In this document: piece after piece, positions 1 to 64,000 of the stretch
How positions within the stretch are numbered: position 1 is the stretch's first letter
Layout: every line of letters begins with the position of its first letter
DNA from: Arenicola marina
Lineage: Eukaryota > Annelida > Polychaeta > Arenicolidae
NCBI GenBank assembly: GCA_964019135.1
Contig: OZ025263.1
Span: 21,057,123-21,121,122 of the forward strand
Length of the DNA stretch: 64,000 nucleotides
Direction of reading: 5' to 3'
Made by a program: the position numbers and the translations under genes
Notes under the pieces: generated by a model
Database searches by the model: none
The model's input: only the letters and a program-made list of their open reading frames with translations
Told to the model about the DNA's origin: nothing

Positions 1-451
1 GTGGGACATTGACTTACGCGTAGTTCGGGTGGATGGCGTGGGACATTGACTTACGCGTAGTTCGGGTGGATGGCGTGGGACATTGACTTACGCGTAGTTC
101 GGGTGGATGGCGTGAGACATTGACTTACGCGTAGTTCGGGTGGTTGGCGTGGGACATTGACTTACGCGTAGTTCGGGTGGATGGCGTGGGACATTGACTT
201 ACGCGTAGTTCGGGTGGATGGCGTGGGACATTGACTTACGCGTAGTTCGGGTGGATGGCGTGGGACATTGACTTACGCGTAGTTCGGGCGGATGGCGTGG
301 GACATTGACTTACGCGTAGTTCGGGTGGATGGCGTGGGACATTGACTTACGCGTAGTTCGGGTGGATGGCGTGGGACATTGACTTACGCGTAGTTCGGGT
401 GGATGGCGTGGGACATTGACTTACGCGTAGTTCGGGTGGATGGCGTGGGAC
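1..451. repeat. 37-bp minisatellite spanning a DNPEP 5' splice site
   Basis: About 12 near-identical 37-bp units reach the window edge. On the minus strand each unit is 28 nt of the end of exon j (codons for SHAIHPNY) followed by 9 nt of intron, GTAAGTCAA. The exon body begins in the last unit, so the true exon end is itself one repeat. Confidence 0.97.
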
Positions 452-585
452 ATGTCAGCGCTGATCATCAGAGACTTGGGTATGGCCTCCTCGAACGCCA
501 CCGTGTTGTCGCCGCTGACCGCCAGGCGGCGCAGCACGTGCTCCAGCAGCATGGAATCAGCTCCCTGGGCGCTCAGACTGCCAAC
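425..585 (-). CDS. DNPEP: DNPEP exon j ([12 protein letters not shown])
   Basis: 161 nt, 53 codons plus 2 nt. Acceptor GTGTAG|GTT; the donor nearest the exon body is TACGC|GTAAGT at 425. Encodes [18 protein letters not shown] and, further on, [16 protein letters not shown]. About a dozen further copies of exon end plus donor follow in the array 1-451. Reading past the donor meets TAA at once, so downstream donors cannot extend the protein. Confidence 0.93.
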
Positions 586-3500
586 CTACACCGCAAGAAA
601 TAACACCCCTTAAAGCAATATACTTACATGCGCCATCTTAGATATTTTACATTTTAGAATCAAGACTGAAAGTATCTCAAAATTATGATGCATATATGTT
701 TATATCTCCGAGAGTCTGTAAAACAACAATTTCAACATAAAATTATGCGGTTTATTTATATCGCGCGCGGACGTGATAGTGAGCCGCGGTTGACATCATA
801 CACAAAATAAAGGACAGCGAACAGGCGCGCAGGGATATAAAGCCGGCCACCAACTTCTGCTCCGGTGACCAAATTGCTTCTCTCCGAATAGCCCACAGGG
901 TTTCAGGATTTAAATTCAAGACATACTTATTTGACATGAGGAAGAGGTTGGTAATACAAAAAATTACAGAATATATATTGCTTTAATGTCACATACCACA
1001 CAGGCCATGAGCCCCGTGCACAGGCAACTTTACAGCGTGCAAGCACTTGACAAGGCTAACCAAGTGACAATCTGTCAACAGGCGTTGCGACGCGATATCA
1101 GCGGGTACTGTTTCAACAGGTACCACGTGATTAGGCTAACCACGTGACTTTCAACAGGCGTGGCGACGCGATATCAGCGGGTAACATTTCAACAGGTACC
1201 ACGTGACTCTAAACAGGCGTGGCGACGCGCTGTCAGCGGGTAACCTTTAGACAGGTACCACGTGACTAGGCTAACCACGTGACCTTTCAACAGGCGTGGC
1301 AACGCGCCGTCAGCGGGTTCACTGACCTCCTCGTTGTCGAAGAAACTCATCATCCGGATGTGGGTGTCGTTCTGGAGCGAGTCTCCGGCACAGGATGCCG
1401 TCAGCGCCTGGCCGCGAGGGGTAGAAACCACGTGTTCACATCATAAAACGGCAGGACATGGGCATAGAGGCGTCAGGAAAACTACTGTCATCATAGTAGG
1501 ACTTGGCGATACAGGCGTCAGGGAAACTACTGTCATCGTAGTAGGACTTGGCGATACAGGCGTCAGGGAAACTACTGTCATCGTAGTAGGACTTGGCGAT
1601 AGATGCGTCAAGAAACTACTGTCATCATAGTAGGACTTGGCGATAGAGGGGTCAAGGAAGCTACTGTCATCATAGTAGGACTTGGCGATAGATGTGTCAA
1701 AAAACTACTGTCATCATAGTAGGACTTGGCGATAGATGTGTCAAGAAACTACTGCCAGCATAGTAGGACTTGGCCATACAGGCGTCAGGGAAACTACTGT
1801 CATCGTAGTAGGACTTGGCGATAGATGCGTCAAGAAACTACTGTCATCATAGTAGGACTTGGCAATAGATGCGTCACAAAACTACTGTCATCATAGTAGG
1901 ACTTGGCGATAGAGGGGTCAAGGAAGCTACTGTCATCATAGTAGGACTTGGCGATAGATGTGTCAAAAAACTACTGTCATCATAGTAGGACTTGGCGATA
2001 GATGTGTCAAGAAACTACTGTCATCATAGTAGGACTTGGCCATACAGGCGTCAGGGAAACTACTGTCATCGTAGTAGGACTTGGCGATAGATGCGTCAAG
2101 AAACTACTGTCATCATAGTAGGACTTGGCAATAGATGCGTCACAAAACTACTGTCATCATAGTAGGACTTGGCTATACAGGCGTCAGGGAAACTACTGTC
2201 ATCATAGTAGGACTTGGCGATAGAGGGGTCAAGGAAGCTACTGTCATCATAGTAGGACTTGGCGATAGATGTGTCAAAAAACTACTGTCATCATAGTAGG
2301 ACTTGGCGATAGATGTGTCAAGAAACTACTGCCCGCATAGTAGGACTTGGCCATACAGGCGTCAGGGAAACTACTATTCTAGAACCACAAGCATCTGTGA
2401 CTCTTTGTGTAGACTATGATGAGTTGTGTGGTAATTTATAAGGTATTACCGGCGAGTTATTTGTAATAATGGAAACTTACTTGCAGCGATCAGATGATAT
2501 TCAAAGTGATCATGCCTCTGATTTGAGGAGAGTATACCAACATGAGCTAGTTTAAAACTTGGCTTAATGTACTGCTGAATTTAAATGTGTAGTTGTCCTG
2601 TGCGTACCTGCATGGCACAGTAGCAACTGTGAAGATTGTCCAGCCTCGGAGCAAAGATGAACTCTTCAAAAACACCTCCAATGGCCTGAGGAGATAAAAG
2701 ATATACTCCAGTAAATATATACGCTGAATAGCTAATATGCAATATATAAACTATGCATCAATGTCTGGGCTCTGATGCCATGTTTGAGCACAGCAAGGCT
2801 AGAGTTGGGCAAGGAATCGTTGGGGCAGCGAGAATCACAGCGTCAATCACACGTGGGGCTTGAACCCGCAACCTATTTGCTTGCAGTCGAATAAGCCATG
2901 AGGTCTGGGTACTTACAGCTGGCACGTGGTCACCCATAAGGTCTGGGTACTTACAGCCGGCACGTGGTCAGCCATGGGGTCTGGGTACTTACAGCTGGCA
3001 CGTGGTCAGCCATGGGGTCTGGGTACTTACAGCTGGCACGTGGTCAGCCATGAGGTCTGGGTACTTACAGCTGGCACGTGGTCAGCCATGAGGTCTGGGT
3101 ACTTACAGCTTGCACGTGGTCACCCATAAGGTCTGGGTACTTACAGCCGGCACGTGGTCAGCCATGGGGGCTGGGTACTTACAGCTGGCACGTGGTCAGC
3201 CATGGGGTCTGGGTACTTACAGCTGGCACGTGGTGAGCCATGAGGTCTGGGTACTCAAAGCTGGCACGTGGTCAGCCATGAGGTCTGGGTACTTACAGCC
3301 GGCACGTGGTCAGCCGTGGGGTCTGGGTACTTACAGCCGGCACGTGGTCAGCCATGAGGTCTGGGTACTTACAGCTGGCACGTGGTCAGTCATAGGGTCT
3401 GGGTACTTACAGCTAGCACGTGGTCAGCCATGGGGTCTGGGTACTTACAGCTGGCACGTGGTCAGCCAGACACAGCTCGAAGTCCAGGATCTGTTCCGGA

Positions 3501-6500
3501 TTCACACCCAGAGACTTGGAGATCAGATCAGACAACACCGGGTGGTGCTTTTTTTCCTGAAAGCAAAAAGCATTTAGTCACAAATTGACGCCGTCAGCCT
3601 TTATATATATGGACAAAGGGACCATTCTAAAACACCCTTTGGCGTCGAGAGGGCCCATCGGTCGGAACCTATAGTATGTCCCACTGACACACCCCCCACC
3701 ACTCATAGTGTACATCATTGGGTCATACTATATAGGTTTTGTGCAAATCTGGTACAAGAGATCATGTAAGAATGAAATGAACTGAACAGATGGTTTTTTC
3801 AGGCCTGTTTCGTCCACACGAGGGCTAAAATATGCCCCAGACTAGACATTAGACCGACCAGACCGGGGTTCGAACCAGGGACCTATTGATTGGCAGTCCA
3901 GTGTTCTGCCACTCGGAGTGAACCTCTCACCTGCTGGCACTGGTCTGGCACCTCATCATTGGAGGCCACGCCCCCCTCCAGCTTCTCCTGCACAGCGGTG
4001 GCCAGTACAGGGGTGCTGTAACACAGACACGCGTCAAGATGGTACATGGGTGCTGTAACACAGACACGCGTCAAGATGGTACATGGGTGCTGTAACACAG
4101 ACACGCGTCAAGATGGTACATGGGTGCTGTAACACAGACACGCGTCAAGATGGTACAGGGGTGCTGTAACACAGAAAAGCGTCAAGATGATACAGGGGTG
4201 CTGTAACACAGACACGCGTCAAGATGGTACATGGGTGCTGTAACACAGACACGCGTCAAGATGGTACAGAGGTGCTGTAACACAGAAACGCGTCAAGATG
4301 GTACAGGGGTGCTGTAACACAGACACGCGTCAAGATGGTACATGGGTGCTGCAACACACACGCGTCAAGATGGTACAGGGGTGCTGTAACACAGACACGC
4401 GTCGAGATAGTACAGGGGTGCTGTAACACAGACACGCGTCAAGATAGTACAGGAGTGCTGTAGCAGATACGGGTCAAGATAGTACAGGGGTGCTGTAACA
4501 CACACGCGTCAAGATAGTACAGGACTGCTGTAACACAGACACGCGTCAAGATAGTACAGGGGTGCTGTAACACAGACACGCGTCAAGATAGTACAGGAGT
4601 GCTGTAACACAGACACGCGTCAAGATAGTACAGGGGTGCTGTAGCAGACACGGGTCAAGATAGTACAGGGGTGCTGTAACACAGACACGCGTCAAGATAG
4701 TACAGGAGTGCTGTAGCAGACACGGGTCAAGATAGTACAGGGGTGCTGTAACACAGACACGCGTCAAGATAGTACAGGAGTGCTGTAACACAGACACGCG
4801 TCAAGATAGTACAGGGGTGCTGTAACACAGACACGCGTCAAGATAGTACAGGAGTGCTGTAACACAGACACGCGTCAAGATAGTACAGGAGTGCTGTAAC
4901 ACAGACACGCGTCAAGATAGTACAGGGGTGCTGTAGCAGACACGCGTCAAGATGGTACAGGGGTGCTGTAACACAGACACGCGTCAAGATGGTACATGGG
5001 TGCTGTAGCACAGACACGCGTCAAGATGCTAAAGGAGTGCTGTAACACAAACACGCGTCAAGATGGTACGACGCCACCATATATACTACTCACAATTTGC
5101 TAAGGATCACCTCTATGCAGAGATATCTAAGTGTATAACAGGCCACTGTGTAATTCTACTATAATACAAAGACGTTTACCTTTACCATGCATGGTGGCAC
5201 ACGAGTAACAGATTGGACACAGCTTAGGGAAGGTTTATCTGTATTTTTAAAAAATTGTGTGACGTCACGCCTTTGTCTTAAGTGTTCATTATCCAGAAGA
5301 ATGCACCGGAACAGACCTAGCCGTGCTTTATTAGCGCAACTGTGCGTTATTTAAATAAAGAACGACAAACAGCGCATTATCTTGATAAGGAACAGTTATT
5401 GTTAATATTGACTCACAAGTGTCACGGTGTAATCAGTCGAGCCGAGCTGAGCTGAAGTGAGGTTGCAAATTTCGTGACAGACAATGGAATGCATAAGTCA
5501 ATGTAAAGCCCTAGGGGGGTGGGGTGTATTAGGTCAGAACGTTCAAAATGCAGGAATATTTCACAGTTATCGATTGCATATATTTCGCGTGCCACCTACA
5601 AACGGGGGACCGTTTGACATGGGTCATGCCATTTCTACTGAAGGCGTCACATGTTTAATGATTCAGGATAAAGCCTATTACAAAAGACATGACTTATAGG
5701 CCTATGGATGATCTATTTTATGAGTAGAAGCGATAAATGCCTAATATTGCCCCAGGAAATTTAGACGGGATGACTTGACTCTTGTGTAGGGATTTAGAAA
5801 ACAAGACTTTCAAAATGTTTACTTCTCCCATACATCCCCCCCCCCCACCTGGGGCTTCACATTGACTTGTGCATTAGTTGATCGGTCGTTTTGTCATTTT
5901 AAGGCCAAACCGTTGTTTCCCTAATGCTCACTATTAGTCGTGCAGCGCATTTGATACAATAGTCGATTTCCTGTGTCCAAACATGAATGAACCACGCAAA
6001 TCATGAGCAGAACCAAAGCCTTGTTATAACAATTTTATAAGTACGTTAAGAACTCGCTGCTTTAAGTCGTCCTTTAACTAGTACATAGTAGAATTACACA
6101 GTCACCTGTTATACACTCAGATATCTCAGCATAGTTGGTTGGTTGGTTATTCAGGACGCTTTAACCACATTTGGTCATATCGCGTCAAGAGGAGAAGGAA
6201 GGGAGAGTGGAGTCATGTCCCCGGGGGTAACTCTCTACTCTTTACGAAAAAAGACATGTAATCTTTATCCTGCGACCACACAGACATGGCCACAGCGGGG
6301 CTCGAACCATCGATCCACGCGCCGTTAGGCTCTCAGGTGACCAGGGCCCTCAATGCGAGCGCTCTAGCCCACTGAGCTGTCGCGCCGGCCCCTCTCTGCA
6401 TAGAGGAGATCCTTAGCAAATCGTGAGTAGCATATATACGACTAACACAGCATGCCTTGAGTAAAAACCGAACAACAAACGAAAGTCGCTCTCTCACTGA

Positions 6501-9500
6501 AAACATTGTAAATATACAGCATAGGCTCTGTCCCCAGAATGTGTCTAGATATTCAGATTACGTCAGACGATAAACATTGAATTATTACTGCTGCATTTAA
6601 AGGGGGTAGAGACTGAAAGCGCCTTCTAGCGGAGGAGATGTACACCACTCACAGGTGGAGTTCTTAGTTGAATTCGAACTTGGGAAAAAACGAACGGAAC
6701 CAGAAATTGAAGTGGCTCTCTCAATAAAAACATTTTTGTCAATATGCAGCATAGGCTAAAGCTACAGAATATGTGTCTGGGTAGTCAGATTACGTCAGAC
6801 GATATACATTAAATTATTACCGCTACATTTTTCTGTTGTATAAACTGGACGGAGCTAGAGACCAAAGGCGCCGCCTGGCGGAGGAGATGTACACTACTCA
6901 CAGGTGGAGCTCCTTGTTGAATTCGAACTTGGTGGTCATGTCTCTGTTGAGGTGGATGGCCAGGTTGGGCACCCTCAGAATGGGTCTGTCGATGTGCAGC
7001 AAGCGGTGACTGATGCCAGTCTCTGTCTGCAAGGCCACGACAAACACGGCTTTATCAACAGCGCTTCAACCCATCTGTGCGTCATAGTCAAGGGTGTATT
7101 GCAAAACTGTACAAAGCTAAATCACCCTTAAGGTGTTTTTTCTGCGCCCAGCAGTCCTCATCTTGGAGATTCGATATCACTGCCCCTAATTACGGGGATT
7201 CGCGGGGATTCAGAGGGGGTATCCCCCCCCCTATATACATTGCACTGCTGTATTGCGTAACTGCTACTACAAAGATACGTTGCCTAGTGCACAGGGACCT
7301 ATTTCAGGAACGCAGTTTAGCCGACTACGGGGCTTAGTCGGCTAAAGTTACCATTTGAATGAATGGCGATTTTAGCCGACTAAATTCCGTAGCCGGCAAA
7401 TCTATGTGTGTGAAATAGACCCCTGTGCATTCGGCAATTAAAGCAGCTTTGTAGTAACAGTTATCTAGTACAGCCGCGGAATATAGGGGGGAGTGGGGAA
7501 TCCCCCCAAAATAGGGTAATATCGAATCTCCAAGATCAGGACTGCTCAAAACTGGGCGAAACCAAAAGCTTGAAGTCCCTGTCCACACCCGACACCCACT
7601 CATCTTGACCATGACGCGGCCGGCCAGCTTGAGGTCCCTGTCCACCCCCCACACCCCTCACCTTGACCATGACGCGGCCGGCCAGCTTGAGGCCCCTGTC
7701 CACCCCCCACACCCCCTTACCCCCTCACCTTGACCATGACGCGGCCGGCCAGCTTGAGGTCCCTGTCCACCCCCCACACCCCCTCACCTTGACCATGACG
7801 CGGCCGGCCAGCTTGAGGCCCCTGTCCACCCCCCTCACCCCCTCACCTTGACCATGACACGGCCGGCCAGCTTGAGGTCCCTGTCCACCCCCCACACCCC
7901 CTCACCTTGACCATGACGCGGCCGGCCAGCTTGAGGCCCCTGTCCACCCCCCTCACCCCCTCACCTTGACCATGACGCGGCCGGCCAGCTTGAGGCCCCT
8001 GTCCACCCCCCACACCCCCTCACCTTGACCATGACGCGGTCGGTCAGCTTGAGGTCCCTGTCCACCCCCCTCACCCCCTCACCTTGACCATGACGCGGCT
8101 GGCCAGCTTGAGGCCCCTGTCCACCCCCCACACCCCCTCACCTTGACCATGACGCGGCATGCCAGCTTGAGGTCCCTGTCCAACCCCGCCCCCCCAACAC
8201 CCCCTCACCTTGACCATGACGCGGCCGGCCAGCTTGAGGTACCTGTCCACCCCCCTCACCCCCTCACTTTGACCATGAAGCGGCCGGCCAGCTTGAGGCC
8301 CCTGTCCACCCCCCACAGCCCCTCACCCTGACCATGACGCGGCCGGCCAGCTTGAGGCCCCTGTCCACCCCCCTCACCCTGACCATGACGCGGTCGGCCA
8401 GCTTTAGGTCCCTGTCCAACCCCCCCCCCCCCCCCCCACACACACCCCCTCACCTTGACCATGACGCGGCCGGCCAGCTTTAGGTCCCTGTCCAACCCCC
8501 CCCCCCCCACACACACACCCCCTCACCTTGACCATGACGCGGCCGGCCAGCTTGAGGTCGCGGTCGAGCCACGTGTGCCAGGTGCCGCCGCCGTAGCATT
8601 CCACTCCCACCTGGACGTAGCCCTGCTTCACTCGCCGAGATACTGGCTTCACCTGCAAGTAATGGCACAAATAAAGGCTTCCATCCGGTTAAAGTAAAAT
8701 ATTCTGTAATTTTTTGTATTACCAACCCTATTCTCCATGTCAAATAAGTATATTATGTCTGGAATTTAAATCCTAAAAGCCTGTGTCTCAGCACAGGTCG
8801 GATCAATCGGCCTAGACCGGCATTCATTTACCCCAGGGTATCAGCCAGAATTTGTTTTCAATCAGCCTTTCCAACTCTCCAAATTTAGGCTGGTAAAAAA
8901 CAAGTTTGGGGTATACAGACAACATGGCGCCAGGTTCTCGCATTCTGAGTATGCAATTTATAATTCAATAAACAGCAGCCGTTCTTAGCGGCCGTCATAT
9001 AGCACTGTGACCGCTATGGTTTTCTTCTGGATATCGTGACCAAAAGGCCTTTTTTTAGGCGGGTAAATTACAGCAGCTGAGTGCCCGCCTTCCTGAAAAA
9101 CTGCCTACCAAAAATGAAACTGAAACTGGACAAGTGGGTCTCTGGCTAATACCCTGGCGTAACCTGCTTAGTTTTACGTAAACCTCCTCATTCTGGACAC
9201 TTTGTCGAGCGGTTATCATGGCTCACAATATATATATATATATATTCTCTATAGCGGGGTATTTTCTAAATTAGGATAGTGCCAAAATTATACTGAATAT
9301 AATTTCAGGATCATGAACACCACCACGGAACGTTCTTTGTCCGTAACTTACGTAACTATAATGACTACCGACCCTGGCCTTTCATGGCTTTGTCCGTAAC
9401 TTACGTAATTATAATGACTACCGACCCTGTCCTTTCATGGCTTTGTCCGTAACTTACGTAACTATAATGACTACCGACCCTGGCCTTTCATGGCTCGGTA

Positions 9501-10821
9501 ACCAAATCAAATTTTGTATATTCTATCGTGTATATCAAACTTGAAATCCAGGCGCTCGTGTATTGCGGCGCAGAGTTAAAGGTTGACGGGAAACAGATAA
9601 AAGGCTACAGTGCTTAAAGGCAGCGCCATCTAGTCAACCAGATGTCAACCTGCGACTCCTTGTTCACTGGGTCGGTAGGGGAACCCCATTAAGTAGGACA
9701 GCATACCTTAAGGCAAGGGCTCTTTGTTTGAGCACCAAGCCAGTGATTAGGACAACATATATACCTTGAGGCAAGGGCTGTCGGTATGAGCACCAATGAT
9801 GCTGAAGCCATTTCCGGGCTTGTATTGGCCGCCCACAGCAAAGGCAATAATGGTAGACTGATTTCTGGTCATGAAACACTGAAATGATAAAACATTATTA
9901 GTACATACCGTACACATCAAAGCTGGAGCATACGCATCTTCTCATGCATGGTTAATCAAATGAATTTTAGTTGACTTCACTCAAGTTTATGAAGCTTAAT
10001 AATGAACAGAAACTGCATGACGCCCACCTTATCTAGTGGCTTAATGTTCCAGTGATCTGTCTCACAGAGCTCCTTGAAGCCAACAGCCACCAACCTCTTC
10101 CTGCACTCGTCCACAGCTGAAGCAGAGGACATGATATACAGCTACACATCAACCATATTTATAAATAGGTTACTAATGGAGAAGCATTAGACATCAAGAT
10201 CTCTGGCTTGGACTCGTCACATATCCAACATAATATTACACTGCATCCTCACATAATATTGAAACAGTGGTTTAACATATTACACCTCATTCTAACATGA
10301 AATGTAAATAGTGGTAAGTTCACCATATTTAAAGATAAATGTTTAATGCACACTTGATAAAGATAATTACATTGTCATAAATAAACCATTCATTCTAACA
10401 GTTTTATATATAAAAAATGTATATGTTAGATAAGATGTGTTTTGACTACATGCCCAATATATTTTATTATTATTAAGTGATCGACTGGCATTAATTACAA
10501 CGAAATAAGTAGCAACTCCATCTCACATAGACCAACAGGTGCCGACCATAAAAACAATGCATGGGATTGATAAAAATATTTATTTGTTATTTGTTAAGGC
10601 AGAGTATATATGTACCTTTACTTTCCTTTGTAATTAGTTTTTCGTATTAATCCTTAAGGTTTTAAAGAATTTGCAATTACTATATAGTTGCATATACTAA
10701 AGACTAAATACTTGAAAAATATTCTGTATTTGGTTGACTCACCATGGAATGGGGAAGGTGATTTATTGATAAAGCCAATGAAATCCTTGGCAGCTGCCAT
10801 AATTGCTTCTTTGGTAGCTGC
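425..10821 (-). CDS. DNPEP: Aspartyl aminopeptidase (M18 family), ten exons, partial at both ends
   Basis: Cytosolic metallo-aminopeptidase that removes N-terminal acidic residues; family members form a dodecameric shell with a two-zinc site. Coding exons on the minus strand are 10743-10821, 10028-10116, 9765-9878, 8527-8652, 6902-7026, 3931-4015, 3449-3556, 2608-2685, 1327-1407 and 425-585, together 1046 nt (348 codons plus 2 nt) with every phase matching. Family motifs are visible in order: [88 protein letters not shown] and [12 protein letters not shown]. From family knowledge, the His and Asp of AHTD, the Asp of PRLDN, the Glu pair of DNEE and the Asp of SADM are metal or catalytic positions. 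The initiating exon upstream of 10821 was not recognised, and exons after HPNYA, including the last metal-binding His, lie beyond the left edge. Confidence 0.95.
611..985 (+). repeat. Interspersed repeat family R, copy 1
   Basis: About 375 bp shared with 40167-40440 plus 51011-51095, and in part with 8690-8775 (inverted). Starts 25 bp upstream (minus sense) of the exon 425-585 acceptor. No coding capacity or clear terminal inverted repeats seen. Confidence 0.8.
1045..1318. repeat. Tandem repeat next to the exon i donor
   Basis: Four degenerate units built on CAGGCGTGGCGACGCG plus CAGCGGGTAAC and CACGTGAC blocks. The block adjoining the exon starts within 10 bp of the GTCAGT donor but contains no exon sequence. 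Confidence 0.8.
1327..1407 (-). CDS. DNPEP: DNPEP exon i (DNEE)
   Basis: 81 nt, 27 codons. Acceptor GGCCAG|GCG, donor GAGGAG|GTCAGT, a GTCAGT variant donor. Encodes [17 protein letters not shown] and [10 protein letters not shown], with the catalytic/metal Glu pair at the very end. A tandem array (about 1060-1318) starts within 10 bp of the donor on the intron side. Confidence 0.95.
1464..2378. repeat. ~44-bp intronic minisatellite with higher-order blocks
   Basis: About 21 units of ~44 bp (CTACTGTCATCATAGTAGGA plus a variable tail GATAGATGTGTCAAG). Variants recur in the same order at about 1780-2040 and 2040-2340, showing block duplication of several units. It lies inside the intron between exons h and i and does not include either splice site. 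Confidence 0.9.
2608..2685 (-). CDS. DNPEP: DNPEP exon h (FAPRLDN)
   Basis: 78 nt, 26 codons. Acceptor CCTCAG|GCC, donor ATGCAG|GTACGC. Encodes [17 protein letters not shown] and LHSCYCAMQ; the Asp of RLDN bridges the two metals in M18 peptidases. Confidence 0.95.
2820..2895 (-). repeat. tRNA-derived SINE fragment (low confidence)
   Basis: On the minus strand a T-arm-like block GCGGGTTCAAGCCCC follows an anticodon-arm-like stretch. Box A is poor. Probably the remnant of a SINE head, not a functional tRNA. Confidence 0.35.
2898..3470. repeat. 38-bp minisatellite spanning a DNPEP 5' splice site
   Basis: About 15 units of 38 bp. On the minus strand each is ~20 nt of the end of exon g (GACCACGTGCCAGCT) then GTAAGTACCCAGACC, so every unit carries a strong GTAAGT donor. 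The exon end at 3449 lies in the rightmost unit. Confidence 0.97.
3449..3556 (-). CDS. DNPEP: DNPEP exon g
   Basis: 108 nt, 36 codons, phase 0 to 0. Acceptor TTTCAG|GAA, donor CCAGCT|GTAAGT. Encodes [18 protein letters not shown] and [18 protein letters not shown]. The last ~20 nt and the donor are repeated in the array 2898-3470. Confidence 0.93.
3780..3922 (-). repeat. tRNA-derived SINE-like sequence
   Basis: Minus strand: a tRNA-like head (GAGTGGCAGAACACTGGA, then CTGGTTCGAACCCCGG as box B) followed by a non-tRNA body containing CTGGGGCATATTTTAGCCC. A related body occurs on the plus strand near 34190. It starts directly beside the exon f donor at 3931. Confidence 0.5.
3931..4015 (-). CDS. 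DNPEP: DNPEP exon f ([15 protein letters not shown])
   Basis: 85 nt. Acceptor TTACAG|CACC, donor CAGCAG|GTGAGA. Encodes [15 protein letters not shown] and [13 protein letters not shown], the variable stretch before the HHPVL segment. The acceptor and first bases of this exon are the unit of the array 3998-5070. Confidence 0.9.
3998..5070. repeat. 37-bp minisatellite spanning a DNPEP 3' splice site
   Basis: About 29 units of 37 bp. On the minus strand each reads CGCGTGTCTGTGTTACAG followed by CACCC(C/A)TGTAC, i.e. the end of the intron with its TTACAG acceptor plus the first bases of exon f. The real acceptor (exon start 4015) lies in the leftmost unit. Some units lose a few bases (CTGTAGCAGA variants). 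Confidence 0.95.
5240..6078 (+). mobile_element. Non-coding repeat element, copy 1
   Basis: Colinear with 20898-21655 on the opposite strand: shared landmarks include GTGTGACGTCACGCCTTTG, ACAATGGAATGCATAAGTCA, CAGTTATCGATTGCATA and GTTATAACAATTTTATAAG. No open frame is conserved between the copies, so it is probably a non-autonomous transposon. Confidence 0.75.
6135..6397 (-). mobile_element. tRNA-derived SINE inserted in a terminal inverted repeat
   Basis: Minus strand: box A-like GCTCAGTGGGCTAGAG, box B GGTTCGAGCCC, body, then a CCAACCAACCAA tail. It is flanked by GCATAG at 6129-6134 and 6398-6403, a target duplication, and interrupts the right inverted repeat of the element 5084-6433. Confidence 0.8.
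6480..6935. repeat. Two-copy tandem duplication including the exon e donor
   Basis: Two diverged copies with a 249-bp period (GGAGGAGATG at 6631 and 6880). The right copy holds the working exon end and donor at 6902; the left keeps the last ~30 nt of exon and the same CACCT|GTGAGT donor at about 6653. Confidence 0.9.
6902..7026 (-). CDS. DNPEP: DNPEP exon e ([16 protein letters not shown])
   Basis: 125 nt, 41 codons plus 2 nt. Acceptor CTTGCAG|ACA, donor CACCT|GTGAGT. Encodes [33 protein letters not shown] and FEFNKELH; the final Leu codon is split across the intron (CT + C). The exon end and donor are present again 249 bp downstream in the intron. Confidence 0.95.
7151..7545. mobile_element. 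Fold-back (long inverted repeat) MITE
   Basis: GCAGTCCTCATCTTGGAGAT at 7151 is inverted at 7526-7545 with one mismatch, and pairing extends with interruptions through most of the ~395 bp (GTGCACAGGGACCTATTTC against its partner near 7415, TTTAGCCGACTA against TAGTCGGCTAAA at the centre). No target duplication was identified. Confidence 0.8.
7562..8560. repeat. 59-bp minisatellite spanning a DNPEP 5' splice site
   Basis: About 17 units of ~59 bp. On the minus strand each carries ~39 nt of exon d (codons for [11 protein letters not shown]) then GTGAGGGGGTGTGGGG. Poly-C runs mark expansion or slippage near 8420 and 8500. The exon end is 8527. Confidence 0.97.
8527..8652 (-). CDS. DNPEP: DNPEP exon d
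   Basis: 126 nt, 42 codons, phase 0 to 0. Acceptor TTGCAG|GTG, donor GTCAAG|GTGAGG. Encodes [18 protein letters not shown], then [18 protein letters not shown] and RVMVK. Its last ~39 nt plus the donor form the unit of the adjoining array 7562-8560. Confidence 0.95.
8690..8775 (-). repeat. Interspersed repeat family R, partial inverted copy
   Basis: Reverse complement matches about 900-985 (CAGGATTTAAATTC, ACTTATTTGACATG, TTGGTAATACAAAAAATTAC). It lies about 40 bp upstream (minus sense) of the acceptor of exon 8527-8652. Confidence 0.75.
9338..9496. repeat. 53-bp tandem repeat, three copies
   Basis: Three near-identical units beginning TTTGTCCGTAACTTACGTAA and ending CCTTTCATGGC. Intronic; no splice site is included. 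Confidence 0.9.
9693..9803. repeat. Two-copy tandem duplication including the exon c donor
   Basis: 58-bp period. The intronic copy (9693-9745) keeps GAGCCCTTGCCTTAAG|GTATG, parallel to the exon end CAGCCCTTGCCTCAAG|GTATA. It contains the AHTDSPCLK end of exon c in decayed form. Confidence 0.88.
9765..9878 (-). CDS. DNPEP: DNPEP exon c (zinc-site GAHTDSPC)
   Basis: 114 nt, 38 codons. Acceptor TTTCAG|TGT, donor CTCAAG|GTATAT. Contains [14 protein letters not shown] and [10 protein letters not shown]; the His and Asp of AHTD are the first metal ligand and the catalytic acid partner in M18 enzymes. A decayed second copy of the exon end and donor lies 58 bp further into the intron (9693-9745). 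Confidence 0.95.
10028..10116 (-). CDS. DNPEP: DNPEP exon b
   Basis: 89 nt. Acceptor CTTCAG|CT, donor GATAAG|GTGGGC. Encodes [17 protein letters not shown] and [13 protein letters not shown], matching the family segment that follows SPSPFH. The phase joins the previous exon (G + CT gives Ala). Confidence 0.9.
10743..10821 (-). CDS. DNPEP: DNPEP exon a (first recognised; KSPSPFH)
   Basis: 79 nt, begins in phase 0 after a TTTCAG acceptor and ends CATG|GTGAGT. It encodes [17 protein letters not shown] followed by INKSPSPFH, the N-terminal helix of the M18 family. It holds an internal ATG, but an upstream exon probably supplies the true start, since the exon opens with a good acceptor. Confidence 0.9.
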
Positions 10822-11194
10822 CTGAAATGAAAATGAAAAGCATAAATTAATGATGGAAAAATTGCATTTACATAAAATCAAAAACAAATCATACAATCAT
10901 AAACCATATACCAGATGGGAAATGCTGGAAGGTAGGGATAGGGGTAGTAGGTAGAGGGGCGGGTGGGGGGGGCATCAGCGACAAGCCCTGACTCAAAACT
11001 ATATAGTCACATGCACCCCTCAGACATAAGAATAAAAGGTTTACGATTTATACACCAGAAATTATGGCAGGCAGTCTTAAAGGCTGAACATGCTGAAAGA
11101 CAGTAAGTATAGCAGTAAGTATATAGTTTTCGACTCCATCCCTATTATAGTTCAAGTCAAGCATATATGATCTATGATATTGATAGGGATTTAA

Positions 11195-11700
11195 AAAAAA
11201 CTGAAAGGAGAAAATAGGGATTTGGTCGGAAACTGCACAATGAAAAGTAGATAGTAGAAAATGGGCAAACCAATATTGGTAATACAGATTCAGTCAAAGG
11301 CTACCAAAGAGAAATGGGGGGGGGGGGGAGGGGGGGGCGTACAGCTACTATACCACTTCAATACCAGTAGCTGAAAATAGAGATGTGGTCGCAAACTATA
11401 CAAAAAAAAGTAGATCTATGAGTACAAGGAAGAAAATGGGCAAACTAATATTGGTAATACAGGCACAGTCGAAGGCTACCAAAGCCAAGGGAGATGGAGG
11501 GGAGCAAGGGCTGCATAGCATTCAATACCAGTAGCTGAAAATAGAGATGTTGTCGCAAACTAATAGACTACAATAAAATGTAGATCTATGAGTATAAGGA
11601 AGAAAATGGGCACACTAATATTGGTAATACAGACACAGTCGAAGGCCAGCAAAGGGATATGGAGGGGGAGGGGGGGTGCACAGCTATAATACCAGTACTA
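11195..11700. repeat. ~165-170-bp tandem repeat with G/C homopolymers
   Basis: Three to four copies sharing GTAGATCTATGAGTA, AATATTGGTAATACAG and GAAGGCTACCAAAG, each followed by a long G run. Upstream of the first recognised DNPEP exon; no coding sequence seen in it. Confidence 0.8.
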
Positions 11701-12249
11701 GCTCTGCACCCCCCCCCCCCCCCCAACCTGCTTCCCTTCTCGGCTTCTGCCAAGTTCTGGTCTGCCAACATGGCAATGGGCTCATTTCTTTGGTACCCCG
11801 GGTATATCCCGACGGTGTACCGAATACGCACATTATGCATCGGTTCACCGCCGACACTTCTTTCACCCTGGTATGGATGAGCGCGCATGCATTCGGTATG
11901 CCGATGTGCCCCGTTCTAAACAGCACAGGGCATTCGGGAGAAGATGGCGGCTAATTGAAAGGTGATGAGAATAGGTTGGTTCCAGTGCCTTAATGTGCAC
12001 CAGATGTGAACGGTGTGTGCACTTCATTGGAATAGGCATATCCCTATCGGCATACTCGGAAGTTCCCTGTCACGCGTTGCGGGCCCGGGGCGGGATACCA
12101 AACCTGACCCAAAGAAATGTGCCCAATGACATGTAAGCTCACATTCGCTGTGGCTGTGCCGGTGTAGCATGATAACCTGTCCGCCGTGATTAAGGGTCTG
12201 GCTGACGTGTGCGCATGCGCAGCGAACGGGGTTACTATGTTAATAGCGC

Positions 12250-12335
12250 ATGTATGTTAGGTTTAGGGTTAGGTTAGGATTACGTTAGGGTTAGGGTTAG
12301 GTTTGGGTTTGTATTAGGGTTCTGGTTAGGGTTAG
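12250..12335. repeat. Interstitial TTAGGG-like repeat
   Basis: Degenerate run of GGGTTA/TTAGGTT motifs, about 85 bp. It resembles metazoan telomeric repeats but is short and internal. Confidence 0.7.
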
Positions 12336-12339
12336 TGGC

Positions 12340-14100
12340 ATGAAAGAACCATGGCCGGACAGGTTATCACGGCCGGACAGGTTATTATGTTACACCGGTC
12401 TTTGTGCCAACTTTGGCAAGAACTCAAAATCAGTGAAAAATGCAACTGCAACATCACAAAAAATACAAACGTGGTTATAGCCACCAGTCATCAGAGTTAC
12501 CATTATGACTCTTTGAGTCAATTGTGTCTCTTCTGCTTCTGTAGACCGGTAGACTGTATCAGTACGTGCTGCACTTTCTTGTCAGCGCTCCCGCAGTGAC
12601 AGCTCCAGGTGGCTCGCTGTGTTCATGTGACCAGTGGTGACGGCTCCTGGACTGGCCAGCACTTTTACCATTTTTTCTTTTGTTCTGCGTGTGCGATACG
12701 CTCGCTGGCAGCTGCCAGTTGCCAACAGCCAGACATCTTGATGAATCAAAATGGCCTTAGCTCAAGTGGAAAGTTTTCAAGAGCCTCCAACTCTTCGAGC
12801 TATAGCCTCGATATTAACCAAGACGCGAATGTTTATACTGGAATTCCAATAGGTTACACGCGTATACTCTCCTAGACATAGCTCAATGTCACTGCCATAC
12901 GGCAGGCACTAGCTAGGGGCCGTATATGTTTGATAAGCATATAGGCAGGTTCGTTCATTTGCGTGTTTTTACGGTCGTTCTCCAAAAAGAGTTGTTATTC
13001 GTGCCGTCATGTGTGGTGGGCTAATCATTAGGCTTTATTTTCATACATGCAATAGACCTATGCACAATGCAGGCTGATTCTACGTTGTCCTACTTTGTAC
13101 TCTGATCTATCCTATTATTATTCCTACCACTTTCTTCACAACACCTACGTTTTCCTTCTGTAAAAGTGTGCATATCGCTCTTATTATTACGAAAGTCACT
13201 AGTCCGAGGCATTTCGTTTTTGCGTCATGATATATCTTTAAGATCAACACTGGCCTCTGTCAAGTTCTCATAACGAAAATACAGGTACAACGTATAATTT
13301 TTTTTTTTAATTAAACAGTATTTTCACAATAATACATATTTTTTTTGTCATGTGTCATCCGGAATAACGTTGCTAGATCTACATATGCTGTTTGAGTTTG
13401 AGTTTTTGTTTCGATTTTTCTAATTTTGTCCCACATTTTTTTTCTATTTTCCTACTTTTGTCTACTTTTGTCCTCATATAAGTAGGACAAATTATGCAAA
13501 CACAATAATCGTCAGTTGCCTTCTTCTGAAGTTGGGACAAAGTAAATAAAACGTTCGTTTTAAAACAAAATAGTGCAAAAGTGCAATAGTTACAGGGGTG
13601 CTCGACAAACTCTAATGACCTGATTTAGGTATTTGTTGTGACGCGTCTTTTGGTGTCATGTTGCTCTCATATTGAATTAGACAAACTTGGTCGCCATGCT
13701 TGCAAATAATGTTGGCGTAACTTACACCGACGCAGATGTTTTAAGAAAAACAATCCGTTCAATTCCTGCACACGTTGCCGTTAGCCGGGTGTAAGTTCCG
13801 AGTTTCATTTTTATGTTGTGGATCGTCGTTTCAATCCGATGATGACGTTTCTTACGATGCATCATTGTTTTCAGCTGCATTATGGTTTGCAAAATCTTTT
13901 GGATACATGTCCTGGACACAAACGGCAGTGGCGCCCGAATTTTAATGACGTAGTACACAACAAAGCCCCAATTCCCCACGCAAGATGTACCAGTTTGACA
14001 AAAAAGTGGCTTGACATTATTCCCTGAATAAGTGTGTGCGTTTAAATTCAAAACATGGAACAAAATCTTCATAGACAATTTTGCATTATGTGTAACTTTT
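12340..14100. other. Intergenic or 5' region without recognised genes
   Basis: AT-rich unique-looking DNA from about 12900. Short open frames (such as 12351-12599 and 12609-12875) show no family I recognise. The DNPEP promoter and first exon are expected somewhere between 10.9 kb and here, but no site could be fixed. Confidence 0.4.
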
Positions 14101-14108
14101 ATCGACCG

Positions 14109-14272
14109 CAGGGGCGATTCTAGGAATTTGCCAAGCGGGGGGGTGTTCTCTGAAAACTTGCGACCGGGGGGGGGGGTGCTCGGAAAAGCCGACTTTAGCA
14201 GTGTATGTTCAGGTTCCCAAGGGGGGCATTGCAACGCCAGTACCCCCCCCCCCCCTCCTAGGTCCGCCCCTG
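14109..14272. mobile_element. Small hAT-like MITE
   Basis: Terminal inverted repeats CAGGGGCGATTCTAGG (left) and the inverse of CCTAGGTCCGCCCCTG (right), an end sequence typical of hAT MITEs. The flanks share GACCG, less than the 8-bp duplication expected for hAT. The interior is G- and C-homopolymer rich. Confidence 0.6.
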
Positions 14273-15375
14273 GACCGTGCCCAAATAGGGGGCAAAAACC
14301 TGTGTGGTCCCCTGTTTTTGCGTGGGAGTTACACGCGACGTGGCAAAAAACCGGCACGCAGGAGAAAAACAAAAACACGTGTGTGGGTATAGGCCTATCG
14401 TCCGTCTTGTGGTAAATTGAGTTAATCGGTAGTCGGTATTCAGACGCCCATTGTAGTGTACTCATGGCCAAAATTCAATTCACAGCTACTGACGAATGGA
14501 CTGGTGTGTTCTACGTGCCATTTCAATAATAAACGACTGCAGAAGCAATACATACGGCATATACAATCGTCACGACGTCAATAGCTACATATGATGGGTT
14601 TATGCATACGGCCCCTGACCCACACATTTATAATCCACTAATTACCGACACCTCCATCGACATCGACACTCCCACACCACGTCACATACATGCACCGGCG
14701 GTCGTTGGTTCGATTCACGTGTCGACATCTCGATTTTCACGTCTGACTTGATATAAATTAACCTCCAACGTGACTATTCCAAAGTCCACTTGATTCAGTC
14801 TCGTGTGTCAGATCGTTTTTCAAAAATACAAACATAAGACGGTCTATTTTTTTCATGGGCTAAGGCGGACATGTGTACAAGTTAGGCCATACAGATCATT
14901 CATTGTAGTGCAAAACGACGAGTCATAAATATCGGTCTACGTCGACCAATGCCTGGCAATGTCAAAAGAGTGGAGCCTTCAAGATTGTCTCCCATACATT
15001 ACGAAAACACTGAACGCAATTCTTTACTAGATAAGTAACTATTCTGGAGATAATTATAAGGGTACGTATGGAAGATAATGGTTTAACTGAAGCTAAACAT
15101 AACAAAGCCATAATGGCCAAATGTAAACAAATTAACAGAGCACTTGCATGTTTTTAGCTCTTTCTTTTTTCTATATAAGTATAAATTGACATTGGCATAA
15201 TTGGATTATGAACCTTCGTTTTGACTAATGTACTTATTTAGATTAATACTCATATGATAGCGGGTTTGCGAAAAGTTGCACATGATAAATTCCGATGTGA
15301 AACTCGCATTTTTCGTATTTTTACTTTTTTTCTCATTAAATACAAGATTTTTTCCCTACAGATATGTGTCAATTG
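14273..15375. other. No gene recognised
   Basis: AT-rich sequence between the small MITE and the LTR retrotransposon. I see no exon, RNA gene or tandem array. Confidence 0.4.
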
Positions 15376-15380
15376 ATAAG

Positions 15381-15591
15381 TAAATAGTTCTTGATTATTG
15401 AATTGATTCGAATTGAGTTGACTTACATTGAAGTGAAGGATGTTGACTGGTCAGTGGTTCAAGGTTGAAGTGCCGGTAGTTGTTGTCGTCTCGAAGTTGG
15501 GTCACATGGTCATTAGTACTGTTATCTTCCGTGTGTAGTCGCTGCATGCAGGTGAGTATTAATTATACGATAGCCGTGTGGTGTCGCTGCA
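15381..15591 (-). repeat. 3' LTR of the gypsy-type element
   Basis: 211 bp partner of 20379-20589, preceded on the element's strand by the polypurine tract. Confidence 0.93.
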
Positions 15592-15626
15592 TCCTCCTTC
15601 TCATATAATATAATCCTGCGTCCGTA

Positions 15627-16811
15627 TTATATCCATAATGTTTGAGTTATATAATCCACTTCCTCTGTGATCTTCAGTTTGTACAAATATGATAAAGTCG
15701 ATATTGAGTTAACATATTTACATATATAACTATAATACAATAACTGATGTAGTTCACAGATCAAGTTGTTCAGGTCGTTTTGACAGTCTATACCGCTTCG
15801 GGTATGAATGACTGTTTCATTGTCAATTGGACAAGTCTCTGAAATTGTCTTTTCATTCCTCAGACGATGATCACTTATCCTTTCTTGCAGGTATTCAGGT
15901 TGAATAGTTGGTTTGGGGATTATTGTTGGTTTAATGTGTTCTATTGTGCGTCTTAGCGTATTTCCTTCCTCGTCTCTGACAATATAGCTTCTTTGATGTC
16001 CTGGAATTTTATCAATAATCTCTGCTGGTTTCCAATATTTGTCTAGCCGAGATCTGACATATATGTCTTGTCCTTGTTGTAGTGGGATAGGTTCAGCTTG
16101 CAGTGTTCCTTGGTCGTGTTTTTGTCTTTCTTGCTGATGTATTTGTCGTTCCAGTTGTTGGTCTGGGTCATGCTTTGTAGCTTTCAATACTCTTGCGCAG
16201 CTTGGTAGATCCGATCTTGGTGTCCTTCCAAACATAAGTTCCATTGGTGATGGTGTATTGGTATCGATGGGTGTTGTTCTGTAGATGAGTAGAGCTTGGT
16301 GCAGGTCCTGTCCAGAGTCTCTAGCTTTGCTGAAGATTGCTTTGATGATTCTGACGAAGGATTCAGCAAATCCATTTGAACGTGCATGAGTGGGCGAACT
16401 TGTATTATGGTATATGTTATATTTAGAGCATAAAGCTTGGAATGGTTGACCAACATAGCACGGTCCATTGTCTGTCAATATTTCATGCGGAATTCCATAT
16501 TCTGTAATGATGATGTTGAAATGAAGCGTTATGGTTGTGCTTGTTCGGTCAGTCAGTTTGCGCACAATTGGGTAACGAGAGTATTGATCCACGATAAGAA
16601 GCCCATTGTGATTTTCAAAGTAGAAAAGATCAGAGCTGAGGCGTTGCCAAGGGTATGTAGGTGGATCTCTAAAGAGTAAAGGTAATTGTGTTTGTTTGGG
16701 ATTATGTCTTAAACATATATCGCATTGATGTATATGCGTTCTGATGCCGTTGTCCATACCAGGCCAGTAGAGGTATGTTTTGGCGCGAAGTATGGATTTT
16801 GTTTCTCCCAT
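15627..16811 (-). CDS. Integrase of the gypsy-type element
   Basis: 394 codons from ATG; the same frame is open upstream to about 16905 and includes an IHAGHMGETK zinc-binding His pair, followed by CDICLRHNP (Cys pair). The catalytic D,D,E triad is present: SSDLFYF, LTDNGPC and GFAESF. A basic C-terminal region follows. Separated from the RT-RNase H frame by one apparent base loss in a purine run. Confidence 0.92.
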   Translation of the reverse strand: MGETKSILRAKTYLYWPGMDNGIRTHIHQCDICLRHNPKQTQLPLLFRDPPTYPWQRLSSDLFYFENHNGLLIVDQYSRYPIVRKLTDRTSTTITLHFNIIITEYGIPHEILTDNGPCYVGQPFQALCSKYNIYHNTSSPTHARSNGFAESFVRIIKAIFSKARDSGQDLHQALLIYRTTPIDTNTPSPMELMFGRTPRSDLPSCARVLKATKHDPDQQLERQIHQQERQKHDQGTLQAEPIPLQQGQDIYVRSRLDKYWKPAEIIDKIPGHQRSYIVRDEEGNTLRRTIEHIKPTIIPKPTIQPEYLQERISDHRLRNEKTISETCPIDNETVIHTRSGIDCQNDLNNLICELHQLLYYSYICKYVNSISTLSYLYKLKITEEVDYITQTLWI

Positions 16812-16831
16812 ATGTCCAGCATGTATTTGTT

Positions 16832-19531
16832 TCAGGAATAAGGGTCTGATGGAGGTAGATATGATGATTCGATCTCGTTTGAGAAGAAGTCCATTTTCGA
16901 TCTTCTCTCTTCTCTATATGTCCAGTATGGTTTGAGATCAGTTGGAACATCTCTTTGGCGCCCAGGCCATCCTCTGTGAATTATATCCATTAGAATTTGC
17001 AGTGATTCGTCCTTGGAGGTGGAATTTCTAATGATCTCAAGTTGGTCTGATCGAGCAGGAATCAGTGTTGTGACGGATTCAATGCAGATTTCATCTTGTT
17101 GGTTGGGCTTCATTGGGTTTAAACGTGACAATGCATCTGGGACTGGAATTGTCTTTCCTGGGGTATATACAACAGTTACGTCATATTTAAGTTGTCTGAG
17201 AACAAATTTCTGCAGTCTTGTAGGTATATCATTAATATTCTTTTTTGCTATTATCTCCAAAAGCTTATGATCCGTTCGTAAGGTGACTGGTCTACCATGA
17301 ATATAATGGCCAAACCTTTCAAGAGCCCAGGTTGCTGCGAGACATTCTCGTTCGATATTGCTGTATCGTTGTTCAGTTTTGGTGAAAGCTCGAGATGCAA
17401 AGGCGATGGGTTTCAATGTGGTTTCTGTGTTATTACTGCATTGTAATAACCATGCACCAGCTCCCTGCAGTGATGCATCAGACTCTATGACGACGTTGAG
17501 AGAAGAGTCAATTTGGTAGTAGTGAAGAATTCTTTCTGTGGCGATTTCCTCCTTTATTGCTTCAAATGATCTCTCTTCTTCAGGTCCCCATGTGAAGGCA
17601 ATATCCTTTTTTGTGAGTTCTCTCAATGGTGCAGTTAAACTGGCAAGGATAGGGCTATATCGGTTTAAATAATTGACCATACCAAGGACAGTGAGTAATG
17701 TTTGTATGTTTGTAGGTCTGGCTAATTCAGATATAGCTTTTACTTTCTCAGGATCAGGTTTCATTCCATCCTTGGTTATGATATTTCCATAGAATTGGAT
17801 TTCTGTCTTTTTGAATTGTAGTTTATTCCCATTCAATTTGAGATTTTTTTCACGACAAGTGTCAAGGAGCTGGATGAAGGCTCTATCATGTTGTGTCTCA
17901 TCCTCTCCAGCGCATATGAGGTCATCTGCAATACCTCTGATGTTGTTTTGCAGTGGGCGCATAGTTTCATCAAGTTGTCGATGAAAGACGTCTTGAGATA
18001 CATTAATTCCAAATGGGAGGTGCAGAAATCGAAATCTTCCAAATGGTGTATTAAATGTTGTGAGATAGGATGATTTTTCTGTTAACGGTACCATCCAGAA
18101 ACCTTTCTTCATGTCAGCCAATGAGATGTATGGCTTGTTTGCCAGGAAGGGAAGAGTCCTTGAATAATGATGTTCCCTTTTGACATATTTGTTCAGGTCT
18201 CTGGGGTCAAGGCATAATCTCACATTGTTTGATCCATCTTGGTTCTTAGACACATTGACAACGATTGAATTGACCCATTCTGTTGGTTTATCAACAGTTG
18301 TAATGATGTTTTGGGCAATCATATCTTCAATTTCCTTTTGATACAAAGGAAGAATGTGACATGGTATGCTTCGTGGGTTATGGATCACAGGTATGTAATT
18401 ATCCTCAAGTTTGATTTCGTATGGTTCCATTGGAAATTTTCCAATACCGGTGAAAACATCGTGGTATTCCGATTTGACATATTCCTTTGTCAGAGGGGAA
18501 GGATGTTCCTTGTCATCGGAGTGAGTTCTGGCTTCAGGTAAGTTATTGGTTTCATAACATTCGAGATTCTTTAAATCCTTGTTGATTGTAATGAGTTGCA
18601 TTTCTTCGCAGCTTGGTAGTCCCAGAAGGCAAGAACCAGCGTTTTTGTCAATGACTTGAAATTCCAATGCATGTGTTTTTTCATTTAAAGGGTTCTTTAC
18701 ATTCAAGATGCAGGTTCCGTGATTTTTCACTTTTCCGTTTCCAACCCCGATGATTGTGAATTTCGGTGGCATGAGGTGGATGTGGTTATCATGTTTCTTC
18801 ATCAGTTCTAATGCTTGCATATAGATTATGTTGCCTTCTGCTCCAGTGTCCAATTTGTATTGGACACTAATGGGGGATTGGGATCCTGATTGTGTAGCCA
18901 TATTCACATATGCCTTTGTTCCGCTTATGTTGTATTCCATTGCAGGAGTAGACATGATTAGGAGTAGTTTCTCCTCAGTTGATTTTATTGGTGATTCCAT
19001 GTTTGAGGAGTCAATTTTCTTGATTGGGATGAATGCGCAAGCAGATATCTCAAGATCAAATAATCCTGCTTCGTCGGCATCAATGGATATGCTTTCGTCC
19101 TCATAATCATTATGGTCTTGTGTTTCATATGGATGTTTTGTGTTGTGATCATATCGATAGTGATCAACACATTGTAGATCTGTTTCATGCGTTTGTCTTT
19201 TCCATTGGGTTCCACTCTTGTCTTCATGGCTGGCTTTGTTTGTGAGTTGGTCAGTAGGGCGATTTCTAGAAATTGAGAGATTGTTCATACGAGTTTGAAG
19301 ACATAGCCTTGAGTAATGTCCGATTTTGCCACAAGAATGGCATCTTGTATCTTTCGCTGGACATTGTGGATCATTTGAATAATGGTTTCTACCACATCGT
19401 AAACAGTTCTTTGATTTGATGAAAATTCTTTGTCTTGATTGTTGTGGATATTGAGGGTTGTAGGCCTTTTGTTTGTATTGATAAGGTCTTGAAGATTGTT
19501 GATATTCTTCGACATGTTGGGAATGAGACAT
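16832..19531 (-). CDS. Nucleocapsid-protease-RT-RNase H polyprotein of the gypsy-type element
   Basis: 899 codons from the first in-frame ATG; the frame is open further upstream to about 19641, overlapping the end of gag. Residues 43-77 hold a CLRCGRNH...C motif and a CHSCGKIGHYSRLC knuckle; 228-231 DTGA is the protease site; RT spans ~400-600 with D473 and IADD at 534-537; RNase H follows with D685 (ESDAS) and D754 (RTDHK). The IADD form in place of YIDD is seen in some gypsy families. The frame runs into a stop after YLPPSDPYS, whereas the integrase N-terminus continues in another frame from about 16905. Confidence 0.93.
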   Translation of the reverse strand: MSHSQHVEEYQQSSRPYQYKQKAYNPQYPQQSRQRIFIKSKNCLRCGRNHYSNDPQCPAKDTRCHSCGKIGHYSRLCLQTRMNNLSISRNRPTDQLTNKASHEDKSGTQWKRQTHETDLQCVDHYRYDHNTKHPYETQDHNDYEDESISIDADEAGLFDLEISACAFIPIKKIDSSNMESPIKSTEEKLLLIMSTPAMEYNISGTKAYVNMATQSGSQSPISVQYKLDTGAEGNIIYMQALELMKKHDNHIHLMPPKFTIIGVGNGKVKNHGTCILNVKNPLNEKTHALEFQVIDKNAGSCLLGLPSCEEMQLITINKDLKNLECYETNNLPEARTHSDDKEHPSPLTKEYVKSEYHDVFTGIGKFPMEPYEIKLEDNYIPVIHNPRSIPCHILPLYQKEIEDMIAQNIITTVDKPTEWVNSIVVNVSKNQDGSNNVRLCLDPRDLNKYVKREHHYSRTLPFLANKPYISLADMKKGFWMVPLTEKSSYLTTFNTPFGRFRFLHLPFGINVSQDVFHRQLDETMRPLQNNIRGIADDLICAGEDETQHDRAFIQLLDTCREKNLKLNGNKLQFKKTEIQFYGNIITKDGMKPDPEKVKAISELARPTNIQTLLTVLGMVNYLNRYSPILASLTAPLRELTKKDIAFTWGPEEERSFEAIKEEIATERILHYYQIDSSLNVVIESDASLQGAGAWLLQCSNNTETTLKPIAFASRAFTKTEQRYSNIERECLAATWALERFGHYIHGRPVTLRTDHKLLEIIAKKNINDIPTRLQKFVLRQLKYDVTVVYTPGKTIPVPDALSRLNPMKPNQQDEICIESVTTLIPARSDQLEIIRNSTSKDESLQILMDIIHRGWPGRQRDVPTDLKPYWTYREERRSKMDFFSNEIESSYLPPSDPYS

Positions 19532-19593
19532 ATCTTGAATTTGTCTATTTGTTGATTCTTCTGTTTGTGAAATTCTTATTACATCTTCTTTCT

Positions 19594-20070
19594 TCAGGTC
19601 TTCACCTTTTTCGATGCATAGTCTTTTAACACGTTCGCTAGTACATCAAAAATCAGAGCGTCTCTGATCTGTTTGTCAAGTTCTTCGGTGTGGCAATTAC
19701 AGTCTTTTGCCAAAAGTTTTACTTCAGTGAAAAATTCATTGAAGCTATTCTTTTGCTTACATTCTCGAAGTTTTAGTCTTGCTAGCATTTCATTGCTTCT
19801 CGGTTTACAAGTTTCTTCTAATTTCGCCCATATTGGTTCCAATTTCAAGTTATCACCTTCAGTGTTCCAGCTGATCGTATCGTATAGATCTTGCAGGTGA
19901 TTACCACCGTACAGTAGTAGGTAATTAAGTTTGACATCTTCCTTCAAAGTCTTGTAAGGTCCTTCGAAAAGTAAATTACAATGTCGTTTGAATTTTAGAA
20001 GTCTTGTGTAAAGGCCAGTGTCAGGGGTCCAATCCATGACAGGATTATCAAAGTTATGTCTTGTGGCCAT
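19594..20070 (-). CDS. gag of the gypsy-type element
   Basis: 158 codons from ATG at 20070 (MATRHNFDNPVMDW...). Capsid-like helical protein of a gypsy family common in invertebrates, with a central KRHCNLLFEGP and WAKLEETCKPRSNEMLARL stretch. The expected continuation (a SERVKRL-like motif, then KGEDLKKEDVIRI) is in the -1 frame from about 19641, so the last ~15 residues of this frame are probably not native. Either a programmed -1 shift or a one-base deletion. Confidence 0.85.
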   Translation of the reverse strand: MATRHNFDNPVMDWTPDTGLYTRLLKFKRHCNLLFEGPYKTLKEDVKLNYLLLYGGNHLQDLYDTISWNTEGDNLKLEPIWAKLEETCKPRSNEMLARLKLRECKQKNSFNEFFTEVKLLAKDCNCHTEELDKQIRDALIFDVLANVLKDYASKKVKT

Positions 20071-20365
20071 GGTAAGTTCAACTTCAAGATTTGAAATTCA
20101 ATCAATACTTTTTAGATGTTCTATGTGCCCTGGTAGGTATAATAGTATAAATCTATACCTGACACATGAGGCTTGGTTGATCGTTGAACAGTTGCACCTG
20201 TTGAAAGTTGTTTAAGCTTTTCTTTGTTGACAGTCGTATCCTTGGTTACGATTCCGTAGATTCGATTTGAAGCGGCCGATTTAAAGACGTTCCAACATTG
20301 TATTGAAACGTTGAAACATTTGACGCTTGATCTTTGATTGGTTGTTTCAGGTGTTGGGATCGATG

Positions 20366-20378
20366 ACTTCTGACACCA
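20366..20378 (-). other. Primer binding site
   Basis: TGGTGTCAGAAGT on the element's strand abuts the 5' LTR; its first bases pair with a tRNA 3' CCA end. The same 13 bases form the primer site of the gag-only element at 42239-42251. The isoacceptor was not assigned. Confidence 0.85.
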
Positions 20379-20589
20379 TGAATAGTTCTTGATTATTGAA
20401 TTGAATCGAATTGAATTGACTTACATTGAAGTGAAGGATGTTGACTGGTCAGTGGTTGAAGGTTGAAGTGCCGGTAGTTGTTGTCGTCTCGAAGTTGGGT
20501 CACATGGTCATTAGTACTGTTATCTTCCGTGTGTAGTCGCTGCATGCAGGTGAGTATTAATTATAAGATAGCCGTGTGGTGTCGCTGCA
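20379..20589 (-). repeat. 5' LTR of the gypsy-type element
   Basis: 211 bp, starts and ends with the TG/CA pair on the element's strand. Nearly identical to 15381-15591; the other copy has lost the terminal CA to a G/A change (plus-strand TAAATAG against TGAATAG). Confidence 0.93.
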
Positions 20590-20594
20590 ATAAG

Positions 20595-20897
20595 AACCAC
20601 TATAACACTCATTGAGTAGAAATAACTGAGCAACTAAAATATTTCTTAAGCATTGTTTATATAATGAGCCATCTTGACAAGTCTCCTGATCTTACTTGAC
20701 GTCTCCCGTGCCACTGCCGGAGTCCAGTGTGTTTGTTCGCCGGTGCATGTAACCTATAGAGTTCGTGGCGCATCGCTTGTATTTCCTGGCCTCACTCTGA
20801 CTAAGAAAGATTACCCAAAATATGGGAACGATGATTTCCATACAAAAATTTCTAATATGGATATCATCGGATATATGTCAACGATCATTGCGATGTA
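20595..20897. other. No gene recognised
   Basis: Short stretch between the gypsy element and the repeat copy at 20898; the open frame at 20674-20901 resembles nothing I know. Confidence 0.4.
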
Positions 20898-21655
20898 CTA
20901 GTTAAAGAACGAGCTAGCTGAAGTGCTTTTCGCCAAAATAAAGCACGAGACGCCATAGCGTCGAGTGGTTTATTTTGGGAATGCACGACAGCGCGTTCTT
21001 TAACGTACTTATAAAATTGTTATAACTAGGCATGACATGTTCTCACGTTTGGATACAGGAATTGACTATTGTGTCAATTGCACTGCCAGACGAATACATG
21101 AGGCACATTGTGGAAACAACGGTTCGTCATTGTGAAGCCCCAGGGGGGAGGGTATGGGTGGGAAGGCGTGGAAGAAGTAAACATTTTGGAAGTCATTGCT
21201 TTTTAGTTTCGTAAAAACATCGCCCCCTGAAAAGCGATACGACGGATATAATGAGAAATGTATGCAATCGATAACTGTGGAATGTTCATATATTTTGAGA
21301 TTTCTGATCTAACCCCCGCCCCTTTGGTGCTTAACATTGACTTATGCATTCCATTGTTTGTCTTGAAATTGGCAAGGTCTGTCAACACCGGCCAACTCGG
21401 CTCCGCTCAGCTCAGCTCGACTGATTATACCGTGACACTTGACCAGTCAATATTAACAACTGTTCTTTATCTAGATAATGCACAGTTTTCCGTTCATTAT
21501 TAAAATAAAGTACTGTTTTACCTCTCTTTATTTGAATAACGCACATTTACGTTAATACAACACGGTTATAGGTCTGTTTTTCGATCCATTCTTCAAGATA
21601 ATGAACACTTAAGACAAAGGCGTGACGTCACACAATTTTTTAAATATCGCTAAGG
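20898..21655 (-). mobile_element. Non-coding repeat element, copy 2
   Basis: Reverse complement of the type found at 5240-6078, same order of landmarks, with small insertions including an imperfect palindrome near 20925-20985. No intact frame. Confidence 0.75.
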
Positions 21656-22810
21656 ACTTTTTCTTGGAATTAAAAGAGGAAGAAAATGACCCAAATGTGT
21701 CAACAAGTGTCGGCGATTATTCTTCTTTCTAGGCTGATCTCATATATATAGTAGAAGAGGGGCCAGGTCAGTGATAACGGCTGATCTGTCCAAATGGCTA
21801 TATCCGTATCTCTAAAACGAAAATGGATGTGTGAAATGATGGCCCCGGCTCCTCATTGCTTCCTAAAATGCTGAGGTTTTCACGAACAATGCCATTGAAT
21901 ATAGCCTACAGTTGATCTCATCTGCACAAGTGTTCACAACATGGATTGCATGTCGCTTGTATTTGTGCATCACTCGAATGCTTTTACAACTATTTCTCAT
22001 TACAGTGAAACGCTTTAAGCTTGCATTGGTCCTTTATTTCTTGGTCCCACGTTTCTTGTGGTTCAGACACAATACTCTGCTGTGCCCATTGCAACGGGAT
22101 AATGCTCTTGCAAAATTATATACGTCATTTTATACAAGATGGACAATATCAAAATACGCAAAATCTGTGGTTAAATGACTAATAGATATATAAATAATGT
22201 ATAAGGAAATACGCCGTTTTCCTATCAGCTTTCTATGCCTAATTTAGGCCTACCATATATATGGACTTCTAGTATGCAATACATATAAATATATTATTAT
22301 AATTTTGACGAAAACCGCATAACCAAATGAACTAGCATCGTTCAAAACATGTAGGTAACACGGCGAGTTTTCAACGAAATTATGTTCTACTTTAAACTGA
22401 CATAAAATATATGAATACCTATATGTCAAATAAGATACTAATTAATAGTTAATAAATGACATATATAGGCACATCAGGATTACTTTTGTGAAATTGTACT
22501 AGGGGTCTGAGCCTTAATTCCACTGTGCAAGACAAGACAATGAATACCCCACTGGACAAAGTTATATTGGACTAGTATGTGGACAGATTAACAACATAAC
22601 ATCTTGGTCCCAAAGTATCAGCAATATCCTGACCCGATCCCAATGTAATGGTTCCGACGGGTAAAACGACTGCGATCTCCCCCTCCCGCATGCCAGCTAG
22701 CCAGTATACCTTTCGAACGCCACACCGGATCCTAGATAAACTAGTGCCTCCTCTACCGGCTTTGATAATGATTTGTGTATCCGTACGTTTGCCTCAGCCC
22801 AGGTCAAATA
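21656..22810. other. Region downstream of the receptor gene, no gene recognised
   Basis: AT-rich. It lies past the stop codon of the receptor gene, so it should contain its 3' UTR end; a possible AATAAA occurs on the minus strand at about 22033-22038 but nothing decides it. Confidence 0.35.
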
Positions 22811-22814
22811 GTAC

Positions 22815-23157
22815 GTGTCATTCAGGTCACTTGTCGCTTAGGTCATGTGTCACTCAGGTCACGTGTACCTTAGGTCACGTGTCACGCAGGTCACGTGTCA
22901 CTCAGGTCACGTGTACCTTAGGTCACGTGTCGCTCAGGTCACGTGTCACTCAGCACGCAGGTCGCTTTTCACTCAGGTCGCTTGTCACCCAGGTCGCGTG
23001 TCACTCAGGTCGCATGTCACTCAGGTCGCGTGTCACTCAGGTCGCGTGTCACTCAGGTCACGTGTCACTCAGGTCACGTGTCACTCAGGTCACGTGTCAC
23101 TCAGGTCACGTGTCACTCAGGTCACGTGTCACTCAGGTCACGTGTCACTCAGGCCAC
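22815..23157. repeat. 16-bp minisatellite beginning at the receptor stop codon
   Basis: About 20 units of GGTCACGTGTCACTCA and variants. On the minus strand the unit is TGAGTGACACGTGACC: the first TGA is the receptor's stop. Each standard unit contains the palindrome CACGTG. Probably transcribed as 3' UTR. Confidence 0.92.
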
Positions 23158-23361
23158 CGAGGTGGGCGAGCGGGGCCCGATCTTGGACCGTTGGGGCTGA
23201 GGCGGCTGCAGATTGTTACTTCCGGCCGGCTGTAACGTGGCGTCAGTGCGCGTCTCGGCATGGGACGTCCCGCCAATCGAGGTCCCGTCTCTTAGCGACG
23301 CCGCGAATGGTAACGCCGTCATTTCATCCACCTTGTTGCCATGGTAATACACCAGGTACAT
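23149..23361 (-). CDS. Receptor exon 15 (C-terminal tail and stop)
   Basis: 213 nt, 70 codons plus TGA. Acceptor TTTCAG|ATG. The tail starts MYLVYYHGNKVDEM and ends PRSPTSVA; Ser/Thr/Pro-rich. The stop TGA is the first base triplet of the minisatellite 22815-23157. Confidence 0.85.
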   Translation of the reverse strand: MYLVYYHGNKVDEMTALPFAASLRDGTSIGGTSHAETRTDATLQPAGSNNLQPPQPQRSKIGPRSPTSVA

Positions 23362-26300
23362 CTGAAATGTTGAATAAAACAATGAGAACGTGACAAATGA
23401 TGAAATGAACACATATTGTTGGTAATATTTTCAAGTAAAAATTAGTATGCCACTTCTGTATGAGACCAATCTGTAAGTTCCGTCTACCTATCCCGGGCCA
23501 GAGAAACCGCTAAATTTATCGTTTTTTTTATTCGCCAGGCCAGCCTGCCAAGTTAGAATCCCACCTGTGCAAATGTCTATTTGTTTTTAGATGATCCCAT
23601 GTATTTTTTTTGCAATGGGTAGGGGGTTACTGCTGGAGACATGGCTCTTATATGTTCCCATTGTCGCGATATGGCCTACACCGAGGTTTCAGCTTCCTGC
23701 AGAAATCGATCAACGAACCCCCAATCCACTGCCCGAAGACCAGCGTGAGGATTATTTGTGTGACAAGGGGTAAGGAACGAATCACACACAACACTCGCTT
23801 TATTTCTTTCCGGATTCTTCACCCGGATTCTCCACCCACCTTCTGCCCGAAGGCCCGGGTGAGGGTAATGGCGTGACTAGGGTTAAGGAACGTTTCTACC
23901 ATAATGCCATTCTACCCGGATTCTCCACCCTCTTTTGCTCGAAGACCATTGTGAGGGTGGTGGCGTGACCAGGGTTTAGGAACGTTTCTACCATAACGTC
24001 ATTCTACCCGGATTAACCACCACATTCTGCCGGACGACCAGGGTGAGGGTGGTGGCGTGACTAGGGTTAAGGAACGTTTCTACCATAATGCCATTCTACC
24101 CGGATTCTCCACCCTCTTTTGCTCGAAGACCATTGTGAGGGTGGTGGCGTGACCAGGGTTTAGGAACGTTTCTACCATGACGTCATTCTACCCGGATTAA
24201 CCACCACATTCTGCCGGACGACCAGGGTGAGGGTGGTGGCGTGACAAGGGTTAAGGAACGTTTCTACGATAACGCCATGCTACCCGGATTCTCCACCCAC
24301 CTTCTGCCCGAAGACCATTGTGAGGGTGGTGGCGTGACCAGGGTTTAGGAACGTTTCTACCATGACGTCATTCTACCCGGATTCTCCACCCACCTTCTGC
24401 CCGAAGACCAGGGTGAGGGTGGTGGTGGCGCTGACCAGGATGGCCACGGTGGTCACCCCGAAGGCGATGTCGACCTGGTCCACGGCCAGCATGTTGACGA
24501 GAGGCACGCTGATGACCGACATCACCATCACGTTGTAGACACAAATCCCGATCATCTTGGAGTCGTTCAGCGCCTCGATCCTCACCTTGCGAGTCTCCCA
24601 CGCGAAGAAGATCCCAAAGATGAGCAGCAATCCTGGAGGATATATCCACGTCATTCGCCCGATGTTAGACACAGTGTTAGACATGCTTAAGGTAAGGTAA
24701 GGTAAGTATCTCGTATATCAGGCCATCAGGCCCATAGCAAATGCATGATTACATAAAAATCTCGTTGTAACGGGATATATACCTTTAATTATTGCTCTTG
24801 GTTGGGGCAACCTTCACACCTTTTGTAAATAATTCGATAAATTCCGTATATCTTGCCTTTTTATGGGATCTCATCAATTTGTTGGCTTCGTGTAACATAT
24901 TACACTATTTTTTATTAATGTTGATATAGTACAGCGCGGCCATAATGTATCATTTATTATAACTCGAAAGATATACTTTAATTGCATGCAAGTTAATCAC
25001 TAGGCCTCGTGATATGAATTCATGACATGACATGATGTTAAGGTCCCGTTATGCACACATGGTCTCAGTCGCGGCTGGTAGCCCTAGTCACAAGCCGCTC
25101 ATGGCTGCAATCTCCTAGTACTCGCCTTTGTAGGCATAGAGCGATCCCGTCCAGTACAGCATGTGTGGAGACGTGCAGACTGCCACCAGTGGCTGCAGTA
25201 TCAACCCCTCATTCTGCTTGTCGTACTGAAAGCAAAAGCCATAAGTTAGATCAGAACTGGACTTTGGCATAATAATCATTATTAATAGTTTTCAGGCTAT
25301 GGGCCCATGGCAACAAGTCGCGGTACACTGTTCACGTTCTGTGAACTTAAGAGTTTGTTTACCTAACTTAAATGCATTATATGTGTACGCGGCAAGAGTG
25401 TAGATGGATTCTGGGAAGAAAGAAAATCTAACCACATTATCTCGCGATGGAGGCAACGTTCGACCCAAATGCTCAGCCTTGAGATCAGGATAATATTACA
25501 TAATGATCTTATTTTACTACATGTGTATACAGGACGTTATAGGGTGATGGCGTGATGACGTTATGGCGTTATGACGTGACGACGTCACGGCGTGATGACG
25601 TGATGACATCACGGCGTGATGGCGGGATTGTGTTATGGCGCGATGGGGTTATGGCGTGATAATGTGATGGCGTTATGCCGTGATGACGTGATGACTTTAT
25701 GACGTGATGACGTCACGGCGTGATGGAATGATGACGTCATGACGTCATGGCGTGATGGCCTGATGGCGTTGCGCGGTCTCTCACCTCCGGGGTGAGTGCG
25801 ACGGACGTGATGTAGTGTCTGTCAATGATGGTCCAGGCCAGAAGAACGCCGGTGTCCACGGTCAACAGACCCACCACGATGGCGAACAGGTGCATATCCT
25901 TCACGATCTGGTAGCAGCACAACGGGAGGATCACAGCCATTTCACATTCGCTCTTTTTGCATATATATCATAAGGTTATCGATAACATATCAAACGATAT
26001 GACTTAACTTTTATCATCATGACACATTGGAATTTGGCTTCTAATTACATTATGTATCGTAATCAAGCCCCAGAAGTTTTACTCTCCGTTTAGCTATGTG
26101 TTTTATCTCGAAACGAAACGATATAAACGATAAATATTGTCTACAAAGAAGCTGGGATTTGTATATTTCAATAACATGAGAGATTGATATCTCTAAAGTC
26201 GTCAAACAACATTCACAAAAAGTCTTCATATAACATTCCGTCTACCACTTCTATACTTCATTCCAATATAGTTTATGACACATGTCTTTGTGGGCGTGTG

Positions 26301-29300
26301 ATGACATGCCTACCTTCTTCTGGAGTTTTTTGTTGGTGAAGAGGACGTGGACGCGCCAAGTCTTAGAGAACATACTTCCGAAAGCAAAGGTGAAGCCGTA
26401 AACGAGAGTCCAAACTTGTATCTGTGTGAGAGAGCAAGCCGAAAGGCTGAGTGATGAAGCACTCACTGATGGTAGGCCTACTGATCCATCTTCAATGTTA
26501 CCTCAGCGATCGCATATATGCCTCCAGTAGAGCAATTAAGATAAGATAAGATAATTTTTTTCAACGTCAGTACAAAGGGTTAAAAGAGTAACTTTAGCAC
26601 TTGCGCGCTATTAGCCGAATTAGGGGTAATATTGTGAGGTAGAGTAGAGCATGGTGTCAATATGAGGTAGAGCATTGTGCCTATATGAAGTAGAGTATAG
26701 TGTCCATTTGAGGTAGAGTATAGTGTCTATATAAGGTAGAGTATAGTGTCTATATGAGGTAGAGCATAGTATCTATATAAGGTAAAGCAGTGTCTAAATA
26801 AGGTAGAGGTTAGTGTCTACATGAGGTAGAGTATAGTGTCTATATGAGGTAGTGCATAGTGTCTACATGAGTTACAGTATAGCGTCTATATGAGGTAGAA
26901 TATAATGATAAATATGAAGACAGCTAGCGTTGGGGTAGATCACAAGCATAAAAACAGATAGAGGGGGGTGTACCAAATGGGAAACTTCATCTCCTTTCCG
27001 TTAGAGGTGGTGTTATATTATGAAGCTTGATTATAATTGATTGAAATTCATTATTGACTTGACCAAATTAACCTGACCTCTGCCCTTACGTCAGAGTATC
27101 CCATGATTATCTCTCCCCACTGTCTGGGTTACTTCCACGTCGGCAGCCATGCTGGTGGCACGCGTCACTGAATTACAAGCTATGTCATGACAGTTGTCAA
27201 ATATATTCGGAGTCACTAGTCCCACACACACCAGAATGTAACAGTGTGTGTGTGGGGCGGGGGGGGCGTGGATCAGTAGTCTGTATGGATTGCTATGGCG
27301 ATTGACCTGACAGAGCCACGTGCCCCTCGCGCTCTTGGGGAGGACGTTACCGAGGCCCATGAGGATGACGGAGACGTAGGACAAGGCACAGGTCATGGCA
27401 GCGACAGCTAGGGGGGTGGGGTCCGTCATATTAGTGGATTACTATGGCGACTAACCTGACAGAGCCACGTGCCTCTCGCGCTCTTAGGGAGGACGTCCCC
27501 GAGCCCCATCAGGATCACGGAGACGTAGGACAAGGCACAGCCGATGGCAATCATGTTATTGATCCGTGGCGATGACAGCTTTACCAACCTGCAAGAGACA
27601 ACATAAGATAGCATGTGATTTGACGCGGGTACAGTTGACAGAGTAACATTAGCACCTGTTAATCGACCATGATATCTGGGTGAAATAATACACGGTAGGC
27701 TTATGTATAATAAATGATGGTGGTGTAATCAAAATTGTTTCAAATGAACAAATTCAGCGCTAATGTATCCCAATATGACTGTAAAAACACATCTAAAAAA
27801 TTAATTACTATATAACATTATAACGTCGACCCAAAGAAAATCTTAAATATTTATGCAAAATGCTCTAGGGTCCCATAATGTCGTCCCATAATAAGTTTTG
27901 AGCAGCGACCATTTCTGGGAAGTTACTGTTATTTTGTTGTCGATCTTTTTCCAGTAATGACTGAATATTTGATTTGTTCCTCTCGTGACCACCAAAGGGT
28001 ATTTTCTGGCAGACTGTATAGATTAACGTATTCAGCACATTAATGGCGTATGGTGTACGGAGATGTCGGCACCAGACAGTCTCTTCTCGTCGAATGGTTG
28101 CAGTATTGTTACATCACTACATACCACATGAACTTAATGGACTACGAAATTGCTCACAGGAGCTCGGTGCTCAATTGTGTCCTGGTTCTGCTTAAAGCAT
28201 CATTACCGACAGGGTCTTGTAGAGGCCGCATACGGCTTCACAGAAAAGATCGTTATAATACAAAGACAAAAAGAAGGAAAACGACTTAACACAAGGAAAA
28301 AACTTGGTGCCTGGACGGAACTGCAGGAAAGTGAATGGATACTGATCGGTGATAGGCTTATACTGTTTACGGCCATTGCAGCAGTCGAATCCTCAACCAT
28401 GCAACCATGTAACCATGCCGAATTCTCTCTGTGGCGAACTTGCGGCTTAGATGACGATGTAATGCATATTGTGGAAGACATTCACCAAGGCGATTTGGCA
28501 CGAAGGCCCAATGCCAGACAGCTCTAATGTACAGAAATACGTCCTGCCACCATCGTTGGCTCGTTCATTCTTGGCCCTCACTTATTGTCATTTGCCTACA
28601 TTCACATTTCCTTTTCATCTGTCTGGTCGGACACGAATGTAAATGGATACTAACTAGAACGCCAATGTTTGTCATGCAAATACCACTATATCGACTTGAG
28701 ACATGCACACTATTTGATGGCTGCATTAACCAACGTCATACTTGTCGACCGTGTAGCACAGAATAACACAAAACAAGACAATTGCACAAAAAGATTGACA
28801 GAATAAAGTCTCTTTACTGGCCGAAGTAAAACTTTTGTCCGTATTCTACTATGTTCGGTTTGTAAATGTGTTTGTTGCTTTGTCTGCAGCTTGTATGTTG
28901 TATGGGAAAGGTGGTATGTTTGCAAACTTAACCAAAAGTTAGATATGTATGTGAAATAGTGAGGCTACTTTCGTTAATGGCATATGGGTGATGGAATGAA
29001 TTTAGCCTATTACCTGGTGTGTCTGTAGCTTTATCCTCCTGATAGAATGAGCTAAACCTATTACCTGGTGTGTCTGTAGCTTGGTCCTCCTGATGGAATG
29101 AGCTAAACCTATTACCTGGTGTGTCTGTAGCTTTATCCTCCTGATAGAATGAGCTGAACCTATTACCTGGTGTGTCTGTAGCTTTCTCCTCCTGATGGAA
29201 TGAGGTGAACCTATTACCCGGGTGTGTCTGTAGCTTTCTCCTCCTGATGGAATGAGCTGAACCTATTACCTGGCGTGGTTGTAGCTTTCTCCTCCTGATG

Positions 29301-32300
29301 GAATGAGCTGAACCTATTACCTGGTGTGTCTGTATCTTTATCCTCCTGATGAAATGAGGTGAACCTATTACCTGGTGTGTCTGTATCTTTATCCTCCTGA
29401 TGGAATGAGCTGAACCTATTACCTGGTGTGTCTGTATCTTTATCCTCCTGATGGAATGAGCTGAACCTATTACCTGATATGTCTGTATCTTTATCCTCCT
29501 GATGGAATGAGGTGAACCTATTACATGGTGTGTCTGTAGCTTTATCCTCCTGATGGAATGAGGTGAACCTATTACCTGGTGTGTCTGTAGCTTTATCCTC
29601 CTGATGGAATGAGGTGAACCTATTACCTGGTGTGTCTGTAGCTTTATCCTCCTGATGGAATGAGGTGAACCTATTACCTGGTGTGTCTGTATCTTAATCC
29701 TCCTGATGGAATGAGGTGAACCTATTACCCGGGTGTGTCTGTAGCTTTATCCTCCTGATGGAATGAGGTGAACCTATTACCTGGTGTGTCTGTAGCTTTA
29801 TCCTCCCGATGGAATGAGGTGAACCTATTACCTGGCGTGGTGGTAGCTTTATCCCACTGATGGAATGAGCTGAACCTATTACCTGGTGTGTCTGTAGCTT
29901 TATCCTCCTGATGGAATGAGCTGAACCTATTACCCGGGTGTGTCTGTAGCTTTGTCCTCCTGATGGAATGAGCTGAACCTATTACCCGGGTGTGTCTGTA
30001 GCTTTCTCCTCCTGATGGAATGAGCTGAACCTATTACCTGGCGTGGTTGTAGCTTTCTCCTCCTGATGGAATGAGCTGAACCTATTACCCGGGTGTGTCT
30101 GTAGCTTTGTCCTCCTGATGAAATGAGCTTAACCTATTACCTGGTGTGTCTGTAGCTTTATCCTCCTGATGGAATGAGGTGAACCTATTACCTGGTGTGT
30201 CTGTAGCTTTATCCTCCCGATGGAATGAGCTGAACCTATTACCCGGGTGTGTCTGTAGCTTTGTCCTCCTGATGGAATGAGCTGAACCTATTACCTGGTG
30301 TGTCTGTAGCTTTATCCTCCTGATGGAATGAGCTGAACCTATTACCCGGGTGTGTCTGTAGCTTTGTCCTCCTGATGAAATGAGCTTAACCTATTACCTG
30401 GTGTGTCTGTAGCTTTATCCTCCTGATGGAATGAGGTGAACCTATTACCTGGTGTGTCTGTAGCTTTATCCTCCCGATGGAATGAGCTGAACCTATTACC
30501 TGGTGTGTCTGTAGCTTTATCCTACTGATGGAATGAGGTGAGCCTATTACCTGGCGTGGTTGTAGCTTTCTCCTCCTGATGGAATGAGGTGAACCTATTA
30601 CCTGGTGTGTCTGTAGCTTTGTCCTCCTGATGGAATGAGGTGAACATATTACCTGGCGTGGTTGTAGCTTTCTCCTCCTGATGGAATGAGGTGAACCTAT
30701 TACCTGGTGTGTCTGTAGCTTTGTCCTCCTGATGGAATGAGGTGAACATATTACCTGGTGTGTCTGTAGCTTTGTCCTCCTGATGGAATGAGCTGAACCT
30801 ATTACCTGGCGTGGTTGTAGCTTTCTCCTCCTGATGGAATGAGGTGAACCTATTACCCGGGTGTGTCTGTAGCTTTGTCCTCCTGATGAAATGAGCTTAA
30901 CCTATTACCTGGTGTGTCTGTAGCTTTATCCTCCTGATGGAATGAGGTGAACCTATTACCTGGTGTGTCTGTAGCTTTATCCTCCTGATGGAATGAGCTG
31001 AACCTATTACCTGGTGTGTCTGTAGCTTTATCCTCCTGATGGAATGAGGTGAACCTATTACCCGGGTGTGTCTGTAGCTTTGTCCTCCTGATGAAATGAG
31101 CTTAACCTATTACCTGGTGTGTCTGTAGCTTTATCCTCCTGATGGAATGAGGTGAACCTATTACCTGGTGTGTCTGTAGCTTTATCCTCCTGATGGAATG
31201 AGGTGAACCTATTACCTGGTGTGTCTGTAGCTTTATCCTCCTGATGGAATGAGGTGAACCTATTACCTGGTGTGTCTGTAGCTTTATCCTCCTGATGGAA
31301 TGAGCTGAACCTATTACCTGGTGTGTCTGTAGCTTTATCCTACTGATGGAATGAGCTGAACCTATTACCTGGTGTGTCTGTAGCTTTATCCTCCTGATAG
31401 AATGAGCTAAACCTATTACCTGGGTGTGTCTGTAGCTTGGTCCTCCTGATGAAATGAGCTGAACCTATTACCTGATATGTCTGTAGCTTTATCCTCCTGA
31501 TAGAATGAGCTAAACCTATTACCCGGGTGTGTCTGTAGCTTTATCCTCCCGATGGAATGAGCTAAACCTATTACCTGGCGTGGTTGTAGCTTTCTCCTCC
31601 TGATGGAATGAGCTTAACCTATTACCTGGTGTGTCTGTAGCTTTCTCCTCCTAATGGAATGAGGTGAACTCATTACCTGGTGTGTCTGTAGCTTTGTCCT
31701 CCTGATGGAATGCGGTGAACCTATTACCTGGTGTGGTTGTAGCTTTCTCCTCCTGATAGAATGAGGTGAACCTATTACCTGGCGTGGTTGTAGCTTTCTC
31801 CTCCTGATGGAATGAGGTGAACCTATTACCTGGTGTGTCTGTAGCTTTATCCTCCTGATGAAATGAGGTGAACCTATTACCTGGTGTGTCTGTAGCTTTC
31901 TCCTCCTGATGGAATGAGGTGAACCTATTACCTGGCGTGGTGGTAGCTTTATCCCACTGATGGAATGAGCTGAACCTATTACCTGGTGTGTCTGTAGCTT
32001 TATCCTCCTGATGGAATGAGCTAAACCTATTACCCGGGTGTGTCTGTAGCTTTCTCCTCCTGATGGAATGAGGTGAACCTATTACCTGGTGTGTCTGTAG
32101 CTTTATCCTCCTGATGAAATGAGGTGAACCTATTACCTGGTGTGTCTGTAGCTTTCTCCTCCTGATGGAATGAGGTGAACCTATTACCTGGCGTGGTGGT
32201 AGCTTTATCCCACTGATGGAATGAGCTGAACCTATTACCTGGTGTGTCTGTAGCTTTATCCTCCTGATGGAATGAGCTAAACCTATTACCCGGGTGTGTC

Positions 32301-35300
32301 TGTAGCTTTCTCCTCCTGATGGAATGAGGTGAACCTATTACCTGGTGTGTCTGTAGCTTTATCCTCCTGATGAAATGAGGTGAACCTATTACCTGGTGTG
32401 TCTGTAGCTTTCTCCTCCTGATGGAATGAGGTGAACCTATTACCTGGCGTGGTGGTAGCTTTATCCCACTGATGGAATGAGCTGAACCTATTACCTGGTG
32501 TGTCTGTAGCTTTATCCTCCTGATGGAATGAGCTAAACCTATTACCCGGGTGTGTCTGTAGCTTTCTCCTCCTGATGGAATGAGGTGAACCTATTACCTG
32601 GTGTGTCTGTAGCTTTATCCTCCTGATGAAATGAGGTGAACCTATTACCTGGTGTGTCTGTAGCTTTCTCCTCCTGATGGAATGAGGTGAACCTATTACC
32701 TGGCGTGGTGGTAGCTTTATCCCACTGATGGAATGAGCTGAACCTATTACCTGGTGTGTCTGTAGCTTTATCCTCCTGATGGAATGAGCTAAACCTATTA
32801 CCCGGGTGTGTCTGTAGCTTTCTCCTCCTGATGGAATGAGGTGAACCTATTACCTGGTGTGTCTGTAGCTTTATCCTCCTGATGAAATGAGGTGAACCTA
32901 TTACCTGGTGTGTCTGTAGCTTTCTCCTCCTGATGGAATGAGGTGAACCTATTACCTGGCGTGGTGGTAGCTTTATCCCACTGATGGAATGAGCTGAACC
33001 TATTACCTGGTGTGTCTGTAGCTTTATCCTCCTGATGGAATGAGCTGAACCTATTACCCGGGTGTGTCTGTAGCTTGGTCCTCCTGATGGAATGAGGTGA
33101 ACCTATTACCTGGTGTGTCTGTAGCTTTATCCTCCTGATGGAATGAGCTTAACCTGTTACCTGGTGTGTCTGTAGCTTTGTCCTCCTGATGAAATGAGCT
33201 TAACCTATTACCTGGTGTGTCTGTAGCTTTATCCTCCTGATGGAATGAGGTGAACCTATTACCTGGTGTGTCTGTATCTTTATCCTCCTGATGGAATGAG
33301 GTGAACTGATTACCTGGTGTGTTTGTATCTTTATCCTCCTGATGGAATGAGGTGAACCTATTACCTGGCGTGGTGGTAGCTTTATCCTACTGATGGAATG
33401 AGGTGAACCTATTACCTGGTGTGTCTGTAGCTTTATCCTCCTGATGGAATGAGGCGAACCTATTACCCGGGTGTGTCTGTAGCTTTATCCTCCTGATGGA
33501 ATGAGGTGAACCTATTACCTGGTGGGTCTGTAGCTTTATCCTCCTGATGGAATGAGCTTAACCTATTACCTGGTGTGTCTGTAGCCGATGTTGAACATCA
33601 CAGCCAGCACGGTGTAGACCAAGCCAACCCCGGACACCACGCAGACTGTGACGTACAGGGTGTAGCTGACCTTCACCTCCACCTCCAGGACAGTTTCCGA
33701 ATCACGTGGGGGATAGCCACCTGGGATACGAGTAAACATACCATATGTATCACATGCAGATTTACTTTGACAACTAATTGTACTGGTAGGCCTATATACC
33801 TTTAATTTAAAATGTATTTTAAATTGTGCTTAACCGTTACATTTAAGACAACAATTAATAATTAAATTCAAGCATGAACTATGGAATTAAATTGTGAATT
33901 GAATTAAAGTTTTACAGTGTTTTTTTTTAATCTTAAGATTTAAATTAAATTAGAAATTAAAGTTGTTTTTTTACATTAATGATAAATTAAGCGTCTGCAT
34001 GAGCTAACATACCGGCAAATTTGAGGCTTGTTTGGGGGTTCCAAGCCAATTCCTGCTTTACAGAGTCGTAGAAAGCCACCGGAACACCAACGCCCCCTGG
34101 TGTGTGTATTAAGAGAGATTTTGACGTCTAAACCACATAAAACACGTAACGTTCTGATTTGGTAAAGTTACTGAGCTGCGAATTCCCGGGTCTTGGGTTT
34201 GCGCCCTGGCCAGCGCATCTGGGGCATAGTTCATCCAAACATTTGATTGTACGAGAAGGATACTTGTCCCAGTTTAGATTTTATGTATACAAAACTTGTC
34301 CCAGCTAAAACACAAACATTTTATGCTTTCGTGGCTCGTGAAACCGTACATTTTAGCAAATGGTTGTATATGACTTTGTTAACTGCCTCAAGGACGAACA
34401 TTCCTAGATAAAGACAATGTTGACCCTGCATCGCGACATATTGTTGAGCATGGCACTTAAATATATATAAAATATTGCATATGATTAAGGAATAAATATC
34501 TGAGGTACGCCCCACCAGTTGATGACGTCATTATAGTGACATATAGTGCCATTACTACGTTATTGTCCATGATGGATGCAGCTGTACGTGAAATGGTACC
34601 AATCAGCAAATATAATGCTTTTCACATATGCCTATAATATTACCCTGTTTGTTCGTATGATAAGCCTACGATTGATGATCAGGCGTCTGACGCATGAACC
34701 ATCGTTAAATTATTGACGAGACCATATCTGCGCGATGATAGTTACCTTGCATCTGGGATACAACAACCTTGCTGTTACGATCCCCGTTCTCATCAAACGA
34801 AATGTGACCCTGTAAATGTGCCGACATGACAAATACTCATTATTCTTATTTGTGCGTAGTAAATATATTGATCGAAGTAAAACTTTTGGCCGTACACAAA
34901 AGTCCAATACGGTTATATTTGGACGGTTTAAACATTCCATCTTTGAAATGGGTCAAAGATCCATTAGAACATGTATTGGACGTGCGATGCGTCACTATTT
35001 CATCCTTGCTTAATTAAAGAAAGCCTGATATGGAGCTACCATTAATGTCTAGTATATAAGATTAGCCGTTGCTTTAATACCCCAAAGAAGGGAATGCAAT
35101 AAAATAATATATGAACATCGACCAAACATAAATCTTTACATTATAACGTACTACATAGTCATATCATGTAGCCTACGTATATGATATCGCGCACGTAATA
35201 ATACAAAGAATCATTGTCGCCTTCGCACAAACCAAAATAACACCTTGTTTCATAAAAATATACGCACACCGGTAACACTTCATTTCCTTGAATGATAGAA

Positions 35301-35938
35301 CGTTATATAAAAACACATCAATGTGAATTTTTGGTTGGTGTCATTATGCAAGAAAAGGGTTAATTTTTTTTTTTTTATATAAACTTTATTTATTTTACGA
35401 GGTTCACAAATAATACAGCGAATTCACATTTTAATGTTCACCTCGGATAAAACAAACAGAAATGTAATTGATCAACAGCAAGCAGTGTATGTTGTGTGTT
35501 GCTTGCCCCATGGCCACTCACTCACCGACATCCCCTGGAAGGACACCTTGGTGAGTTCCCGGAAGAAGATGGCGGCCATCTCGGCGTCGTCGTAGGTGAA
35601 GTCCTCGAGGGCCTTGCCTGGCGACAGGTGGGGGATGCTGTTGTTGAGGGCCATGGCGCCCGCCCACACCGCGTCCATGGCGTTGGTGAAGATGTCAGCC
35701 GTGTCCCTCGTGTGGTTGTTATCTTCTAGCCACTGGACGTAGCGAGCCTCCAGCTCGATGGGGGTCTGTGAGGGGATCAGGGTGAGGGTGAGGATCATGG
35801 TGAGAATGAGGGTCATGCTGAGTGTGAGGGAGAGGGTGAGGGTGAGGGTGAGGGTCATGGTGAGAATGAGGGTCATGCTGAGTGTGAGGGAGAGGGTGAG
35901 GGTGAGGGTGAGGGTCATGGTGAGAGTGAGGGTCATGC

Positions 35939-36001
<63 letters not shown>

Positions 36002-36082
36002 TGGTAAAGGTGAGGGTGAGGGTGGGGGAGAGGGTGAGGGTGAGGGTGAGGGTGGGGGTCATGGTGAGAGTGAGGGTCATGC

Positions 36083-36133
<51 letters not shown>

Positions 36134-36316
36134 TGGTAAAGGTGAGGGTGAGGGTGGGGGAGAGGGTGAGGGTGAGGGTGAGGGTGGGGGTCATGGTGAG
36201 AGTGAGGGTCATGGTGAGGGTGAGGGGCAGGGTGAGGGTGAGGGTGAGGGTCATGCTGAGTGTGAGGGAGAGGGTGAGGGTGAGGGTGAGGGTCATGGTG
36301 AGAGTGAGGGTCATGC

Positions 36317-36355
<39 letters not shown>

Positions 36356-36435
36356 TGGTAAAGGTGAGGGTGAGGGTGGGGGAGAGGGTGAGGGTGAGGG
36401 TGAGGGTGGGGGTCATGGTGAGAGTGAGGGTCATG

Positions 36436-36469
<34 letters not shown>

Positions 36470-36561
36470 TGGTAAAGGTGAGGGTGAGGGTGGGGGAGAG
36501 GGTGAGGGTGAGGGTGAGGGTGAGGGTCATGGTGAGAGTGAGGGTCATGCTGAGGGTAAGG

Positions 36562-36607
<46 letters not shown>

Positions 36608-36688
36608 TGGTAAAGGTGAGGGTGAGGGTGGGGGAGAGGGTGAGGGTGAGGGTGAGGGTGGGGGTCATGGTGAGAGTGAGGGTCATGC

Positions 36689-36726
<38 letters not shown>

Positions 36727-36820
36727 AGGGTGAAGGTGATGGTAAAGGTGAGGGTGAGGGTGGGGGAGAGGGTGAGGGTGAGGGTGAGGGTGAGGGTCAT
36801 GGTGAGAGTGAGGGTCATGC

Positions 36821-36871
<51 letters not shown>

Positions 36872-36952
36872 TGGTAAAGGTGAGGGTGAGGGTGGGGGAG
36901 AGGGTGAGGGTGAGGGTGAGGGTGGGGGTCATGGTGAGAGTGAGGGTCATGC

Positions 36953-36990
<38 letters not shown>

Positions 36991-37084
36991 AGGGTGAAGG
37001 TGATGGTAAAGGTGAGGGTGAGGGTGGGGGAGAGGGTGAGGGTGAGGGTGAGGGTGAGGGTCATGGTGAGAGTGAGGGTCATGC

Positions 37085-37129
<45 letters not shown>

Positions 37130-40100
37130 TGGTAAAGGTGAGGGTGAGGGTGGGGGAGAGGGTGAGGGTGAGGGTGAGGGTGGGGGTCATGGGGAGAGTG
37201 AGGGTCATGGTGAGGGTGAGGGGCAGGGTATCACAAGTATCCCATGGGCTTTCAATGCACGAGACAGAAGGTATCGTCTTGTATTCCAGTATTCGTGTTT
37301 ATTGCTGTAGCGGTAAGATTTGGAACTGAACGGTGGATTTGAAAGAGTAGTACGATGATAAATTTGAACAGTGGGCAGGATTGAAAGTGAACGGTGGTAT
37401 TGGAACAGGGTAAGCCAATGGAACTGAACTATCTTGGAACGGTAGTACTGTCATGAACTGAACGGTGGTATTGGAACAAAGGTTTGATAAATCAATTGAA
37501 GGGTGGTATTGGAACAACGGTCTGATAATGCAACTAAACGGTGGTATTGGAACAAAGTTCTGGTAATGCAATTGAACGGTCGTATTGGGACAAAGGTATG
37601 GTAATGCCACTGGGCGGTGGTATTAGAACAAAGGTCTGGTAATGCCACTGGACGGTGTTATTGGAACAAAGGTCTGATAAGCAACTGAACGGTGGTATTG
37701 GAACAAATGTCTGGTAATGCAACTGAACGGTGGTATTGGAACAAAGGTCTGGTAATGCAACTGAACGGTGGTATTAGAACAAAGGTTTGATAATGTTACT
37801 GGACGGTAGTATTGGAACAAAGGTCTGGTCATGCTATTGAACGGGGGTATTGGAACAAAGGTCTGATAATGCTATTGAACGGTAGTATTGGAACAAAGGC
37901 CTGGTAATGCAACTGAACGGTGGTATTGGAATAAAAAAGGTCTGGTAATACCACTAAACGGTGGTAATAGAACACAGGTCTGATAATGCTACTGAACGGG
38001 GGTATTGGAACAAGGTCTGATAATGCTACTGGACGGTGTTATTGGACAAAGGTCTGGTAATGCCACTGAACGGTGGTATTAGAACAAAGGTCTGGTAATG
38101 CTACTGGCCGGTGTTATTGGAACAAAGGTAAGGCGGGCGCCGTACACATGATAAAGACTTGTGCACTCACGTATCCAGTCGCTCCTACGATATTTCGAGC
38201 GGCCTTGACCTCGGTGGGTTCGAGCGTGATGGGTGAGAAGTACATGAGGCCTTCCACTGCCTCGAGTAACTGGGCCGTAGTGCAGCCGTCCTCCCCGACA
38301 CCCTCCTGGTCAGTCAGCTGACTATTGAGACCATGACGACCGCTCCAGTGAAGCAGCTGGTAGCGAGGCCCATAGAGACCAAGCTGGTACACCTGTGGGC
38401 AATCAGACGGGTGTGACGTCATTGCAGATGACGCCACGGGACGGGCTGGTAAGGGCGGGGACGGGACATGTCATCTCAGTCATACAGGGACGACAGAATG
38501 ACTGGCTGGGGGTGGTGTTCGGAATATAGCTATAGCTTTGTACACTGTTGCAGAATAAGTTAGGTTCGATTTGTACACTGTTTGATAACAAAGACAATAA
38601 GCGAAGACAATGGATAGGTCACTCACCCGGCAGTACAGTCGGGACTCCTTCGTTAAGTCGGCAGCAAACAGAAGAATGATCTTGGCGCCAGAGTCCTGCA
38701 GAAAAACATTTGTAAAAATGGACGAGGTTAAGTACCTCGTCCATGTACATGTTAAGTACATGTCACGGAATCGACGTTGACAGTTTTCACTTGGATTTAG
38801 TTTTCATGTTTATCTCTTTAGATTTAGAGAATCGGGGTTGTGTATATTTCCAGGTCGACTTTATATATTTTCCTACCTTGTTATCTGTTAAATTTCCGCT
38901 GTCAGGCTCTTTCGAAATGATTTTTTTTTTATCTGACAGTTGTGCTGTTTTTTGTTTTGAATCTCGCATATGTCGTCTGCCGGAAATGTTGAGCGGCCTA
39001 GACTTTGCGTTGTAGTGCATCGTAGGAGCCGTAGACTCCAGTATTTAAGCCCCTGTAGCGAGGTTTGTGTCCTCTTTGCTGTCGTGTTTCGGGGAGGAGG
39101 GGCGGGGGGGGGGGGTGCGGCAGGGGTCGCACCCACTGCGCCCCAGTCTAACCCTCTGATGGAGCTGTGGTAGAGGCCGTGCCTTCTAACTGGTGTTACT
39201 GGGGAGTAATATGGTGTTAACCTACCTTAATTTGCTTGATCTGCGCAGCCGGATCGGACGAGTATGTGGTGGATGCCAGAGTGGTAAAGTCGTTTTTGTC
39301 CAGCAGCGCTTGCATGGCATTGGACGTCTGTGACAAGAGTCATGGCGAAACTGGCTCTACCAACGTTGTATTTGATGTAATAATGCATCAACCTTGCAAC
39401 AACGTGTAATCAACGATGCAGCAGGGTTGCAGCAGGGTTGCAACTTTTTACCAACATTGTTGCAACGACATTGTAGCGATGTCAAACGGAATATGGTCCA
39501 CAGAATAGCCTGCTCCAATAAAGAAACTGCACACGTATCGCTCCCATATCAACAGATCTTTCATTTGACCTTTGACAAATATTCACACGTTCTGAACAAA
39601 ACCAAATGACACCACCATCTGAAGCTGCTCATGCAGCAACGTGCCATCTACATTACGATTTCCCAATTTTCTCATGGAGACATATGAATGCTTACTCGGC
39701 CGACATAGATATGTCTTTGGGGTTTTGTGCAGTAATAATCTAGATCATTTCCATTAAAAACAATTTTGAAAGTTCGCAGAAAAATATTGCTGAAATAATT
39801 ACTTTTAAATTAATAGTTCTAAGCCGTATGTGGTGCTGTTACCGCCGACAATAATTGCGTTATTATACACTAAAAATCGAAATGCATTATTTCCAATTAA
39901 AATGAATGTTTAAAATGACAATATTGCTGTATGAGCGACTTTGGTAGATCTGAACTGTGTATGAACTGATAGCTTACCGGTATGACGTACTGCGTGCTGT
40001 CTCGTATCTTGGCCACTTTGGTCCAGTTGAAGAAGCGCAGCACCTGGTGAATGGCCGGGTTGTGGAGCACGGTGCTCTCGATTGTGCGTCCAAACATCGG

Positions 40101-43100
40101 GTAGATGGACTTGTCCGACAGGATGGGGGACGTCGTGGCGTAGCCTATCTGAAAGTGAGAAATAAACTTAAAGCAGCCTACTTACATGCGCCATCTTAGA
40201 TTTTGTACATTTTAGAATCAAGACTAAAAGTATCACAAAATAATGATGATAATGTTTTATATCTCGTTGAGTCTGTAAAACAACAATTTCAACATAAACC
40301 TGCGAGGACTGTTTTATCGCGAGCGGACGTCCTAGCGAGTCGCGGTCGACATCACACAGAATACCAAACAGCGAACAGGCGCGCAGGGTTATAAAGCCAG
40401 ATACCAATTTCTGCTCCCGTGAACAATATTGCTACTCCCCGGAAATCCAGAATGGTGGAACTGGAACAATACAGTAGAAAGGAAAATATAAAAATCCTAG
40501 GATTAGCAGAAAAAAAGGAGAAGACTTGAAGGAGGAAATACAAGTATTCATCAAGGGCAGACTAAAACTGGACATCACTCCACAGGACATTCAAGTCACC
40601 CATCGCTTGGATGCAATATCCACGGCTTTTCTTATCAATGGTGCACGACCTGTGGTGGTAAGATTCACAACACAATAACTGAAGACCGCTGTAATGAAAG
40701 CAAGAAGAAATCTCAAGGGAACTGGAATCATCATACGCGAGCACTTATGTCAAGAAATGAACTCTCTGCTGAATAGGGTCAGAATTCACCCGACTACAGA
40801 AAATGCCTGGTCTTGCGGTACATCGTTATAGCGGAACCGAGCGAAACCGAGCGAAACTGGGTGAAAAGTAGCGGAACCGGGCGCAAATTACAGATTAGAC
40901 AAGGAGTAGTTAGTTCAGTTTTGCTTAAAAGTACACTTATCAATGATTCTGTTATATTCGTATAATATTTACGTAGAAATGTGAAGGTATTGTCCAGTAA
41001 CAGAAGGATTTATCTCCGAGTGCTGAGCCCAGTGCCAGGCCGCCATTTTGGTTGTTATCGTAGTAAGACTCTTAGAGTCACCACTTGGCGGCGCCATCGG
41101 CGCCGACTAAACCCTGTACTTTTCACCCGGTTTCGCTCGGTTTCGCTCGGTTCCGCTATAACGATGTACCCCTGGTCTTGGGATGGAAAAGTGTTTTTTC
41201 AAGGACTCTGCTGGACGGATTTATAAAATAAGATATGGACAGACAGTGGAAGAAGCACTGAATAGCAAGAGATCGAAGTGACATAAAATGGAGTAACAAT
41301 TTAAATAAAGGATAATAGCTGGAATGACATCACAGTAAAGGTGTGGAATACTTTAATGTGGTAATAATGAGGTGAGTCACCATGCAATGAACAAATATGT
41401 GGAAAAACAAATCATGATATTGAAGACTGGATGGGAACATATAGATGATCCCCTTGGAAATGGTAACATAGATAGATCTATGTCATCTAGTCTATAGTCA
41501 TTACCTCCTTAGTAATCACTTTAGCTATAATTTAAGTATTTAAACTGTATTTGATGAAGTTATATTACTTATTACATGGTTTCGACTTAGTCATAGATCA
41601 TTGTGTGGTGTAAGCATGGAAATAAGTTGATGCTTGATAAAAAGAAAGGCTTGCAATACCAAATTATGAGTTGGGCCCTCATAATGCTATTTTAGAAAGT
41701 TGTTTTTAGACTAGTAGAAGTGTCACTGTTTCATGTGCCTATGCTATACTGCCAGTGGTTATGCACCCGAATGTTTACATATCTAACAAAAAGCCAAGTA
41801 GATAACCAACACGATATATTGAGGAACAAAGAGTCATATTACCAATAGGTAATGTCTTTAATGACATTCCTGTAATTCGAAAAGTACGCCGCTGTTTTCA
41901 AACCGTTGTGGCAGCAGCTACTAAATCAAAGTATTTTGGTCATTGAAGTTTTGACAGCAATTTTATGCATAGTATTGTAGTATCGGGCAAAAGTGAGGTC
42001 AATTGGGGGGACCATGAGCGCCCTCTAACTTGTAGATGCGGCCCCTGGCGGATGTTACTGGAAGCGGACGCACCCCCTAGCGAGAGGGACTGTAGGCCGG
42101 CAGATTGGCACGGAACGGCAAAGAGCACGGCGGGACCTTCAAGTTCTGTTGTGTCAGCCGGCAGCCATCTCACAACTCCAAATACGACTGGAACTTACAA
42201 CCAGTGAGTAAAACCTCAGAATACCATTTATACAACATTGGTGTCAGAAGTCCATGGATGAACGCCTATTTTTGGGGTTTTATCGCATGGTTATTGTTGA
42301 CTTTGACAATCTTTCTTCGGGTGTTGACACTGACCAGGCCTGAAATTTTTTCGCCGGCATTGGTCACATGATGTGTTACTGTTAGCTTGGGTAGACATTT
42401 TAGTAGCCTGGCGGGTTATTGACTTGTGTAGTATCGGAAGTTTCTGATTCTCACTCGTTCTTTTCCTAGTCAGATTACTATTTGTTTGTTTTGATAGTTT
42501 TTTTTTTTTTTATCTTGACAACCAACTTTTGTGCATAATTGATTCTGTTTGCCCTGCTGACCATTTCGTTCTAGGCCAACCTGACACTTATCTGAATATT
42601 TTGGCTTGTTTCTTGGTGGACAATGTCTCCTTTTCTATACCACTAACTACTAAATATTACAAAGATGGTTTTCTTTCCTCTTTTTATATTTACCTTATAA
42701 AATATTCTTATAATCAATATGGCTTTAAACATTAATTTTGCAACTTTGGAAGAATTACAAACTTTGAAGGGAATTGGACTAAATCGTGCTACTGCTATCA
42801 TCTCTTTACGAGATGATAAGCAGACTGGTCTCACTGTTGAAGATTTGTTGACTGATATTAACATCCCGGCTACTGTTTTACAACCATTAATTGATCAAAA
42901 GTTGATTGCATTTGACACATTGTCTTCATCAGATGAGCTTGACAATGATGCAAATGCATACCCTAATGTACAGTGGCATACCTTCAACAAGCTAGTTAGC
43001 CGCTTTGATAACTTGAGTGTTGACATGAAAATTAAAGAACAACAGTTGGAAAAATCACAAGAACAGGTAAAAGCCTAAAAGAGTGAGAAGGAAGAGTTGC

Positions 43101-46100
43101 TGAAGATCAAAGGCAGAATAGAACTAGATGCTCAAAAACAAATAAATAAACTACGTGATCAGTGGTCCCAGGATAGAGAAAACTTAATTAAAAGCAATGA
43201 AGCAATGAAATCTAAATTTGAGAGACAGTCAGCCGACATGAACAGGATGATTGATAAATTACAGGAAGAAATAAAATACCTCAAGGCTTCCCGTGTTAAA
43301 TCTCATGAAGACTCTTCCCATTCCATGGTGGACAGTCTAGCACCTGGTGGTGTGTATGGATTGGGGAAAGTAACCAAGAGTGATGTAGACAATAAAACCC
43401 AAGTTTTCCCACATATGGAACAACAATCTCAGAAATTCTCTGAATCTGAGTCAGACCAATCCACTCGTAGAAAGAGAATTGAAGGGCCACCTCCTCCAAA
43501 GATGGCCACGTTTGATGGAAGGGAAGACTGGAAACCATTTGAAGTCCAATTTAGAAGAATGGCTCAGAGATATGCTTGGGACAATATGACCCAATTGGAT
43601 AAAATAGTAGAATCACTCCGAGATAGAGCACTAAAGTTTTTTTGTTCTCAGTCCCATCCGGTGCAAAATGATATTCATCTTCTTTTTGAAAAATTGGCCA
43701 CCAGATTTGGCAAGAAAGATCCCCCTTCCTCTCTGCGTCGACAATTGCAATATCTGAAACAAACTTTAGAAGAACCCCTTGATGAATTTGCAGATAGAGT
43801 CCTAGAACTGGCAACTGATGGGTTTCCAAATGCGCCTGAAGAGATCATACAGGTCATGGCAATAGACTCTTTCTTTCGAGGATGCATAGACAAGAAAGCA
43901 GCTTTAACTGCTTTAGAGAAAAACCCTTCCACATTGGATGAAGCTGTTCAGATGGTGAAATCGTCCATTCACAATCATCGCATGATTGGGGGTTTTAGAT
44001 CTGAAATCAGGAGAGTCACATTTGAAAATGATAATATCCCATTGGATATTGAAAATTACCAGATCAGGAAACCTAATGCTGAGAAACAAAACCACATCGC
44101 AGAAAATCTCCAGAAAGTTAAAGACCCAAAAGATGGTAACTGGGAGTCCGAAATTGCCCAAGTTAAGGCTGATTTGGCTAACACTAATCAACAAGTTGCA
44201 CAGATTTTGCAGATGTTGAAAAAACAGTTTCGCCCCAGACCACCATCACCTCCTGCTGGATCTAAGACACCCCCCAAATGTTACCGTTGTGGATCTCCTA
44301 CTCATTTTGCACGAGACTGCAGCAAAGACGGTTACCGTTCGCGGTCTCCTTCTCCTATACAAGAACCTAGAGTAGAGATCACTCCCTCTTTAAACTCTTA
44401 GAGGCTCGGGTTGTAGGCCGTTACTCGAGCTATCACCCAGGCCAACCACCTCAAAACACCAAACACAGGCTTCCCTATCATCCTGTCAGGCCAACTGATC
44501 CTCTCTCAGAGAAGAGTTCTCCTAACAGCGTACCGGAAGATCTGGTTGCTAATAGTGAATCCTCTTCTCCCTATCATCCTGTCAGGCCACCTGATCCTCT
44601 CTTGGCGGAGAATTCTGCTAACTGCGTACCGGATGTTCTGGTTGCTGATAGTTGTTCCTCTCCTCCCTATCATCCTGTCAGACCACCTGATCCCCTCTCA
44701 GGGGAGAGTTTTCCTAATACTGTACCGAATGTTCTGTCAGACTACCGTATCGTCTCTGGGAAGGGAGTTCTAAAAACTGCGTGCTGATGTTCTGGTTGCT
44801 GATAGTGAGCCCTCCCTATCATCCTGTTAGTCCATCTAATCCGCACTTAGAGGAGAATTATCCAAATAGCACACTGGAAGTTCTGGTTGCTCATAGTGAG
44901 TCTTCCCCTTCTCCCCTTCATTCTGTCAGGCCATCTAATCCGCACTTAGAGGATAATTCTCCTAATAAGCAAACCGGATGTTCTGGTTGCTCATAGTGAG
45001 TCTTCCCCTTCTCCATATCATCCTGCTGGCCTCCTAATTCAGGGGCGTGCTATCCTACTTTCATACCGGATGTTCTGATTGAGGATACAGAGTGTCATGT
45101 GAAGGAGAACTGATTTATTTGCCCCTATGTCATCAAGGTTTAAGTATATTAGAGTTCTCCATGTACAAAGTTTAGGAACAGTCAGATTCTTTAAGTTTAA
45201 TACATACATATACATATAACAGCGAGAAAATTATGTAAATTGTCGACACGGCGGCCTAAGCCACAGTGACGAGTTTGCCATCTGCTAGTATTAATGATCT
45301 TAGCTATCACTGGCAATACTGCAAACCAGTTCTGCTACATTTTTAAAAGTAATTATTACAAATGAACAGGCTCGGATGTTTCTGAACCTTACATTTGATC
45401 ACTGTATATTCAGCACTATAGTTAAGTATATGTAATCCTTGATATTAAACATATCAGGTGGACCGGTTCAGATGCTTCTGATCCTTTCGTCTCACGTCTA
45501 TATTTATGTATGCCCTGATCTATATTACATATGTATTGACGTGACGTTGTAAATATTAAGGTAATATAAATTCATGTTAACAGATTGACAAGTATATGTA
45601 GGTATGTGCCGGGAACGAAGTGGTTCGGATGCTTCTGATCCTGTCGTCTCACGTCAATATTTATGTATACCATAATCTATATTACATATGTATTGCTCGA
45701 ATAGCCACCTTATTATAATAATATTATGAGGGCACGGAAAATGATGTATATTGGCTCATAATAAGGCTATTTAGTTATACCCGTAGACTTAATTATTTGT
45801 TATTGATGAATAAGACCAAAAAAACATATGACGGGGGAGAGTGTAGTATCGGGCAAAAGTGAGGTCAATTGGGGGGACCATGAGCGCCCTCTAACTTGTA
45901 GATGCGGCCCCTGGCGGATGTGACTGGAAGCGGACGCACCCCCTAGCGAGAGGGACTGTAGGCCGGCAGATTGGCACGGAACGGCAAAGAGCACGGCGGG
46001 ACCTTCAAGTTCTGTTGTGTCAGCCGGCAGCCATCTCACAACTCCAAATACGACTGGAACTTACAACCAGTGAGTAAAACCTCAGAATACCATTTATACA

Positions 46101-49100
46101 ACAGTATGAAAACCACATGCTGGGGAATCCCAAGTTAGAAGCCAAAACGAGGCAGGCTTGAAATCGAGGTTCACGATTGGTGGCCAGGTATGCAAATTAT
46201 GATCTCACTTAGACATGCGCACTTTCGGTGAAAATGCGGAAGGTAAACAAACTGAGGTGTACCGAAGGCGAATGGAGGCCATTTAGAGTTTAGTCGAAAT
46301 TAAGTAAATAGGCTTTTGAGAAAAATGGTGCTTTGTTCACTGAACGGAGTTATTTTATATATCAATATCTTGACAAGTGGTGGATGGATGGTGTTGGTTT
46401 GTTTTGTTTCTGGGCACGTAAACTTTCGGAATGGATTGGATGGTGAGCCGTTGGACCCGAGATAAGCCGGTGCCATTGAGGCATGAGGCTCTGAGTGGGG
46501 TCACCAAGTGCTGGGCTACATTCACCCAGTACATGGATGGCCTTTCCTCTTTGTGTTTTATGTTAAATGTTTTGTGTGTACAGCCACAATGGATTATCTG
46601 TGTGAGTGTTATAAGCTTAAGTGTCATTTTATTTGATTTAATCTCTGTTGGTGTGACAGAAAGCTCCCAGGTTATATTTACCTCTTCATTTATAAATTCC
46701 AGTTGGATGAATAATTCAGCCTTAGCTTGGTAATGACATTGGCATTGCATTATGATTTTAAAGTTCTCAGTCTGAATGTAAGAGGACTTGGTAGTAGGAA
46801 GAAAAGAGCAGGTCTTCTCAGATGGCTGAAATGTAAACAGGCCGATATTGTATTTTTACAAGAAACTCATTTGACTAAGGAAAGTGAAAACATTTTCACA
46901 AAAGAATGGGAAGGTGATATATATTTTTCTCATGGGACCTCCCAAAGTCGTGGTGTGGCAATTTTGATTAAAAGAGATCTAGAATTTACATTAGATGATG
47001 CAGTGTATAATTCTTCAATTTTTTAAAGGTAAAAGTGCAAGACTTATTGGTCAATTTGATAAATGTATATGCACCAAACAAAGAGGGAGAACAGATAGCA
47101 TTTTATAATAATTTCAAGTCTATCATAAGAAAATATGGTACAGACATATCAGTAGTAGGGGGAGATTTCAATCTTATATTTAATCCAGAATTAGAGAAGA
47201 AAGGAGGAATTAAGGAAGTTAGAAAATCCAGTGAAATAATGGAAGAGGTATTAGCCCAAAATGACTTACAAGATATATGGAGATTAAGAAATCCAGATGT
47301 GAAAAGATATACTTGGAGGCAAAACAAACCAAGAATTCAGTGTAGGCTTGATTACTTCTTTATATCCGATCAACTTCATGACAATGTAATAGATACAGAT
47401 ACTATACCATCTGTCCATTCGGATCACTCTGCAATTAGTATCCATTTTCAGTCTGTCAAGAATGATTTACGGGGAAGAGGTTATTGGAAACTAAATTCAT
47501 CTCTGATAGAGGATGAAGATTATGTACATGATCTCAAAATAGAAAAGGCGAAATGGCTGGATGAAATCACCTCTTTATCAGATCCTCGTATTAGATGGGA
47601 ATATCTCAAATATAAAATCAGACAATTCTCTATGAAGAAAAGTTCACAGAAAAGGAGACTGAGAGAACAAAGCGAGAAGAAATTAAATGAACAATTAGAA
47701 TTTGCACAAAAAAAATATGAGGAGTGTGAGTTAGAAGAGGATATTAGGAAGTATGAAGAATATTTAGAGCAAGTCAAAAGAGAGCTACTGGAGTTAGAAG
47801 AATATGTCACCAAAGGTATCATGATTAGATCAAGGATGCAATGGCATGAAGAAGGAGAGAAAGGAACTAAGTATTTTTGGGGATTGGAAAAGAGCAAGGG
47901 GGTTAAAAAATGTATCAGAAAACTTCAGAAACCAGATAACAGCGTAACAACAAATATGAAAGAAATTCTTGATATGGAAATGGAATTTTACACCGATTTA
48001 TATTCGACGAAGATAAGCAAGAGTGATGAGAATATAAAGGCTTATTTGGAAGATGTAGAAACTCCAAAGTTATCTGAACTACAGAAACAAACACTAGATG
48101 CCCCATTAACCACTGAAGAGTGTTGGGAGACATTAAGAACATTTAAGAATTTTAAAAGTCCAGGTAATGATGGAATAACATCTGAAATTTTGGTCTGAGT
48201 TTAGTGTCCACATAATGGAGTCCTTTAATGCATCTCTGGAGTATGGAGAACTTGGATCCTCCCAAGTACAAGCTGTTATCACCTTATAGGAATAAAAACA
48301 GACTACTTCTCAAAAACTGGCGACCTATATCTTTATTAAATGTTGATTACAAAATAGCATCGAAAACATTAGCGAGAAGGCTGATTGATATTCTCCCTGA
48401 TATAATACACAATAACCAAGCAGGCTATGTAAAAGGTTGATTTATTGGGCAAAACATTAGAACAGTTATTGATATTTTGCAATATACCAAACTAGAAGAC
48501 CTATCTGGCCTTCTTTTAGCAGTGGATTTTGAAAAAGCCTTTGACTCACTGGAATGGTCATTCATGTTTAAAGTGCTTGAAAAATTCAACTTTGGTCCAG
48601 TTTTTCTAAAGTGGTTACAGATATTTTACACAAACGCCCAAAGTTGTACAATTAATAATGGATTAACTTCAGGATATTTTAAGATCACGCGCGGTGTGCG
48701 GCAAGGGGACCCTTTATCGCCCTATTTGTTTATATTGTGCGCAGAGATCATGGCCATAAAAATCAAGCAGGATAGGAACATTAAAGGGGTAGAAATAAAT
48801 GGAGAAGAGATAAAATTGGTCCAGTTCGCCGATGATGCAAATGGGCTTCTAGCTGATAAAAACTCTGCAAAACATTTCCTGAAGCAAATAGAAGAATTTG
48901 GGCTTTATAGTGAACTACGGATAAACGAAGAAAAAACTGAAGCTATGTGGCTGGGCAAAGATCGGAATAATTTATCTAAACCATTAGGAATCTCTTGGCC
49001 AGATAAACCAATCAGAGTCCTGGGAATTTATATCTCTTATGATGCAAAACTAAATGAAGATCTCAATATAAAAGAAAAGCTAGCTAAAGTAAAACGCACA

Positions 49101-52100
49101 ATTAACAGCTGGAAGGGAAGACGTTTAACATTATTAGGTAAAATACAGATAGTAAAGTCGCATATTCTGTTTTCAATACTCCATGTCAATGTTAACCCAT
49201 TCACAGCAATTTGAAAAGGATGTAAATAGGCTACTCTTCTCCTTCATCTGGAATGGAAAGCATGAACGGTTAAAAAGGGACACATTGGTAAAAAAACATA
49301 GAAGATGGAGGGCTACTAGCGCCCCATCTTAAATCAGTCATACTGACCTCTCGCATCCAGTGGATAAAACGATATTATTTTGGGGAAGAAAGCTCATGGA
49401 AAACACTTTGGAAATATCAGATGAAGAGGCTATGTCCGATACCTAACCTTTTGTTTTGCTGTAATTTTGACATCTGTTGGTTTGAAAGATTAGGAATAGA
49501 TCCGTTTTATCTTGAAACAATGAGGGCATGTTCAATGTTACAGAAAAACAAACCTAGGGAAAATATTATGGATCAAACTGTTTGGTATAATAGAAATTTG
49601 AAATTAAAAACGTTCTTTTGTCCAGATTTATATAAGGCCGGTATACACAAAATAAAAGACCTGTTCGATGATTTAAATGTGCTCTTGCCATTTAACAAAA
49701 TGAAAGAAAGAGGTATCAGAAACAAAAGCTTCCTATCATGGTACACCATAGCGCAAGCCGCGCAATACGCTGTAAAAAATGAGTTGCACGGGGAAGAGGT
49801 GCCCGATATTTTACATTTTATTCTACATTTTGTTTACAAGGAGAATGTTTATCAACTGGAAAAGACTGGTAGTAAGATCATTTATTATTGTATTAGAGAT
49901 AATTTTGTTGGGGGAAATGTGGTCAAACCTAAATGTTGTAAGCACACAGACGGAGATCTAGATTATTCTAATATCTATAAGCGGAACTTTCAATTGTTAT
50001 CAGACACAGCGAGTAGGGTGTTTCAATATAAATTTTTAAACGACTGTCTTGTAAATAATTATTGGCTTAGAATATGGAAACTTCAAACCATGGATACCTG
50101 CACGTTTTGTGGTAAGAATGTTGAAAATATTGTGCACTTATTTTGGAATTGTGTAGAACTACAGAAGTTCTGGAGCGCTGTGGAAAATTGGTTTAAAGTT
50201 GCATTTCGAGTTCTTTCCCGCCAAAACTAAGCCTAGGCGAAATTTATGTCAAAATTTGCAGAACACTCGACTGTTTCATTCTATAAATTCAGAAACCTGA
50301 TAAACATCGCCGTTTCGGCTGTGGTGTGGCAAACGTGTCTATCCCGGTACACCACAGAACTCGGTCGCGGCACTCCTACTTATACCAAAGCATCGCGAAG
50401 CACACAAACTGATGACGTTTACTACTAAAATGAAAACTTGTGGTAAATTGATATCACGGGCAAGGCTAAGAGACACTATTTGGCAGTCTGGTATGGGTGG
50501 AGTATAGATAACAGAAGTCTTGAATGATTCAAGGACTGATTCTTATATGTATTTTGACCTCATTAGTTTAGGCGGGAAAGAGCTCGACATGCAACTTTAA
50601 ATATAAAAGGCTGCAAGTCCGAATCAGTAAATCTCTGATATTGTATGGGTCCATTGAAGCTACCGATTACGTAAATATCACTCTGGTTACTGCCAAAAGG
50701 TTCATTCAAAAGAAGAGGGATAAGGGGGAGAAATTAATATTTGAAGGTTTCATCAGGTTTATGAAAGATTATATCAATCTAGATTTCCGCAGACAAATAA
50801 ATAAATAAGTAGATCTAAATTGGCTGTTTTGTATGAACTTATCTGGAAGAGATTAATCCTTTGAGGTTGTTGTTTTTTGTATTGTCTTGTACTGTTTTTG
50901 TAACACTTTTTTTTTCTTGTCCTATTGTTTAGTGATGTTGAAATGATGTATTGTCTTTGTCTTGTGATTGTATTTTGTATATTTCAATGAAAAACAAAAC
51001 AAACAAAAAACTTAAATTCAAGACATAATATACTTATTTGCCATGGAGAAGAGGTTGGTGATACACAAATTACAGAACATATTCCTCTAAATGATGGATT
51101 AGGACGATGAATGGATAAAACATTCCCAGATTACGACGATGAATGGGTGAGACATGCCCCAGATGCAGGTGATGAATGGATGAGACATGCCCCAGATGCA
51201 GGTGATGAATGGATGAGACATGCCCCAGATTAGGACGACGAACGGATGAAACATTCCCAGATTACGACGATGAATGGGTGAGACATGCCCCAGATTAGGT
51301 CCATCCGGACCACGTGGCGTATGTGGGGGTGCATCTTAATCACGTATTGTATTAGTCCGTAGTGCCTGAAATGAGATTATTACCTCCCATCAAAGTAATC
51401 AATGTGTCACATGTGCCTCTATCGTACTGTGGAAAGCGGACTCGTCGGATGCAAGGAGGGAGGGGGGCAGGTGGGTTGGGGCGGGGACACTCTCGCTCTA
51501 TCAGTCAAAGCCATCATCTGTTAAGCACCTGCCTCCCCCTCCCCACAGTATACCACCCTCCCCCAACCCGTATCCACTATCAATTGATAGTATATCAGAG
51601 GATACCTTGAAAGTATCTAACCTTGGGTCCCATATGGCAAAAAAAACGATTGATATTATATAGTTGTTGTGACATATGCGACGAAATTAGCCATACCATA
51701 TACCTTGAAGTGCGCCCAAGACTCGATTACCATGGTGCGGTGGTCCATGCAGAGGCTGCCGTGCCAACTTTTGCAAGCCATTTCTTTTTTTTGTTTGTTA
51801 CTACATTAACTTAGATTATAGCCACAGAGCCCTTGGGGGGTGACGTCACGCTGACGTCACGCTGGCCATTCACATACGTCATGACGCTTTTGTAAATACG
51901 GGTTTTATTTGTATTGTATGACTCAAATGAAAGAGAAGGAGGTTTGTCCCCGTAGAATGAATCCCTCGTTCAAGTAACAACATGAACAAAAACCGAGGAA
52001 GTCCTACTTTTCAAAATCGACGGCAGTATTGGTGTTTACATAAAAATGTCGTCCCCCACCCCCACCCCCTCTCGCTGCAAATCCTTGTACTCCCTACACC

Positions 52101-52735
52101 TTAATAGAACTTTGACCTTGACCTGTTTCTATATCGCCTCAGTCATAAACAGAGTGAAGTTACTGTTCTTGATCATAGTGTCTGTATTACAGCCTGTACT
52201 GTACCTCAAGCATGTTGTATGTATAGTGTCTGTATTACAGCCCGTACTGTACCTCCAGCAGGTTGTATGTATAGTGTCTGTATTACAGCGTGTACTGTAC
52301 CTCCAGCATGTTGCATGTATAGTGTCTGTATTACAGCCTGTACTGTACCTCCAGCAGGTTGTATGTATAGTGTCTGTATTACAGCCTGTACTGTACTTCC
52401 AACAGGTTGAAGTCACAGTTTAAATGTTTAGTGCGGGCCTTCGTATTGCATCCTGTACTGTACATCCAACAGGTTGAAGTCACAGTTTATATGTTTAGTG
52501 TGGGCCTTTGTATTGCAGCTTGTACTGTACCTCCAACAGGTTGAAGTCACAGTTTGTATGTTTAGTGTGGGCCTTTGTATTGCATCCTGTACTGTACCTC
52601 CAGCAGGTTGAAGTAGGCTGCCGCGTCCGCCACCACCTCTGCCTGGTAGGAGAAGGTTGGCCCCAGGATCATCAGCTTGACGGGAGGCTCGGCCACGAGG
52701 TCCATGAAGGCCTTCACAGACTGCCCCACGCTCTC
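23149..52735 (-). CDS. GABA-B-receptor-like class C GPCR, fifteen 3' exons
   Basis: Plasma-membrane G-protein-coupled receptor of the metabotropic GABA-receptor type. Minus-strand exons 52598-52735, 39978-40148, 39226-39327, 38627-38695, 38171-38392, 35526-35765, 34746-34809, 34013-34096, 33570-33720, 27456-27588, 26314-26421, 25785-25907, 25126-25225, 24394-24632 and 23149-23361 join in frame to 2157 nt (718 residues and a stop). The first eight exons are part of the venus-flytrap ligand domain; exons 9-14 hold seven membrane segments with the hallmarks KLSSPRINNMIAIGC, SMFSKTWRVH, LYAYKGLLLIFGIFFAWETR and ALNDSKMIGICVYNV. The signal peptide and start of the ligand domain lie upstream of 52735 and were not found. 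I cannot assign it to subunit 1, subunit 2 or a lineage-specific paralogue; the last exon shows no obvious long coiled coil. Confidence 0.93.
23790..24425. repeat. ~93-bp minisatellite spanning a receptor 5' splice site
   Basis: Six to seven units. On the minus strand each contains CTGGTCTTCGGGCAGAAG|GT, the end of exon 14 with its donor, then about 55 bp of intron with TTCCTAAACCCTGGTCACG. Some units have decayed (CTGGTCGTCCGGCAGAAT) and lost the donor. Confidence 0.93.
24394..24632 (-). CDS. Receptor exon 14 (fifth to seventh membrane segments)
   Basis: 239 nt. Acceptor CTCCAG|GA, donor CAGAAG|GTGGGT. Encodes LLLIFGIFFAWETRKVRIEA, LNDSKMIGICVYNVMVMSVI and the last helix ending TLTLVFGQK. 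Exon end and donor are repeated in the array 23790-24425. Confidence 0.95.
25126..25225 (-). CDS. Receptor exon 13 (second extracellular loop and start of fifth segment)
   Basis: 100 nt: YDKQNEGLILQPLVAV, CTSPHMLYWTGSLYAYK, then one base of Gly. Acceptor TTTCAG|TAC. The donor is AAAG|GCGAGT, a GC-type site; reading straight on gives an immediate stop, while joining to 24632 restores LYAYKGLLLIFG. Confidence 0.93.
25545..25765. repeat. Degenerate short repeat rich in TGACGTCA
   Basis: Units of about 8-11 bp (GTGATGGC, GTTATGAC, GTGATGACGTCAC) starting ~20 bp inside the intron from the exon 12 donor. Several perfect CRE-like TGACGTCA palindromes. Confidence 0.8.
25785..25907 (-). CDS. Receptor exon 12 (fourth membrane segment)
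   Basis: 123 nt, 41 codons: IVKDMHLFAIVVGLLTVD, TGVLLAWTIIDRHYITSV, ALTPE. Acceptor TACCAG|ATC, donor CCGGAG|GTGAGA. Confidence 0.95.
26314..26421 (-). CDS. Receptor exon 11 (third membrane segment)
   Basis: 108 nt, 36 codons: IQVWTLVYGFTFAFGSMFSK then TWRVHVLFTNKKLQKK. SMFSKTWRVH is a family signature at the cytoplasmic end of this helix. Donor AAGAAG|GTAGGC. Confidence 0.95.
26636..26905. repeat. 22-23-bp intronic minisatellite
   Basis: About 11 units of TGAGGTAGAGTATAGTGTCT plus ATA. Intronic, no splice site included. Confidence 0.9.
27296..27405 (-). pseudogene. Duplicated 3' part of receptor exon 10
   Basis: 149 bp downstream of the working exon end; keeps the codons for CALSYVSVILMGLG(N)VLPKS and ARGTWLCQ with an open frame, but the donor is GTCAAT instead of GTTAGT, and the 5' part of the exon (KLSSPRINN) is missing. 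CCCCTAG before it could act as a weak acceptor. It could be a cryptic or alternative exon, or a dead duplicate. Confidence 0.85.
27456..27588 (-). CDS. Receptor exon 10 (second membrane segment)
   Basis: 133 nt. Acceptor TTGCAG|GTT, donor TGTCAG|GTTAGT. Encodes LVKLSSPRINNMIAIGCALS, YVSVILMGLGDVLPKS and ARGTWLCQ; KLSSPxxNN is diagnostic of GABA-B-type receptors. A second, shorter copy lies 149 bp away at 27296-27405. Confidence 0.95.
27615..28985. other. Intronic sequence without recognised features
   Basis: Part of the 6-kb intron between exons 9 and 10. Short open frames at 28050-28527 do not resemble a family I know; possibly old transposon sequence. Confidence 0.35.
28990..33590. repeat. 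51-bp minisatellite (about 90 units) spanning a receptor 5' splice site
   Basis: 4.6 kb. On the minus strand each unit is GCTACAGACACACCAG (end of exon 9) followed by GTAATAGG and 27 more intron bases. Units differ by a few substitutions and one-base insertions (CCCGGG variant). From about 31850 to 33050 a five-unit block marked by TTTATCCCACTG recurs about every 256 bp. Confidence 0.98.
33570..33720 (-). CDS. Receptor exon 9 (first membrane segment)
   Basis: 151 nt. Acceptor TCCCAG|GTG, donor CACCAG|GTAATA. Encodes a short linker, then YTLYVTVCVVSGVGLVYTVL ahead of AVMFNIGYRHTR. Its last 16 nt and donor are the unit of the array 28990-33590. Confidence 0.93.
34013..34096 (-). CDS. Receptor exon 8 (end of ligand domain)
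   Basis: 84 nt: GVGVPVAFYDSVKQELAWN then PQTSLKFA. Acceptor ACACCAG|GGG, donor GCCG|GTATGT. Phases join both neighbours. Confidence 0.9.
34163..34310 (+). repeat. tRNA-derived SINE-like sequence (low confidence)
   Basis: A box B-like GGGTTTGCGCCC stretch followed by a CTGGGGCATAGTTCATCCA body resembling, on the opposite strand, the one near 3830. No clear tail. Confidence 0.35.
34746..34809 (-). CDS. Receptor exon 7 (ligand domain)
   Basis: 64 nt: GHISFDENGDRNSKVV then VSQMQ. Matches the family G-V-F-x-x-x-G-D-R segment. Acceptor TTACAG|GGT, donor CAAG|GTAACT. Confidence 0.9.
35526..35765 (-). CDS. Receptor exon 6 (ligand domain)
   Basis: 240 nt, 80 codons. Acceptor CTCACAG|ACC, donor ATGTCG|GTGAGT. 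Encodes FTNAMDAVWAGAMALNNS (family: YAYDGIWVIAKTL) and FTYDDAEMAAIFF. The acceptor's pyrimidine tract merges into the hexamer array 35767-37230. Confidence 0.92.
35767..37230. repeat. GGTGAG hexamer array abutting a receptor 3' splice site
   Basis: About 240 hexamers with a higher-order period near 130 bp marked by GGTCATGGTGAGAGTGAG and GGTGATGGTAAAGGTGAG. On the minus strand it is a CTCACC pyrimidine tract running into CCCCTCACAG|ACC, the acceptor of exon 6. Open frames across it are artefacts of its multiple-of-three period. Confidence 0.95.
37330..38130. repeat. 38-bp intronic minisatellite
   Basis: About 20 units of GGTCTGGTAATGCAACTGAA plus CGGTGGTATTGGAACAAA. It ends about 40 bp from the exon 5 donor at 38171 and does not include it. 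Confidence 0.93.
38171..38392 (-). CDS. Receptor exon 5 (ligand domain)
   Basis: 222 nt, 74 codons. Acceptor CCACAG|GTG, donor GGATAC|GTGAGT. Encodes VYQLGLYGPRYQLLHWSG, then EDGCTTAQLLEAVEGLMYF; corresponds to the YGSKYQWIIPGWY and AMEGYIGV regions of GABA-B receptors. Confidence 0.9.
38627..38695 (-). CDS. Receptor exon 4 (ligand domain)
   Basis: 69 nt, 23 codons: DSGAKIILLFAADLTKE then SRLYCR. Acceptor CTGCAG|GAC, donor CCGG|GTGAGT. Confidence 0.88.
38718..38763. other. Two adjacent hairpins
   Basis: ATGGACGAGGT and ACCTCGTCCAT pair around a TAAGT loop, immediately followed by TGTACATGTTAAGTACATGT, a second palindrome with a related centre. Located just outside the exon 4 acceptor (minus sense upstream). 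Confidence 0.75.
38764..39225. other. Intron 3 of the receptor, partly G-rich
   Basis: Contains a G-run near 39090-39120 but no recognised repeat or exon. Confidence 0.4.
39226..39327 (-). CDS. Receptor exon 3 (ligand domain)
   Basis: 102 nt, 34 codons. Acceptor TCACAG|ACG, donor ATTAAG|GTAGGT. Encodes TSNAMQALLDKNDFTTL and STTYSSDPAAQIKQIK. Confidence 0.88.
39978..40148 (-). CDS. Receptor exon 2 (ligand domain)
   Basis: 171 nt, 57 codons. Acceptor TTTCAG|ATA, donor ATACCG|GTAAGC. Encodes IGYATTSPILSDKSIYP, FGRTIESTVLHNPAI and LRFFNWTKVAKI; the ATTSPILSDK...YP motif and FNWTKVA correspond to family-wide features. Confidence 0.93.
40167..40440 (+). repeat. Interspersed repeat family R, copy split by a LINE (5' part)
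   Basis: Matches 611-880 closely (ACTTACATGCGCCATCTTAG, AGTCTGTAAAACAACAATTT, GCGAACAGGCGCGCAGGG). Begins about 20 bp upstream (minus sense) of the exon 2 acceptor. Its 3' part reappears at 51011-51095. Confidence 0.85.
40450..41275 (+). pseudogene. LINE ORF1 remnant, split by a MITE
   Basis: Frames give RKENIKILGLAEKK, then after a one-base slip GEDLKEEIQVFIKGRLKLD and RVRIHPTTENAW; after the MITE, AWSWDGKVFF continues. Resembles the RNA-binding ORF1 protein of L1-type elements. Confidence 0.75.
40816..41170. mobile_element. MITE with ~54-bp terminal inverted repeats (Mutator-like)
   Basis: Left end GGTACATCGTTATAGCGGAA (from 40817) is inverted at the right end (to 41170), and pairing continues through GAAACTGGGTGAAAAGTA. 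Flanked by CCTGGTCTTG at 40806-40815 and 41171-41180, a 9-10-bp duplication typical of Mutator-type elements. The interior has no transposase. Confidence 0.9.
41181..41975. other. LINE spacer or unclassified insert
   Basis: After the end of ORF1 (about 41275), AT-rich non-coding sequence up to the LTR element. It may be LINE inter-ORF sequence or an older insertion; I cannot tell. Confidence 0.4.
41976..42237 (+). repeat. 5' LTR of the gag-only element
   Basis: 262 bp, TGTAGTATCGGGC to TTATACAACA. Differs from the 3' LTR by T/G in GGATGT(T/G)ACTGG. Confidence 0.93.
42719..44401 (+). CDS. Gag-like protein with N-terminal helix-hairpin-helix, one in-frame stop
   Basis: A single frame of 561 codons interrupted once by TAA at 43076-43078. 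Residues 1-45 (NINFATLEELQTLKGIGLNR, AIISLRDDK) resemble the ComEA-type helix-hairpin-helix DNA-binding fold. Residues ~100-190 are Glu/Lys/Gln-rich, likely coiled coil. A retrotransposon capsid-like region (FDGREDWKPFEVQFRRM to LDEFADRVLELA) follows, then a CX2CX4HX4C knuckle CYRCGSPTHFARDC at about residue 521. The stop may be suppressed, a point mutation, or separate two proteins; the next ATG in frame is at 43097. Confidence 0.88.
44402..45110 (+). repeat. ~110-bp repeats downstream of gag
   Basis: Five to six degenerate copies of CTATCATCCTGTCAGGCCA...GGATGTTCTGGTTGCT. Open frames in it read PYHPVRPPDPL repeats, so it may once have encoded a Pro-rich C-terminal extension. Confidence 0.8.
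45842..46103 (+). repeat. 3' LTR of the gag-only element
   Basis: Second copy of the 262-bp LTR, preceded by the polypurine tract. Confidence 0.93.
46733..47026 (+). pseudogene. LINE ORF2, endonuclease N-terminal part
   Basis: Frame encoding FKVLSLNVRGLGSRKKRAGL and DIVFLQETHL, the start of the AP-type endonuclease (Asn and Glu metal-site motifs). It stops at 47026 through a frameshift and continues at 47035. Confidence 0.88.
47035..48198 (+). pseudogene. LINE ORF2, endonuclease C-terminal part and linker
   Basis: 387 codons. LINVYAPNKEGE, VVGGDFNLIFNPE and SVHSDHSAISI are the remaining endonuclease motifs (catalytic Asp/Asn and the final Asp-His). A charged coiled-coil-like linker leads to KSPGNDGITSEIL, the start of reverse transcriptase, where the frame is lost. 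Confidence 0.9.
48228..49214 (+). pseudogene. LINE ORF2, reverse transcriptase core
   Basis: Two stretches split by a TGA at 48438-48440: NWRPISLLNVDYKIASK to NNQAGYVKG, then LLLAVDFEKAFDSLEW, GVRQGDPLSPYLFI and QFADDANG. The catalytic FADD is intact. Confidence 0.9.
49421..50230 (+). pseudogene. LINE ORF2, C-terminal region
   Basis: 269 codons ending in CTFCGKNVENIVHLFWNC, a Cys/His motif common at the C-terminus of L1/Tx1-type proteins. Connected to RT through a frame containing FSFIWNGKHERLKRD (49205-49330). Confidence 0.85.
51011..51095 (+). repeat. Interspersed repeat family R, copy split by a LINE (3' part)
   Basis: Contains CTTAAATTCAAGACATAATA, CTTATTTGCCATGGAGAAGA and ACAAATTACAGAACAT, the end of the family. 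Separated from the 5' part by the 10.5-kb nested insertion. Confidence 0.8.
51100..51298. repeat. ~31-bp tandem repeat
   Basis: About six units of GATGAATGGATGAGACATGC plus CCCAGAT and variants. In the large receptor intron; no splice site. Confidence 0.85.
52175..52612. repeat. 48- and 67-bp minisatellite spanning a receptor 5' splice site
   Basis: Two unit types side by side. On the minus strand both contain CAACCTGCTGGAG|GTACAG (end of exon 1 with donor). The 48-bp type (52175-52395) keeps 13 exon bases, the 67-bp type (52396-52612) keeps 17 and has a different intron part. Confidence 0.96.
52598..52735 (-). CDS. Receptor exon 1 of 15 (ligand domain)
   Basis: 138 nt, 46 codons, phase 0 to 0. 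Acceptor CTACAG|GAG, donor CTGGAG|GTACAG. Encodes ESVGQSVKAFMDLVAEPP, VKLMILGPTFSYQAEVV and ADAAAYFNLLE, the first lobe strand-helix unit of the ligand domain. Its end is the unit of the array 52175-52612. Confidence 0.9.
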
Positions 52736-52784
52736 CTGTAGCGACAACACCATCGTTAGAAAACCACGACAAACACTCATACTG

Positions 52785-53200
52785 CAAGGCAACGTGCGAT
52801 ACAAACTGTCAAATCACAAAGAATGTGTGAAACAAATGGTCAAATCACAAAGAATGTGTGAAACAAATGGTCAAATCACAAAGAATGTGTGAAACAAATG
52901 GTCAAATTACATAGAAATGTACGATATACAAGGAATGTGTGATACAAATGCCCAAATCACAAGGAATGGGTTATACAAATGGTCAAATCACAAGGAATTA
53001 TGATATAAATGGTCAAATCAGGAGGAATGTGTTATACAAATGGTCAAATCACAAGGAATGTATGATACAAACGGTCAAATCACAAGGAATGTATGATATA
53101 AATGGTCAAATCACAAGGGAAGTGTGATATAAATGATCAAATCCCATAGAAATGCACAATATAAATCATCGAAACACGGAAATGTACGACATAAATTGTC
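52785..53200. repeat. ~30-bp AT-rich minisatellite
   Basis: About 13 units of CAAATGGTCAAATCACAA plus GGAATGTGTGAT. Upstream (minus sense) of the exon 1 acceptor, separated from it by about 50 bp. Confidence 0.9.
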
Positions 53201-54915
53201 AAAGGATATGTACGACAGTAATAAACGCACATGTAACAACTTCAGTCCTAAGGACAAGTCAGATTCACGAAAAAACCCAAACGTCTTGTTACCCATAATT
53301 ATGAGCCCTAGACACAACAATCTGTGCATTGCTTATGCCATTGTGGCGGGTGAGGCACACGTGGTGAGGCACACGTGGTGAGGCACACGTGGTAAGCGGC
53401 AGGAGATTCACAGCTTCCAAACTGGCGGCCGTCGGGGCGGGGTGGGTGGGTTAGGCTAAGAGCTCAGTAACACCCCCACCCCGTGCGGGCCCGCCCCTGC
53501 GCCAAACCGCTCATCCATTTTTTCGGCCCATATGATATATTTAGTCCATGTTGAATAACAAGGTAACCCATATTATTCATTACGCTTCCTACGCCCCCCC
53601 CCCCTCATCCTTCACCCCAGACCTCCTCCCTTCATGCCCCCCCCCTGACCCCCCCCCCGCCCCCCGCCGTATTCCCCAGTCTCTCGTTACTCTAGGGTAA
53701 GTCAGTTCGGCAGAGCACATCCAGTGACACATCCTTCCGGGTCCCCCCACCGCGCCCTAGCAACCCAAGGTCGAGACCCCCCTCGAGGATTCATGAGATG
53801 ATTGTGGGATTGAGGAGGAAGAGTTATCGTCTCCAAAGTCAAGGTCAGTGGGATACCACAGGGATACCTACCTTCCGCCTGCCTCCGCCTCAGGTCTTAC
53901 CGGTGACCGACAGTCAGAGTTACCCCCCCCCCCGCCCAATCCCCCCACCCCACGCCCTAGGGTCAGCACTACACCGTGCTTCTTCTGTCCAGGGCTATAT
54001 ATGGGACGCCATCATCTTGGACCTTTCACAAAATACCAGGGATGACCTATCTACATACGCAACAACTAGTAACAACGAGTGGCCTTGCTCGAGGGAGTCA
54101 CCCCCCCCCCTCCCCCATCCACCCGCCCCCCTCCGACACCGGAGAGGGGTGAAGGGAGGGAAGGGGGGCATCTCCACATCCGGTGTACCACCATATGAAG
54201 CCCTAAGACTGTTTTCATCCCTCTATAATGGGATGATTGGGTAGGGATCCCGTACGTGGGGTCCTGTGTCGGAGGCCAGGGCGTGAGATTAAATCACGCC
54301 AGTCAACACCTGTGCCCCTGGGTGACAATCACACTCACAATACGGTCGCAATAGACCCAGCGGTCCTCTTCTGTGTCCGATGTGAAGGGGACATGTTGGC
54401 TGGGAATTGTTCGGCCTAATTGGTCCCTTCTTGTGGGTGCGGCCGGTGGGTGGCTGGGTGTGGTGGTGGTGAGGGTACGAGTGGGGTGGGGGGCCACGAT
54501 CTGTCGCGGAGGTGCCAATTAAAGAAATAATTTATCTGGCTTTGAGTGAGTATTGACCTGGATAACGCTTTGGGTTATTGGCTAATGTATTTACATCATA
54601 TACCCTCCAAACTCAATTAAGCCCCTTTCCTCCAAACTCACTCCACTGGGTTCCCTGATATATTTACACATGTAATCCATATCAAAAGTGCATGTGTTTA
54701 ATTACAAGTATACAATTGTTATGTACATGCTTACTGTCTGAATGATTTTGACAATAAAAATAATAAAACATTTAATAGCAATTACTGACAACTATGCCAA
54801 TGCTGCAATAATAAAGAAATTCAAGTTTTGCAGTCACTGTAGCTGATGAAAGTTTTTTTTTCATCTTTATCTATTTAGAGATATATACTCCTGACCCAAA
54901 GACGATAAAAGCCTT
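53201..54915. other. Low-complexity region without recognised genes
   Basis: Long C and T/C tracts (53590-53680, 53925-53950, 54100-54130) and a short GTGAGGCACACGTG repeat at about 53348-53395. No exon recognised; upstream receptor exons would be expected on the minus strand from here rightward but were not found. Confidence 0.5.
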
Positions 54916-54919
54916 CAAT

Positions 54920-56510
54920 GTTGGTTTGCCTGAATGGCAGGGGCAAACTTGGCTATATACACCGACCATGTTGGTTTGCCTGAATGGCAGGGGCATACTT
55001 GTCTATATACCGACTATGTTGGTTTGCCTGAATGGCAGGGGCATACTTGTCTATATACCGACCATGTTGGTTTGCCTGAATGGCAAGGGCATACTTGTCT
55101 ATATACCGACCATGTTGGTTTGCCCGAATGGCAGGGGCATACTTGTCTATATACCGACCATGTTGGTTTGCCTGAATGGCAGGGGCATACGTGTCTATAT
55201 ACCGACCATGTTGGTTTGCCTGAATGGCAGGGGCATACTTGTCTATATACCGACCATGTTGGTTTGCCTGAATGGCAGGGGCATACTTGTCTATATACCG
55301 ACCATGTTGGTTTGCCTGAATGGCAGGGGCATACTTGTCTATATACCGACCATGTTGGTTTGCCTGAATGGCAGGGGCATACTTGTCTATATACCGACCA
55401 TGTTGGTTTGCCTGAATGGCATTGGCATACTTGTCTACATACCGACCATGTTGGTTTGCCCGAATGGCAGGGGCATACTTGTCTATATACCGACCATGTT
55501 GGTTTGCCTGAATGGCAGGGGCATACTTGTCTATATACCGACCATGTTGGTTTGCCTGAATGGCAGGGGCATACTTGTCTATATACCGACCATGTTGGTT
55601 TGCCCGAATGGCAGGGGCATACTTGTCTATATACCGACCATGTTGGTTTGCCTGAATGGCAGGGGCATACTTGTCTATATACCGACCATGTTGGTTTGCC
55701 TGAATGGCAGGGGCATACTTGTCTATATACCGACCATGTTGGTTTGCCTGAATGGCAGGGGCATACTTGTCTATATACCGACCATGTCGGTTTGCCTGAA
55801 TGGCAGGGGCATACTTGTCTATATACCGACCATGTTGGTTTGCCTGAATGGCGGGGGCATACTTGTCTATATACCGACCATGTTGGTTTGCCTGAATGGC
55901 AGGGGCATACTTGTCTATATACCGACCATGTTGGTTTGCCCGAATGGCAGGGGCATACTTGTCTATATACCGACCATGTTGGTTTGCCCGAATGGCAGGG
56001 GCATACTTTTCTATATACCGACCATGTTGGTTTGCCTGAATGGCAGGGGCATACTTGTCTATATACCGACCATGTTGGTTTGCCTGAATGGCAGGGGCAT
56101 ACTTGTCTATATACCGACCATGTTGGTTTGCCTGAATGGCAGGGGCATACTTGTCTATATACCGACCATGTTGGTTTGCCTGAATGGCAGGGGCATACTT
56201 GCCTATACACCGACCATGTTGGTTTGCCTGAATGGCAGGGGCATACTTGTCTATATACCGACCATGTTGGTTTGCCTGAATGGCAGGGGCATACTTGTCT
56301 ATATACCGACCATGTTGGTTTGCCTGAATGGCAGGGGCATACTTGCCTATATACCGACGATGTTGGTTTGCCTGAATGGCAGGGGCATACTTGTCTATAC
56401 ACCAACCATGTTGGTTTGCCTGAATGGCAGGGGCATACTTGCCTATACACCGACCATGTTGGTTTGCCTGAATGGCAGGGGCATACTTGCCTATACACCG
56501 ACGATGCGAC
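54920..56510. repeat. 48-bp minisatellite, about 33 units
   Basis: Unit ACCATGTTGGTTTGCCTGAA plus TGGCAGGGGCATACTTGTCTATATACCG. Highly homogeneous, divisible by three, so several frames on both strands stay open for over 500 codons with a 16-residue period; none looks like a real protein. Confidence 0.97.
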
Positions 56511-56524
56511 ACACTGCACTATTT

Positions 56525-57185
56525 ATGCAAAGAACATTTTTATGGCGGATCGTTGACATGGGTACCAAATGGATTAGTGACCTTTATATAAGGGAATAAA
56601 GGCAGGTAGCGACTGATGCTGCATCAGCCCGTGATTATCATCCGGGTATGTAATGACCCCATGCCGACCCCTAATGGATCCCTCATTCTCTCGCGGTGGT
56701 TCATAAAGTCTCCGCTGAGTGGCGCATCGAACGCGGCCAATCTGGCGGGCGATCCCCCGGGGGTAGGACTGCAGGGGTTGGGGTCACTGGCAGTCGAAGA
56801 CGAGATTGTTAGAGCCCACGTTCATTCATTTTGTTTTGGCCAAAAGGTTATTGGGTCGTTGCTAGAGTCGACATGACCGTAGATAGGACATGAAACTGAT
56901 CCTGGATCGTCCAGTCCGTCACGTCCCCTGGTTACTGACGTCATAATTCAAGATGGGCGCGGTTTTTTACGGGTTGAGAGGAGAGACTATGCTACCTGAC
57001 TTCCGGGCATGACGCAATAAGGAAAACAAAAAAATTTACACTGTAGCGAACAAACAAGGACATCAAAATACACATGGCAGTGCCATGGCATGAATTATTT
57101 TTAATTGTGTTCCTTGCAGTATATCGGCATTTTCGGTTGGTTTCCTTCGTGTCTCATGTCTGGGTAAGGTAACCGCCCAAGTTCA
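56525..57185. other. No gene recognised
   Basis: Unique-looking sequence between two minisatellites; a short frame at 56616-56876 shows no family resemblance. Confidence 0.4.
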
Positions 57186-57917
57186 ACGTCATTTAGGCCA
57201 GATATGATAGACAGTGAGTAAGGGGGGTGTTTAGAGCGTTATTTAGGCTGGATATAATCGACAGTGGTCTCACAACCACAGAGTAAGGGCGTGTTTAGAA
57301 CGTCATTTAGGCCAGATATGATCGACAGTGGTCTCACAACCACAGAGTAAGGGGGGTGCTAAGAACGTTTTTTAGGCGAGATATGATCGACAGTGGTCTC
57401 ACAACCACAGAGTAAGGGGGTGTTTAGAACGTTATTTAGGCCAGATATGATCGACAGTGGTCTCACAACCACAGAGTAAGGGGGGGTCTTTAGAACGTCA
57501 TTTAGGCCAGATATGATCGACAGGGGTCTCACAGCCACAGAGTAAGAGGGTGTTTAGAAAGTCATTTAGGCCAGATATGATAGACAGTGGTCTCACAACC
57601 ACAGAGTAAGGGGGGTGTTTAGAGCGTTATTTAGGCTAGATATAATCGACAGTGGTCTCCCAACCACAGAGTAAGGGGGGTGCTTAGAACGTTATTTAGG
57701 CTAGATATGATCGACAGTGGTCTCACAACCACAAAGTAAGGGGGTGTTTAGAGCGTTATTTAGGCTAGATATGATCGACAGTGGTCTCACAACCACAAAG
57801 TAAGGGGGTGTTCAGAACGTTATTTAGGCTAGATATGATCGACAGTGGTCTCACAACCACAGAGTAAGAGGGTGTTCAGAACGTTATTTAGGCTAGATAT
57901 GATCGACAGTGGTCTCA
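57185..57917. repeat. ~64-bp minisatellite, about 11 units
   Basis: Unit contains GATCGACAGTGGTCTCACAA, CCACAGAGTAAGGGGG and GAACGTTATTTAGG. A GTGAGACC on the minus strand is repeated, but I could not link it to an exon. Confidence 0.93.
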
Positions 57918-58615
57918 CTTATTATGGCGCATTCCCCGGTTGCTTGGCTACCAACAGAAAAGTTCAATTTCCTGTTGCTTCGGCGCCATTCCAATTACAT
58001 TCCGCCATGATGACATTGCAGGCGAAATGCATACCACTGTGGCTACCAAGCGACCTTTTAATTACTCAGCCATTCCTCCGAACAATAAACCAATTATCCA
58101 GGATTACATGCACAATACTTGACGCAGATGCATGACTTTGGCGGTGGTGGTAGGTCTAAAAGAACAGTCTTTGAATAATATCGTCGATCCAACTACATTG
58201 ATGACATCTCGGCTGCCATCAGCGGGTTTTCTACTTCCGTGCGCCACAGACAGCCAGGTACGAACTGGCTGAAAGTCATCACTTCAATTAGGCACAAAAT
58301 AAAGCTAATACCGGGTTTTTATTAAACTGTTATTTCATTTAATTATGTGAATTATTTAATTAACAAGCTTGGTGGATTTAGTTTAAATGTCGTGCTTTCA
58401 TATCAAATCGGTAAGCATTACATATTCATAAAACTTTTGGAGAGCCTATATTTAACCACGGATCTAATTATCTGCGTCCAACTGTCTGACATACCTCACC
58501 ATTGCACCATTAAAGCCAAGACCATGTAACCATCATACCAAGAGCATGTAACTAATGAACTCCAACATCATGATATAGAATGTTAATTATGTGAGACAAA
58601 CCAACTAGTGCTTAA
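57918..58615. other. No gene recognised
   Basis: Sequence between the minisatellite and the LINE fragment; no exon or repeat recognised. Confidence 0.4.
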
Positions 58616-58619
58616 ATGA

Positions 58620-60595
58620 AAGTATTTCAGTTAAAGAAGTGGAGGAGTTTATCTTAAACCTGAAAAATAACAAATCACCAGGCATTGATGGGCTCAGAAA
58701 TGAGATGCTTAAATGTTCTGTAAATATAGTCACACCTTATCTAACCAACATATTTAATGTTAGACCAGGGTAGGTTTCCATCGCTATGGAAGCAAGCGAT
58801 CCTTACCCCTATTCATAAGAAAGGCAGTAAGTCTGATGTTGGCAACTATAGCGGTATTGCATTGCTGCCAGTAATAGGGAAAGTACTTACTGGTATCTTA
58901 AACAATAGATTATATAAATGGGCGGAGGAGTCAAAGTTGTTGTATGATGAACAAGCTGGTTTCAGAAGACAGCGAAGTACTGTGGATCATATCTTCTCAT
59001 TGTATAGATTAGCACAGAAATACCTACGTAGATCACGGGGGAGGTTTTATTGTCTATTCGTCGGTTTTCCTCTTTCACAGATTGATCAAATCGGGCGTTC
59101 ATGGTAATTTTCTTAATGTAATGCAGTCTATGTATGAAAATCTAGAATCTTGTGTTCAAACTCCGGAAGGGTTAACAGAATCTTTTAACTGCAAAACTGG
59201 TCCCCGGCAAGGTTGCATGATAAGCCCTTTGTTATTTATTGTATACCTTAACCAATTTATTGACTTGTGCAAGAGTAAAGGTTGCCAAGGTGTGTTTTTA
59301 GATGAAAACTTTCCTAATGTGTGTCTTATGTTGTATGCGGATGACCTGATACCTTGCTCGGATCTTGTAGGACGACCCCAGCGTCAGATGAACTTGTAAA
59401 ATTGCAGGAATGAATGTTAACTGTGACAAAACTAAAATAATTGTGTTTGGGAATGGCGGTGTCATACGTAATGATGAAAAGTGGTTCTTTAATGGTACAA
59501 GAATTGAAATTGCAACTTATTACAAGTATTTGGGTCTGATTTTTAGCTCAAGACTGAAGTGGACGAAGGGAATAGAAACCCTGTCCCTTCAAGCCCAAAA
59601 AGTGGTTAATATAATTAAACAAATCGTATATAAATGTGATGGGGTTTCTCCAAAGATGGCATTTAGCATGTTTGACAACATGGTCCTGCCAATCCTCACG
59701 TATGCAGCTGAAGTTTGGGGGTATAACATTTATGACAATATCTAAAGAGTACCAATAAAATACTGCAAATTTATCCTTGGTGTATCCAGCAGTACAAGTT
59801 ATGTCGCTGTCTTAGGAGAATGCGGACGTAAACCGCTGTATATTCACCATTTTGTAAAGTGTGTTAAATACTGGTTGCAACTCGTACGGACAACAGTAGA
59901 CTCCCAAAGTGTTTATAATATGCTTTTTTGTCAAGACGAACATGGCAAGCGTAACTGGGTATCAGAAGTGAGGCTGCTATTGTCTAGATATGGATTTGGT
60001 GATGCATTTATATATCAGGGAGTTAATGATATAGATTTATTTATGAGTGCCTTTTCACAACGCCTATCAGATTGTGCAAACCAAGAATGGGTCAGTAGTA
60101 TTAAGGAAAATTTAAAGCTAAGGTCATACTCTGCTTATAGGACACTTTTAGAATATGAAACTACCTATATGTTATTACTATTAGAAAATATTTGGTTGCC
60201 TTAAGTAAATATAGATGTTCAGATCATGACTTAGCAATTGAAGTTGGAAGACGCACAGGAATCCCAGTACACCTAAGAATTTGTCATTTTTGTTCACTTG
60301 ATGAAGAAGAAGCTGTAGAAAACGAATTGCATTTGATCTGTGAATGCCCAAAATACCAGGAGCTTAGAAGTCGATACCTTCCCAATGTTTACGCGACGAA
60401 GTCATATTTCGTAAATCTAAAGAAAACAAAAAAGCAAGATCCTCTCCATAAATTAAGTTGTTATATATACCATGCTCTAATTCTGCGACGTGAACTTTGC
60501 GTGACTGATGTAGATATTTAACTCGTCATTGTTCTTTTTGTTTTGTACCTTGGGCCTGAGGCCATTTGGTTATAAATAAACTAAACCATGAAAGC
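58620..60595 (+). mobile_element. 5'-truncated, decayed LINE (reverse transcriptase to 3' end)
   Basis: Frames in order: LKNNKSPGIDGLRNEMLK, a 116-codon piece with LTPIHKKGSKSDVGNYSGIA and DEQAGFRRQRSTVDHIF, a 105-codon piece with GPRQGCMISPLLFIVYLNQF and LYADDL, then CDKTKIIVFGNGG and WLQL...; C-terminal CHFCSLDEEEAVENELHLIC motif. Frameshifts separate the pieces. It ends GGTTATAAATAAACTAAAC. RT of the general CR1/I/RTE type; clade not assigned. Confidence 0.88.
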
Positions 60596-60859
60596 CATTG
60601 GAAACGCTCACTTTCAAGTTTTAATGACGTCTGTGCGATATTTAACTTTATCAGATTTCACATTTGGTAGCATAGGCTATTGCGTTTAATTATCAAATAA
60701 CAGGAGAGAATGCTGACCAGAGAAACCCCCGAAAGGACCTAAAGAATTGTTTTAATGTACAGTTAGCACCTTAAAATGATGCCTGTTATAAATAATTTTT
60801 AGTTACTGTACGCCATAGTTAAATTAACTTGTAGAGATGAAAACTAGATACCTTAAAAA

Positions 60860-61770
60860 GAGCGCTTGTAACGTGGCAGCTCTAGGAGAATGCCGCCGTA
60901 GATTGCCACGAGTGAAATATCATTTAAGGTATATTCAAATATTGGTTAAAATTCTGCAGTAAGTCACAGGAGATAATTAGCTCGAAAAAGTGATGTGTTA
61001 CTAGAACTGGATATGTTTTTTCTTATTATGCCCACAAGGGAAAAGTTCTGTAGTCTCATTTCAACAGAACATGTAGAGATTCTGAGAAGTTGTTAATATG
61101 TTACAATGTCTGCCGATGCATGCATAAATCAGCATCATATATATATATAAGTCGTTAACAAATTTGTACTATGGGCCCTTGGTCCGTTGACGTGCAATAC
61201 GTGTTAAATTATATTGCTGGTAGAAGAAACTGGCTGACAGAAGTAAGTAAAACCTGCTTAATCAGTGTATGGATTCCGCGATGCAAAGTAATCACAAGGA
61301 GTTGGAGATGATAAGGAACTTGCGTTTATGTCCAAAGAGAGCCTTGAAGATTATGACCAACGTTGGCATAGCGATGTTACTAGTTCAACTAAGCTAAGAA
61401 TATTTATGCAACTGAAAGCATGTTATGGCATGTTATCAGAGTACCTTAACCATATATCCAGTAGTAACCAGCGAATAGCTATGGCCCGAATTCGATGCTA
61501 CAGCCATACACTAAGTATAGAAACCGGACGTTGGTTAAGTATTCCACGAGACAGAATCTGTCAAGTGAGTAACTCAGGGGATATAGAAACCGTTGAGCAC
61601 TCTGATTAAATGTAAATAAAGTATATATTATAGCATATTTTGGACTGCAATGTTATTGCGGGGAGGGACATTTTTAAACTACTAAGTAGTAAATATGTAA
61701 GTATTCTTTGGGATATTAGTTATTATATATTTTTGGCTGAGCAAAAGAGAAGTAAAATGTTCTTAGATAT
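60860..61770 (+). mobile_element. Related LINE 3' end, more decayed
   Basis: AALGECRRRLPRVKYHLRYI parallels AVLGECGRKPLYIHHFVKC of the previous element; 61328-61609 encodes ARIRCYSHTLSIETGRWLSI, parallel to SKYRCSDHDLAIEVGRRTGI. Same order, lower similarity, so another member of the same or a sister family inserted next to it. Confidence 0.75.
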
Positions 61771-64000
61771 TTGAGACACACCATAACGTGTTAACATAAT
61801 TGCAACAGTAAGTTGTAAGGGATAGAAGCCTTAAATCACTATTTGTTTGAATTGTTTTACATATGGCTATATTTATGGACCGTTCTGACGAACATATATA
61901 TATATTGGATCTGAAGAGCAATGAAAGTGTGTCCAGCAAAAGCTAACGGTATGGGTAATCCCATTTCAACAGCGTGCTTTTTGTTGGCTGGCTTTTATGT
62001 CCGAGGAGGCCGTATCCGCCTTTCAAATTCGTTGCGGACCTTGCGTATAAAGGGGCTGCAGGTGAGTGGGATGGTGAGGGGGTCGGGTTTCCGTCCTTGT
62101 ACATTGTATCAGGGTTAGTTTTTAGTCTGTGAGAGTGGGCGGAATCGGGGTAGATTATGTGTTTATATCTCTTCGTCCCTGGGCGGGATGGGGTAAGTGG
62201 GTAGGTGGAAAACAGGGGGAGTTTCCGGGAGGTTCTTTGCCCTTTGGTTTGCGTAAGGGGGGGGGGGGCGGTGTGGCACTCTCTGCCTTCGACTCACTCC
62301 GCTAGGGCTCCATTATATCTCGGTTGTCTGTTGCCTAAGTCTTCAATGCATTTTCACACTCGCTCGCCAGGGCGGCGCTGCGCAAATTGATAGGGAAAAT
62401 GCGTCGCGCATTTCTACAAATTAGTGCTGGGACCCAGCCTAAGCCTAATAACACCTGAAATCAGGTGATGAAAAGAAACAGTTCTGTAACAATCATAACT
62501 TTTTCGAAAGGGTACAAGATGTTTTTTGCTGTATTAAATGCACAAAGCTCGTTCTTTTTATGTTTTATTCTTGAAAACTACATTGTTTCAAAAAAATTTC
62601 AGCTGATTTGACCGTTTTTTAAGAATTTTGAAATTTGCCCCCGACCGACAGCAGCGGTGAAAGCTAGCTTGCGTAGCGCCACCGAGCGGGTAGCTTGGCG
62701 GGGTGGAGGCAGGTAGAAGGGATGAGGGCTTTCTCTGTGCACCTATAATTAAGCAATTAACAGGCATGCCGGCAAAGCATGGTGTCCCGTTAGCAATAAT
62801 CCATGTGAAATCTCCATTACTCTAATTACATTCATTAAAGGTCGCTTACCATCAGTACGTTTGTATCCGATGACAACTTACGTTCTGGTGCAATGCATGG
62901 GCGAGGCTGAATTCAGATTAAAAAAACATTATGCCTCGTTTAAAACCCTATACTTGCTAGATTATTGTTTTGCAAATACAAACACAAATATCCCGTAGTC
63001 ATTATATCTTCGAAATGCTCTGGGAAGGCATATAGTTACAACGAACAGCTGTAACTGTGTTGGTGGATCCAGCTGTGACGGAAGGTAGGAGAGATAACAG
63101 CTGAATACCCCACACTGGTGGATCCAGCTGTGCACCGTAGGGGGGAGGGTTAACGACTAAACGTTCTGTTAAGGTTCTGTCTCTGCCTTCGATCACCACG
63201 TTTTGTGACGGCCAGGCCGCTCCACCTGTCGACTTCGAGACTACCTTGAATACCCCCCCTCCCCCCCCCCCCCCTCCCCCGTCACCAAAACCACGTGGGT
63301 GTCAGCTATCCAGCGACCATTAGCAATCTGGGATGGTGTCTCTGATCGCGCACGTCACGCTGTTAGAGGGGAGTTGAGTCCGTGATGAATGCCATTCACG
63401 GCAAAGGAATTCACGGCAGGGAACCTCAGAAGAGACGGAAATAGGCTGTGAGACGTCTGAACTGGTTAATATGATAGGAAAGTTAAGATGTAAGTAAATC
63501 TGATGGATACTGATGCTGCTAGATTATCACTTTGGGAACGACCTTTCCTTTTGTCCATCCACCGTGGTGCATAGAATATTGCATAGGGGTGTACATTTAA
63601 ATCTAATCGCGATTCGTTTCGGCCGACTGACAACGAGAACAAACTTAAGACAACTCGCTCCCATCAATGTCGAGCAGCGCGGCATTTTGTCGGAGCAAGT
63701 GACGTATATTGTGACCCTTCATGTGGAGCCGTCTTGCGTTATAACTGGAAGTTATCTCGCGGAGGGAATATTCACAGTAGAGGTAGCCTGCAGGTGAAAC
63801 GGGTGAGGCGAGAGACGAGGGCCGCGATTTGCGGATGAATTGCGGCACTTTCGAGTCGCGCATAGTATATTAGTGTTTCATGGAAAAAAGGATCCAAACA
63901 TAATGATATATCTCCGACAACGATTGTCTATGTAAAAAAACTATGCCTGACAGTCCTCTCCAAATTGTATTGTGAACTACAGACAGGACGGAAAATTCTG
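61771..64000. other. No gene recognised
   Basis: Mixed unique-looking sequence with homopolymer runs (G near 62260, C near 63255). A possible plus-strand donor CTGCAG|GTGAGT at about 62058 was not supported by a recognisable exon. Confidence 0.4.

Follow-up and report, generated by a model that had tools for sequence, protein, structure and literature searches.

The question raised by this part of the Arenicola marina genome is why so many of the 5' splice sites (donors) of two neighbouring genes lie inside tandem repeats, and whether some process aims such repeats at donor regions. The window, i.e. the whole stretch of 64,000 nucleotides that was analysed, is situated on a 38.4-Mb contig of the 867-Mb genome, and much of it is occupied by DNPEP (aspartyl aminopeptidase) and by a GABA-B-type receptor gene. 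Both genes are on the minus strand, as are all exons and arrays to which window coordinates are given below for these genes. The reading that we favour, with a probability of roughly one half, is that the repeats are locally born minisatellites of the "mirage" type known from amphioxus, which are tolerated by choice of the first donor, in a genome with a very high rate of array birth. This reading starts from what is observed in these two genes, namely the arrays and their anatomy, the gene models, and the asymmetry between donors and acceptors.

The left flank adds K, L2 and M to the DNPEP exons A to J of the window, while the receptor consists of exon 1 in the right flank, followed by g1 and by g3 to g16. 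When joined by hand, the exons form a single uninterrupted frame for DNPEP, and likewise for the receptor. The DNPEP part aligns with solved DNPEP structures over residues 2-348 of 348 (E 2e-142) and its best match is the DNPEP of Capitella (71%); the receptor aligns with GABA-B subunits over residues 5-672 of 718 (E 2e-112). Spliced alignment with a purpose-written aligner recovered all 12 DNPEP introns with the Capitella protein, 11 of 12 with homologue P0010, in which the first junction is missing and the chain begins at exon B, and again 12 of 12 with homologue P0028, but with a different donor for exon F. Hemichordate receptors recovered 12 of the 15 receptor donors, with local support that is weak for some of them. 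The receptor donors at 81152, 38171 and 24394 were placed solely by the open frame and splice signals, and exon 1 was recognised by its open frame and its resemblance to the N-terminal region of the hemichordate receptors. A candidate exon at 51.3 kb was dropped, since the frame is preserved when g1 is joined directly to g3. On the strength of open frames and homologue alignments (for 24394 and 81152, of frame and splice signals) the exons bordered by arrays are real and conserved. In total, 27 donors and 28 acceptors were examined, and 24 of the donors (10 + 14 for the two genes) are in the window. Examples of donors without duplication are those of DNPEP exons B and A (10028-10116 and 10743-10821, placed by frame and homologue alignment) and of receptor exon g14 (25126-25225), where the donor GCGAGT opens a GC-AG intron (window 25113-25126) that was recovered with all three hemichordate homologues.

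The preliminary description had counted six window donors in arrays and three more in exactly two copies, and these counts were reproduced: Tandem Repeats Finder places the donors at 425, 3449, 8527, 24394, 33570 and 52598 in arrays, and self-comparison finds two copies at 9765, 6902 and 27456. In DNPEP, the donor of exon J (425-585, donor GTAAGTCA at the low end, placed by frame and homologue alignment) lies in a 37-bp minisatellite (1-453; 29 bp of exon and 8 bp of intron per unit) that extends left to position -1988 and, seen from the flanks, has about 66 copies in all. Exon G (3449-3556, placed by the same means) ends in a 38-bp minisatellite (2894-3468; 20 bp of exon and 18 bp of intron), and the exon D donor at 8527 is covered by a 59-bp minisatellite whose unit is 73 bp beside the exon (7567-8559). 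In the receptor, a 92-bp minisatellite (23821-24425) covers the g15 donor at 24394, a junction drawn from frame and splice signals that spliced alignment with hemichordate receptors did not recover; a 51-bp minisatellite of about 90 copies (28989-33585; 16 bp of exon and 35 bp of intron) covers the g10 donor at 33570; and a 48/67-bp minisatellite (52175-52614) covers the g1 donor at 52598. Outside the window, in the right flank, an array at 80510-81172, whose unit is 35/105 bp, covers the end of receptor exon 1 and its donor at 81152. The two-copy forms comprise the end of exon E with its donor at 6902 (two spaced copies, offset 249 bp, 6607-6932), the end of exon g11 with its donor at 27456 (offset 149 bp, 27286-27549), and a degenerate duplication at the exon C donor 9765 (9686-9796, 77% identity), which was picked up by local search but not by stricter repeat searches.

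In the six window arrays the exon contributes 16-33 bp to the unit. As judged from the consensus units and from the aligned units of three arrays, units are alike within an array and unlike between loci, and each of them is made of the end of its own exon, the donor and the start of the intron. Since the unit holds the end of its own exon, each array was born in place; the earlier claim of local and independent origin stands. Arrays are a classic source of misassembly and one could suspect that the assembly itself has created the pattern. We regard this as extremely improbable, since the unit sequences are gene-specific, the two-copy forms have diverged (77-89% identity), and short arrays are also found in otherwise unique sequence, e.g. 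the 20-bp array of the dynein piece L036 described below.

Donors are not the only gene borders concerned. Tandem Repeats Finder also confirmed the acceptor and stop-codon versions that had been noticed in the window: a 37-bp minisatellite of about 29 copies (4004-5069) covers the acceptor of DNPEP exon F at 4015 (12 bp of exon and 25 bp of intron), and a 16-bp minisatellite (22813-23157) covers the TGA stop codon of the receptor, whose last exon is at 23149-23361. In addition, the edge of an AGGGTG-rich low-complexity array (35779-37222) matches across the acceptor of exon g7 at 35765. A second stop-codon case was seen in a random stretch, where the stop codon of a sodium/calcium exchanger lies inside a 42-bp array (L021:4031-4449).

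Are donors really hit more often than other positions? If units of at least 14 bp are counted, tandem arrays account for 38% of the sequence in random stretches (180 kb) and for 33% of that in the window plus flanks; two of the random stretches, L018 and L031 (10 kb each), are one array from end to end. With so much of the sampled sequence in arrays, raw overlap is a poor guide. We used instead a measure in which only first-copy positions enter, so that each array is counted once, and a position is scored when a copy follows within 2.5 kb. On this measure the two genes give a background of 5.9% (38,462 intron positions) and the random stretches one of 5.6% (113,463 positions). The intron background leaves out the block at 40.18-51.0 kb, in which retroelements were recognised by eye; it was 5.1% with this block and 5.7% without it, and became 5.9% with the final exon 1 donor. 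By eye, the window contains LTR-retroelement-like sequence with flanking direct repeats and gag/pol-like text (15400-20600 and 41980-46100) and reverse-transcriptase-like open text that probably represents LINE remnants (46700-50900 and 58600-60550). It also holds a dispersed repeat at 5250-5700 (46 matches, the query among them, in a genome search with 5100-5700) and a degenerate GTTAGG/TTAGGG-like interstitial repeat at 12256-12335.

Against the 5.9% background, a tandem copy follows downstream in the case of 9 of 27 donors (binomial p 1.5e-5; 10 of 27 and p 1.7e-6 if the degenerate 9765 is included), in a test made in the same region that had first drawn attention to the pattern. Acceptors are duplicated in 2 of 28 cases (p 0.53 against background), and the two kinds of site differ (Fisher p 0.020, or 0.0095 with 9765). 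When the donor set was shifted circularly along the collapsed genes, none of 1133 shifts reached the observed fraction. Recurrence of 30-mers placed on the junction gives the same picture, with 8 of 26 donors, 1 of 26 acceptors and, in addition, the stop codon. A duplication within 50 bp on the intron side, for which the background is 6.5% (taken from 32,139 points at a distance of over 150 bp from any exon), is found at 12 of 27 donors (p 4e-8) and at 5 of 28 acceptors (p 0.03), the difference between them having a p of 0.044. In the positional profiles, donors are duplicated in 10 of 27 cases at +20 bp and in 9 of 27 at 0, acceptors in 5 of 28 at 60 bp, 2 of 28 at 0 and 0 of 28 ten bp inside the exon. 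Duplication near exons is thus raised on both sides, but the junction itself is often crossed at donors and seldom at acceptors.

The excess in these two genes might have arisen by chance combined with the choice of region: in an array-rich genome some genes will show several donor-spanning arrays, and such a region was picked. The 38% of random sequence in arrays speaks for this reading; the circular shifts speak against it, and so does receptor exon 1, which lies outside the window and shows the same pattern. A further test used donors that were not chosen for the pattern, 23 in number: 5 from dynein, 15 from random stretches and 3 from the flanks of DNPEP and the receptor. Three pieces of dynein heavy chain genes were taken solely because dynein exons stand close together there. 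Few exons were found in the random stretches by codon usage and Pfam; most of their donors come from ab initio exons, all 14 of which were kept, doubtful ones included, and the count also took in NCKX donor b, NCKX acceptors b and c and the UTP25 acceptor.

Strict spanning was found at 1 of 3 flank donors (receptor exon 1), at 1 of 15 random-stretch donors (L016, 21-bp unit) and, when 4 bp were required on both sides, at 0 of 5 dynein donors. Pooled, this makes 2 of 23 (95% interval 1-28%) with a background of 5.7% (p 0.38). The preliminary description had proposed a process that targets donor regions, to be examined by comparing donors with acceptors and intron positions. Within the two genes the comparison came out as it expected, donors exceeding both acceptors and intron points, but among the unselected donors strict spanning does not rise above background, and the targeting of donors is therefore not established. 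The window rate of 9 of 24 exceeds the unselected rate (p 0.036; p 0.072 for 8 of 24 without 9765), which is the direction expected when a region has been chosen for its pattern.

The dynein genes give a different impression. A tandem duplication begins within 27 bp of all five dynein donors, which again argues against chance and region choice, and in piece L036 a 20-bp unit in five copies starts with the donor GTGAGT itself. The same script found a near duplication at 0 of 5 dynein acceptors (p 0.008 against the donors), although it missed one at L035, where inspection by eye shows the acceptor within 1.9 copies of a 33-bp repeat, at the edge of the piece; a sixth acceptor, in L034, showed by eye no duplication within 150 bp. 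The intron before this dynein exon carries a 31-bp array of 29 copies (L034:3361-4267) that ends about 160 bp from the acceptor. In the random-stretch exons, a near-donor duplication was present in only 1 of 15 cases. Taken together, 7 of the 23 unselected donors have the start of a duplication in the 50 bp that follow them, against a background of 6.5% (p 0.0005), on a distance measure that was devised after the dynein sequences had been seen, with the background computed afterwards by the same script. By this measure 2 or 3 of 26 unselected acceptors are hit, and the difference from donors is not significant (p 0.06-0.16). Better supported than targeting of the donor is a broader statement, namely that the 5' ends of introns are enriched in tandem arrays, which in some cases take in the donor as well. 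Weighing both sides, we consider chance with region choice an unlikely, if serious, account of the whole pattern.

It is worth asking whether the bias can be seen in the genome as a whole. The donor word MAGGTRAGT occurs singly 47,279 times, as compared to 26,180 for the reversed control, twice in register 8,769 times (control 2,858) and three times in register 6,295 times (control 1,920); for GTAAGT three times in register the counts are 68,005 and 43,631. Runs of MAGGTRAGT, taken as the twice count minus the three-times count, number 2,474 versus 938, or 6.9% versus 4.2% per word outside runs, a 1.6-fold excess. However, run counts also differ between the strands, 882 versus 1592 for the donor word (1.8-fold) and 622 versus 316 for the control (2.0-fold). 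The genome-wide excess of the donor word hence leans towards donors but is no larger than the scatter between strands, and we take it as a lean and not as evidence. How noisy counts of this kind are can be seen in sampled sequence, where hexamers repeated three times in register range from 0 to 139 among unrelated permutations, with GTAAGT at 23, GTGAGT at 110 and GATAGT at 139. None of 8 strong donor words in 284 kb lies inside an array. Strong donor motifs are not enriched in random array units either (1 of 59 at a score of at least 5, 1.9 expected). The last two results favour chance, although the motif test is insensitive, as it finds only 2 of 32 in the window and flanks, where 7 arrays carry donors.

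A further explanation is a mutational process aimed at the start of the intron, such as co-transcriptional R-loops, pausing of U1 or polymerase, or replication slippage at the border. It would account for the donor excess over the intron background in the two genes, for the near-donor duplications among the unselected donors, and for the position of the founder edges, most of which lie in a zone reaching from about 33 bp on the exon side of the border to 27 bp on the intron side (an exception being g11, with 94 bp); the higher share of runs among donor words than among reversed words points the same way. Yet this last excess stays within the strand scatter, acceptors and stop codons are struck too, and neither donor score nor GC content separates hit from unhit donors (p 0.17 each). 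As a full explanation, we find an aimed process rather improbable.

How, then, could the genes put up with these arrays? If the first decoy were used instead of the true donor, the result would be a frameshift, an in-frame stop or both in all 10 duplicated cases. The decoys have not been purged: 199 of 202 recognisable ones keep GT or GC, a count that favours GT, since the search seed contains GT and the exon C decoy was placed by a string containing it. GT is kept in 65 of 65 aligned units at 425 and in 89 of 89 at 33570, while in a simple walk only two thirds of the six copies at 24394 keep it. One might speculate that decoy donors are useful, e.g. as U1 snRNP sites that guard long introns from premature polyadenylation, and are kept by selection. 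The invariant GT at 425 and 33570 would agree with this, but the same conservation follows from homogenisation of young arrays, in which many further columns are just as invariant, and the losses at 24394 do not fit; we judge useful decoys to be very improbable.

If the gene models are right, the first of many near-identical donors must be chosen. That the nearest copy would break the frame fits a choice of donor by exon definition; where the flanking introns are large, the splice sites closest to each other across the exon are chosen, according to the consulted part of PMC9225289. After collapsing of repeats, introns with duplicated donors are longer than the others (median 924 versus 410 bp, p 0.0045) and so are the exons (p 0.004). 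Both comparisons are post hoc and cover 27 introns, including two very long ones (12 and 28 kb) in parts of which transposon-like sequence was recognised by eye; for the seven arrays alone, the difference in non-repeat intron length has a p of 0.065. Longer collapsed introns are what one would expect if exon definition protects duplicated donors.

The reading we favour, mirage-type minisatellites tolerated through first-donor choice, can be put together as follows. A short segment straddling the 3' end of the exon (35-92 bp in the arrays) would be duplicated in tandem and, in many cases, would then expand into the intron by a mechanism that we can only infer. The copy belonging to the coding exon would stay under selection and the remaining copies would become intron. 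The donor used would be the one nearest to the exon's own acceptor, by exon definition. Acceptors would fare differently, since a copied donor follows the true site, while a copied acceptor would lie upstream and appear in the transcript earlier than the true one. In addition, the branch point and the polypyrimidine tract are situated at the 3' ends of introns. Exon definition and transcription order together would thus allow tolerance at donors and make crossing rare at acceptors. Such a selective filter, combined with a high birth rate of arrays, may let arrays accumulate where introns begin, the donor being included in some of them. Tolerance alone, however, predicts that donors are duplicated at the intron background and not above it. 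To account for the excess, one has to invoke either more frequent births at intron starts, which the dynein donors favour, or, for part of it, an effect of how the region was chosen, which the random-stretch exons favour.

A stronger version, which we put forward tentatively, is that the 5' ends of introns are genome-wide minisatellite nurseries in this annelid lineage: births at or across donors would be far commoner than elsewhere and would feed intron growth, leaving thousands of junctions with dozens of competing, near-identical 5' splice sites of which only the first may win. If the pattern held throughout the genome, an animal phylum far from amphioxus would have evolved the same border minisatellites, the birth of minisatellites would be a force that shapes intron ends and intron length, and the genome would offer natural experiments on how one 5' splice site is picked when as many as dozens of nearly identical ones follow it. 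Should the donor bias turn out to reflect only where one looked, the tolerance of repeats can still be studied in a genome in which readable genes are surrounded by arrays that take up more than one third of the bases sampled.

It remains to compare these arrays with known systems, on the basis of the portions of the cited reports that we consulted. Variable internal tandem repeats in human segmental duplications (PMC2812944) are alike in being minisatellites with a mean unit of 30 bp, some of them at an exon-intron boundary, that can alter gene structure. They lengthen exons or create introns in young paralogues, whereas the conserved frame of the annelid genes requires the first donor. Intron gain through tandem duplication of an AG/GT proto-splice site (PMC2891723, also PMC3087553) likewise duplicates splice-site sequence; here, by contrast, no new intron was seen and the repeats lie at introns that are mostly supported by homologue alignments. 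The minisatellites in intron 1 of earthworm metallothionein genes (PMC12783039) are also annelid and also intronic, but the consulted text describes no exon-intron border in their units. Border minisatellites in annelids are described in none of the reports consulted, which come from the open-access full-text literature and thus leave most subscription journals outside.

The closest counterpart is found in amphioxus. An amphioxus origin of the sequence itself was rejected: for the COX1 encoded on the mitochondrial contig, the best of 7,999 scored candidates is that of Pilargis wolfi (Phyllodocida, 92%), followed mostly by other annelids, which puts the genome in or near the phyllodocid annelids, and the best DNPEP match is likewise from an annelid, Capitella. 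The preliminary description had brought up the name "mirages", and the correspondence with the elements described in PMC3087553 holds: mirages are recognised by tandem units in which an exon-intron border of their gene is included, and such units are present at six donors and one acceptor in the window, and at receptor exon 1. Border minisatellites of amphioxus were described in Adh3 (cited in PMC3087553) and in troponin C and PGBD5 (PMC3902484), and splicing was reported to be undisturbed (PMC3087553, PMC3902484). Length polymorphism and somatic instability are known for the amphioxus elements, while the annelid arrays are known here from one assembly. Both systems have donor and acceptor versions of a unit that includes the exon-intron border, with lengths that differ by junction and units that are homogenised within the array. 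The differences, as far as the consulted portions of these reports go, are that the present arrays occur in an annelid, affect 7 of the 27 donors of two neighbouring genes, reach about 90 copies, are found in a genome in which arrays make up such a large part of a random sample, and extend to stop codons as well.
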